Shown piece after piece: positions 1 to 42,247 of a stretch of 42,247 nucleotides of DNA. Position 1 is the first letter of the stretch; each line of letters starts with the position of its first letter. The notes under the pieces are model-generated. The model had not been told where the DNA came from and did not search any database. It saw nothing but the letters and a program-made list of their open reading frames with translations. Origin of the DNA: Chloroflexota bacterium (GTDB lineage Bacteria > Chloroflexota > Anaerolineae > JAAEKA01); the NCBI GenBank assembly GCA_029558955.1, contig JAKQCW010000303.1, positions 1-42,247 of the forward strand, in the 5' to 3' direction. Position numbers and translations under genes: made by a program.

Positions 1-870
1 CAGTTCGAGCACGGCGGGCACATCCTCTGCCCCGATGGGCCGGGCATAGCGGGCGCGCAGTTCCCCGCCCACCCGCGGGTTCTCCAGCGCATAGACCACC
101 GGCAGCGATTTCTTGCGGGTCAGGATATCGCTGGCGGCCGACTTGCCGGTGATGACCTCGTCGCCCCAGATGCCCAAAATGTCGTCCTGCATCTGAAAGG
201 CCAGCCCCAGGCTGCGGCCAAAGTCGGCCAGGTGGCCGCGGCCGGCCTCGTCTGCGCCGCCGAGCAGCGCGCCCAGCTCGAGGCTGGCGCCGAGCAGGGC
301 CGCGGTCTTGCCGCCGATCATGGTCAGATACTCGTCCACCGTCACATCCAGCCGGCTCTCGAAGGACATGTCCAGATATTGCCCCTCCGTCAGCCGCAGG
401 CAGGCGTGGTCGAAGATCCTGCTGGCCTCCAAGGCCGTGGCCGGCGCTACCGAACAGGCGCTGAGCCTATGCAGCGCCAGTCGGGCCAGGGTGAACATGG
501 CGTCGCCGGCGTTGATGGCCTGCGGCGCCCCCCACAGCGCCCAGACCGTGGGGCGGTGGCGCCGCGTCGGGCTGTCATCCTCCACGTCGTCGTGAATCAG
601 CGAGAAATTGTGCAGCAGCTCGACCGCGGCCGCGGCCGGCAGGGCATGATCGCCCGCGCCGCCGACCGCCTCACAGGCCAGCAGGCAGAGCACAGGCCGG
701 ATGCGCTTGCCGCCGTTGACGGCGGCCGGCTGCATCTGGGCGTCTACCCAGCCCATGTGGTAGCGCAACATGCCGTAGTGGCCGGCATAGACGCCGGGGG
801 CATCGCCGATCACGCGGCGCATTTCGGCTTCGATCAAGGGAAGGTAGCGGGCGAAGTGGTCTTGGATCAT
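1..870 (-). CDS. Polyprenyl (geranylgeranyl/farnesyl-type) diphosphate synthase, 3' end cut by window
   Basis: Condenses IPP with allylic diphosphates to make the C15-C20+ isoprenoid precursors of quinones, carotenoids or hopanoids, in the cytosol. Reading the minus strand from ATG at 870 gives 290 codons without a stop. Family motifs follow in order: GGKRIRP near residue 53, the first Asp-rich motif DDVED (in IHDDVEDD) near 93, a GKT segment near 187, and the second Asp-rich motif QDDILG near 231. Together these identify the all-alpha trans-prenyltransferase fold; product chain length cannot be set from what is visible. The C-terminus lies beyond base 1. The gene is downstream of fni on the same strand, which makes its substrate isomer, but a 349-bp heptamer array plus a short opposed array separates them. 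There is no clear Shine-Dalgarno before the ATG. Confidence 0.93.
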   Translation of the reverse strand, partial: MIQDHFARYLPLIEAEMRRVIGDAPGVYAGHYGMLRYHMGWVDAQMQPAAVNGGKRIRPVLCLLACEAVGGAGDHALPAAAAVELLHNFSLIHDDVEDDSPTRRHRPTVWALWGAPQAINAGDAMFTLARLALHRLSACSVAPATALEASRIFDHACLRLTEGQYLDMSFESRLDVTVDEYLTMIGGKTAALLGASLELGALLGGADEAGRGHLADFGRSLGLAFQMQDDILGIWGDEVITGKSAASDILTRKKSLPVVYALENPRVGGELRARYARPIGAEDVPAVLEL

Positions 871-884
871 GGGGTATGTGGGAG

Positions 885-912
885 TAATGCGTGATGCGTG
901 ATGCGTAACCCG
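885..912 (+). repeat. Short heptamer array, 4 units, TRANNCG in + orientation
   Basis: Exactly four contiguous heptamers: TAATGCG, TGATGCG, TGATGCG, TAACCCG. They lie 15 bp upstream of the polyprenyl synthase start and point away from it, facing the much longer, oppositely oriented array at 1001-1349. The fni/polyprenyl synthase gap is therefore bounded by inward-pointing arrays. Confidence 0.9.
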
Positions 913-1000
913 GAATCGCGGGCGAGGTCTTTTTTTAACGGGGGTGTGTGACGTGTCAGGTGGGACGTGTCAGATGTTTTGGGTCAGATGTTTTCTGTCA
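913..1000. other. Spacer between two opposed heptamer arrays
   Basis: This stretch holds degenerate relatives of the heptamer (for example GTGACGTGTCA and GGGTCAGATG) and no credible gene. The ORFs crossing it are low-complexity products of the adjoining repeat, with seven-residue periodicity. Confidence 0.6.
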
Positions 1001-1349
1001 CGGGTTGCGGACTGCGGGTCACGGGTCACGAATTCCGGGTCACGGGTTGCGGACTGCGGGTCACGGGTCACGAATTCCGGGTCACGGGTTACGGACTGCG
1101 GGTCACAGGTCACGAATTCCGGTTACGGGTTACGGGTTACGGGCTACGGGCTACCGGGCACGGATTTCGAGTTACGAGTTACTGGTTACGGGTCACAGGT
1201 CACGGGTTACGAATTCCGGGTCACGGGTTACGGACTGCGGGTCACAGGTCACGGGTTCCGGGTTCCGGGTTACGGGTTACGAGTTGCGGGCTACCGGGCG
1301 CGGATTCCGAGTTACGAGTTACGAGTTACGGGTTACGAGTTACGTCTCA
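1001..1349 (-). repeat. Long heptamer array (about 50 units) ending at the fni stop codon
   Basis: On the + strand it reads as back-to-back 7-mers such as CGGGTCA, CGGGTTA, CGGACTG and CGAATTC; on the - strand this is the TRACCCG/TAACTCG series, sense to fni. The first part has a higher-order unit of six heptamers (42 bp) at 1001-1042, repeated at 1043-1084 and again, with small changes, from 1085. Each higher-order unit carries one GAATTC. One lost base near 1120 shifts the phase, after which the period of 7 continues to the fni stop (TGA, minus strand, 1349-1347). It contains no unique spacers and so is not CRISPR. Confidence 0.95.
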
Positions 1350-2375
1350 CGGGTTTGCCAGCACCAGCCGACCCGGCTCGCGCAGGGCGGCTATGTCGCC
1401 GGCGCCGGCGCAGAACATGGCGATGCGCAGCTCGTCGGCCAGCGCGTCGATGGTATCCACCACCGCTTCGACCGATTGCACCGCGGCCTTGAGGAAGGGG
1501 GAGGCCAGGCCGGCCGCACTGGCGCCCAAGGCCAGGCACTTGGCCACGTCGATGCCGTCGCGAATGCCGCCGCTGGCGATGCGCGGCAGGTGGGGAAGGG
1601 CCGCTCCCACCGTGGTCAAACTCTCGGCCGTGGGAATGCCCCAGTCGGCAAAGGTGCGGGCCAGCCGGCGCAGCCGTTCGGTCGGCGCCCGGTGATATTC
1701 CACCTCGCTCCAACTGGTGCCGCCCGCGCCGGCCACGTCGATGGCGGCCACGCCGGCCGCGGCCAGATCGCGGGCCAGGCTGGCGCTGATGCCCCAGCCC
1801 ACCTCCTTGACCACCACCGGTGCGCCCAGCCCGCGGCAGACTTCCTCGATCTTGGCCAGCAAGCCCGCCCAGTGCCAGTCGCCGTCGGCCTGCAACACCT
1901 CTTGCAGCGGGTTCAGGTGCAGAATCAACGCATCAGCCTCGATCATCTCCACGGCGCGGCGGCAGTGGTCGACGCCGTAGCCTTTGTTGAGCTGCACCGC
2001 GCCCAGGTTGGCCAGCAACAGGATGTCAGGGGCCTCGCGGCGCACCCGAAACGACTCCGCGGTGGCGGCCAGCTCCAGCCCGGTGCGCTGCGAGCCCAGG
2101 CCCATGGCGATGCCGCGGGCCTGAGCGCCGGCCGCCAGGCGGCGGTTGATCAGTTCAGCCTGTTCGGTGCCGCCGGTCATGGAGGAGATCAGCAGCGGAA
2201 CGCCCAGCACCTTGCCCAGCAGCGGACTGCGCAGATCGACAGCCGCCAGATCCAACTCCGGCAGCCCTTGATGGACGAAGCGATAGCGTTCCAGGCCGGT
2301 GGTCAGCCGGGGAAAAGTGACCGCTTCTTCCAGGTTGATGCGAATGTGGTCGGCCTTGCGCGCCTGATGATCCAA
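1347..2375 (-). CDS. fni: Type 2 isopentenyl-diphosphate delta-isomerase (FMN-dependent)
   Basis: Interconverts IPP and DMAPP using reduced FMN and Mg2+; cytosolic TIM-barrel enzyme of about 340 residues, and this one has 342. Visible family marks are RKADHIRI at the N-terminus (residues about 6-13), SSMTGG near 64-69, the MGLGSQR flavin/substrate segment near 91, LHLNPLQE near 152-159, [11 protein letters not shown] near 188 and ASGGIRDG near 270. The start is TTG at 2375, chosen because translation reaches the conserved N-terminus directly and GGGAG lies 8 nt upstream; no ATG fits. It supplies DMAPP to the polyprenyl synthase downstream on the same strand. A promoter at 2472-2444 is divergent from acpP. 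The stop TGA is the first unit of the heptamer array. Confidence 0.95.
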
Positions 2376-2443
2376 CAGCGATACTCCCGTAACTTGGTTG
2401 CGCCGGGGGTGTTACTACGACTGCCGCAGCACCGGCGTCGGGA

Positions 2444-2472
2444 ATCTTACCCGCGGGCGCGCGGCTTGTCAA
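2444..2472 (-). promoter_or_regulatory. Predicted sigma70-type promoter of fni
   Basis: On the minus strand TTGACA (2472-2467) is followed after 17 bp by TAAGAT (2449-2444). The -35 is perfect and the -10 matches 4 of 6. Its -35 is only 28 bp from the -35 of the divergent acpP promoter, so a regulator bound between could affect both. Confidence 0.65.
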
Positions 2473-2500
2473 AACCTGGCGGTGCTGTGCGCCGGGGAAA

Positions 2501-2529
2501 TTGACAGCTTCTGGCAGGACTGCTAGAAT
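2501..2529 (+). promoter_or_regulatory. Predicted sigma70-type promoter of acpP
   Basis: TTGACA (2501-2506), a 17-bp spacer, then TAGAAT (2524-2529). The expected +1 is near 2536, giving a leader of about 40 nt that contains the AAGGAAG ribosome site at 2561-2567. Confidence 0.8.
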
Positions 2530-2576
2530 AGCAGCACCCAACCAACACACAAAGGATTATAAGGAAGGCTAACCCC

Positions 2577-2828
2577 ATGGCAAACCAAGAGGCAATTTTC
2601 GAGGCAGTGCGCGCCATCATCGTCGATCAACTGGGCGTCGATGAGGACTCCGTGACGATGGAAGCCAGCTTCCGCGACGATCTCGACGCCGACTCTCTGG
2701 ACCTGGTCGAGTTGATCATGGCCTTTGAGGAGCAGTTCGGCGGCGAAATCTCCGACGAAGAGGCGCAGAAGATCACCACCGTCGGCGAGGCGGTGGCGTT
2801 CCTGGCGGCGCACGGCGCGACGGCCTAA
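2577..2828 (+). CDS. acpP: Acyl carrier protein
   Basis: Carries growing acyl chains on 4'-phosphopantetheine during fatty acid synthesis in the cytosol. The 83-residue product is acidic and has the usual four-helix ACP pattern, with the attachment serine in the DSL motif (DADSLD, Ser about 38-39) followed by [19 protein letters not shown], the standard recognition helix. The start ATG at 2577 has AAGGAAG with 9-nt spacing. It is a single-gene unit with its own strong promoter and a strong hairpin behind it, rather than lying in a fab cluster. No phosphopantetheinyl transferase or fab gene is visible nearby. Confidence 0.95.
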
Positions 2829-2858
2829 GGCCGGCGTCGGCATTCGGCAGGTTCACGA

Positions 2859-2888
2859 GCGGGCGCCGTCATGACGGCGCCCGCTTTC
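2859..2888 (+). terminator. Rho-independent terminator after acpP
   Basis: A perfect 12-bp palindromic stem, GCGGGCGCCGTC with its complement (2859-2870/2873-2884), followed by TTTCGCTGTTT. The T-run is short for a classical terminator, but the stem is long and GC-rich and lies directly behind the acpP stop. Confidence 0.65.
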
Positions 2889-2901
2889 GCTGTTTGAGTG
2901 C

Positions 2902-3507
2902 GTGGTGTACAGCGTGGAAACCATCAGTGTGATCGTGCTGGCCGGCGGCGCCAGCCGGCGCATGGGCGCCAACAAGGCGCTGCTGCCGGTCTCTGACCAA
3001 GAGACGCTGGTGAGCCGGGTGGTGGCCAACCTGGCGGTGCTCTCCGACGACATCGTGCTGGTGAGCAACACGCCGGAGCTGTACGCGGACCTGCCGGTGC
3101 GTCACACCGCCGATCAGTTTGTCGGCGCCGGGCCGCTGGCCGGGCTGCACGCCGGCCTGCAGGCGGTGCAAAGGCGCTGGGCCTTCATCGCCGCCTGCGA
3201 CATGCCGCTGATCGATCACCGGCTGGTGCGCTACATGGTGCTGTTGACCGAGGGCTACGACGCGGTGGCGCCGCGCATCGACCAGGCTATCGAGCCGCTG
3301 CACGCGCTGTACAGCCAGGACTGCCTGCCGGCCATCGAGGCGCGGCTGAAGGATGGCCAGCGCCGCATGATCTCCTTCTACCCCGACGTGCGCGTGCGCT
3401 ACATGGAAAGCCGCGAGGTCGCTATCTTCGACCGCGAGGGGCGCAGCTTCGCCAACGCCAACACGCCGGAGGATTGGGAGCGGCTGAAAACGCTGATTGG
3501 TGCGTAA
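2902..3507 (+). CDS. mobA: Molybdenum cofactor guanylyltransferase (MobA)
   Basis: Transfers GMP from GTP to molybdopterin-Mo to make the MGD form of the cofactor used by DMSO-reductase-family enzymes; cytosolic. The 201-residue product begins with the nucleotidyltransferase signature LAGGASRRMGANK (residues about 13-25), has the metal-binding ACDMPLI near 97, and ends with the NANTPEDWERL tail typical of MobA. A GTG start at 2902 is the best fit; alternative in-frame GTGs lie close by and the site has no strong Shine-Dalgarno. No other moa/moe genes are in the window. Its stop TAA (3505-3507) is the first unit of a heptamer array. MobA is preferred over the related CTP-type MocA on the C-terminal motif, but MocA is not fully excluded. 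Confidence 0.85.
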   Translation: MVYSVETISVIVLAGGASRRMGANKALLPVSDQETLVSRVVANLAVLSDDIVLVSNTPELYADLPVRHTADQFVGAGPLAGLHAGLQAVQRRWAFIAACDMPLIDHRLVRYMVLLTEGYDAVAPRIDQAIEPLHALYSQDCLPAIEARLKDGQRRMISFYPDVRVRYMESREVAIFDREGRSFANANTPEDWERLKTLIGA

Positions 3508-3640
3508 CGAGTAACGAGTAACCCGTAACCCGGAGGGCGCGTGCGCAATTCCGGTCACGTAACTCGTAACGAGTAACCCGTAACCCGGAGGGGGCGTGCG
3601 CAATTCCGGTCACTTGTTACGCATTACGCATTACGGATCC
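3505..3640. repeat. Heptamer element between mobA and the ATL gene, inverted ends
   Basis: Starts with TAACGAG, TAACGAG, TAACCCG, TAACCCG from the mobA stop codon. A block containing CGGAGGG and GTGCGCAATTCCGGTCAC then occurs twice, about 55 bp apart, with more TAACNNG units between. It ends with two CGCATTA units (3620-3633), which are TAATGCG on the minus strand. The left end thus points right and the right end points left. Confidence 0.9.
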
Positions 3641-3643
3641 CCC

Positions 3644-3997
3644 ATGCCCTCCTTCTTCGACCAGGTCTACGCCGTGGTGCGCCAGATTCCGCCGGGCAAA
3701 GTGGCCAGCTATGGCCAGGTGGCCGCGCTGTTGGGCCATCCGCGGGCCGCGCGCACGGTGGGCTGGGCGCTGGCCGCGCTGCGCGGGGAGAACGACTCGG
3801 ACGTGCCCTGGCAGCGGGTGATCAACTCCCAGGGCCGTGTCAGCATCCGCAACATGGAACACGCCCCGGAAGAACAGCAGATGCTGCTGGAAGCTGAGGG
3901 GGTGGAATTCAACCTCAACGGCTATACCGACTGGCAACGCTTCGGCTGGGCGGGATTGAGCGCCGTCGAACTGGAGGCACTGCTGGCCGCGCTGTAA
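3644..3997 (+). CDS. Alkyltransferase-like protein (ATL), MGMT fold without the acceptor cysteine
   Basis: Binds O6-alkylguanine in DNA and flags it for nucleotide excision repair, without removing the alkyl group itself. The 117-residue product is just the C-terminal DNA-binding domain of MGMT: IPPGKVASYGQVA near residues 14-26, the ARTVGWAL recognition helix with its arginine near 37, then PWQRVIN near 59. In true MGMT this last motif is PCHRV with the alkyl-accepting Cys; Trp at that place is the hallmark of ATL proteins. The start ATG at 3644 is chosen over upstream in-frame codons because those lie inside the heptamer repeat. Single-domain size and the PWQRV motif make the call firm. Confidence 0.9.
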   Translation: MPSFFDQVYAVVRQIPPGKVASYGQVAALLGHPRAARTVGWALAALRGENDSDVPWQRVINSQGRVSIRNMEHAPEEQQMLLEAEGVEFNLNGYTDWQRFGWAGLSAVELEALLAAL

Positions 3998-4010
3998 CCC
4001 CACGCACCGC

Positions 4011-4078
4011 TTGGGCCGGTCTCCGACCGTGCCCGCACCCATGCGCCGCTCGGGCCGGTCTCCGACCGTGCCCGCACT
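4011..4078. repeat. Two copies of the GGTCGGAGACC hairpin repeat
   Basis: Reads as CCGGTCTCCGACCGTGCCC twice, 39 bp apart, in the gap between the ATL gene and the nitrilase-fold gene. The same core occurs near 7223, 17905, 23564 and 30011. The core CGGTC-GGA-GACCG can form a small hairpin. Confidence 0.85.
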
Positions 4079-4093
4079 TGATTGGAGTCCCCA

Positions 4094-4921
4094 ATGACAC
4101 GAGAAATCACCGTCGCCCTGGTGCAGATGACCCCGACCCTGGGCGATATCGAAGCCAACCTGCGCAAGATGACCGAATTCGTCGAGCGCATCTGCCAGGA
4201 ACAGCCCGTCGACCTGATCGTCTTCCCCGAGCTGGCCACCACCGGCTATGAGTGCGGCCCGCGCTTCACCGAGTTGGCCGAATACGTGCCTGGCCACAGC
4301 GTCAACATGCTGGCCAAGCGCGCCAACGACTACGATGTCCACATCGCCTTCGGCATGGTGCTGAAGGAGCGGGTGGAGAGCATCCTCTACAACGCGGCCG
4401 TGCTCCTCGGACCGGAAGGGGAACTGGTGGGCAGCTACCGCAAGGTGCATCTCAAGGGCGAGGAGAAGCTGGCCTTCCGCAATGGCTACCGCTTCATCGT
4501 TTGGGATGTGGAGTTCCGCAACGGACCCGGCCGCGTCGGTCTGCTGATCGGCTGGGACCTGGCCTTCCCCGAGGCGGTGCGCAGCCTGACGCTGGACGGC
4601 GCGGAGATCGTGGCGGTCTGCGCCAACTGGGAGATCGACGAGGACGCGCACTGGCGGGCCTACAACGTGGCGCGCGCCTGCGAAAATGGCGTGTTCATCG
4701 CGGCCACCAACCGGGCCGGCGAGGAACCCAGCTACAGCTTCGCCGGCGACTCCATGATCGTCGGCCCCAACGCCGAGCTCTACACCAACCTGGAGGAGCC
4801 AGTGGAGGGCTACGCCATCGCCACCATCGACCTGGACGACGTGCGCCGCACCCGCGAGGCCTCGCAGATCCTTCAGTGCCGCCAGCCGATCACGTATCGC
4901 AACGTGGTGAAGAAGTACTGA
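4094..4921 (+). CDS. Nitrilase-superfamily (carbon-nitrogen hydrolase) protein lacking the catalytic cysteine
   Basis: Family members hydrolyse amides or nitriles with a Glu-Lys-Cys triad. This 275-residue protein has the fold marks and two of the three residues: Glu46 in VFPELATTGYE and Lys117 in YRKVHLKGEEK. At the Cys position the usual ICYD/ICWD is IGWD, with Gly153 encoded by GGC at 4550-4552, followed by the conserved FPEAVR. As read, the enzyme should be inactive as an amidase and may be a binding or regulatory paralogue; a TGC-to-GGC sequence error cannot be ruled out. ATG 4094 has TTGGAG 6 nt upstream. It precedes the GH13 gene, separated by an inverted repeat. Confidence 0.85.
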   Translation: MTREITVALVQMTPTLGDIEANLRKMTEFVERICQEQPVDLIVFPELATTGYECGPRFTELAEYVPGHSVNMLAKRANDYDVHIAFGMVLKERVESILYNAAVLLGPEGELVGSYRKVHLKGEEKLAFRNGYRFIVWDVEFRNGPGRVGLLIGWDLAFPEAVRSLTLDGAEIVAVCANWEIDEDAHWRAYNVARACENGVFIAATNRAGEEPSYSFAGDSMIVGPNAELYTNLEEPVEGYAIATIDLDDVRRTREASQILQCRQPITYRNVVKKY

Positions 4922-4930
4922 GGCTGAATC

Positions 4931-5006
4931 TTCGCACGCAAAGACGCAAAGTACGCTAAGGTCAGAGCTTCTTCTTCTTTGCGGGCTTTGCGCCTTTGCG
5001 TGCGAA
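4931..5006. repeat. Inverted repeat with GCAAAG units between two genes
   Basis: The left arm 4931-4950 (TTCGCACGCAAAGACGCAAA) pairs with 4987-5006, 19 of 20 positions complementary, around a loop rich in CTTCTT. The arms carry the repeated unit ACGCAAAG. It may work as a terminator for the nitrilase-fold gene or be a mobile palindromic repeat. There is no downstream T-run on either strand. Confidence 0.75.
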
Positions 5007-5039
5007 CAGCTTTCCGCGCCCCCACAGAAAGTCGACGCC

Positions 5040-6911
5040 ATGCCTCACCTGCCAGCCTGGCTCCAATCCGTCCACCACGACGGGTCTGATGGTTTCGTGT
5101 CCAACCCCTATCCCCGCCTGGGCGAGAGGGTGCGCATCCGCCTGCGCGCCGGCATGGACGCGCCGATCCGCCGCGTCTTCGTGCGCACGGCGCCGGACGG
5201 CGAACAGGCTTTCACCCTCATGACGCCGGAGGAGGCGACGCCGCCATCCCGCTGGTGGCAGGCTGAGCTCCCCATCAATCAGCCGTTGGTCCACTACCGC
5301 TTCACGCTGGAGGCAGAGGATGGCGTCTGGTGGCTGAACGCGGCCGGTCCCAGCTATTTCGATCCCCTGGACTCGGCCGATTTCAAGCTGTTGGCCGACT
5401 ACGATGCGCCAGCCTGGCTGCATGAGACGGTCTTCTATCAGATCTTCCCCGACCGCTTTGCCAACGGCGACCCCGACAACGATCCGCAGCCGCACGAGTA
5501 TGAGTACCGCGGCCATGGCCCACAGACCTTCCCCTGGGGCACGCTGCCGCCGGACGACACCCCCTTTCCGCTGGTCTTTTTTGGCGGCGACCTGCAAGGA
5601 ATCGTTCAACATCTCGATTATGTCGAGCAGCTCGGCGTCAACGCGCTCTATCTCAACCCGATCTTCAGCGCGCCCTCCAACCACAAATACGATGTCATCG
5701 ACTATGAGCATGTGGACCGGCATTTCGGCGGCGATGCGGCGCTGGCCAGCCTGCGGGCAGCGCTGGACCAGCGGCAGATGCGCTATCTGCTGGACATTGT
5801 GCCCAACCACTGCGGCTACTGGCATCCCTGGTTCCAGCAGGCCCGCGCCGACGCGGCCGCGCCTGAGGCGGCTTTTTTCACCTTCAGCCAGCACCCAGAG
5901 CAGTATGCCGCCTGGTTGGGGGTATGGGTGTTGCCCAAGCTGAATTACGGCAGCGCCGAGCTGCGGCGACGCATCTACGGGGGCGAGGACGCGGTCTTCC
6001 GCCGCTGGCTGCAGCCCCCCTTCTCGGCCGACGGCTGGCGGGTGGATGTGGCCAATATGCTGGGCCGGCAGGGCGCCAGCCAACTGGGCGTCGATGTGGC
6101 CAGGGGCATCCGCCAGGCGGTGAAGGAGACCCGACCCGACGCCTATCTGCTGGGCGAGAACTTTTTCGACGCCACCAGCCAGCTCCAGGGGGATCAATTC
6201 GACGGCGTGATGAACTACAGCGGCTTCAGCAAGCCGTTGCGTCATTGGCTGCAAGGCTATCGTCAGGGCGCCTGGGGGATGGACGACAGCATCTCCTCGC
6301 CGCAGCCCTTCCCCACGGCCGCGCTGGCCGCGGGCTGGCAAAGCCGCCTGGCGGCCATCCCCTGGGCCGTGGCCCTGCAACAGTTCAATCTGCTGGCCAG
6401 CCACGACACGCCGCGCATCCAGACGCAGGTGGGCGACAACGAGGCGCTGCACCGGCTGGCCGCCGCCCTGCTGCTCACCTTCCCCGGCGTCCCCAGCCTG
6501 TATTACGGCGACGAGATCGGCCTGAGCGACCTGCCGCAGCTGGGCTCGCGCGGCTGCATGGTCTGGGAGGAGCGGCGCTGGAACCGCGGTCTGCTGGACT
6601 TCTACCGCACGCTGATCCATCTGCGGCGCAGCTCAGAGGCTTTGCAGCGGGGCGGCTTCCAACTGCTGGCCGTGGAGCGGGACAGCATCGCCTATCAGCG
6701 GGCCACAGCCAGCCAGCGCGTGCTGGTCATTGCCCACCGCGGCCAGCAGCCGCGGCCAGCCAGCCCGCTGCCGGTGGCCCACGGCGGCATCCCCGACGGC
6801 GCGCGCTTCACCGAGCTGTGGAGCGGCGCAGAAGCTGCGGTGGTGGGAGGCGCGCTGCCCCTGGCCGAACATCCCCAGGGCGCGACGGTGTGGGTAATGC
6901 GTAATGCGTAA
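5040..6911 (+). CDS. GH13 alpha-glucan hydrolase, cyclomaltodextrinase/maltodextrin-glucosidase type
   Basis: Cleaves alpha-1,4 links in maltodextrins or cyclodextrins. The 623-residue protein has an N-terminal beta-sandwich of about 110 residues (CBM34-like), then the GH13 barrel starting at VFYQIFPDRFANGDP. All four GH13 regions are present: DIVPNH near 250, the nucleophile Asp336 in GWRVDVAN, the acid/base Glu373 in LLGENF, and Asp456 in LLASHDTPR. No signal peptide is visible, so it is probably cytosolic and acts on imported oligosaccharides. A second, similar GH13 lies at 19.3-21.1 kb. The last five residues (VMRNA) are encoded by the heptamer array, whose third unit supplies the stop. 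Confidence 0.92.
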   Translation: MPHLPAWLQSVHHDGSDGFVSNPYPRLGERVRIRLRAGMDAPIRRVFVRTAPDGEQAFTLMTPEEATPPSRWWQAELPINQPLVHYRFTLEAEDGVWWLNAAGPSYFDPLDSADFKLLADYDAPAWLHETVFYQIFPDRFANGDPDNDPQPHEYEYRGHGPQTFPWGTLPPDDTPFPLVFFGGDLQGIVQHLDYVEQLGVNALYLNPIFSAPSNHKYDVIDYEHVDRHFGGDAALASLRAALDQRQMRYLLDIVPNHCGYWHPWFQQARADAAAPEAAFFTFSQHPEQYAAWLGVWVLPKLNYGSAELRRRIYGGEDAVFRRWLQPPFSADGWRVDVANMLGRQGASQLGVDVARGIRQAVKETRPDAYLLGENFFDATSQLQGDQFDGVMNYSGFSKPLRHWLQGYRQGAWGMDDSISSPQPFPTAALAAGWQSRLAAIPWAVALQQFNLLASHDTPRIQTQVGDNEALHRLAAALLLTFPGVPSLYYGDEIGLSDLPQLGSRGCMVWEERRWNRGLLDFYRTLIHLRRSSEALQRGGFQLLAVERDSIAYQRATASQRVLVIAHRGQQPRPASPLPVAHGGIPDGARFTELWSGAEAAVVGGALPLAEHPQGATVWVMRNA

Positions 6912-7061
6912 CTCGTAACCGGAATGGTGAGAGTTGTGTCTGGGTTGCGGGTTGGAGTAATGCGTAATGCGTAATGCGTAACTCGTAACCGGAATGGTGA
7001 GAGTTGTGTCTGGGTTGCGGGTTGGACGTTATGCGTAATGCGTAACTCGTAACCCGGAGGC
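6895..7061 (+). repeat. Heptamer array downstream of the GH13 gene, with a 70-bp-spaced direct repeat
   Basis: TAATGCG (6895), TAATGCG (6902) and TAACTCG (6909) overlap the end of the GH13 gene; the in-frame stop is the TAA of the third unit. A block containing GGAATGGTGAGAG and GGGTTGCGGGTTGGA follows and is repeated together with the heptamers, spaced 70 bp (ten heptamers). A third heptamer run ends near 7058. Confidence 0.9.
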
Positions 7062-7176
7062 CGCGGGAGGGGTCTTTGAGTGGCGGTGATGGTGGTCTGT
7101 GAGTTAGCCGCCGCGCCGGGCGGCGTTCTGGCCCAAGCACACAGAAACACGCCAGCAAGCCACCTCGCACCCATCC
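7062..7176. other. Gap between opposed heptamer arrays; first copy of a 55-bp direct repeat
   Basis: No gene is visible. From 7131 to about 7185 runs a block (CCCAAGCACACAG through CACCCATCCGGG) that recurs at 7237-7291, both copies leading into minus-oriented heptamers. The second copy begins in a diverged GGTC...GACC hairpin unit (GGTCAAAGACCGGCCC). Confidence 0.7.
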
Positions 7177-7316
7177 GGGTTACGAGTTACGAGTTACGTG
7201 TTACGTGTTACTGCCGGCAGGCGCGGTCAAAGACCGGCCCAAGCACACAGAAACACGCCAGCAAGCCACCTCGCACCCATCCGGGTTACGCATTACGCAT
7301 TACGCATTACGAGTCA
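7177..7316 (-). repeat. Heptamer arrays downstream of the AspT-type transporter gene
   Basis: Two runs, 7177-7211 and 7283-7316, read TTACGAG/TTACGTG/TTACGCA on the + strand, which is TAACTCG, TAACACG and TAATGCG on the minus strand, sense to the transporter gene. The gene's stop TGA (7316-7314) is the first unit, TGACTCG. They face the array that follows the convergent GH13 gene. Confidence 0.9.
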
Positions 7317-8963
7317 CGAAGCCAAGAGCAACAACAACGCCTGCGCCAGCAAAATCTTGCCGATGGTGGCGATGGGGAACATCAGCGCGTAGCCCACGTG
7401 GGGCAGCTCGTCATGTGACTGATCGACCGCGAAGCCCAGCACCCCGGGCTGGGTATGGATGCCGGAGAGCATGCCCATCAGCAGGCCAAAGGGGATCTTG
7501 AACAGCTTGTAGCCTACCAACAGAGTCAGGAAGGCCGTGGCGCAGGAGATCACCGCGCCGGCGACGAAGAGCTGCACGCCTCCTCCCTGGCTGAGCGTCT
7601 CAACGAAGGTGTAGCCGGAGCGCAGACCGATGCTGGCCAGCAACATGATCAGACCCAGCTGGCGCACGGTCAGGTTGGCGCTGTAAGGCATGGTCCAGAC
7701 CAGCGGGCCGGTGCGACGGATCGCGCCCAGGATCAGGCCGACGATCAGCGGGCCGCCGGCGTTGCCCAGCGCAAAGCTGCTGCCGCCTGGCAGGGTAAAC
7801 TCGATCTTGCCCAGCAGCAGGCCCAGCACCAGCCCCACACCCAGCGACAGCAGGTCAATCTCGCTCAGCGCCTTGTACGAATCGCCGAACAGCTTGGAGA
7901 TATCGTTCATCTGCTCGCGCGGGGCCACCACCCGCACCCGGTCGCCCAAGTCCAGCACCATGTCTCCATCGGCCAGCAGGTCCACATCCCCCCGCCGCAC
8001 GCGGGTGATGATGGCCCCGTAGCGCGCGGGCAGTTGCAGATCCTTGATCCGCTGGCCAGCAAGGGCCGGCTTGGAGAGGAAAATCCGGCGGAAGTCGTAG
8101 TGGCTGCGATCCAGAGCCAGGTGCTCATCAATCTGCTCGCCCAGGACAGCCGCCACGGCTGCCACCTCATGAGGGTCGCCGATGACGCTGACCCTGTCGC
8201 CCAACTCGAAGCGCGTTTCCCCAGTTACCAGGTGCTCATGGTCCTCGTGCATGATGCGGCTGAAGACCACGTGCCAATGATGCCGATTCAACAGTTGCTG
8301 AACGGTCTCCTGCGTGGCCTGGAGGCGGGTGACATGCAGCGTGACGTTGTTGATCTCCTGCTCTACCAGATAGCTGGTGCCGCGCAGCCGCCTGGCTTCG
8401 GCGCGGTAGTCGATCTTCCACAGCCCTTGCAGCGCATAGGCCACCAAGATAACGCCCAGCACGCCCATCGGGTAAGCAACCGAGTAGCCCACGGTCGGAT
8501 CAGCCACCGCAGCGCCGGACGCTGCGGCTGGCATCGAACTGCTGGCGGTCTCGATCACCGCGGCCAGCGCCGGTGTGTTGGTCAACGCGCCCGCGTAGAG
8601 CCCGGCCGTGACCGGCGCCTGCAGGCTGAGCGCCATATGGGCCCCGGCCGCGATCAGCGCGGCAATGGCCAGCACCGCCAGGGCAGCCAGGTTGTTGCGC
8701 AGCCCTTCACGCGTCAATGAGGCGACGAAGCCCGGCCCGCTGGCCAGACCCACCGTATAGACAAACAGCACCAGACCCAGCTCGAAGACGACGGTGGGCA
8801 GTTGCAGATGCGGATCCAGCGCGCCCACGGCCAGGCCCACAAAGAGCACGGCTGCCACGCCCAGGCTGGCCCCTTTGATCTTGATCCGGCCGATGGCATA
8901 GCCGACGGCGGACACGGCGAAGAGCAACAGAATCGAGTTTTCGACGAGGAATTCAACGACCAT
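7314..8963 (-). CDS. Aspartate:alanine-exchanger family (AspT/YidE-type) transporter with RCK_C domains
   Basis: Inner-membrane protein of 549 residues with the duplicated AAE fold: about five hydrophobic helices (residues 1-190), a cytosolic middle part with two TrkA-C/RCK_C-like domains (about 200-370, including DRVSVIGDPHEV and DRVRVVAPREQM), then a second set of helices to the end. The repeated pocket segments are AGALTNTPALAA near 127 and SGIHTQPGVLGFA near 514. The substrate is unknown; characterised relatives exchange dicarboxylate amino acids. The start ATG 8963 lies inside the upstream GNAT gene (11-nt overlap) with AGGA just before it, implying translational coupling. It is the last gene of a five-gene operon that also carries a LysE-type exporter. 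The stop codon comes from the heptamer array. Confidence 0.9.
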   Translation of the reverse strand: MVVEFLVENSILLLFAVSAVGYAIGRIKIKGASLGVAAVLFVGLAVGALDPHLQLPTVVFELGLVLFVYTVGLASGPGFVASLTREGLRNNLAALAVLAIAALIAAGAHMALSLQAPVTAGLYAGALTNTPALAAVIETASSSMPAAASGAAVADPTVGYSVAYPMGVLGVILVAYALQGLWKIDYRAEARRLRGTSYLVEQEINNVTLHVTRLQATQETVQQLLNRHHWHVVFSRIMHEDHEHLVTGETRFELGDRVSVIGDPHEVAAVAAVLGEQIDEHLALDRSHYDFRRIFLSKPALAGQRIKDLQLPARYGAIITRVRRGDVDLLADGDMVLDLGDRVRVVAPREQMNDISKLFGDSYKALSEIDLLSLGVGLVLGLLLGKIEFTLPGGSSFALGNAGGPLIVGLILGAIRRTGPLVWTMPYSANLTVRQLGLIMLLASIGLRSGYTFVETLSQGGGVQLFVAGAVISCATAFLTLLVGYKLFKIPFGLLMGMLSGIHTQPGVLGFAVDQSHDELPHVGYALMFPIATIGKILLAQALLLLLAS

Positions 8964-9783
8964 GATCAGGTCCTTCCAGAATTGGGGCGTCGCTGTCCGA
9001 TACAGCGCGCCAGGTGCAAGCCCAGGCTGTAGCCAGGTAAATGAAGCCGAAGCGCTGAACGATGGGCGCGCTCATGGGGCTGGCGTCGATGGTCAGATAG
9101 GCCGCGCCGCGGCGCAACGCCTCCTGCACCCGCGCGGCCAGCAGCGCCGTGTAGATGCCTCGCCCGCGGTGCTCCTCCAGCGTGGAGCCGCCCCACAGAC
9201 CGGCGAAGGGGCTGGCGGGGTCGTGGTAGAGCCAACTCGACGCCACCGGACGGCCCTGGTCGTAGACGGCATAGACCGAGAGCAGCTCAGGGTGCTGGAT
9301 CATGGTGTCGCGCAGATAGCCGGCCAGCCCGCTGTGCTCCTGCTGCCAGACCTCCCGCTGCACAGCTAGCACATCGTCCAGGACGTCCGGGTCGTCCAGC
9401 AGGCGCACGTCATGGGAGGGAGGCGCCAACAGCGCGGGCGGCGCCTGGGCCAACGGCAGCGCCATGATCGCCTCCGGCTCGTCGCTCTCGAAGCCGCGGG
9501 CCAGCAGCCGCTGGCGCAGGTCCGCGGGCGTGTCATGGTCGAAGACCTTCCACTCGAAGTTCACGCCCAGCGCGGCGAAAGCCTGCATCTGCTGGTCGAT
9601 GGCTGGCTCTACCGTGGCCTCATCCAGCCGGCTGTAGATGACGACGCCATCGCGGAAGCCGCGCTTGGGGGCCAGCGGCGCATGGCGCACCACCCGATCG
9701 CTGGCCTCGCGGCGCATGTCGGGGAAGGTCACGGCCATGCGCTCCTCCCGATCGTAGAGCGCCAACAGTTCTTGTCTGTCCAT
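8953..9783 (-). CDS. GNAT-family N-acetyltransferase
   Basis: Predicted acetyl-CoA-dependent acetyltransferase of 276 residues. The C-terminal GNAT domain is clear: WGGSTLEEHRGRGIYTALLAA (about 195-215), where RGRGIY is the acetyl-CoA pyrophosphate loop, then YLTIDASPMSAPIVQRFGFIY. The N-terminal 120 residues look like a degenerate second GNAT half. The substrate is unknown. The start ATG 9783 is 4 nt after the lysE-type gene stop and its end overlaps the AspT-type gene, so it is in the middle of a tight operon. In this setting an amino acid or small amine substrate is plausible, but this is inference from the flanking transporters only. Confidence 0.85.
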   Translation of the reverse strand: MDRQELLALYDREERMAVTFPDMRREASDRVVRHAPLAPKRGFRDGVVIYSRLDEATVEPAIDQQMQAFAALGVNFEWKVFDHDTPADLRQRLLARGFESDEPEAIMALPLAQAPPALLAPPSHDVRLLDDPDVLDDVLAVQREVWQQEHSGLAGYLRDTMIQHPELLSVYAVYDQGRPVASSWLYHDPASPFAGLWGGSTLEEHRGRGIYTALLAARVQEALRRGAAYLTIDASPMSAPIVQRFGFIYLATAWACTWRAVSDSDAPILEGPDHGR

Positions 9784-9787
9784 AGTC

Positions 9788-10429
9788 TCAACCAGTCCTC
9801 GAAGTCACCAGGCTGACCAAGGCTGCCAGGCCGAAGCCCAGAATGATCAGCCCCGAAATGCGGTTGACCCAGCGCAGCCCGGCCGGGGTGATGCGGCCAT
9901 GCAGCAGGCCAACTGCGCTGCTCAGCGCCAGCCACCAGAGCGCCGATCCGCTGAACACCCCCAGCACCAGCAGCCCAGCCCCGGCATAATCGCCGTTGCC
10001 AGCGCCCACCCCCAGCCCGGCGAAGACCGCCGCGAAGGCCAGAATGGTCATGGGATTGGTCAAGGTCACCACGAGGGTCGATGTGTAGTTGCTCAGCAGC
10101 CCGCGCGGGGCTGGCAGCGCGGTCGGGCCCGCCGCGGGCTGCTCAGCCGCCGGCGCGGTCAGGGTTTTGGCGCCGAGGTAGAGCAGGAAGAGACCACCCA
10201 CCAGCCGGATCGCGTCCTGCCAGTCGATCAGCAGGCTGGAGATAAAGGTCAGACCGAAGGCCGCCACCAGGCCGTAGCAGGCGTCAGCCGTGGCCGCGCC
10301 CAGGCCTGAGACCAGCCCGGCCAGCCGGCCCTCGGCCAGGGTGCGGCGGATGCAGAGCACGCCGACGGGCCCCACCGGCGCGGCGATGGCCAGACCCAGC
10401 ATCAGCCCGCGTAGAAAGATGTCAATCAT
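9788..10429 (-). CDS. LysE-family amino acid exporter
   Basis: Inner-membrane exporter of amino acids or their analogues; 213 residues and about six hydrophobic helices, the family's usual size. Typical marks are the N-terminal LGLAIAAPVGPVGVLCIRRTLAEGR (about 9-33), GLGAATADACYGLVAAFG near 40-57, LYLGAKTL near 80, and NPMTILAFAAVFAGLG near 115. ATG 10429 was chosen because it overlaps the upstream small gene's TGA by 4 nt (ATGA) and starts right at the first helix; the longer reading adds a polar arginine-rich leader. Fourth-from-last... position: third gene of the five-gene operon 10907-7314. Confidence 0.88.
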   Translation of the reverse strand: MIDIFLRGLMLGLAIAAPVGPVGVLCIRRTLAEGRLAGLVSGLGAATADACYGLVAAFGLTFISSLLIDWQDAIRLVGGLFLLYLGAKTLTAPAAEQPAAGPTALPAPRGLLSNYTSTLVVTLTNPMTILAFAAVFAGLGVGAGNGDYAGAGLLVLGVFSGSALWWLALSSAVGLLHGRITPAGLRWVNRISGLIILGFGLAALVSLVTSRTG

Positions 10430-10728
10430 GGCTGTGAGCCCGCGACTGGCCAGGCGACCAGCCGCCGGAAGAGGTCCTCCAGGGCAACCTGGGGGTCGTC
10501 GCACAGGCCGCAATGCACCGGGGAGACCTGCGCGCCGTCGGGCGCCGGTTCCAGCAGCGGACTAAAGGCGAAGGTCATGGGCAGGAAGGCCATGCCCAGG
10601 TTGAGGCCGGCGCTGGCCTGCAAGAGGGCCAGGATCTCCGGGTCCCCCTCGGTGCGACCGAAGGCTGGGTCCAGCTCCAGCAGCGCCAGCGGCGTGTAGT
10701 AGCGCAGGGTGGTCAGGGTGGGAATCAT
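10426..10728 (-). CDS. Hypothetical 100-residue protein
   Basis: Unrecognised. The sequence is neutral with a hydrophobic middle (AGLNLGMAFLPMTFAFSPLL) and a CGLC pair near residue 73-76 that could bind a metal or form a disulfide. It is supported by its setting: its start ATG overlaps the stop of the preceding 60-residue gene by 4 nt, and its own stop overlaps the exporter's ATG by 4 nt, the pattern of a real, coupled operon gene. No function is proposed. Confidence 0.6.
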   Translation of the reverse strand: MIPTLTTLRYYTPLALLELDPAFGRTEGDPEILALLQASAGLNLGMAFLPMTFAFSPLLEPAPDGAQVSPVHCGLCDDPQVALEDLFRRLVAWPVAGSQP

Positions 10729-10907
10729 TCGGAGACTGCATCCTCCTCGAGATGGCGCGGATGGCGGTCGGACATGGCAGGCAGTCTCCCCCGGTCGAGC
10801 GCATCGTCGGGTGAGCCTGCGGGCAGCGCGTCGAAATCAGCCGGCGCCAACGACGGCTTGGCGGACGGGCGAATCTCAACCAGCGGCTTCAAGGCAACGG
10901 CCATCAT
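10725..10907 (-). CDS. Hypothetical 60-residue protein, first gene of operon
   Basis: Unrecognised short protein, polar and acidic at the C-terminus, without membrane segments. ATG 10907 has GGGAG 5 nt upstream and is about 56 nt from the predicted +1 of a strong promoter; its stop overlaps the next start by 4 nt. A second ATG (10904) follows immediately. These translation signals are better than those of most genes in the window, so it is probably expressed. It may serve mainly to couple translation. Confidence 0.55.
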   Translation of the reverse strand: MMAVALKPLVEIRPSAKPSLAPADFDALPAGSPDDALDRGRLPAMSDRHPRHLEEDAVSE

Positions 10908-10969
10908 GCAACTCCCTGTGGTTCGTGCGAGCCAGGCCGGCAGGTCTTGGCGCCGGCCCTGACCAGTGA

Positions 10970-10998
10970 ATTATACCTGTCGGAGAGCATCGCGTCAA
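10970..10998 (-). promoter_or_regulatory. Predicted promoter of the five-gene transporter/GNAT operon
   Basis: On the minus strand TTGACG (10998-10993), a 17-bp spacer, then TATAAT (10975-10970). It is the only good promoter before the run of five overlapping minus-strand genes. Confidence 0.8.
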
Positions 10999-11030
10999 TG
11001 CAAACAAGCAGCGATCAGCGGTTGCAAATT

Positions 11031-11358
11031 TGATGGCTGCCACGCCGGAGTCGAGCCTTCAGGCGGGTCCGTGCGCGCCTCGCATCGGCCAGACCCGGCT
11101 AAAGCCTCGACTCCGCGCCAATTGTGATGGCTGCCACGCCGGAGTCGAGCCTTCAGGCGGGTCCGTGCGCGCCTCGCATCGGCCAGACCCGGCTAAAGCC
11201 TCGACTCCGCGCCAATTGTGATGGCTGCCATGCCGGAGTCGAGCCTTCAGGCGGATCCGTGCGCGCCTCGCATCGGCCAGACCCGGCTAAAGCCTCGACT
11301 CCGCGCTGACCCCGCTAAAGCCTCGACTCCGTGCAGATCCGGCTAAAGCCTCGACTCC
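11031..11358. repeat. Three tandem 94-bp stem-loop repeats plus two extra half-arms
   Basis: Units start at 11031, 11125 and 11219, nearly identical. Each contains an imperfect inverted repeat (arms of 23 nt, 20 matching) running from GGAGTCGAG to CTCGACTCC, at 11047-11114, 11141-11208 and 11235-11302, with a 22-nt loop. Two further right arms (CTAAAGCCTCGACTCC) end at 11330 and 11358. A lone right arm (AAGCCTCGACTCC) occurs near 17857. ORFs in it are repeat artefacts. Confidence 0.93.
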
Positions 11359-11482
11359 GTGTTGTTTTTGGGAATCGCAGGGCGGCGCTGAACCATCTTC
11401 CCGGATCGATTGTTGTGGGCTGCGCCATCTGTTTTGCCCCGTGTCGAGACCGCGCGAACTATGAGAAACAGCCCAACTGCGC

Positions 11483-11488
11483 TATAAT
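11483..11488 (+). promoter_or_regulatory. Possible gyrA -10 box (TATAAT)
   Basis: A perfect TATAAT lies upstream of the inverted-repeat element and 281 bp before the gyrA ATG. No recognisable -35 stands 16-18 bp before it. If it is used, the gyrA leader would contain the whole hairpin element at 11506-11680. Confidence 0.35.
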
Positions 11489-11505
11489 ACGGCTGCTTTG
11501 GCAAC

Positions 11506-11680
11506 TGCTCAGCCGCCGGGCCAGCCGTTGGTTTCGCCACGCCTCAGAAGGCTACTCAACCAACGGCTGGCCCGGCGGCGGGTGCGAGCACGTTGGTTGA
11601 GTAGCCCGCCGGGTGCAAGCACGTTGGTTGAGTAGGCCGCCGTATCGAAACCAACGTGCTGGCACCCGCCGGCTGAGCAA
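11506..11680. repeat. MITE-like element with terminal inverted repeats upstream of gyrA
   Basis: The two ends are inverted copies of TGCTCAGCCG-CGGG...CGTTGGTTTCG (imperfect, about 32 bp). Inside the left part is a perfect 22-bp stem (11512-11533 with 11558-11579) around a 24-nt loop. The middle has GCACGTTGGTTGAGTAG twice in direct orientation, 31 bp apart. There is no transposase gene. A related GTATCGARACC-type palindrome occurs at 17979-18117 and inside the GT39 gene. Confidence 0.88.
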
Positions 11681-11768
11681 TGTCTTGCTTTGATTGCTTG
11701 TTCACTTCCACCTTGTCTACCTCTGAAGTGAGACCTTGGCATTTTTCCTGCGGAGTGATGATCCCACA

Positions 11769-14294
11769 ATGACCGACCCCCAAATGTTGGAGATGGCGGA
11801 CGAGACAATCGAGACGCCCGGCGACGACAACGCCGGCGTAGTGCGCACCATCAACATCGATCAAGAGATGCGCGAGGCGTATTTGGACTACGCCATGAGC
11901 GTCATCGTCTCCCGCGCCCTGCCCGATGCACGCGATGGCCTCAAGCCGGTGCAGCGCCGTATCCTCTACGCCATGCACGACATGGGGCTGCGGCCGGGCA
12001 CCCCCTACCGCAAGTCAGCCCGTATCGTCGGCGAGGTGCTGGGCAAATACCATCCCCACGGCGACAGCGCAGTCTACGACGCCATGGCGCGCATGGCCCA
12101 GGACTTCAGCCTGCGCTATCCCCTGGTGGATGGCCAGGGCAATTTCGGCTCGGTGGACGGCGACAGCCCGGCCGCCATGCGCTATACCGAGGCCAAGCTG
12201 GCCCGCATCGCCGACACCCTCTTGCAGGACATCGACAAGGACACGGTCGATTGGTCCGACAATTTCGACGGCAGCTTGCAGGAGCCGGTGGTGCTGCCGG
12301 CCATCCTGCCGAATCTGCTGGTCAACGGCGCGGCCGGCATCGCCGTGGGCATGGCCACCAACGTGCCCCCCCACAACCTGGGCGAGGTGGCCGACGCGGT
12401 CATCTACACCATCGACAACTGGGAGCGGTTGGAGGAGCTCAGCGTCGACGAGCTGATCCAGTTGGTGCCGGGGCCCGATTTCCCCACCGGCGGCGTGATC
12501 ATGGGGCTGGACGGCATCCGCTCGGCCTATGCCACCGGCCGGGGCCACATCCAGATGCGCGCCGTGGCCAGCATCGAGGAGGCGCGCGGCCGCTTCCAGA
12601 TCATCGTCAGCGAGATTCCCTATCAGCTCAACAAGAGCAACCTGATCGAGCGCATCGCCGAGCTGGCGCGCGAGGGCAAGCTGGATGAGATCAGCGACCT
12701 GCGCGACGAATCGGACCGCCGCGGCATGCGCATCGTCATCGAGCTCAAGCGGGGCGCCGTGCCCAAGAAGACCCTCAACCGGCTCTTCAAGTACACGCCG
12801 CTGCAATCGACCTTCGCGATCAACCTGCTGGCCCTGGTCAACGGCGAGCCGCGGCTGCTGTCGCTCAAGCGGGCGCTCCTGATCTACATCGAACACCGCC
12901 AGGAGGTCATCACCCGACGCAGCGAGTTCGAGCTGGCCAAGGCGCGCGAGCGGGCCCACATCCTGGAGGGGCTGCGCATTGCCTTGCAGTTCCTGGACGA
13001 GGTGATCGCCACGATCCGCAGCTCCGACAGCGCCGAGGCCGCGCGCGATGCCTTGATGAGCCGCTTCGGGCTGAGCGAACGCCAGGCCCAGGCCATCCTC
13101 GACCTGCAACTGCGCCGGCTGGCCGCGCTGGAACAGGCCAAGATCGAAGAGGAGTACAGCCAGGTGATGGCCCAGATCGCCTACCTGGAGGATCTGTTGG
13201 CCAACCCTGAAAAGATCCTGGGGCTGATCCGGGAGGACATGCTGGCGCTGCGCGAGAAGTTCGCCGACCCGCGGCGCACCCACATCTCGCGCGAAGGGAT
13301 CACCGAGCTGCGCGAGGAGGACCTGACCCCCAACACGCCGGTGCTGATCACCATCACCCAGAACAGTTATGTCAAGCGTACTGACGCCAAGCATTTCCGC
13401 GCCCAGGGCCGCGGCGGCCGCGGCGTGTTGGGCATGACCACCCGCGACGAGGACGAGATCGCCCACCTGCACTTCGCCCACGCCCACGACTACGCCCTCT
13501 TCTTCACCAACCAGGGCCGGGTCTACTCCGACCGGGTCTGGAATCTGCCCGAGGCCGCGCGCACCGGCAAGGGGATGCCGCTGGTCAACGTGCTGAACCT
13601 GGGGCCGCGCGAGCTTGTCACGGCCATGGTGCTGGTAGAGAACTTCGCCGCGGCCCGCTATATCAGCCTGCTGACCATCCAGGGGCGCATCAAGCGGCTG
13701 GAGCTGAGCGAATTCGCCAGCGTGCGCTCATCGGGCATCATCGCCATGAACCTGGACCCCGGCGACGAGCTGAGCTGGGCGCGCGTGACCAACGGCGACG
13801 ATGAGCTGGTGATCGTGACGGCCGAGGGGCTGGCGCTGCGCTTCCACGAGAACGAGGTGCGCCCCATGGGCCGCACGGCGGCCGGCGTCTGGGCCATCAA
13901 GCTGCGCACCGGCGACCGGGTGACCGGCTTCGACGTGGTGCATCCCGAACACGACCTGCTGGTGGTGACGGCCAAGGGCTGGGGCAAACGCACCCCGCTG
14001 GCGCAATATGCGGCCAAGAGCCGCTACACCCAGGGCATGCAGACCGTCGACACCCACCGGCTGGACGAAACCGGCCCGCTGATCACCGGCCGCGTCGTTC
14101 ACCCGGAGGATCAGATCTCGCTGATCACGTCGGGCGGCATCATCATCCGCATGCGCGTCTCTGACATCAGCCAGTTCAGCCGGGCGACCCGCGGCGTCAA
14201 GCTGGTCAACCTGGGCGACGGCGACAGCGTGTCGGCCTGCGCCCGGCTTCGTTTCACCGAGGCCAGCAAGGCTGAGCTGGAAGGCAACGGATAG
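11769..14294 (+). CDS. gyrA: DNA gyrase subunit A
   Basis: Breakage-reunion subunit of the A2B2 type II topoisomerase that introduces negative supercoils. 841 residues from ATG 11769, as expected for GyrA. The N-terminal winged helix carries the catalytic Tyr139 in RYTEAKL; the QRDR reads [10 protein letters not shown] with Ser100 and Asp104, the quinolone-sensitive residues. The GyrA box in the C-terminal beta-pinwheel is QGRGGRG (546-552), a variant of QRRGGKG, which supports gyrase rather than ParC. The ATG is preferred over an in-frame TTG at 11736 because the protein then starts near the family N-terminus, with GGAG upstream. No gyrB is nearby. The gene is preceded by a long repeat-bearing gap and followed 39 nt later by an AlbA_2 regulator. 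Confidence 0.97.
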
Positions 14295-14333
14295 CCCCTG
14301 CCACGGGCCAGCCATCAACGACTACCGAACACC

Positions 14334-15713
14334 ATGCCGATCAAATCAACGCTCAAACAGGGCGCCAGCTCGCAAACCGAATACATGCCCGCGCCCGACT
14401 CCGGCCGGCTGGCTGAGACGTTGGTCGCCTTTGCCAATGCCGACGGCGGGACGATCCTGCTGGGCGTGGACGAAAGCGGCGCGCCGGTTGAGGGGCTGTT
14501 CGGCGAGGAGATGGAGGAGGCGCTGCGGGCCGCGCTGCTGGAATGCCGCCCTCCCATTCGCACCGAATGGGAGCAGATCGAAACGCCAGGCGGCGCGGCG
14601 GCCGCCATCCACGTGCCCCGTTCCACCGAGCTGCACGCGCTGGCCGATGGGCGGGTGCTGATCCGCAGCGGCAGCCAGAACCGGCCGCTGGGAGGCGAAC
14701 AGGTGCGCCAACTGGCCTCCGGCAAATCGTCGGGGGACTTCGAGATGCAGGAGGTGGCCGGCGCCGAGCTGGGCGACCTGGACCCGGACATCATTCGCGA
14801 CTACATCGCCCACCGCGAGGAGAAGCAGGGGCGGCAGATCAAGCTGCCCCAGGAGCGTCTGCTGCGCCAAATCGGCGCGCTGACCGCCGATCAGACGCCC
14901 ACGGTGGCCGGCCTGCTGCTCTTTGGCTTTGAACCGCAGTTCTTCTTGCCGCAGTCGGGGCTGACCTTCGTGCGCTTCAGCGGATCGGAGCTGCGCGGGC
15001 CGGGCGGGCTGCCAGGCTACACCCGCCGCGATGAGATCACCGGTCCGCTGGCCCAGGTCATCGAACGCACCTGGGCGATTCTGCTGCACGAGATGCGGGT
15101 GGAGGCGGTGGTCAAGGGGCTGCGCCGCGAGGAGCGCACCGAATATCCCCCCATCGCGGTGCGCGAGGCGCTGGTCAACGCGGTCTGTCACCGCGACTAT
15201 CGGCTGGGCGGCCGGCGCATCGAGATCCGCATGTTCGACGACCGGCTGGAGGTACACAGCCCCGGCGGACTGCCCGGCTACATCACCATCGACAACATCG
15301 TCGATGAGCATTTCAGCCGCAACCCGCGGCTGGTCAACGGTCTCTACCACTGGAACTACATCGAAGAGCTGGGCCTGGGCATCGACAAGATGTTCGATGA
15401 GATGATCAAATTCGGCCATCCGCAGCCCACCCTCGATGCGACGCCGCACAGCTTCACCGTGATCCTGCAAAACGTGCGCCAGCATGACCCGCTGCCCGGC
15501 ATTGCCAACTGGGAGACCAGTATGAACGAGCGACAACTGCGCGCCCTGCAATACATCAAGGAACACGGCCGTATCACCAGCCGTGAGTATCAGGACCTCT
15601 GTCCCAACGTCACGGCGGAGACCCTGCGGCTGGACATGGTCGATCTCAGCGATCGCAGCGTGGTCATGAAGGTCGGCGCAAAACGCGGCACCTACTATAT
15701 CCTGAAGCAGTAA
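14334..15713 (+). CDS. AlbA_2 / HATPase_c_4 putative ATP-binding transcriptional regulator
   Basis: 459 residues. The N-terminus is a Schlafen-type AlbA_2 domain (QTEYMPAPDSGRLAETLVAFANADGGTILLGVDESG, split over residues 14-47, GGTILLGVD being the family mark). The middle is a GHKL/HATPase_c_4-like region (VREALVNAVCHRDYRLGGRRIEIRMFDDRLEV near 278-310, then HSPGGLPG and NPRLVNGLYHWNYIEELGLGIDKM). The C-terminal 80 residues look like a winged helix (RQLRALQYIKEHGRITSREYQDL). Such proteins are usually annotated as ATP-dependent DNA helicase-related or transcriptional regulators and are common in defence or stress loci, but their roles are mostly unknown. It lies 39 nt after gyrA and may be cotranscribed. 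Confidence 0.85.
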   Translation: MPIKSTLKQGASSQTEYMPAPDSGRLAETLVAFANADGGTILLGVDESGAPVEGLFGEEMEEALRAALLECRPPIRTEWEQIETPGGAAAAIHVPRSTELHALADGRVLIRSGSQNRPLGGEQVRQLASGKSSGDFEMQEVAGAELGDLDPDIIRDYIAHREEKQGRQIKLPQERLLRQIGALTADQTPTVAGLLLFGFEPQFFLPQSGLTFVRFSGSELRGPGGLPGYTRRDEITGPLAQVIERTWAILLHEMRVEAVVKGLRREERTEYPPIAVREALVNAVCHRDYRLGGRRIEIRMFDDRLEVHSPGGLPGYITIDNIVDEHFSRNPRLVNGLYHWNYIEELGLGIDKMFDEMIKFGHPQPTLDATPHSFTVILQNVRQHDPLPGIANWETSMNERQLRALQYIKEHGRITSREYQDLCPNVTAETLRLDMVDLSDRSVVMKVGAKRGTYYILKQ

Positions 15714-15726
15714 CGACCGTCGTACC

Positions 15727-16635
15727 ATGGAACCTGGCAAACCACCCACAGCAAGACGTGGGTCGCGCGCCCTGCTTGCTCTTCTTGCAGCTATTGTCGT
15801 GGCAACAGCCTGGCCTGGCGCGTCGCTGGCAGCAGAGCCAGCCCCCCCGCTGGGCTGGGGCGACTGGAAGGTGGAATGGGATCAGCCCTGGCCGGCCGCC
15901 CACGAAGCGTGGCAACCCGATAGGGCCGAGGACGCTCCTCCCGGGGCCTCCGCGCAGGAGGAATGGGTCTTCGTCTACGACCTGTGGCAACTGGGGATCA
16001 GCTCGCTGAGCGGACTGGGGCCGATCTCGCCGATCCAGGGCCGCCGGGCAGTCTTGCAACATGCCGACGAGATCAGACTCTGGGCGCCTGATGATCTGGA
16101 GCTGTTGGTGGCCGCATCCATCGCCCACCAGGCCAGCGATTTCAAGGACCGCCCCTTCGGCACCGACGCCATCGAGGAGTTCTGGCGCGAGCTGATCGAT
16201 GACAACATCAGCGTGGGCATCGCCCAACTGCGCCGCGCCGAGGTGGCCACCTGGGCGCCCTACCTGGATGGCGCCGACCTGCTATCTCCCAGCCTGGCGA
16301 TTCGCGTCATGGTCGCCAAGCTGAAGCAGGCCAACAGCTACATCCTCTACCGCGACCCCAAGATCACTGATACCGACCGCTACATGCTGCTGGCCCTGGC
16401 GCAGAACACGGCATCGACCGGGGCCATGCGCAGCACCATCGATTTCTTCGTCGACGGCGCGCAGGGGGATTGGTTGGTCATGATGACCAGCGAGCGCGCC
16501 CGGATGCTGGACTGGCAGGAGCAACTGCGTCTGGTGCTGCTGCATCTGGACTGGCTGGTGGAGCGGGGTTGGCCGGTGCCTGACGGATTGGATCGCTACT
16601 ACTGGTCGCGTGTCGCCTTTGCCAACCCCCAATAG
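15727..16635 (+). CDS. Exported protein of unknown function
   Basis: 302 residues with a twin-Arg/hydrophobic N-terminus (RRGSRALLALLAAIVVATAWPGASLA) ending in an ALA-type signal peptidase site near residue 37, so it is secreted or periplasm-facing. The mature part is rich in Trp, Asp and Leu helices. ISVGIAQLRRAE near 160-171, preceded by LLVAASIAHQASDF, faintly resembles lysozyme-like transglycosylases, but the usual catalytic Glu is not evident, so the similarity may be chance. It starts 13 nt after the AlbA_2 gene, with no clear Shine-Dalgarno. It is followed by a secreted LysM-CAP protein, so a cell-envelope role is reasonable but unproven. Confidence 0.6.
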   Translation: MEPGKPPTARRGSRALLALLAAIVVATAWPGASLAAEPAPPLGWGDWKVEWDQPWPAAHEAWQPDRAEDAPPGASAQEEWVFVYDLWQLGISSLSGLGPISPIQGRRAVLQHADEIRLWAPDDLELLVAASIAHQASDFKDRPFGTDAIEEFWRELIDDNISVGIAQLRRAEVATWAPYLDGADLLSPSLAIRVMVAKLKQANSYILYRDPKITDTDRYMLLALAQNTASTGAMRSTIDFFVDGAQGDWLVMMTSERARMLDWQEQLRLVLLHLDWLVERGWPVPDGLDRYYWSRVAFANPQ

Positions 16636-16719
16636 CTGGCCATGGAACCGGGGGGGGATGCCCCGGCGGAGGCTGCGATTTCTGGCTGTTTGGCCATCGG
16701 CGCGTCGCAGGCGCGTTTT

Positions 16720-16748
16720 TTGCCCATTGTGGCATTTCGTGCTATAGT
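16720..16748 (+). promoter_or_regulatory. Predicted leaderless promoter of the LysM-CAP gene
   Basis: TTGCCC (16720-16725), a 17-bp spacer, TATAGT (16743-16748), then 7 nt to the ATG at 16756. The expected +1 coincides with the start codon, and there is no room for a Shine-Dalgarno. Confidence 0.7.
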
Positions 16749-16755
16749 CGCCCCC

Positions 16756-17706
16756 ATGCACAAGAGAAAACTCGATTTCATTCGACTAGTTCCCTTCGTG
16801 CTGCTCACCCTGCTTCTTCTTCCCACCATTGCCCATGCCGCCGGAGCCACCGGCGAATTCGGCAAAGAGCAGCCGCCAGCCTTCGACAGGCTGGATACCC
16901 CCAAGAATTCCAGTGACACCCGCGGCTTCGGCTACCTGTACACAGTGGTAGCCGGCGATGATCTGTGGCTGATTGCCACGGCCCACGGGTTGAGCATGGA
17001 GACGCTGGCCGAGGCCAACGACCTGACGGCGCCCTACTGGATCTATCCCGACGACAAGCTCTGGATCCCGGCGGCGCCGCAAGAGGTCAAACGAGCGCCG
17101 GCCCCTACACCGACCCCCGCGCCAACGCCCGCCCCAACCCCTGCGCCAACCCCTGCGCCGCCCCCCGCCCCGGTCGTTCCGGCGCCAGCCGCGCCGGCTG
17201 AAGCTCAGCCGCCGGCCGAGCAACCGGCTGAAGCCCAGGCCGCGCCGCCCCCTGCCGAAGCCCCCGCTGAGCCGATCACGGACACGCGCGCGGCCGAGGT
17301 GGCGGCTGCACCGGCGGTCAGCGACGGCGCCCGGCTGATCTTCGACCTGATGAACCAAAAGCGGACGGCCAATGGCCGGCCCGCGCTGGCCTGGTCCGAT
17401 CAACTGACGGCGGCGGCCCAGGCCCACGCCAATGACTGCGCCCAGCGCGGCTGGGGCAGCCATGTGGGGAGCGACGGCGCCAGACTGCGCACCCGCCTGG
17501 CGCGTGCGGGCTACTACCCCTCGTGGACCAGCGAGAACTGGGCCAACTCAGTCAACGCCGAAAGCGCGTTCTACATGTGGTACTGGGAAGGCCCCGGCGG
17601 CGCCCACTACGACAACATCATGAGTTGGAACCACACCCAGGCCGGCGTCGGCGTGGCGCGCAGCAGTTGGGGCTACTACTACATCGTCGACTTCGGTCAA
17701 CCGTAG
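16756..17706 (+). CDS. Secreted LysM and CAP (SCP/PR1) domain protein
   Basis: 316 residues. A signal peptide (MHKRKLDFIRLVPF with a leucine core, cleaved near AHA|AGA, about residue 29) is followed by a LysM peptidoglycan-binding domain (YTVVAGDDLWLIATAHGLSMETLAEAN and IYPDDKLWIP, about 56-115). A Pro/Ala/Thr-rich linker of repeated PTPAPTPAP follows (about 118-190), then a CAP domain (about 195-316) with the family's LMNQKR, HANDCAQRGWGSHVG, SENWA and IMSWNHTQAGVGVA motifs. Bacterial CAP domains are uncharacterised envelope proteins of the YkwD type. The start is ATG 16756, 7 nt after the -10 box, rather than an upstream GTG/ATG reading. A strong terminator follows. Confidence 0.9.
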   Translation: MHKRKLDFIRLVPFVLLTLLLLPTIAHAAGATGEFGKEQPPAFDRLDTPKNSSDTRGFGYLYTVVAGDDLWLIATAHGLSMETLAEANDLTAPYWIYPDDKLWIPAAPQEVKRAPAPTPTPAPTPAPTPAPTPAPPPAPVVPAPAAPAEAQPPAEQPAEAQAAPPPAEAPAEPITDTRAAEVAAAPAVSDGARLIFDLMNQKRTANGRPALAWSDQLTAAAQAHANDCAQRGWGSHVGSDGARLRTRLARAGYYPSWTSENWANSVNAESAFYMWYWEGPGGAHYDNIMSWNHTQAGVGVARSSWGYYYIVDFGQP

Positions 17707-17794
17707 CCTGATCCCAATCGCTTTGGCTGGTCTTGGCGCAGCGCCCCGAAGTGGGCCGACCGAGCCAGGCGCTTACAACTTCACAGAAAGGAAC

Positions 17795-17828
17795 AACGGG
17801 TGACAGCCCTCAAGCTGTCACCCGTTTT
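17795..17828 (+). terminator. Rho-independent terminator after the CAP gene
   Basis: AACGGGTGACAGC pairs with GCTGTCACCCGTT (13 bp) around a 6-nt loop (CCTCAA), followed by TTTGTGTTGT. The T-run begins in the stem, a standard arrangement. Confidence 0.85.
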
Positions 17829-17847
17829 GTGTTGTCAACATATTCCC

Positions 17848-18160
17848 GGATGAAGCCTCGACTCCAAATTGTTGCGGGGTCTGCGCCGTCATGCACGCGC
17901 GACCGGGGCACGGTCGGAGACCGGCCCGAGCGAAGGTATTCGGGGCACGGTCGGAGACCGGCCCGAGCGAAGGAGCGCGGGTCGAGTAGGCCGCCGTATC
18001 GAGACCCCTGGATCGAGCCCGTAAACATCGAGCGGCCCACGCGCAGGACCCGGTCTCGATACGCTGGAATCGGCGTCCCTCATGCGAAGTGCGTGCCCTC
18101 AACCCGCTACTCGACCTGCGATTCGGGCGGCGGGTGTCGGAGGCTGGAGTTCCGGGGCTT
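17848..18160. repeat. Repeat-filled gap between convergent genes
   Basis: Contains three families: a half-arm of the GGAGTCGAGG family near 17855-17870; two copies, 37 bp apart, of the GGTCGGAGACC hairpin unit (17905-17935, 17942-17972); and an inverted pair of the GTCGAGTAG...GTATCGAGACC family (17979-18006 against GGTCTCGATACG at about 18051 and CTACTCGAC near 18109). No gene is credible here. Confidence 0.8.
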
Positions 18161-18840
18161 CACCGGTCGCCGCCATCCGGCCAAAAAGCCGGCGCGACCT
18201 GATGCAGCCGGCCCAGCAGCGGCCGCAGGTCGCCGTCGGCCAGGACGATCTGGGCGGCGCGGGCCACGTCGGGGTGATCAGGCTGGACCGCCACTGCCAC
18301 GGCCGCCCGGCTGAAAAGCCCCAGGTCGCTGCGGGTGTCGCCGGCCGCCAGCGTTTCGGCCGGCGTGACCCCCAGCTCAGCCTGCAGGCGCGCCAGCGCC
18401 GGGGCCTTGCCGCCGATGGGCACGTGCGCGGTCACATGGCCATTGACGCGCGCGCCCTCGCCTGCGCCGTCGAAGCCCACCTCGTTGGCCAGCACCGGGC
18501 CGATGCCCAGCTCTGCCGCCACCATCTGGGCGTGCAGCAACAGGCCGCTGCTGATGATGGCCACCGTGACGCCACGCGCCCGCAGCGCGGCCACCGTCTC
18601 CCGCGCGCCGGGCAGATAGGGATTGTCGCGCAGATGCTGCACCAGCAGTCGGCGCGGCTGCCCGGTCCACAGCCCGGTGTCCAGCCGCAGCCACTCCTCG
18701 TAGGGAATCTCGCCGCTCAGCCCCTTGGCGGTGAAGGCCTCGGCAGCCTCCAGCGTGCCCAGCCGGCGGTGCAGATAGATGTAGGGGTCACGCTCGGTCT
18801 TGAGCGTGCCGTCCAGGTCGAAAACGGCTAGTTTGAGCAT
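18160..18840 (-). CDS. HAD-superfamily phosphatase, phosphoserine-phosphatase-like
   Basis: 226 residues with all HAD motifs: the nucleophile motif DLDGTL (residues 8-13), motif II IISSG near 95, a Lys (GGKAPAL) near 145, and motif IV GDTRSDLGLF near 167. The cap between motifs I and II is alpha-helical, as in SerB/HAD-IB proteins. The substrate cannot be fixed from sequence; phosphoserine or another small phosphate ester is likely. It is the last of a minus-strand group behind the small membrane protein, and its 3' end reaches into the repeat-filled gap. Confidence 0.85.
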   Translation of the reverse strand: MLKLAVFDLDGTLKTERDPYIYLHRRLGTLEAAEAFTAKGLSGEIPYEEWLRLDTGLWTGQPRRLLVQHLRDNPYLPGARETVAALRARGVTVAIISSGLLLHAQMVAAELGIGPVLANEVGFDGAGEGARVNGHVTAHVPIGGKAPALARLQAELGVTPAETLAAGDTRSDLGLFSRAAVAVAVQPDHPDVARAAQIVLADGDLRPLLGRLHQVAPAFWPDGGDR

Positions 18841-18918
18841 GGTCGTGTGGCGCGAGAGGCGTGACTGGAGTGTCTGAGAATGGGGTCGGCTGTGCGCTGC
18901 ACACAGGTATCAAGCGCT

Positions 18919-19269
18919 TCAGGTCGATTCGGGCGGCGGGCTGGGCTGGGGCGCGTCGCTTGATGCCATAGCCCGCCTGCGGGCCCGTCTTCTGCCCACC
19001 AGCCATACGATCAACAGGGCCAGCAAGAAGATCAGCAGCGCCAGCAGGCCGGTGGGGATGGTGACCAGCATGAACCAGCCCATGACGCCCAGGGTGTAGA
19101 GCGTATCGCCCATCTCGCGGCCGTTGACGATGCAGGAGTTGATCTGCGCCTCGTTGAGCTGGCAGCCGTTGGCGGTAGCGATGGCGCCGGCGGTGGCGGT
19201 CAACGCGATCGGCCAGACGATCCAGAGCAGGATAAGGAAAAAGAGCAGTATGGCCAGCAGCTTTTTCAT
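18919..19269 (-). CDS. Conserved small membrane protein with a Cys pair
   Basis: 116 residues: an N-terminal hydrophobic helix (LLAILLFFLILLWIVWPIAL), a short extracytoplasmic loop with NGCQLNEAQINSCIVNG, a GREMGDTLYTLGVMGWFML segment, a second helix pair, and a basic/Pro-rich cytosolic tail (RRRARRR). The two loop cysteines, 11 residues apart, probably form a disulfide. I recall this NGC...C.VNG...LYTLGVMGWFM pattern from uncharacterised proteins in other bacteria, so it appears conserved, but I know of no function. ATG 19269 is used; the upstream reading would start inside the neighbouring amylase gene's tail region. It starts just after the GH13 gene ends (11-nt gap). Confidence 0.65.
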   Translation of the reverse strand: MKKLLAILLFFLILLWIVWPIALTATAGAIATANGCQLNEAQINSCIVNGREMGDTLYTLGVMGWFMLVTIPTGLLALLIFLLALLIVWLVGRRRARRRAMASSDAPQPSPPPEST

Positions 19270-19280
19270 GGCCCGGCCCC

Positions 19281-21056
19281 CTATGCCGCCAACAGGATGC
19301 GGCCCCACAGGGGAGACAGCTCGACGGTCAGCGCGCCCTCCTGAGCCAGCAGTTCCTGGCCGCCGTTGAGCAGGTCCAGGTAGCGGCTGGCGTCGCCGGC
19401 GGGCAGGCGGATCTCCTGCGTCTCCTCGCTGCGGTTGAGCGCCACCAGCACGGTCTGCCCCTGGTGCTGGCGCCGGAAGGCATAGACGTCGCTGGCGTCA
19501 TCCACCAGCACCGCGGTGAAATCGCCGCGGCGCAGGGCCGGCGTGTTGTTGCGCAGATGGATCAACCCGCGGTGGAGGTCGAACAGCGCCTGGTCGAAGG
19601 CCACCGGGTCGGGCGCGTCGGCCGGCGCGCCGTCGGGTCGGGTGGCCTCCGGTGCATAGCTCAGGTCGGGCCACACCATCGGCTTGCGGCAGCAGGGGTC
19701 GTTGGCGCCCCACATGCCCGCTTCATCGCCGTAATAAACCATGGGCGCGCCCAGATAGGTCATCTGAAAGAGCATCAGCAGCTTGTGCAGGCGTCGTTCG
19801 TCAGCCGTCGGCTTGCGGGTTTCGTAGGCCGGGTTCTTCTCGCCCGATGACCACTGATGGTAGCTTTCCCAGAGGCGCATGTTGGCATCGGCGCGGTTGA
19901 CGATGTGCGAACCGATGCGGTTGCTGTCGTGGCTGCCCAGCAGATTCTGCTGCACCTCGGCCACGCAGGCCGGATAGGCCGCGCGCAGCTCGGCCAGCTT
20001 GCGGTCGAAGGCGCTGGCATCGATGCGGTGCCGCTGGTAGATGAAGTACTCGAAACAGGCGTAGGCGAAGGGGTAGTTCATGGCCGCGTCGAAGGTGTCC
20101 CCTTGCAGATAGCTGGCCAGCACCTCATCCTCGCCGAACAGCTCGCCCACGAGGTAGGCCTCCGGGTTGATGGCGCGCACATGCTGCCGCCAGGCGCGCC
20201 AGAAGGCATGGCTGACGCAGAAGGCCACGTCCAGCCGCCAGCCGTCGATGCCGTCGCTGGGGTCGCCGTCGCCGTCCGGGTCCATCCAGCGGCGGGTGGC
20301 GGCGAAGATATAGTCGCGCGGGCCGGCCACGATGCCGCCCTCATCCTCGCGCAGCTCCGGCAGCTCCGGCACGCCGGCCCACCCTTCATAGGCGAAGCGC
20401 GCGTCGCTGGCCGCATCGTCCCAGGCGTGGATGACGAACCAATCGCTGTAGGGCGAGTCCTGCTGGCGCCGCTGCACGTCCACGAAGGGCCAACTGGTGA
20501 TGCCCATGTGGTTGAAGACGCCGTCCAGGATGATCCTCATGCCGCGACGATGCACCTCGGCGATCAGGCTGACCAACAGCCTGTCGGCCGCGGTCCAGAC
20601 CCAGGTGGCGGGGTCGGCGGGGTTCTCCTGCGCCATCAAGGCGCGGTCGCCGGCGGGATCGGGGCCGAAGGTGGGATCGACGTGGTGATAAGCCGCGCCG
20701 TCGTATTTGTGCGATGACGGCGCAACGAACACCGGATTGAGGTAGAGCGCGCCCACCCCCAGCTCTTGCAGGTAATCCAGCCGGTCGATGATGCCTTGCA
20801 GATCGCCGCCGTAGCGCCGCCGCTGCAAGTTGTGCCAGATGCTCTTGCCGTTGGCCCGCTCGTAGGGTTGCAGCTCGTACCAGTCGGAGGTCCAGGGGTG
20901 GATCTGCCAGGGCGGCTCCTGATCATGAGGCCAGGCGCCGGCCTGATCCTCCAGGCGCGGGTCGTTGCCAGGGTCGCCGTTCCAGAACCGTTCGGGGAAG
21001 ATCTGATACCAGACGATGCCTTTGGCCCAGTCGGGGACGAAATCGGTTGGGGTCAT
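19281..21056 (-). CDS. GH13 alpha-amylase family glycosidase (cyclomaltodextrinase/neopullulanase-like)
   Basis: 591 residues, beginning directly with the catalytic barrel (GIVWYQIFPERFWNGDPGNDP near 10-30) with no CBM34 domain and no signal peptide. Region I is ILDGVFNH, the nucleophile is Asp276 in GWRLDVAF, the acid/base Glu305 in LVGELFGE, and Asp377 is in LLGSHDSNR. The C-terminal beta domain ends in LWGRILLAA. It is probably a cytosolic maltodextrin- or cyclodextrin-cleaving enzyme; its opening motif closely resembles that of the GH13 at 5.0-6.9 kb, so the two are paralogues with different domain makeup. ATG 21056 has AAGGAG upstream at good spacing; an in-frame codon at 21152 is rejected. 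Confidence 0.92.
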   Translation of the reverse strand: MTPTDFVPDWAKGIVWYQIFPERFWNGDPGNDPRLEDQAGAWPHDQEPPWQIHPWTSDWYELQPYERANGKSIWHNLQRRRYGGDLQGIIDRLDYLQELGVGALYLNPVFVAPSSHKYDGAAYHHVDPTFGPDPAGDRALMAQENPADPATWVWTAADRLLVSLIAEVHRRGMRIILDGVFNHMGITSWPFVDVQRRQQDSPYSDWFVIHAWDDAASDARFAYEGWAGVPELPELREDEGGIVAGPRDYIFAATRRWMDPDGDGDPSDGIDGWRLDVAFCVSHAFWRAWRQHVRAINPEAYLVGELFGEDEVLASYLQGDTFDAAMNYPFAYACFEYFIYQRHRIDASAFDRKLAELRAAYPACVAEVQQNLLGSHDSNRIGSHIVNRADANMRLWESYHQWSSGEKNPAYETRKPTADERRLHKLLMLFQMTYLGAPMVYYGDEAGMWGANDPCCRKPMVWPDLSYAPEATRPDGAPADAPDPVAFDQALFDLHRGLIHLRNNTPALRRGDFTAVLVDDASDVYAFRRQHQGQTVLVALNRSEETQEIRLPAGDASRYLDLLNGGQELLAQEGALTVELSPLWGRILLAA

Positions 21057-21161
21057 GGGTACTCCTTGGATGGGGATCGATCGGCAGGTCGCAATGAGCC
21101 CTGGCCTGTGCAGCTTCAGACGCCGACGTGGCCCGAAGCAGTCGCCGGCCACCTGGCCAGC

Positions 21162-22886
21162 CTAGCCGGCGCCATAGGCCTTCTGGAAACGTTGAGCTGC
21201 CTCCTGGGTGCCGATCAGGACCAGCTCGGCGGCCTCTGGCAGGGGCAGATGCGGGTCAGGGTTGATCTGCATCTCGCCGTTGTTGCACACGCCGATCACC
21301 GTGCAGCCGGTCTGGCGACGCACCGCGGCCTCGGCCACGCTCTTGCCGACCAGCGCGGCCGGCACTGCCTGGCTGAAAATATCCAGCCCTTCAGCCACCA
21401 TCAGGATGTCAGACCGGTGCAGCAGGTTCACAATCGCGGTCGCGCCCAGCGAGGCATAGGACATGACGAAGTTGGCGCCGGCCCGGTGCAGCGTGGCCAC
21501 GTTGCGCTCGCGCACCGCCCGGCTGATGATCTGCACCTCCGGCCGCAGCCGCCGGCAGTAGATGGTCAGATAGATGTTGGTGTCGTCGTCATGGGTGGTG
21601 ACGATGATCCCCGCTGCGGTCTCGATGCCGGCTTTTTTGAGCACATCGATGTCGGCGTCGTCGCCGAGGATGTCGCTGGTCGGATCGAGCAGTTGTTTTG
21701 GCGAGCGTTCGATGACGCGATAGGGAACGCCGCGCTCGCCCAGGGCGCGCGCGGCGGCCCGACCCACGCGGCCGCCGCCGATGATCAACACCGAGCCGCC
21801 CACATCCTGCGGGCGGTGGAAGCGCGCGTTGTAGCGCTGCACCTGCGCCTTGGAGCCAGCCACCATCAGCACCGTATCTTCTTGAATCACCGTTTCCGGC
21901 TCGGAGATAATGAACTGCCCCCGTTCCCAGACCCCCAGAACGTTGAGTCCGACCTGCTCCCTCAGTTTGGTCTGGGCCAGGGTCTTGCCCACCAGCGGCG
22001 TGCCGGCCACCAGCGCCTCGGCCACCTGGATCTCGTCGATCTGGCCGATGATCTGAGCCATGGACTTGCCCGCCAGCGTGCGGCGGGCCAGCGCCTGCCC
22101 CATCATCTCAGCCACCTGCAAGACCTGGTTGCAGCCGGCCAGCTTGAGAATGTCCACGGCGGTGGCGGAGTCGGCTGTGGCAATGATGGGCACCGTCTCG
22201 CTGACCTCGCGCACGGTGAAGGCCACGTTGGTGTTCACCCGGTCATCGGCTGTGGTGGCGACCAACAGCGCGTTCTCGGCCCGCAGCCGTCGGTAGGTCT
22301 CCGGGCTGTCCAGGTCGCCGATGACGACGCGGTAGCCCTGGCCATACAGCTCGATGGCTTGGGTCATATCCGAGACCAGCAGGGCATAGGGCTGCTCGAA
22401 CTGCTGCAAGCGCCTGACCAGGGCCCGCACCACGGCGTCGAAGTGGGTCAAGATGATGTGGCCGCGGGTCTCCTTGGGCAGCTCGGTGGGGGTACGCGCC
22501 TCGGCCTGCGCCCGTAGCCACGGCGCATAGAAAAACTCGATGAAGGTGAAGGGAAAGAGGATCAGTAGAAAGAGCACGCCGCTGATGATCACCAGGATGG
22601 AAAAGGCCTGCCCCAGGTCGCTGTGGAAGGTGATGTCGCCAAAGCCCAGGGTGGACATGGTGGTCAGGGTCCAGTAGAAGCCGGAAACCCACGAATAGCT
22701 GCGCCCCTCCTGCTCCATGATGACGTGAAAGAGCACGCTGTAGACCGTGATCAGCAGCGCCAACACCGCCATGAAGCGCAGCAGGTTGACGATGTTCATC
22801 CGGCTGGGCCGCTGGCGCAGGAAGTAGATGATCTGCGTGCTGAGAGTTTTCATGGACAGGATCACTTGATCAACGTTCGGCGGCAT
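21162..22886 (-). CDS. K+ channel with two RCK (TrkA-N/TrkA-C) modules
   Basis: Predicted inner-membrane K+ channel gated by cytosolic RCK domains. The N-terminus has two transmembrane helices flanking a pore loop with TMSTLGFGDI, the selectivity filter (TLGFGD in place of TVGYGD). A first Rossmann-like unit (GHIILTHFDAVVRALVRRL; lacks the full GxGxxG) with RCK_C follows, then a second complete TrkA_N (SVLIIGGGRVGRAAARALGERG) and a second RCK_C. From ATG 22886 it is 574 residues; ATG 22853 is possible, and neither has a clear Shine-Dalgarno. The promoter at 22974-22946 and a tandem palindrome at 22936-22905 stand just upstream. Confidence 0.88.
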   Translation of the reverse strand: MPPNVDQVILSMKTLSTQIIYFLRQRPSRMNIVNLLRFMAVLALLITVYSVLFHVIMEQEGRSYSWVSGFYWTLTTMSTLGFGDITFHSDLGQAFSILVIISGVLFLLILFPFTFIEFFYAPWLRAQAEARTPTELPKETRGHIILTHFDAVVRALVRRLQQFEQPYALLVSDMTQAIELYGQGYRVVIGDLDSPETYRRLRAENALLVATTADDRVNTNVAFTVREVSETVPIIATADSATAVDILKLAGCNQVLQVAEMMGQALARRTLAGKSMAQIIGQIDEIQVAEALVAGTPLVGKTLAQTKLREQVGLNVLGVWERGQFIISEPETVIQEDTVLMVAGSKAQVQRYNARFHRPQDVGGSVLIIGGGRVGRAAARALGERGVPYRVIERSPKQLLDPTSDILGDDADIDVLKKAGIETAAGIIVTTHDDDTNIYLTIYCRRLRPEVQIISRAVRERNVATLHRAGANFVMSYASLGATAIVNLLHRSDILMVAEGLDIFSQAVPAALVGKSVAEAAVRRQTGCTVIGVCNNGEMQINPDPHLPLPEAAELVLIGTQEAAQRFQKAYGAG

Positions 22887-22904
22887 GGCGCCTGACTCGA
22901 ACCA

Positions 22905-22936
22905 GAAGTTCAACTTCTTCGGAGAAGTTGAACTTC
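22905..22936 (-). promoter_or_regulatory. Tandem palindrome at the predicted 5' end of the K+ channel mRNA
   Basis: GAAGTTCAACTTC at 22905-22917 and GAAGTTGAACTTC at 22924-22936. Each is itself an odd palindrome, and together they make a perfect 14-bp stem with a TCGG loop. Starting about 4 nt after the predicted +1, it could be a pair of operator sites or a 5' mRNA stem-loop. Confidence 0.7.
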
Positions 22937-22945
22937 TTCCGGTGG

Positions 22946-22974
22946 ATTGTACACAGATGTAGCCGGCCTGCCAA
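22946..22974 (-). promoter_or_regulatory. Predicted promoter of the K+ channel gene
   Basis: On the minus strand TTGGCA (22974-22969), a 17-bp spacer, TACAAT (22951-22946). The expected +1 is near 22939, just before the tandem palindrome. Confidence 0.7.
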
Positions 22975-22999
22975 GACCTATCATCCGCTGGCCTCAAGG

Positions 23000-23034
23000 A
23001 AAAAGCATAAGGGCGCACGTGACCGTGCGCCCTT
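23000..23034 (-). terminator. Rho-independent terminator after the ferritin-like gene
   Basis: AAGGGCGCACG pairs with CGTGCGCCCTT (11 bp, 23009-23019/23024-23034) around a 4-nt loop. On the minus strand it is followed by ATGCTTTTTCC. It separates the ferritin-like gene from the K+ channel promoter. Confidence 0.8.
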
Positions 23035-23067
23035 GCAGTGGCTGGCTATGGACTGGCCCAGCGCGGG

Positions 23068-23493
23068 CTACAGCGGCCAGTTCTCCAGGATGCGGGCGGT
23101 TTCCTCGGAATGGCCGCTCTCGTCGCGCACCATGTCCTCAAGCTGCACCATCAGGCCTTTGTCGCCGTACTCGTCGGCTTCCTGGGCCCGTCGGGTGTAG
23201 TCGGCCGTGGCCTGTTTTTCGGCGGCCAGAACGGCCTGCAGCATCTCGCGGTTGGTCTTGGCGGCCGGCACCGGACGCGGCGTGGTGGTCGGCTCGCCGC
23301 CCAACGCCACGATCTTGTTGGCCAGGAACTGGGCGTGAAGCTGCTCGTCGGCCACTTCTTCCAGGAAGAAGGCCGAAAGCTGCGGCCGGAAGGGCCCATT
23401 GGCCTTGGCGGCATAGGTCAGATACTGGATGATCGCGCCCAACTCCCCGGCGAGATCTTCATTGAGATGGTTGATCAAAGTCTGCTTGTCCAT
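23068..23493 (-). CDS. Ferritin-like (bacterioferritin-type) di-iron protein
   Basis: 141-residue four-helix bundle predicted to bind a di-iron centre and store or detoxify iron. The iron ligands follow the bacterioferritin/ferritin pattern: Glu in LAGELGAIIQYLTYA (helix A, about 14-28), EEVADEQLHAQF (ExxH, helix B, about 45-56), EKQATADY (helix C, about 91-98) and EDMVRDESGHSEE (helix D, ExxxxxxxH). It is shorter than classical bacterioferritin (about 155-160), and no heme-ligating Met could be assigned with confidence. AAAGGAC is 9 nt before ATG 23493. It is a single-gene unit with its own terminator. Confidence 0.85.
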   Translation of the reverse strand: MDKQTLINHLNEDLAGELGAIIQYLTYAAKANGPFRPQLSAFFLEEVADEQLHAQFLANKIVALGGEPTTTPRPVPAAKTNREMLQAVLAAEKQATADYTRRAQEADEYGDKGLMVQLEDMVRDESGHSEETARILENWPL

Positions 23494-23563
23494 GGTACTG
23501 ATGTCCTTTCATTTGGTTGACAGCCGTCTCTTGTTGGCTGCACAATTGTCATTCGACCGTAGG

Positions 23564-23590
23564 CGGGCTCGGTCGGAGACCGGCCCGAGC
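23564..23590. repeat. Single copy of the GGTCGGAGACC hairpin repeat
   Basis: CGGGCTCGGTCGGAGACC followed by GGCCCGAGC, between the ferritin-like gene and the aconitase stop. The outer GCTCGG/CCGAGC and inner CGGTC/GACCG stems are mutually exclusive foldings. Confidence 0.85.
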
Positions 23591-23613
23591 GGTGATCGCA
23601 CGCGCGGATGTCC

Positions 23614-25878
23614 CTACATCGTTCGCTGGCGGATCAGGTTCAACGCCGAACCGGCCTGGAACCAGCTCACCTGTTGCTCGTTGAAGGTATGCGCCAGCAG
23701 GGCCTCGTCGGTGCTGCCGTCGACGTGCTTGATCACCATGCGCACGGTGGAGCCGGGGGCCAGCTCGGCCAGCCCCAGCAGGCTGATGCGGTCATCCTCG
23801 CGGATCAGCTCATAGTCGGCCGGATCGATGAAGGTCAGCGGCAGCAGGCCCTGCTTCTTCAGGTTGGTCTCGTGGATGCGGGCGAAGCTGCGCGCGATGA
23901 CGGCCACGCCGCCCAGGTGGCGCGGCTCCATGGCCGCGTGCTCGCGGCTGCTGCCCTCGCCGTAGTTCTCGTCGCCGATGGCCACCCAGGACAACCCGCG
24001 CGCCTTGTAGTCGCGCGCAATGTCCGAATAGGCCACATCGTTGGCGCCGGTGATCACGTTGCGCCCCTTGCCGGCCGGGTGCTCGAACGCGCTGATGGCG
24101 CCGATGAACATGTTGTTGCTGATGTTGTCCAAATGGCCGCGGTACTTCAGCCACGGCCCGGCCGGCGAGATGTGGTCGGTGGTACACTTGCCCCTGGCCT
24201 TGAGCAGCACGGGCAGATCCACGTAGTCCTGGCCATCCCAGGCCGCGAACGGCTCCAGCAGAGCCAGCCGGTCGCTGCCCGCGGCCACGGCCACATCCAG
24301 CCCGGCGCGGTCCTCCCGGCGCGGCACGAAGCCCTCCTCGTCCCGGATGAACCCATCGGTCGGCAGCTCATCGCCCAGCGGCGGAGCCAGCTTGACCCGC
24401 TCGCCGGCCGCGTTGACCAGGGTGTCGGTCAGCGGGTTGAAGTCCAGCCGGCCGGCCAGGGCAAAGGCGGTCACGATCTCCGGCGAGGCGATGAAGCTGT
24501 GGGTGCCAGGGTTGGCGTCGTTGCGGCCGGCGAAGTTGCGGTTGAAGCTGTTGATGATGCTGTTCTTCTCCCCCTTCTCGACGTCGGTGCGCCGCCACTG
24601 GCCGATGCAGGCGCCGCAGGCATTGGCCATGATGCTGGCCCCCATGGCCTGCAAGACGCCCAACTGGCCATCCCGCTCCACCGTCTTGCGGATCTGCTCG
24701 GAGCCGGGGTTGATCAAAAACTGCACCTGCGAGCTCAGCCCTTGGGCCACGGCCTGGCGCGCCACGTTGGCCGCCCGGCTCAGGTCCTCGTAGGAGGAGT
24801 TGGTGCAGGAGCCCACCAGCGCGGCCGTCAGCTCCACCGGATAGTCCTTCTCGATCAGCTCAGCCTTCAGGGCCGAGATGGGCCGATCCAGGTCGGGCGA
24901 ATAGGGGCCGACCACGTGCGGCTCCAGCGAGCTCAGGTCGATCTCGATCACCCGGTCGTAGAAGCGCTCCGGCTCCGCCTCGACCTCAGGGTCAGGCTCC
25001 AGGTGCTGGGCGATCTGCTCGGCCAGCGCGGCCACGTCGGCCCGCTCGGTGGCGCGCAGGTAGGCCGCCATGCGTGCATCGAAGGGGAAGAGGGAGGTGG
25101 TGGCGCCGATCTCCGCGCCCATGTTGCAGATGGTGCCCTTGCCGGTGGCGCTGATAGTGCGCGCGCCCGGCCCGAAATACTCCACGATCGCGCCGGTACC
25201 GCCTTTGACGGTCAGGATGCCGGCCACCTTGAGGATCACATCCTTGGCCGAGGTCCAGCCGTTGAACGCGCCGGTCAGCTTGACGCCGATGATACCTGGC
25301 CAACGCAGCTCCCAGGGCATGCCAACCATGACATCCACCGCGTCCGCGCCGCCCACGCCCACGGCCACCATGCCCAGCCCGCCGGCGTTGGGGGTGTGGC
25401 TGTCGGTGCCGATCATCATGCCGCCGGGGAAGGCGTAGTTCTCCAGCACCACCTGGTGGATAATGCCCGCGCCCGGCTTCCAAAAGCCCATGCCGTAGCG
25501 CTGGCCCGCGCTGAGCAGGAAGTTGTAGACCTCGGAGTTCTCGTTGATCGCGATGGGCAGGTCGCGCAGGACGCCGAATTGGGAGCGGATCAGATGGTCG
25601 GCGTGGATGGTGGTGGGCACGGCCGTGTCGTCGCGGCCAGCCAGCATGAACTGCAAGATGGCCATCTGCGCCGTGGCGTCCTGCATGGCCACCCGGTCGG
25701 GGTTGAAGTCCACGTAAGTCTGCTTGCGCACCGGCGGCGCGCTCAACTCGCCGCTCAGATGCGCCAGGAGAATCTTCTCGGTCAACGTCAACGGGCGGCC
25801 CATCAAACGACGGCCCGCCTCGATCAAGCCAGGCAACTCGGCGTATTTGCGCCGGATCATCTCGAAATCCATGGTCAT
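23614..25878 (-). CDS. acn: Aconitate hydratase, mitochondrial-type
   Basis: Isomerises citrate to isocitrate in the TCA cycle with a [4Fe-4S] cluster; cytosolic. 754 residues. The N-terminal part has [14 protein letters not shown] near 175; the cluster cysteines are in [10 protein letters not shown] near 355 and ACGACIGQW (CxxC) near 425; the C-terminal swivel domain carries [15 protein letters not shown] near 645. Size and motif spacing fit the mitochondrial-type branch rather than bacterial AcnA/IRP1 (about 890) or AcnB. ATG 25878 with AGGAG upstream is preferred; the reading from 26037 adds a low-complexity extension. A consensus promoter stands about 170 bp upstream, leaving an unusually long leader. 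It is monocistronic as far as can be seen. Confidence 0.95.
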
Positions 25879-26199
25879 GGTCAGTGCTCCTGAAGACGAC
25901 GAAAGAATGCCCTCCGGCGACGCGCGGGAGGCGCGGGGAGGGCGCAAGCTGTGTGCGGCCGGTGCACATCCAGGTATGATGCCGCCCTTGGGCGCAGCCA
26001 ACGCCAACGCGCTGCGTCCCATCGACAACGGGGGCAAAACCCGGCCTGATTATACCGCGCCCGTGAGCTGGTGTCAAAAGACCGACCCCATTTGCCCCTC
26101 GCTTTAGGGTATGCCGGGCCCCATGATATGCCAGCACATCTTCACAATACCAGTCACGGCGCGCCATGGGCAAGGCCTCCTTGTGGCTCGAGAACGAGT
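25879..26199. other. Aconitase leader and gap before the GT39 gene end
   Basis: Holds the aconitase promoter and about 164 nt of predicted leader (26042-25879). I recognise no riboswitch class in the leader. From 26078 to 26199 I see no gene; the GT39 gene's end carries a small hairpin, GTTTATGT with ACATAAAC, at 26210-26228 inside its last codons. Confidence 0.6.
26049..26077 (-). promoter_or_regulatory. Predicted consensus promoter of aconitase
   Basis: On the minus strand TTGACA (26077-26072), a 17-bp spacer, TATAAT (26054-26049): a perfect sigma70 consensus with perfect spacing. The predicted leader to ATG 25878 is about 164 nt. Confidence 0.85.
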
Positions 26200-29100
26200 C
26201 TACGGAACGTTTATGTCAAACATAAACACCCTGCACATCTGGCTGTCCACCACGGCTACACGGGTCACGCCCTCGGCGCCCGGCGCGGCGGCGATGCCCA
26301 CCGGCTTGACCAAGCCCGCGTCCAGGCCGAACTGGCCCAGCGGCTGGCCATCGGCCGTGAAGAGCAGCACGCGGCGCCCTTCGGGATCAGTGACGGCCAG
26401 CCCGCCGGCCGGCAGCACGGCCAGGTGCGGCCCGTCGATGGTGCTGGCCAGCGCCGGCCCACCCCAACGGGTCAGGCCGCCATCGGCCGCCAGCCGGGTG
26501 ACCGCGCCGCTCTCCGCCTCGACGAAATAAAGGTCGCCGCCCGGCGTCAGCGCGGCGTCGGTGGGCTGCTGGCGGGCCACATCGCTCTCCGGGCCGCCGA
26601 TCTGGCTCTGCAGCTCGCCGGCCGGGCTCAGTTCCACGATGCGCACCCCGCCGGTGTCGGCCACCACGATCTGCCCGGCCGCGTCGATGCCCAGCCCGCG
26701 CGGCCGGTAGAAGGTCTGCTCAGCGCCGAAGCTGGCGATCCACTGACCATCGGGGGTGAAACGCAGCAACTGCTGGCCGGCCGCGTCCAACAGCAGCAGA
26801 TTGCCCCCCGGCTCCACCGCCAGATCGACCACCTCCTGGCTCGCCGGATCGACCCCCGCGGCCGCGGCGTCCCAGGAGCCCACGAACTGGCCGTCGGCGG
26901 CCAACTGCACGATGCGGCCGTTGCTGGTGTCGGCCACGAAAACAGCGCCGCTGGCCGGGTCGATGACCACGCCGCGCGGGCTGGCCAGTTGATCCAGCCC
27001 GCGGCCGCAGACGCCGCCGAAGCTCCAGGCCATGGTCGCGGGCAGTGGGGTGAAGTCGCCGCTGGAGGGGAGCTGCGCCACCTCTCCGGCGACCGCGGGC
27101 GGCGGCGGCTCCGTCGTTGGCAGTTGAAATGGCAGCGCGATCTCCGGCGGCGGCGGCAGGGTCAGGCCGGCCGGGATCTCATCCCCCTCCAGCGGGAAGA
27201 GGAAACGGCTGTCGATCACCGCGCGGCCCTGGTTGGGGGGCTGCCACCAGAGCTGCATCTCGCGGCTGCCGCCCAGCTCGTTGTAGCGCACCTCGATGTC
27301 GTGGAAGCCCTGCTCCAGCATGATCTGGCCGCTGCGATCCTCCGCGCCGTGGCTGCCGCCATTGTCCACCACCAACTGGCCGTCGATGAAGACGAAGGAG
27401 CCGTCGTCGGAGCGGGCGCCGATGGTGTAGAGGCCGCTGGTCGGGATGGCCAGCTTGCCGCGCCAGAGGATGCTGAACGGCTCGCGCAGCGGGTTGTTGG
27501 GGGTGATCAGCAGATCGTTGCGCACCAGCGCCGGCGCGCCCTCCCAGTTGGCGTTGGGGTAGTAGTAGCCCACCAGCCCCTGATCCCCCAGCCGGAAGGT
27601 GTAGAGCGCGTCGCCGCCGACCACTGTGGGGGCGAAGCCGGGGCCGCTCCAGCTCAGCCGCAGCCGGCCGGGCGCTTCGCCCGACTGCACCTCGATGCGG
27701 ATGGGGTGGAAGCCGGCCGCCAGCGTCGCCTCCAACTGACCCTGGCCCCCCTGGTTCAGCTCCAGGCGCTGCTGGCTGCCGATCTGCACGCTGGCGGGGC
27801 CAGACTCGGCCGTGAAGTCGAAGCGATACTGGCCATAGTCCGGGGCCAGCAGCGTGCCCTCCCAGAGCGCAAAGAAGGGCGCAGAGAGCGGCGCGGCGGC
27901 CAGGTCCAGGTCCAACGCGGCCGTGGGCCACACCGCCTCGGCCGCGGTGGTGGGGGGGAAGGTGCTGAAGAGCTGGCCGTTCAGGCCCTGGGAGGCGACC
28001 AGGTCGTCGGCGGCAACGCGGTAGGAGAGGAAGAGGTTCTGCCCGTAGCGGTCCAGATGCTCCTCCGCCTGGCCGCTCGGGTAAATCTGCTGCAACAGCC
28101 CCAGCAGCGGCCGATCCACCGGCTCCAGGATGTAGATCAGGTCCTCCCCCGCCGCGCCGCGGAAGGGCACATCCTCGACCGGGTTCAGGGCGCGGTAGGG
28201 ATGATCACGGCCGATCAGCCTGACGGCCGAGTGGTGCTCGTACTGCGGCGAAATCAGCACCGTAGCCTCAGGCGGCAGGGTGGCCAGATAGCGCCCCACG
28301 GCCGACTCGTTGGGGCTGAAGGCGCTCCACACCGCCGGGTCTGGCGCCTGCACCTGGAAATAGACGCGCGCGTTGGCCAGCATGACCAAGGCTACCAGCG
28401 CGCCCACGGCCAGGTTGAGCCCGCGCTCGCCCGCGCCGCGCCAGGCCGCACGCCAGGCCAGGAAGAGCTGATCGGCCACCAGCGCGACGAAGAGATAGAT
28501 CAACGGGATCATGCCGATGGTGCGGCGGGCTGTGGGCGCCTCGTGCCCCACGGACAACACCCCCAGGCTGAGGATGCCGAGGAACCAGAGCAGGTAGAGC
28601 ACCGGCAGCGTCCGCGCCCGCAGGGTGTACCACAGGACATAGGCCAGCCCCAGCGCCAGCAGGATCGCGGTCAACGTGTCCAGCATGGCCGCCCCGGGCA
28701 GATTGTTCAACGCGGCCAGGTCGCCCTGCCAGTTGAACATGTAGAGCGTCTTCTTGAAGTTCTCGACGATGGGCTGCATGTTGCCCAGCCGCTCCACGTC
28801 GTTGAGGATGCTGATGTGGCGCATGCGGCCGGTGAACACCGCCCAGTTCTGTACGATGTAGACGCCCAGCGGCAGCCCCGCAGTGAAGGCTGCGCCGGCC
28901 ATGAGGGCGATCCCTTGCAGGTCATGGGAAAGGGAAGATCCCACAGCCGCCGGTCGAGCAGGCGGTCCGCCGCCGTATCGAGACCGCCCGAGCACCCACG
29001 CCCGCGCCACCCAAAAGAGCAGGAACGCGGCGACGATGAAGGGCACGACGCGAAAAGCCGTGTAGCTGTTCATGCCCAAGGCCAGCAGCAGGCCGGCCAG

Positions 29101-30000
29101 CGCCCACTGCCAGCGTTTGCCGGTGCGCAGGGCGCGCAGCAGGAAGAGGGCCAGCAAAATCATCACCCCCGGCTGCATGATCAGCTCGTAGACGATGCGG
29201 CTGAAGGTGACGTGCCATCGGGCTGTGGCCAGCAGCGCAGTCGCGGCCAGGGCCGCGCGCCGGTCGTAATGGTCGCGCGCCAGGAAGTAGAAGACGGCCA
29301 CGGTCAGCGTCCCGATCAGCGCCGACACGGCCCGCATCTGGGTGACGCCGACGCCAAAAAGCCGGAAGCTGAGCGCGATCAGATAGGTGAAGAGGGTGGC
29401 CTGGCCCTCGTTGGTCTCGGCGTAGGGCATGTAGCGCGCCCCGGCCAGCCAGCGCAGCGCGTCCAGGCCATTGTTGCACTCGTCCGACTGGCAGCCGTTG
29501 GGGAAGAGGTCCAGTTGATTGAAGCGCACGAAGGCGGAGACGGCCAGCAGCAGCGCCAGGAGGAGGAGGTCCCAGTGGGTAAAAAGCCAGGCGCGGAACG
29601 GGCTGCGCGCTGGGGGCTGCGCGGCGCTATCGGCTGAGGACACGGCATCCGCGCCGCGGGCCTCCAGCGCCGTCCCTGTCATGAACAGCACCGCCGCGGC
29701 CGGCCAGAGCAGCAGGCCGGGCAGGCTGCCCAGGTCGATCCACAGCAGGGCCAGCGACGCCAGCCCCACGACCAGCCCGGCCAGGGTGAGCAGCCGGCCG
29801 CGGCGCGGCCAGGGCCGGGCCAGCCACTGCCCCGCCTGGCGCAGCGGCCGCGGCGGGAACGCGTTCCAGACGAAGATCACGCCGGCCAGGATGAAGAGCA
29901 GCAGCGCGTCGCGCGCGATCCCCGGCCGCGGGCCGGTCAGGATGCGCTGCGCCCAGAAGGCGATGGCGAGGGAAAGGAACAGGCCGAGAAGACGGTTCAT
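26200..30000 (-). CDS. GT39/PMT-type membrane glycosyltransferase fused to PA14-like and NHL-repeat domains
   Basis: 1266 residues. The first two thirds are a polytopic GT-C glycosyltransferase (ArnT/PMT type) with many hydrophobic helices and the first-loop motif SDECNNGLDALRW near 185, where the acidic residues are the usual lipid-sugar catalytic site. After about 630, beta-rich PA14-like modules appear: GQYRFDFTAESGPASVQI near 700 and a fuller one, YYYPNANWEGAP to GLYTIGARSDDGSFVFIDG, near 800-870. From about 985 there are NHL-type propeller repeats (GVVIDPASGAVFVADTSNGRIVQL; GLGIDAAGQIVVADTG). It may glycosylate an envelope component with extracytoplasmic binding domains. An in-frame repeat copy (28950-28995) lies in a loop near residue 340. 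Confidence 0.85.
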   Translation of the reverse strand: MNRLLGLFLSLAIAFWAQRILTGPRPGIARDALLLFILAGVIFVWNAFPPRPLRQAGQWLARPWPRRGRLLTLAGLVVGLASLALLWIDLGSLPGLLLWPAAAVLFMTGTALEARGADAVSSADSAAQPPARSPFRAWLFTHWDLLLLALLLAVSAFVRFNQLDLFPNGCQSDECNNGLDALRWLAGARYMPYAETNEGQATLFTYLIALSFRLFGVGVTQMRAVSALIGTLTVAVFYFLARDHYDRRAALAATALLATARWHVTFSRIVYELIMQPGVMILLALFLLRALRTGKRWQWALAGLLLALGMNSYTAFRVVPFIVAAFLLFWVARAWVLGRSRYGGGPPARPAAVGSSLSHDLQGIALMAGAAFTAGLPLGVYIVQNWAVFTGRMRHISILNDVERLGNMQPIVENFKKTLYMFNWQGDLAALNNLPGAAMLDTLTAILLALGLAYVLWYTLRARTLPVLYLLWFLGILSLGVLSVGHEAPTARRTIGMIPLIYLFVALVADQLFLAWRAAWRGAGERGLNLAVGALVALVMLANARVYFQVQAPDPAVWSAFSPNESAVGRYLATLPPEATVLISPQYEHHSAVRLIGRDHPYRALNPVEDVPFRGAAGEDLIYILEPVDRPLLGLLQQIYPSGQAEEHLDRYGQNLFLSYRVAADDLVASQGLNGQLFSTFPPTTAAEAVWPTAALDLDLAAAPLSAPFFALWEGTLLAPDYGQYRFDFTAESGPASVQIGSQQRLELNQGGQGQLEATLAAGFHPIRIEVQSGEAPGRLRLSWSGPGFAPTVVGGDALYTFRLGDQGLVGYYYPNANWEGAPALVRNDLLITPNNPLREPFSILWRGKLAIPTSGLYTIGARSDDGSFVFIDGQLVVDNGGSHGAEDRSGQIMLEQGFHDIEVRYNELGGSREMQLWWQPPNQGRAVIDSRFLFPLEGDEIPAGLTLPPPPEIALPFQLPTTEPPPPAVAGEVAQLPSSGDFTPLPATMAWSFGGVCGRGLDQLASPRGVVIDPASGAVFVADTSNGRIVQLAADGQFVGSWDAAAAGVDPASQEVVDLAVEPGGNLLLLDAAGQQLLRFTPDGQWIASFGAEQTFYRPRGLGIDAAGQIVVADTGGVRIVELSPAGELQSQIGGPESDVARQQPTDAALTPGGDLYFVEAESGAVTRLAADGGLTRWGGPALASTIDGPHLAVLPAGGLAVTDPEGRRVLLFTADGQPLGQFGLDAGLVKPVGIAAAPGAEGVTRVAVVDSQMCRVFMFDINVP
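28950..28995. repeat. Palindromic repeat copy embedded in frame in the GT39 gene
   Basis: GGTCGAGCAGGCGG...GCCGCCGTATCGAGACCG, a member of the family seen at 17979-18006 and at 11618-11648. Translated, it adds a Gly/Pro/Arg stretch (GRSRYGGGPPARPAAVG) between two hydrophobic helices without breaking the frame. Confidence 0.75.
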
Positions 30001-30010
30001 GCGTCAAACG

Positions 30011-30150
30011 GGACGGGCACGGTCGGAGACCGGCCCGAGCTGGGTGCTGTGGCAGGTGCGACGGGCTCGGTCGGAGACCGGCCCGAGCTGGGTGCTGTGG
30101 CCGGCGCGACGGGCTCGGTCGGAGACCGGCCCGAGCTGGGTGCTGTGGCC
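30011..30150. repeat. Three tandem copies (48-bp period) of the GGTCGGAGACC hairpin repeat
   Basis: Cores begin at 30015, 30063 and 30111, each followed by CTGGGTGCTGTGGC; a fourth, partial GGCCCGAGC follows at 30150. They fill the gap between a GNAT gene and the GT39 start. The period is 48 bp, a multiple of 3, so long ORFs pass through it. Confidence 0.9.
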
Positions 30151-30169
30151 GGCCCGAGCTTGGGTGGGA

Positions 30170-30697
30170 TCATTCGAACTCGGTGCGCAGGATGGCCATC
30201 AGGTGCTCGTCGTGATAGACGCCATCCTGGAAGAGCGCCTGGCGTCGCGTGCCCTCCAGGCGGAAGCCCGCCTTTTCGTAGACGTGCCGGGCGCGCTGGT
30301 TGAAATCGAACACCTCCAACTCGACGCGGTGCAGGTTCAACGTGTGGAAGGCAAAGCGCAGCGCAGCCCGCGTCGCCTTGCTGCCATAGCCGCGCTCCCA
30401 GAAGGTGCGCTCGCCGATCACGATGCCAAAGGTGCAGTGCCGGTGAACCCAGTCGATCTGGTGCAGACCCACGTTGCCGATCAACTGCCAATCATCATTC
30501 ACCGGGACCTCGATGCCGAACAGATAGTCGTTGTCCCTGGTCTGCCGGCTCTCGAACCAACGCTCCTCGCTGACCTTGGACATGGGCGCGAACATCAACA
30601 GGGTGCGCCGCACCTCCGGGTCATTGAACCAGCGCACGAAGGTCGGGATGTCCTCCCGCTCCACCGCCCGCAGGCGGATGCCATCTGCATAGATCAT
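30170..30697 (-). CDS. GNAT acetyltransferase, RimJ/RimL type
   Basis: 175 residues. IRLRAVEREDIPTFVRWFNDPEV at the N-terminus (7-29) is the start typical of RimJ/RimL and ribosomal-protein or small-molecule acetyltransferases. The acetyl-CoA loop is ERTFWERGYGSKATRAALRFAF (about 95-116), then NLHRVELEVFDFNQRARHVYEKAGFRLEG, the family's C-terminal signature. The substrate may be an N-terminal amine or a small molecule. A weaker but similar GNAT lies at 37.6-38.1 kb. It is 54 nt downstream of the M28 peptidase gene on the same strand. Confidence 0.9.
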   Translation of the reverse strand: MIYADGIRLRAVEREDIPTFVRWFNDPEVRRTLLMFAPMSKVSEERWFESRQTRDNDYLFGIEVPVNDDWQLIGNVGLHQIDWVHRHCTFGIVIGERTFWERGYGSKATRAALRFAFHTLNLHRVELEVFDFNQRARHVYEKAGFRLEGTRRQALFQDGVYHDEHLMAILRTEFE

Positions 30698-30751
30698 GGT
30701 TCACACCTCCACAAGGGCCGGCCGGCCGCCGGTCATACGCCGATGCAGCGC

Positions 30752-32323
30752 TCATCCATCGTTGCCGTTCCAGCCCCACACCGCAGCAAAACGCTGGATG
30801 TCCACCACATCCACCGCGCCGTTGCCATCCACGTCGAGCACCGGGCTGTAGTTCCACTGGCCATCCTGCACCTGCCAGGCCGAGGCCACCGCGGTGATGT
30901 CCAGCGCATCGACCAGGCCGCTGCAGTCCAGGTCAGCCCAAAAGCAGGTGGTGCGCAGGCCGGCCAGATGGGCGAAGGTGGCCAGCGTGGCCTGGGCCAT
31001 GGCGCGGTAATAGCCGGTGTTGTAGTGCTGGACGCGGTCGTTGACGGTGTGGTAGTAGGCGTGGAAGTCCTGCGGTATGCCAGGATCAGACCAATAGTTC
31101 TCGATGACCAGGATAGCCGGGATGGAGTAAGTCCAGAATGAGGCGTGGTCGCTGGCGCCTGTGCCGCTGTCGTAGCGCACTGGCGTCAGCGGGAGCTGAT
31201 AGGCCGCGACCGCGTCGATGAAAAGATTGGCCAGCGCGGTGTTGCCCGGCACGCTGGCGCGGGAGTGGATGTCCATGTCCGGCCCGCCCTGGCTATCCCA
31301 GGCGATCATGTCCATGTTGACCACGCCGCGGATATCCTGGTTCTGCACCATGGCCGCGTAGGCCGCGCTGCCGTAGAGCCCCTGCTCCTCGCCGGTGAAG
31401 AGAATGAAGCGCACGGTGGCGTCGAAATTGTAGTGTGACAGGATCTCGGCCGCCACCAGCAGCGCCGTCGAGCCGCTGCCGTTGTCGTCCGCGCCAGGGG
31501 CCAGGGTCATGGGGCTGCCGGAGGTGGAGTCCAGATGGGCGCTGATGATGACGATGCCGGCGTTGGGATCCAGGCCAGGCTTTTCGGCGATGACGTTCGG
31601 CGGGCGGCTGGCGTTCCAGGTGTGGGTCGTGACGTTCAGACCCAGCCGCTCCAGGCGCTCCACCATGTAGCTGACTGCCTTCTGGATGGGCACGCCGCTG
31701 GTGGTGTAGCGCGTGGCGATGGTGTAGGGCTGGCCCAGCACGGTGGCCGGCGTCTCACCGGTCAGCTCATTGGCGTAGGGCAGCAGCCGCCCCACCGTCA
31801 CCTGGTCGATGATCTCCTGCACCATGGGCAAGGGGGTGATGCTCTCCGGCTGGCGCAGCGGCTGGCGCTCGATCCAGCGCAGCGGCTGGTCCAGCAGCCA
31901 AACGCCCTTGTCCAGCGTCACCTGCTGCCCCGGCTCCAGCCGGCGCAGGCTGCGCACGCCGTCATTGGCCAGCTCTGCGCCAGGCCGCGCCCGATCTGCC
32001 AGCGCGCCGGCCAGATCGACCATCAGATAGCGGGCGCCGGCCGCGTCGCCGTCCAACAGCGCCGGCGTGTAGCCGTTGACCCTGAGCCAGTCCAGCCCGC
32101 GCTGGCCGGACCGCACGATGGCATAGGCGGCGGGCTGCGTCTCCACCGCCAGCACCTCCAGCGGCGCCTGGGCCAGGGCGCGCACAGCCTCCGGGCCGGC
32201 CGGCAGCGCGACGCGCGCCAGCGCCTGGAACTCGGCCGGTTGGGCCGCGACCGCGCCGGCCGGTGCAGCCAGCAACAGCAGTGCGAGAAGCAGGTTGATG
32301 AGGGTCAGCGTCAGACGTGGCAT
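30752..32323 (-). CDS. Secreted M28-family zinc aminopeptidase with a C-terminal dockerin-like module
   Basis: 523 residues. A signal peptide (LTLINLLLALLLLAAPAGAVAA) ends near 27. The M28 di-zinc ligands are in order: His in IISAHLDS, Asp in GADDNGSG, Glu pair in FTGEEQGLYG, Asp in VNMDMIAWD and His in YYHTVNDR. The last about 65 residues contain two calcium-loop-like segments, DLDCSGLVDALDI and DVDGNGAVDVVDI, the dockerin type I pattern, here without any cohesin in the window. It is probably an extracellular peptidase. AGGAG precedes ATG 32323. A possible promoter (TTAGCG, 18 bp, TAGAAT at 32369-32364, minus strand) lies upstream. Confidence 0.9.
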   Translation of the reverse strand: MPRLTLTLINLLLALLLLAAPAGAVAAQPAEFQALARVALPAGPEAVRALAQAPLEVLAVETQPAAYAIVRSGQRGLDWLRVNGYTPALLDGDAAGARYLMVDLAGALADRARPGAELANDGVRSLRRLEPGQQVTLDKGVWLLDQPLRWIERQPLRQPESITPLPMVQEIIDQVTVGRLLPYANELTGETPATVLGQPYTIATRYTTSGVPIQKAVSYMVERLERLGLNVTTHTWNASRPPNVIAEKPGLDPNAGIVIISAHLDSTSGSPMTLAPGADDNGSGSTALLVAAEILSHYNFDATVRFILFTGEEQGLYGSAAYAAMVQNQDIRGVVNMDMIAWDSQGGPDMDIHSRASVPGNTALANLFIDAVAAYQLPLTPVRYDSGTGASDHASFWTYSIPAILVIENYWSDPGIPQDFHAYYHTVNDRVQHYNTGYYRAMAQATLATFAHLAGLRTTCFWADLDCSGLVDALDITAVASAWQVQDGQWNYSPVLDVDGNGAVDVVDIQRFAAVWGWNGNDG

Positions 32324-32363
32324 GGGGAGTCTCCTGAATGGGGGCGGATGGGTGACTGCGGCT

Positions 32364-32393
32364 ATTCTACTCCGATCCGCCTGAATGCGCTAA
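32364..32393 (-). promoter_or_regulatory. Weak candidate promoter of the M28 peptidase gene
   Basis: On the minus strand TTAGCG (32393-32388), 18 bp, TAGAAT (32369-32364), 41 bp before the ATG. The -10 is good and the -35 poor. It is divergent from the dinB promoter. Confidence 0.4.
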
Positions 32394-32425
32394 CTCGCCG
32401 CCTCTGCGCGTCGCACCTGGATCGA

Positions 32426-32454
32426 TTGCGCCGGCGGCGCTCCTGGCGTACAAT
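32426..32454 (+). promoter_or_regulatory. Predicted leaderless promoter of dinB
   Basis: TTGCGC (32426-32431), a 17-bp spacer, TACAAT (32449-32454), then GTCCCC and ATG at 32461. The predicted +1 is the A of the start codon. No LexA-type palindrome is recognised around it. Confidence 0.65.
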
Positions 32455-32460
32455 GTCCCC

Positions 32461-33543
32461 ATGAACGACCGACCTCGCGCCGTGCTGCATCTGGACCTGG
32501 ACGCCTTCTTCGCCGCCGTGGAGATCCTGGAAAACCCCGCGTTGGCCGGCAAGCCGGTGCTGATCGGCGGCCGGCCGCAGCAGCGCGGCGTGGTGGCAAC
32601 CGCTTCCTATGCGGCGCGCGCCTTCGGCTGCCGTTCCGCCATGCCCATGGCCCAGGCGCTCAAGCTCTGCCCCGAGGCCATCGTGCTGCCGGTGCGCCAC
32701 GCCCTCTATCGTCAGTACTCCCGCCGCGTCATGGCGCTGCTGCACGCCCTGACCCACCTGGTGGAACAGGTCAGCATCGACGAGGCCTTTCTGGAGCTGA
32801 CGGAGCAGATCGCCGCCTGGCAGGAGGCGGTGGAGATCGCCCGCCGGCTGCAACAGCAGGTGCAGGAGGAGATCGGCCTGTCGGCCTCGCTGGGGGTGGC
32901 CAGCAACAAGCAGGTGGCCAAAGTGGCGTCGGATTTCGACAAGCCGGGTGGGCTGACCGTGGTGCGGCCGGGCGAGGAGGCCATCTTCCTGGCCGAGTTG
33001 CCGGCCCGGGCGCTGTGGGGCGTCGGCCCGGTGACGGCTCAGCGGCTGGCCGGCATGGGGGTACACACCGTGGGCGAGCTGGCCAACCTGCCCGAAGCGA
33101 CGCTGCGCGCCGCCTTTGGTCGGCACGGCCCGGACCTGGGCCGCCGGGCGCGCGGCATCGACGAGAGCCCCATCGTCGTCGAGCACCAGCGCAAGTCCAT
33201 CAGCCAGGAGCGCACCTTCGACCGCGACATCGCCGAGCTGCGGCCGCTGAAGCAGCAGCTCTGGCGCATGAGCCAGGCCGTGGCCGGCGACCTGCAGCGC
33301 CGCCAGGTGGCAGGGGGTGTGGTGGCCATCAAGCTGCGCTACAGCGACTTCACCACCCTGACCCGCCAGATGACTCTGCCTGTGCCCAGCGACGACGCCA
33401 TCGAGATCTACCGCGCCGGCCTCACCCTGCTGGAGCGCGCCTGGGAAACGGGACGTCCCGTGCGCCTGCTGGGCGTCGGCGCGCACCAGTTGATGGAACC
33501 AACGAGGCAGTTGTCGTTGTTCGACCACGCGGCAGGTGATTGA
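32461..33543 (+). CDS. dinB: DNA polymerase IV (Y-family)
   Basis: Error-prone translesion DNA polymerase, 360 residues. The Y-family signatures are LHLDLDAFFAAVE near 9-21 (metal-binding Asp), ASYAARAFGCRSAMPM near 48, and VEQVSIDEAFLEL near 101-113 (SIDE with the catalytic Asp/Glu). The C-terminus ends in QLSLF, the canonical sliding-clamp-binding peptide. The family's little-finger domain (RTFDRDIAEL...) is present. The start is ATG 32461, 6 nt after a -10 box. It is followed immediately by the restriction-modification pair, whose promoter -35 overlaps the dinB stop. Confidence 0.95.
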   Translation: MNDRPRAVLHLDLDAFFAAVEILENPALAGKPVLIGGRPQQRGVVATASYAARAFGCRSAMPMAQALKLCPEAIVLPVRHALYRQYSRRVMALLHALTHLVEQVSIDEAFLELTEQIAAWQEAVEIARRLQQQVQEEIGLSASLGVASNKQVAKVASDFDKPGGLTVVRPGEEAIFLAELPARALWGVGPVTAQRLAGMGVHTVGELANLPEATLRAAFGRHGPDLGRRARGIDESPIVVEHQRKSISQERTFDRDIAELRPLKQQLWRMSQAVAGDLQRRQVAGGVVAIKLRYSDFTTLTRQMTLPVPSDDAIEIYRAGLTLLERAWETGRPVRLLGVGAHQLMEPTRQLSLFDHAAGD

Positions 33544-33568
33544 CTCACCCTGCAAGTTGACCTATAAT
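33540..33568 (+). promoter_or_regulatory. Predicted promoter of the restriction-modification operon
   Basis: TTGACT (33540-33545), overlapping the dinB TGA, a 17-bp spacer, then TATAAT (33563-33568), and TCGCCC to ATG 33575. The predicted +1 is at the ATG. If the later ATG 33593 is used, it has a short leader with AGGA 4 nt before it. Confidence 0.8.
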
Positions 33569-33574
33569 TCGCCC

Positions 33575-34579
33575 ATGGCCCTTCAGGATTCGATGATCCA
33601 GATCAAAGACCGTGTGCTGCCCGACCAGCTACAGGGCATCAGCAAAGACCGCATCCGGGCAACGCTGCGCGCCATCGACCGCGAATCCGACGACATGGTC
33701 GACGCGGTATTTGCCCTGCTGGACGACATCACGCCCAGCCTTTTCCCCAAGGCGCAGCTAGATGCCAGGTTCTGCGATGGCGCATCGACCCAGCACATCG
33801 CTGCCCATGTGGGCATGTGGCAGCGCGGCGGGGCCAGACTCGACCGCGAGGGCCGTGACTACTGGATCAAACCATTGCGCGATATCGGCGCCATTGAGCC
33901 TGTCTACCTGAAGCCGGACGTCGGGGTGTTCATCCTTGGCCATCCTGTGCCAAAGTCACCCAATTCCGCCTATCGGCTTGCGGCCAGCTTCCGTGAGGTT
34001 CTGACGGCGCCAGAGAGCGAATGGGAGCCCCGTCTGCAAGCATGGATCCAAGAGGACACCGTGCGGGCACGCCTTCAGCGCCAGGCGGAATTGTCGCAAC
34101 TCGCCCGTTCAGCCGTCGACACCAAACATAGCGACCTGGTGCAGGCTTGCCAAATGTTCTATGCTCCAGCCTTTCTGCCAGGCTTTCAGGTTGTCTATGT
34201 GGACGACGCCGATGGCGACCGCGTCTCAGAAGCCCAGCGCGCCGCGCTCACGCAAGCCGGAATCTCGCTGACGCTGGCCGATGCCATGCCAGACATTCTC
34301 CTGTGGAACGCGGAGACCAATTGGCTCTGGGTCATTGAGGCCGTCGCCAGCGATGGAGAAGTTGATTTGCACAAAGTGCAGCAGCTCTCGGAGCTGGCAC
34401 GACGGTCAGGAAAACCAGGGATCGGATTCACCACAGCCTATCAAACCTGGAAGGCGGCGGCGGCCCGCCAGTCGAGGTATAAGAACCTGCCGCCCGGCAC
34501 CCACCTTTGGATCATGGAAGATCCCACCAAACAGTTCCATGCGCTGGAGGCAATCTCCCTGCCAGGGACGAAGGTGTAA
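33575..34579 (+). CDS. BsuBI/PstI-family type II restriction endonuclease
   Basis: Cuts unmodified DNA; characterised family members recognise CTGCAG. 334 residues from ATG 33575 (or 328 from 33593), the family's normal size. The C-terminal half has the PD-(D/E)xK pattern of this family: PDILLWNAETNWLWVIEAVASDGEVDLHK, with Asp240 and Glu255 as the likely catalytic acids, then KPGIGFTTAYQTW, another family block. The N-terminal domain (DRIRATLRAIDRESDD...) matches the BsuBI/PstI N-terminal helical region. It is followed after 6 nt by the methyltransferase. Base composition is visibly lower in GC than in dinB (30 of 60 G+C at 34141-34200 against 48 of 60 at 33121-33180), which points to horizontal acquisition. 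Order is R before M; no C protein is visible. Confidence 0.88.
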   Translation: MALQDSMIQIKDRVLPDQLQGISKDRIRATLRAIDRESDDMVDAVFALLDDITPSLFPKAQLDARFCDGASTQHIAAHVGMWQRGGARLDREGRDYWIKPLRDIGAIEPVYLKPDVGVFILGHPVPKSPNSAYRLAASFREVLTAPESEWEPRLQAWIQEDTVRARLQRQAELSQLARSAVDTKHSDLVQACQMFYAPAFLPGFQVVYVDDADGDRVSEAQRAALTQAGISLTLADAMPDILLWNAETNWLWVIEAVASDGEVDLHKVQQLSELARRSGKPGIGFTTAYQTWKAAAARQSRYKNLPPGTHLWIMEDPTKQFHALEAISLPGTKV

Positions 34580-34585
34580 GCAACT

Positions 34586-36169
34586 GTGTTAGAGCAGCCA
34601 CCTGCCATCGCTCAGATGGCGCCCGCAGAGTCGATACTGTCCGCCCATGCAGACCGGCGAAGGCTACAGACTTCGCCTGCGCTGCAGTTGGCGCAAAAGG
34701 CTCAGTTGGGGCAGTACATGACCTCCGCGCCGATCGCGGAGTTCATGGCCTCCCTGTTCTCCCCGCTTGGGCCGCGCGAGATTCGACTGCTCGATCCGGG
34801 CGCAGGGGTAGGATCGCTGACCGCAGCTTTCGTACAGCGGGCATGTCGTGAACCGGTTCGACCGCAACGCATCGTCGTCACGGCTTTCGAGGTCGATCCG
34901 CTGCTGCAGACGCCTCTGCGGGCAACCCTGAATGACTGCGCGGACGCGGCCAGAGCGGCTGGCGTCCCCTTCTCAGCCACGGTTATTCCCCTCGATTTCA
35001 TCGAGCACGCCAGTCAAGCCCTGGAGGGTGGCCTGTTCAGCCAGCCCATTTCCTTTACCCACGTCATCACCAACCCGCCCTACAAGAAGATCAGCAGCCA
35101 GTCGATCCATCGCCGGCTGTTGAGCAATCTTGGGGTCGAGGTCACCAATCTCTATGCGGCCTTCGTGGCGCTGTCGATCATGCTGCTGGAACCAAACGGC
35201 GAGTTGGCGGCGATCACACCGCGCAGCTTCTGCAATGGCCCCTATTTCCTGCCATTTCGCCGGCTGCTGCTGTCTGAGATGGGACTGCGTCGAATTCACA
35301 CGTTCGATGCCCGAGACATCGCCTTCAAAGACGACGGCGTCCTGCAAGAAAACATCATCTATTGGGCGACAAAATCTCAACAGCCGGCAACGGTTGAGCT
35401 GTCATCGAGCCACGGCATCGACCTGCAACCCGACGCCATCCGCAGCATTTCCTTTGCGGAGATCGTCGATGCACAGGATGCCAATCTGGTCATCCAGATT
35501 CCAACAACACAAGAGGACACTGCGATTGCCAGGCAGATGAGATCGCTGGGCAGTTCGTTGGCAGATCTTGGCATCTCCGTCTCCACGGGCCCGGTGGTCG
35601 AATTTCGTCTCAAGCCCTACATCCATCGCACTGCCGTGCTTGGCACTGTTCCCTTGATCTATCCTGCCCATTTTCAGCGCGGCTATGTTTCATGGCCGCG
35701 CCCCAATGGCAAGAAACCCAATGCCCTGGAGGACAAGCCGGCAACGCGCAAATGGTTGATGCCGCAGGGTTGCTACACCCTGACACGCCGCTTCTCATCC
35801 AAAGAAGAACGACGACGCATCTACGCAGCCGTCTACGATCCGGCGCGGGTCGACACTGAGCACGTTGGTTTTGAAAACCATCTCAACGTCTTTCACGAGA
35901 ATGGCCGTGGTCTGCCACCGCTGCTGGCGCGGGGCCTTTGCCTCTACCTGAACTCGACTGTCATCGATCGCTACTTCCGCTTGTTCAACGGCCACACCCA
36001 GGTCAACGCGTCCGATTTGCGGGCGTTGCCTTACCCGAGTCGCGCCACGCTCATCGCCTTGGGCGAGCAAGCTTCTGAAGACGCCCTGCCGCCGCAGGAA
36101 ACCATCGATCAATGGGTAGACGCGGTGGTTTTCAGCGAACTGACCGGCGCCAATATGTCGCCAGCATAG
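34586..36169 (+). CDS. Type II N6-adenine DNA methyltransferase of the BsuBI/PstI system
   Basis: Methylates adenine in the recognition site to protect host DNA from the endonuclease upstream. 527 residues, near the PstI/BsuBI methylase size. AdoMet motif I is LLDPGAGVGSLTAAF (Asp70 in it) and catalytic motif IV is NPPYKK (Asn163). Later blocks typical of Eco57I-like N6A methylases follow: LAAITPRSFCNGPYFLPFR near 212-230 and NHLNVFHENGRGLPPLLARGLCLYLNS near 430-456. The GTG start at 34586 follows the endonuclease stop by 6 nt, so the two are coupled; a GAAGG stretch lies 11 nt upstream. It has the same lower-GC character as the endonuclease. Confidence 0.9.
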   Translation: MLEQPPAIAQMAPAESILSAHADRRRLQTSPALQLAQKAQLGQYMTSAPIAEFMASLFSPLGPREIRLLDPGAGVGSLTAAFVQRACREPVRPQRIVVTAFEVDPLLQTPLRATLNDCADAARAAGVPFSATVIPLDFIEHASQALEGGLFSQPISFTHVITNPPYKKISSQSIHRRLLSNLGVEVTNLYAAFVALSIMLLEPNGELAAITPRSFCNGPYFLPFRRLLLSEMGLRRIHTFDARDIAFKDDGVLQENIIYWATKSQQPATVELSSSHGIDLQPDAIRSISFAEIVDAQDANLVIQIPTTQEDTAIARQMRSLGSSLADLGISVSTGPVVEFRLKPYIHRTAVLGTVPLIYPAHFQRGYVSWPRPNGKKPNALEDKPATRKWLMPQGCYTLTRRFSSKEERRRIYAAVYDPARVDTEHVGFENHLNVFHENGRGLPPLLARGLCLYLNSTVIDRYFRLFNGHTQVNASDLRALPYPSRATLIALGEQASEDALPPQETIDQWVDAVVFSELTGANMSPA

Positions 36170-36227
36170 CTTTCCCGCTCAGACCGCTGGCGCCGGGCAC
36201 ACCCGGCCCAAGCATGAAGTTGACACC

Positions 36228-36737
36228 ATGACCAAACACCTCCTCTTCATCCATGGCAAGGACGGCAGCAGCCAGGGCTTCAAGGTGCAGTTTTTGCGCC
36301 GGCTCTATCCTGACCTGCTGGCGCCTGACTTCCCCGGCGACTTCTGGCAGCGCATGGCGCGGCTGGAGCAGGTCAGCGGCGATTCGCCCGGTTGGACCAT
36401 GATCGGCTCCAGCATGGGCGGGCTGATGGCCGCGGTCTTCGCCTGCCAACACCCCGGCCAGGTGGACCGGCTGGTGCTGCTGGCGCCGGCGCTGGCCTTC
36501 ATCGACCTGGCGCAGACGCCGCTGCCCCCCAGCGACACGCCGGCGGTGATCTACCACGGCCAGCAGGATGAGATGGTGCCGCTGGAAAGGACGCGACAGG
36601 TGGCCGAACAGCTTTTCCCCAACCTCCAGTTCCACGTGGTCAACGCCACCCACGACCTGAACCCGCTGATGGATGCCATCGACTGGCCGGCCCTGCTCGG
36701 AGCGCCGCGCCCCGGATTGCCGGGAGACCAGCCGTGA
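36228..36737 (+). CDS. Alpha/beta-fold serine hydrolase
   Basis: 169-residue small hydrolase. HLLFIHGKDGSS at the N-terminus is the oxyanion region, the nucleophile elbow is GSSMGG (about 63-68), the acid is in YHGQQDEMVP near 120, and the His is in VNATHDLNP near 145. Its size fits the YqiA/UPF0227- or RBBP9-like small esterases. It overlaps plsC by 4 nt (GTGA), so the two genes are translationally coupled; a lipid or acyl-ester substrate is plausible by association only. Confidence 0.85.
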   Translation: MTKHLLFIHGKDGSSQGFKVQFLRRLYPDLLAPDFPGDFWQRMARLEQVSGDSPGWTMIGSSMGGLMAAVFACQHPGQVDRLVLLAPALAFIDLAQTPLPPSDTPAVIYHGQQDEMVPLERTRQVAEQLFPNLQFHVVNATHDLNPLMDAIDWPALLGAPRPGLPGDQP

Positions 36738-37516
36738 TCGCCTATCCGCGCGCGGTGTTGCGCTTCCTCTACGGCGTCCCCACCCTGATCCTGGTCACCG
36801 TGGGCATCGTGCTGCTCTCCTGGATTCCCATCCGGCGACGCGGCGTGCGCCTGGCCTCCTGGTTCTTCGCCTGGGGGGTGCGCATCGTCATGCCCGCGCT
36901 GGGGCTGCGCTTCATCTGCCACGACCCCCAGATCATCACCCAGCACCGCGGCCTGATCCTCTCCAACCACGTCTCCTTCTTCGACACCCTGGTGATGAGC
37001 TATCTCCTGCCCATGCGCTACGTCTCCAAGGCCGAGGTCAGGAAATGGCCCTTCATCGGCCAGATCGCCGCGGCCACTGGCACCATGTTCGTGGACCGCA
37101 ACGACAAGAGCAAGCGCGCCGACGTGCGCCAGCAGGTGATCGCCAGCCTGCGCCAGAGCCAATATCCCCCGATTGTCATCTTCCCGGAGGGCAAGCGCAA
37201 CCCGGAAGACACCCTGCTCCCCTTCCGCTATGGCGTCTTCGAGATCGCCCAGGAGACCGGCATGCCCTACCTGCTCTGCGCCATCCACTACGAGGACACC
37301 GCGTCCATGACCTGGCAGAGCCACAAGGAGAGCGTGACCACCTCCATCAAGCGCGTCGCGCTGCGCGACACCAGCCGGGTCTGGCTGGTTCCGCTCAAAG
37401 TCGTGCAGCCGCAGCCGGGCGATGACCCCCAGCAATTGGCCGCCGAGGCGCGTGAGATCGTGGGCGAGGCGTTGCGCCAGATGCGCAGCGCCGGACAGGT
37501 CGCCGCGCCCAGGTGA
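36734..37516 (+). CDS. plsC: 1-acyl-sn-glycerol-3-phosphate acyltransferase (PlsC family)
   Basis: Adds the second acyl chain to lysophosphatidate in phospholipid synthesis, at the inner membrane. 260 residues with an N-terminal membrane anchor (VLRFLYGVPTLILVTVGIVLLSW, about 8-30). The acyltransferase blocks are ILSNHVSFFDTLV (HxxxxD, about 75-87), GTMFVDRND near 116, and VIFPEGKRNPEDTLLPFRYG near 153-172. The GTG start overlaps the hydrolase stop by 4 nt. It is convergent with a minus-strand GNAT gene. Confidence 0.93.
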   Translation: MIAYPRAVLRFLYGVPTLILVTVGIVLLSWIPIRRRGVRLASWFFAWGVRIVMPALGLRFICHDPQIITQHRGLILSNHVSFFDTLVMSYLLPMRYVSKAEVRKWPFIGQIAAATGTMFVDRNDKSKRADVRQQVIASLRQSQYPPIVIFPEGKRNPEDTLLPFRYGVFEIAQETGMPYLLCAIHYEDTASMTWQSHKESVTTSIKRVALRDTSRVWLVPLKVVQPQPGDDPQQLAAEAREIVGEALRQMRSAGQVAAPR

Positions 37517-37552
37517 TCGCGACGCGCTGCCCCCGTCCCCTTCGCGCAGAAC

Positions 37553-38062
37553 TCACTCCGGCGCACCGGCTGGTCTGAAGCGGGCCATGGCGTACACGTC
37601 CACGTACCGGCCGTCGCGGAAGGAATACTGGCGCAGCGTGCCTTCGATGACAAAGCCGGCCCGCTGGTAGAGCCGCACGGCCGGCTCGTTGTCCGTGTAG
37701 ACCTCCAGCTCCAACCGCTGCACGTTGAGCCAGTTGTCAGCCACATCCAGCGCGGCCTGCATCAAGGCTGTGCCGACGCCCTGGCCCTGGAAGTCATCGC
37801 GCACGGAGATGCCGATCCCGGCGGCGTGCTGGCGGCGCGGGCGGTTGGGATTGGTGTGGATGTTCAGATGGCCCACCACCTCGCCCTCGACGCAGGCCAC
37901 GATCCCGTAGATCCCTTCGGGCGGTTCGGCCAGCCGCTTGCGCCACATCTCCAGCGAGGGAAAGGGCAACTGGGTGGTGCCCCAGATGACCTGCCGGCCT
38001 GAATAGAGCCGGTGCAGCGCCTCATGGTCCGTTGGTTCGACCCGTCTGATGGTGATGTTCAT
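37553..38062 (-). CDS. GNAT-family N-acetyltransferase
   Basis: 169 residues. ITIRRVEPTDHEALHRLYSG starts the fold; the acetyl-CoA loop is GIGISVRDDFQGQGVGTALMQAALDVADNW (about 83-112, with QGQGVG), followed by NVQRLELEVYTDNEPAVRLYQRAGFVIEGTLRQYSF, typical of PhnO/RimI-like and YhhY-like small-molecule acetyltransferases. The substrate is unknown. It starts 10 nt after the SnoaL-like gene, so the two form a minus-strand pair. Confidence 0.9.
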   Translation of the reverse strand: MNITIRRVEPTDHEALHRLYSGRQVIWGTTQLPFPSLEMWRKRLAEPPEGIYGIVACVEGEVVGHLNIHTNPNRPRRQHAAGIGISVRDDFQGQGVGTALMQAALDVADNWLNVQRLELEVYTDNEPAVRLYQRAGFVIEGTLRQYSFRDGRYVDVYAMARFRPAGAPE

Positions 38063-38072
38063 GGCAGGTTTG

Positions 38073-38447
38073 CTAACCCTTCACGTATGACAGCTTCTCG
38101 CTGATCAGCCCATCCGTCACGGAAAAAATGTCCACGCCGCGCACATGGCCCGGCGCGCCGGCCGCATCGACCCAGTCATAGCGCCAACGCATCACGCACT
38201 GACGGCCCAGGCCGAAGATTTCTTCGATCTGAATGTGGGCCTGGGGCGATGCGGCGAAGAACTCCTGCCAGAACTGCGTCACCGCCGCTTTGCCTTTGTA
38301 GGCTGTGCCGTCCGGCGCGGGGCTGGTGTTCTCGAAGAGACAGTCCTCGCTCATCAGCGCCATCATTGCCGGGACATCGTGCCGGTTGAAGGCGTCGTTG
38401 AACGCCAACGCCGCGCGCATCGCCGCTTCGATCTTGGTCATTTTCAT
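38073..38447 (-). CDS. SnoaL/NTF2-like family protein
   Basis: 124 residues with the cone-shaped alpha+beta barrel pattern: a helical start AALAFNDAFNRHDVPAMMALMSEDCLFENTSP (12-43), then beta strands GTAYKGKAAVTQFWQEFF, HIQIEEIFGLGRQCVMRWRYDWV and GVDIFSVTDGLISEKLSYV. Proteins of this type are polyketide cyclases, isomerases or scaffolds; the catalytic residues needed for a firm call are not evident. It precedes the GNAT gene in a two-gene unit. Confidence 0.82.
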   Translation of the reverse strand: MKMTKIEAAMRAALAFNDAFNRHDVPAMMALMSEDCLFENTSPAPDGTAYKGKAAVTQFWQEFFAASPQAHIQIEEIFGLGRQCVMRWRYDWVDAAGAPGHVRGVDIFSVTDGLISEKLSYVKG

Positions 38448-38621
38448 GGTGAACGATTACCTCTGTACTGCAACTAAACGGCGCGGGCCTGCGAATCTCG
38501 CGTCGATTCGGCAACGGCCACTGGGAGTATCATCACAATGACCTGTCGTTGGGTCTGGTAAAATGATGCAGCGCGCAACAGAGACTCCGAAATCTGGCGC
38601 GACCCCCCTCAGGAGCAATCT

Positions 38622-39401
38622 GTGTTAAAACTGCGCGCCAAGAGCCGCCCTCGCCCGCCAGCCGGCGCCGGCGGCTATCACCACGGCAACACCCACCTGA
38701 TCGACCTGCGTTCGGTCACCAAGAGCTACCAGACCGCAGCCGGCGAATTTCCCGCGCTCAGGCAGATCGACCTGCTGGTCGACCGCGGCGAATTCGTGGC
38801 GGTGGTCGGCAAATCGGGCAGCGGCAAGTCCACCCTGATCAACATGGTCACCGGCATCGACCGGCCCACCGCCGGCCAGGTGTTGATCGGCGACACGGCG
38901 GTCCACACCCTGAGCGAGGGGCAGATGGCGGTCTGGCGCGGCAAGCATGTGGGGGTGATCTTCCAGTTCTTCCAGTTGCTGCCGACGCTGACGGTGCTGG
39001 AAAACGTCATGCTGCCCATGGACTTCTGCAACACCTACCCCAGCCGGGCGCGGGTGCAGCGCGCCATGGCCCTGCTGGAGGAGGTGGCCATGGTCGAACA
39101 CGCCGACAAACTGCCCTCGGCCACCTCCGGCGGCCAGCAGCAGCGGGTGGCCATCGCCCGCGCCCTGGCCAACGACCCTGACATCATCGTGGCCGACGAG
39201 CCCACCGGCAACCTGGACAGCAAGACCGCCGACGCGGTCTTTCAGCTCTTCCAACGCCTGGTGGATGAAGGCAAGACGATCCTGATGGTGACGCACGACG
39301 AGGAGCTGGCCCGCCGCGCCGGCCGGACGGTGACGATTGCCGATGGGTTGATCGTGAGTGATACGGCGCGCGGGGGCCGCAATGGGGAGTTGGGGCAATG
39401 A
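38622..39401 (+). CDS. ABC transporter ATP-binding protein, LolD/MacB type
   Basis: ATPase of a MacB/LolCDE-like exporter; 259 residues. Walker [10 protein letters not shown] is near 65-73, the Q-loop [16 protein letters not shown] near 108-123, the signature [14 protein letters not shown] near 165-178, Walker [14 protein letters not shown] near 187-199, and the H-loop MVTHDEEL near 224. GTG 38622 has AGGAG 6 nt upstream; a later start near [10 protein letters not shown] would also keep the domain. It is transcribed with the permease 31 nt downstream. It probably energises export of lipids, lipoproteins or drugs; the cargo cannot be read from sequence. Confidence 0.93.
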
Positions 39402-39432
39402 GGCATTGGGGAATGGGCCATGGAGCGATGGG
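39402..39432 (+). other. G-rich ATGGGG-type stretch between ABC ATPase and permease
   Basis: From about 39382 into this spacer, units like AATGGGGAG, AATGAGGCATTGGGG and AATGGGCCATGGAG recur with loose spacing. It looks like a repeat relic but is in the position of the permease's translation start, with GGAG 7 nt before ATG 39433. Confidence 0.45.
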
Positions 39433-42051
39433 ATGACGACGACCCGTTCCGGCGCTGAACTGCCCAGTGCAAGAGCCAGCCGTGCGCCTGCCCTCAGCGG
39501 CGCAGATCCGGCCAGCGACCCTGCGCCCATTCCCAGTTCATCCGTCAACAAGCCTGCGCGCCGGCTTCTGAGCCCCCGCTGGGCCAAAGTTGGCCGCGAT
39601 CTGACCAGCCACCGGATGCGCTCGCTGCTGGTGGTGCTCTCCATCGCGGTGGGCGTCTTCGCCGTCGGCGTGATCGTGGGCACGCGCCAGATTCTCAACC
39701 ATCAGCTCCATGCCAGCTTCGCAGCGGTCAACCCCAGCGATGCCATTCTGGGCACCAGCGGCTTCGACGCCGACACCCTGACGGCCATCCGGCGCATGCC
39801 GGAGGTCGAATCGGCCTCGGCCCGCTTCAGCCTCTACACCCGCGCCCATCTGGGCGATGGCCGCTGGCTGGAGCTGACGCTCTTTGCCCTGCCCGACTGG
39901 CAGGACATCCCCCTCAACATCGTGCGGCAGGAAAGCGGCCCGTGGCCGCCGGCGCGCGACGCCATCGCCGTGGAACGCATGTCCCTGCCCATGCTGGACG
40001 CTGCCATCGGCGACAGCCTGACGCTGGAGCTGCCCGACGGCCGCCGGCGCACGGTAAACGTGACGGGAACCGCCCACGACATCAACCTGCCGCCGGCCCG
40101 TTTCACCAACCAGGCGTTCGGCTACGTGACCTTCGATACCCTGGAGCGGTGGGGAATTCCGAAACGCTTCACCAGCCTCAGCATCCGGGCGGCCGATCCC
40201 GCGTCCGGAGTCAAGGATCACGCCTACGTCCAGCAAGTCACCGATCTGGTCCAGGACAAGCTGGAAAAGGGCGGGCGGGCGGTCAATTTCACCTACGTGG
40301 CCGACCCGAAGAAGCATCCCGCCGACGAGGTGCTGAACCCCGTCTTTCTGCTGCTGGGCGTGCTGGGGCTGCTCTCGCTCCTCCTGAGCGCGTTTCTGGT
40401 GGTGAACACCATCGCCGCGGTCATGGCGCAGCAGGTGCGTCAGATCGGCGTGATGAAGACCATCGGCGCCGGCTTCGGCCAGATCGTCCGGCTCTACCTC
40501 GGCATGGTGCTGATCTTCGGCCTGCTGGCGCTGCTGGTGGCGCTGCCGGCCGGCGTGGCCGGCGCCTATGGCTTCACCATCTTCCTGTCGCAGTTCCTCA
40601 ACTTCGACGTGGTCTATGAAGGGGTTCCCCTGAGCGCGCTCGCGGTGCAGGTGCTGGTGGGCCTGCTGGTGCCGCTGGCCGCCGCGCTGATCCCCATCTA
40701 CAGCGGCGCGAGGGTCACCATTCGCGAGGCCATCAGCAATTACGGCCTGGGCCAGGGGCGTTTTGGCCACGGCCCAGCCGACCGCTTCCTGGTGGCCAGC
40801 CAACGTTACGCGCCCTGGCTCAGCCGCCCGCTGGTCATCTCGCTGCGCAACACCTTTCGCCGCAAAGGCCGGCTGGCGCTGACCATGACGACGCTGACTC
40901 TGGGCGGGGCGATCTTCATCGCGGTGCTGTCGGTGCGCACGTCGCTCTACCAGACGGTGGACGACGCCATCAGAAACAACAACTTCCACATCGTCATCGG
41001 CTTCGACCGCGACCTGCGGGTTGAGGTCTTGCAGAACGAGGCGCTGCAGGTTCCCGGCGTCATCGCGGCCGAAAGCTGGGGCCGCGCCAGCACCCGGCGC
41101 CAACGGCCTGACGCGCCCGACGACGCTGGCGTGCCCGGTTTCCCGCTGTCCGGCCAGTCGGAAGGGCTCGGGGCAACCCCTCCCGGCATGAGGGGGGGCG
41201 AGAGCGACGAGATACGCCTCCTGGCCCCGCCGGCCGACAGCCAGATGATCCAGCCGCAGTTGACGGCCGGCCGCTGGCTGCTGCCAGAGGATGAAAACGC
41301 GCTGGTGGTGAACACCAATTTCATGGATGCCGAGGAGGACGTCGCCATCGGCGACACCATCACGCTGCGCATCGACGGCAAGGACAGCGACTGGGTGGTG
41401 GTGGGCGTGGCAGAAGGGGTGTTGGACCAGGCGACCATCTACACCAACAGCGAGTATTTCGGCCGGCTGACCGGCCGGGCCGGCCGGGCCAACAGCCTGC
41501 GCGTCCTGACCGACAGCGAGGATCCCGCCGAACACCGGCGCATCGCCGCGGCGTTGGAACACCACTTCGAGGACGCCGGCTACCACGTGACGCAGCTCTC
41601 CACCCGCGCCGAGAACCTGGAAGGGACCGAATACCAGTTCAGCATTCTGGTCAACATGCTACTGGTGATGACCTTCCTGATGGCGTTGGTGGGGGGTCTG
41701 GGTCTGATGGGCACCATGAGCATCAGCGTCATCGAGCGCACCCGCGAGATCGGGGTCATGCGGGCCATCGGCGCCGCCACGCGCGCCATCCTCCAGATCA
41801 TCATCGTGGAAGGGGTGCTGATCGGCCTGATCAGTTGGGCGCAGGCCACCCTTTTGGCTTTCCCGCTGAGCCGGCTGTTGAGCGATCAGGTGGGGATTGC
41901 CTTCACCGATTCCCCCCTCAGCTTTTCCTTTTCCTTGCCCGCCATCGCCCTCTGGCTGCTCATCGTGGCCCTGGTCGCGGCGCTGGCCAGCTACCTGCCC
42001 GCCCGCACCGCCTCACGCCTGACCGTGCGCGAGGTGTTGGCGTATGAGTGA
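39433..42051 (+). CDS. ABC transporter permease with two FtsX domains (MacB/LolC-like)
   Basis: Inner-membrane permease partner of the ATPase just upstream; 872 residues. The N-terminal helix SLLVVLSIAVGVFAVGVIVG is followed by a large extracytoplasmic MacB_PCD domain, then an FtsX core (VFLLLGVLGLLSLLLSAFLVVNTIAAVMAQQVRQIGVMKTIGA, about 300-345) with two more helices. A second set (LRNTFRRKGRLALTMTTLTLGG..., second PCD, and VNMLLVMTFLMALVGGLGLMGTMSISVIERTREIGVMRAIGA) makes the typical tandem FtsX permease. ATG 39433 is chosen over 39358. The stop TGA is the first of 13 perfect TRATGCG heptamers. Confidence 0.92.
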   Translation: MTTTRSGAELPSARASRAPALSGADPASDPAPIPSSSVNKPARRLLSPRWAKVGRDLTSHRMRSLLVVLSIAVGVFAVGVIVGTRQILNHQLHASFAAVNPSDAILGTSGFDADTLTAIRRMPEVESASARFSLYTRAHLGDGRWLELTLFALPDWQDIPLNIVRQESGPWPPARDAIAVERMSLPMLDAAIGDSLTLELPDGRRRTVNVTGTAHDINLPPARFTNQAFGYVTFDTLERWGIPKRFTSLSIRAADPASGVKDHAYVQQVTDLVQDKLEKGGRAVNFTYVADPKKHPADEVLNPVFLLLGVLGLLSLLLSAFLVVNTIAAVMAQQVRQIGVMKTIGAGFGQIVRLYLGMVLIFGLLALLVALPAGVAGAYGFTIFLSQFLNFDVVYEGVPLSALAVQVLVGLLVPLAAALIPIYSGARVTIREAISNYGLGQGRFGHGPADRFLVASQRYAPWLSRPLVISLRNTFRRKGRLALTMTTLTLGGAIFIAVLSVRTSLYQTVDDAIRNNNFHIVIGFDRDLRVEVLQNEALQVPGVIAAESWGRASTRRQRPDAPDDAGVPGFPLSGQSEGLGATPPGMRGGESDEIRLLAPPADSQMIQPQLTAGRWLLPEDENALVVNTNFMDAEEDVAIGDTITLRIDGKDSDWVVVGVAEGVLDQATIYTNSEYFGRLTGRAGRANSLRVLTDSEDPAEHRRIAAALEHHFEDAGYHVTQLSTRAENLEGTEYQFSILVNMLLVMTFLMALVGGLGLMGTMSISVIERTREIGVMRAIGAATRAILQIIIVEGVLIGLISWAQATLLAFPLSRLLSDQVGIAFTDSPLSFSFSLPAIALWLLIVALVAALASYLPARTASRLTVREVLAYE

Positions 42052-42139
42052 TGCGTGATGCGTGATGCGTAATGCGTGATGCGTGATGCGTAATGCGTAA
42101 TGCGTGATGCGTGATGCGTAATGCGTAATGCGTAATGCG
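42049..42139 (+). repeat. Perfect 13-unit heptamer array (TRATGCG)
   Basis: Thirteen uninterrupted units, each TGATGCG or TAATGCG, filling the whole gap from the permease stop codon to 1 bp before the stop of the gene on the other strand. Only the third letter position (A/G) varies. All units are in sense orientation to the permease. Confidence 0.97.
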
Positions 42140-42140
42140 T

Positions 42141-42247
42141 TTACACTGAGTCGCGAATTGGTATAGGAATTTCGTAGGCGGGCATGGGCCAGTTGCTGAC
42201 GGCGATGCCCTCGATGGCGGCCATAGCGGCCTGAAAATGGTCTGCGA
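42141..42247 (-). CDS. 3' end of an unidentified gene
   Basis: The minus strand reads 34 sense codons and TAA at 42143-42141: a helix-like FQAAMAAIEGIAVSNW then MPAYEIPIPIRDSV at the C-terminus. I do not recognise it. Its stop stands directly beside the heptamer array, which is antisense to it. Confidence 0.5.
   Translation of the reverse strand, partial: ADHFQAAMAAIEGIAVSNWPMPAYEIPIPIRDSV

What the first reader, a model, noticed from the sequence alone, without database searches (positions are those of the whole stretch)
885..42139. A heptamer family (TRANNCG) that supplies the stop codons of genes in all three frames
Arrays with period 7 occur at 885-912, 1001-1349, 3505-3640, 6895-7316 and 42049-42139. 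In all five genes that run into an array in sense direction (fni, mobA, the GH13 at 5040, the AspT-type gene, the ABC permease), the stop codon is the TRA of an array unit. Since 7 mod 3 = 1, any three units give a stop in every frame. The GH13 shows this directly: units at 6895 and 6902 are out of frame and the third, at 6909, is the stop. The likely role is a portable translation terminator, or a repeat whose spread is tolerated only because it always closes the reading frame. Heptamer STRR repeats are known in heterocystous cyanobacteria, but I know of no report of stop-codon-bearing ones.
Basis: partly seen in the sequence, partly recalled or inferred. Interest (0 to 1): 0.9.

Follow-up and report, generated by a model that had tools for sequence, protein, structure and literature searches.

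The report
Inward-facing stop-bearing heptamer repeat pairs
In this bacterial genome, tracts of a seven-base repeat between genes supply the stop codons of many genes they touch, but the tracts mostly face away from genes at gene starts just as at gene ends, and repeats without stop codons hug gene ends too, so they are likely spreading spacer DNA rather than stop signals.

Summary
In detail: the arrays are where stated and all five named genes use an array TRA as stop. The own genome has 1211 overlapping pattern matches; 21 of 545 sampled gene ends stop inside an array.

Stopping inside a sense array is forced by period 7, as printed for TAACTGA repeats (PMC4679880). Of 30 multi-tract clusters 23 are inward pairs (> <) and none is < >. 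The TRA strand reads away from the gene at 34 of 39 3' ends and 36 of 41 5' ends. TRA is kept no better at 3' than at 5' edges (194 of 236, 79 of 97). Stop-free GGGGAYT arrays hug stops as closely (10 of 11 within 40 nt, against 26 of 29) but overlap them less (1 of 11 against 18 of 29). Two other genomes do show a 3'-end preference.

So stop content explains why arrays may overlap a gene end, not where they lie or point. Best reading: paired heptamer repeats that grow up to gene edges. A one-way transcription insulator is not excluded.

The parts
884..915 (+). left half-tract of pair 1 (TAATGCG TGATGCG TGATGCG TAACCCG GAA), upstream of the polyprenyl synthetase gene (minus strand, start near 870)
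951..1355 (-). right half of pair 1: degenerate heptamer tract, TRA on the minus strand; TRA at 1349-1347 is the stop of fni
2902..3507 (+). MobA-like NTP transferase; stop TAA is an array unit; one codon longer than array-free G001 (5 and 13 codons shorter than the more distant G005 and G004)
3498..3532 (+). left tract of pair 2
3558..3587 (+). second left tract of pair 2, part of a 55-bp tandem duplication of tract plus spacer
3610..3639 (-). right tract of pair 2, 4 nt before the MGMT-like gene at 3644
5040..6911 (+). GH13 alpha-amylase-type gene; stop is the third array unit; ends WVMRNA* against WIEG* in array-free G004 and WVEQREG* in G003 (other heptamers)
6894..7056 (+). left half of pair 3: three tracts separated by GT-rich CCGGAATGGTGAGAG... 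spacers (70-bp tandem unit)
7176..7318 (-). right half of pair 3: two tracts, TRA on the minus strand
6890..7320 (+). whole intergenic region is predicted to fold as one long stem between the two stop codons (MFE -221.8 kcal/mol, z -9.3)
7314..8963 (-). AspT-type permease (Asp-Al_Ex, TrkA_C); stop TGA is the first array unit; ends LLAS* against VLG* in array-free G004
39616..42051 (+). FtsX/MacB-type ABC permease; stop TGA is the first array unit, at exactly the place of the TAG/TGA of the nearest homologues in G001, G002, G004 (51-66% identical)
42044..42140 (+). unpaired plus-strand tract of TGATGCG/TAATGCG units

Best explanation
The arrays are mostly inward-facing pairs of seven-base repeat tracts lying between genes, and their units often replace the stop codons of genes they abut, likely as a by-product of repeat growth up to the gene edge rather than as a selected translation terminator. 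Shown: in loci with several tracts, each half is TRA tracts followed by a GT-rich spacer that often begins CCGGAA, and tract plus spacer is repeated in tandem. Shown: the TRA strand mostly reads away from the flanking gene, whether that is a gene end or a gene start. Shown: in five of five genes compared, the stop lies within two codons of that of the nearest array-free relative. Inferred: tracts lengthen by slippage and tandem duplication, new loci are seeded by an unidentified copying process, and insertions are kept only where they spare coding sequence. Inferred: TRA units do not attract arrays to stop codons. They let an array that reaches a gene end take over the stop harmlessly, whereas a stop-free array must stay just outside it.
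For: Clusters: 51 in 833,692 sampled bases of the own genome; of 30 with several tracts, 23 are > <, 2 are > < > <, 5 are one-way and 0 are < >. Inward edges: 34 of 39 at 3' ends and 36 of 41 at 5' ends. TRA intact in 194 of 236 units at 3' edges and 79 of 97 at 5' edges, p=0.88; in tracts further in, 241 of 260 after gene starts and 129 of 157 after gene ends. Stop-free GGGGAYT arrays in Nostocales: 3' sense gaps -1 to 32 nt in 10 of 11, antisense gaps 71-227 nt in 7 of 7. Overlap of the stop: 18 of 29 with TRA units against 1 of 11 without. Tracts inside genes in the cross-phylum set: 14 of 14 in the stop-free reading direction. Stop against the nearest array-free relative: ABC 0, fni 0, AspT +1, mobA +1, GH13 +2 codons. 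Turnover: G003 has a different heptamer family (TGAAACG/TGAGGCG) at the same GH13 end; G001 has only 16 nt between mobA and the next gene. Spacers partly shared between loci. Array stops are mostly TAA (13 of 21) while other TRA stops are mostly TGA (292 of 372), so the array and not the native stop supplies the codon.
Against: Sixteen of 21 array stops have no TRA unit directly upstream, whereas arrival in a random frame would give about 7 of 21; so stop codons may seed or anchor arrays. Two more distant array-free relatives of mobA end 5 (G005) and 13 (G004) codons later. No copying enzyme was found and target-site duplications were not tested. Spread is inferred, not seen. The stop-free control is small (23 stretches after removing duplicates); its polarity counts alone (11:7 and 10:5) are weak. 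Against the cross-phylum set the overlap difference is not significant (26 of 65 against 1 of 11, p=0.085).
Confidence: 0.72

Rival explanations
1. Portable translation terminator: arrays are kept at gene 3' ends because three units give stops in all three frames and catch frameshifted or read-through ribosomes.
For: All five named window genes end in an array unit; 21 of 545 sampled ends do. Sense preference at 3' ends in G055 and G014. Overlap with the stop depends on stop content.
Against: Equal polarity at 5' ends in the own genome and across phyla. TRA no better kept at 3' edges. Stop-free heptamers lie as close to stops. Stopping inside a sense array is automatic. TRANNCG arrays absent at the mobA and fni ends of a same-genus relative, G001.
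Confidence: 0.1
2. One-way transcription insulator: each half is C-rich and G-poor when read toward its gene, so RNA polymerase running into a gene from the intergenic side would load Rho and stop, while transcripts leaving the gene would not.
For: Read toward the gene, 15 of 36 halves of paired regions have a 78-nt window with C/G of 2.5 or more, against 12 of 358 halves of array-free regions. Spacers on the TRA strand are 46.5% G and 12.3% C. Two ORFs with a Rho RNA-binding domain in the genome.
Against: Pairs lie mostly between codirectional genes (21 of 23), where this would also stop the upstream transcript. Read away from the gene, 5 of 36 halves also pass the cut, against 5 of 358. Arrays are absent or different at the same loci in congeners, so no conserved role is visible. 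No RNA data.
Confidence: 0.12
3. RNA hairpin: the inverted tracts fold into long stems in mRNA that end or protect transcripts.
For: Window 6890-7320 z -9.3. Paired regions have median z -3.2 (20 regions) against -1.8 in 40 randomly drawn array-free regions, p=0.026.
Against: Only 10 of 20 paired regions have z below -3, and regions with unpaired tracts do as well (median -3.3, 6 of 11 below -3); window 845-1371 has z +2.4. Single tracts make up 21 of 51 clusters in the own genome and 49 of 57 in G003, G055 and G014.
Confidence: 0.1
4. Mobile fold-back or REPIN-like element with heptamer arrays as inverted ends, moved by a transposase encoded elsewhere in the genome.
For: Inverted pair architecture with 0 < > among 30 multi-tract clusters; two loci are > < > <, at L054 with near-identical cores; three Y1_Tnp ORFs in the genome.
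Against: No arrays in the fetched surroundings of the three Y1_Tnp ORFs; cores between the halves share little sequence between loci; left and right halves of a locus can carry different spacers, as in L031 and L032; single tracts are common.
Confidence: 0.2

Closest known systems
GGGAATC / GGGGA(T/C)T heptamer repeats of Xanthomonas and Nostoc (PMC4692102; abstract, sections 10 and 13 and passages read)
   Same: Heptamer tracts, intergenic, mostly between codirectional genes; in Xanthomonas convergent pairs (70 and 75 cases); G-rich strand on the sense strand near the stop codon, overlapping it in some cases, and on the antisense strand upstream of genes.
   Different: Units contain no stop codon and form G-quadruplexes; only a few pairs in Nostoc; no GT-rich spacer half-units are described in what I read.
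TAACTGA repeats of Beggiatoaceae, cyanobacteria and Bacteroidetes (PMC4679880; abstract, section 15 and passages read)
   Same: Stop-bearing heptamers; the paper states that forward repeats give stops in all three frames and so overlap ORF ends by at most 18 nt, while reverse repeats are open.
   Different: [quoted passage not shown] one indirect repeat only in the main genome studied.
STRR heptamers of heterocystous cyanobacteria (recalled; one search gave listings only)
   Same: Degenerate 7-base tandem tracts in many intergenic copies.
   Different: Reported from cyanobacteria; published units that I recall (such as CCCCART) are mostly not of the TRANNCG kind.
REPIN / RAYT system (PMC3116915, search listing only; features recalled)
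   Same: Two inverted repeat units form one intergenic element.
   Different: No link to a Y1 transposase gene found; a single tract does not look like a palindrome (not tested formally).

Membership tests
Intergenic heptamer repeats (SSR/STRR type) | tandem 7-base unit, degenerate, many loci | tested here: met
Intergenic heptamer repeats (SSR/STRR type) | mainly intergenic | tested here: met
   137 of 141 tracts intergenic or mostly so
Paired convergent heptamers of the Xanthomonas kind | two tracts in convergent orientation in one intergenic region | tested here: met
   23 of 30 multi-tract clusters
Paired convergent heptamers of the Xanthomonas kind | same strand rule: reads away from the gene at 3' and 5' ends | tested here: met
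   34 of 39 and 36 of 41 in the own genome; not met in G014 at 5' ends (7 of 21)
Paired convergent heptamers of the Xanthomonas kind | runs of G able to form quadruplexes in the unit | tested here: not met
   commonest units TAATGCG, TAACTCG, TAACCCG, TGATGCG have no run of three G; spacers do contain GGG runs
TAACTGA-type stop-bearing repeats | unit gives stops in all frames on one strand | tested here: met
   65 of 75 intergenic period-7 arrays have a stop on one strand only, 3 on both, 7 on none
[quoted passage not shown]
   5 of 41 5' edges are in that orientation
REPIN / RAYT | associated Y1 transposase gene flanked by the repeats | tested here: not met
   three PF01797 ORFs, no tracts in their 2.0-3.3 kb loci
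MITE / fold-back transposon | target-site duplication and empty sites | not tested
   at the loci compared, relatives are too diverged between genes for a clean empty site
Selected translation terminator | orientation or TRA conservation specific to gene 3' ends | tested here: not met
   contrary trend in G055 and G014

The most novel reading that the evidence does not exclude
Heptamer arrays in unrelated bacteria obey one orientation rule: whatever their sequence, with or without stop codons, one strand reads away from both flanking genes. In this genus the rule has built paired elements that act as one-way transcription insulators: C-rich, Rho-loadable RNA toward genes, and stop codons in every frame for any ribosome that runs into them from a gene.
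Probability: 0.12. Interest if true: 0.75.

Novelty: new variant of a known kind. Interest (0 to 1): 0.45.

Why it matters
Arrays of this kind rewrite the 3' ends of genes in several phyla, yet how they spread and why they mostly point away from genes is unexplained. The comparison of stop-bearing with stop-free heptamers separates what the stop codon does (permits overlap with the gene end) from what it does not (placement and direction). That makes the orientation rule a directly testable question. It also warns that predicted C-terminal tails such as VMRNA are repeat-derived.

Tried and rejected
Rejected: a translation terminator as the cause of orientation. A native stop codon kept as the first unit: array stops are mostly TAA while other TRA stops are mostly TGA, although the place of the stop is kept. 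One half as a fold-back copy of the other: spacers of left and right halves differ at the same locus in L031 and L032. A conserved transposon core: cores are 0-227 nt and mostly unrelated. RAYT link: no tracts near the Y1_Tnp ORFs. A hairpin as a universal feature: half of the paired regions do not fold unusually well. Convergent gene ends as the preferred site: 2 of 59 tail-to-tail gaps against 31 of 308 codirectional gaps; codirectional against all others p=0.12. The reversed-pattern control of the genome search was rejected because TAATGCG read backwards is its own rotation. Lysobacter GGGANTC control: only 4 intergenic clusters in 8 stretches, uninformative. The organism could not be named: window proteins gave only distant hits to the fetched named loci. 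An earlier count gave 15 TAA and 6 TGA array stops; the listing shows 13 and 8, which is used here.
Full report
What is there. The window holds four intergenic regions with period-7 tracts. Three are pairs: plus-strand TRA tracts on the left and minus-strand TRA tracts on the right (884-915 with 951-1355; 3498-3587 with 3610-3639; 6894-7056 with 7176-7318). The fourth (42044-42140) is plus-strand only. All five stop codons are array TRAs.

Chance and extent. The own genome (4.59 Mb, 350 contigs, 94% complete) has 579+632 overlapping matches of three linked units. Same-genus genomes G001-G003 have 556, 209 and 1480; same-family G004 and G005 have 13 and 3; 37 of 60 relatives have at least one. 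In 658 kb the tract finder returns 141 tracts against 1-2 in each of five Markov controls.

Method for genes. No gene annotation was available, so I wrote a self-trained gene caller and ran it on 81 stretches of the own genome (582 genes, 545 usable 3' ends), 20 of G003, 16 of G055, 19 of G014 and the 117 named stretches. Start positions from it are less sure than stops. Stretches of the own genome are the window and contigs 1-80 from their first base, except two taken near hits (C7, C13); those of G055 and G014 were chosen near hits.

The tautology. Three consecutive units close all three frames, so a gene that enters a sense array must stop there. This was printed in 2015 for TAACTGA repeats (PMC4679880). 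The informative questions are where arrays lie, which way they point, and whether TRA is kept better where it serves as a stop.

Polarity. In the own genome 23 of 30 multi-tract clusters are > <, 2 are > < > <, 5 are one-way and none is < >. The TRA strand reads away from the gene at 34 of 39 gene 3' ends and 36 of 41 gene 5' ends (34 of 40 and 36 of 42 with the looser rule); with strict units 29:5 and 25:5, Fisher p=1. In the 117 named stretches it is 65:39 and 55:25, p=0.44, with 20 > < against 1 < > (strict units; 21 against 3 with the tolerant finder). Several of those stretches come from one genome, so they are not all independent. G003 gives 6:2 and 5:2. G055 and G014 differ: tracts are mostly single, 3' ends 9:4 and 12:4, 5' ends 2:3 and 8:11; pooled p=0.03 for a 3' preference.

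TRA conservation. Units at 3' edges keep TRA in 194 of 236, at 5' edges in 79 of 97 (p=0.88); further in, 241 of 260 after gene starts and 129 of 157 after gene ends. The finder itself rewards TRA, but equally in all places.

Stop-free control. GGGGAYT tracts have no stop on either strand. In 23 distinct Nostocales stretches they show 11:7 inward at 3' ends and 10:5 at 5' ends, which is weak on its own; inward tracts start -1 to 32 nt from the stop in 10 of 11, outward ones 71-227 nt away (7 of 7). Nearness to the stop is the same for stop-bearing tracts of the own genome (26 of 29 within 40 nt). Overlap is not: 18 of 29 against 1 of 11, p=0.004; against the cross-phylum set it is 26 of 65 versus 1 of 11, p=0.085. 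Rehm and colleagues report the same placement, and convergent pairs, for GGGAATC in Xanthomonas, with few pairs in Nostoc (PMC4692102, sections 10 and 13 and passages read).

What happened at the five genes. Against the nearest array-free relative that reaches the C-terminus, the stop lies at the same codon for the ABC permease (VLAYE then TAG in G001 and G002, TGA in G004; 51-66% identical, possibly paralogues) and for fni (G001, G005), one codon later for the AspT-type gene (G004) and mobA (G001), two codons later for the GH13 (G004). Contrary rows: array-free mobA relatives in G005 and G004 end 5 and 13 codons later, and the array-bearing fni of G003 ends 4 codons later. G003 has arrays at the GH13 and AspT ends made of other heptamers. 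So arrays took over stops with little change to the proteins. Of 21 strict array stops 13 are TAA and 8 TGA; other TRA stops are 80 TAA and 292 TGA. The strict rule leaves out the GH13, whose array is short. In 16 of 21 no TRA unit lies directly upstream, more than random frame would give (p=7e-5). Either selection keeps arrays from entering the gene, or stop codons seed arrays; I cannot separate these.

Half-unit anatomy. Between tracts of the same orientation lie 9-70 nt spacers (zero at two places), often repeated in tandem within a locus and partly shared between loci (CCGGAATGGTGGGAGTTG and variants). On the TRA strand they are 46.5% G, 30.1% T, 12.3% C. Read toward the gene, 15 of 36 halves of paired regions contain a C-rich, G-poor 78-nt window (C/G of 2.5 or more) against 12 of 358 halves of array-free regions; read away, 5 of 36 against 5 of 358. 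The genome has two ORFs with a Rho RNA-binding domain. This is the basis of the insulator reading, which remains untested.

Folding. The 6890-7320 region is predicted to fold into one stem (z -9.3), 3500-3643 less so (z -2.7). Over 20 paired regions the median z is -3.2, over 11 with unpaired tracts -3.3, over 40 array-free regions -1.8 (paired against free p=0.026); 845-1371 shows none (z +2.4).

Literature. Ten searches were run. None listed a report of such arrays in Chloroflexi (which named Chloroflexi, returned nothing); the library lacks most subscription journals. A Geobacter metallireducens genome paper mentions four-unit heptanucleotide elements GGGACCG at 49 sites (PMC2700814, passages read).

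Verdict. The open question is the orientation rule, which in the own genome is as strong at gene starts as at gene ends and is reported elsewhere for repeats without stop codons.

Noticed in passing
window 2985, 4015, 4054, 7225, 17912, 17949, 23571, 30021, 30069, 30117: A second dispersed palindromic repeat, GGTCNNNGACCGGC: 102 copies in the own-genome sample, 89 of them intergenic, against 2 in the G014 sample. REP-like; in tandem at 3999-4077 and 30012-30157.
   Followed up: partly
window 11027-11306: A 94-bp unit in three nearly identical tandem copies between genes.
   Followed up: no
L040 1217-1322, L041 9943-9995, L050 5936-6007, L085 2446-2507: A related heptamer family TGAACGG/TAAACGG/TGATCGG in the same genome, also TRA-bearing but with GG instead of CG.
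   Followed up: partly
G000:C281:21945 and G000:C219:9633: Two ORFs with a Rho RNA-binding domain in one genome.
   Followed up: no
L148 and L153 (G002), after the ABC permease stop: After TAG, a GGTTAAT/GGTGAAC-type tract, a short core and the reverse tract: the same > < layout by eye with another heptamer, the native stop kept.
   Followed up: partly
L145 (G001), end of fni: A relative without TRANNCG arrays here has TGA at a spacing of 7 four times from the stop codon on (TGAAGGC TGAACAA TGAACGA TGAGAAC), possibly a decayed or nascent array.
   Followed up: no
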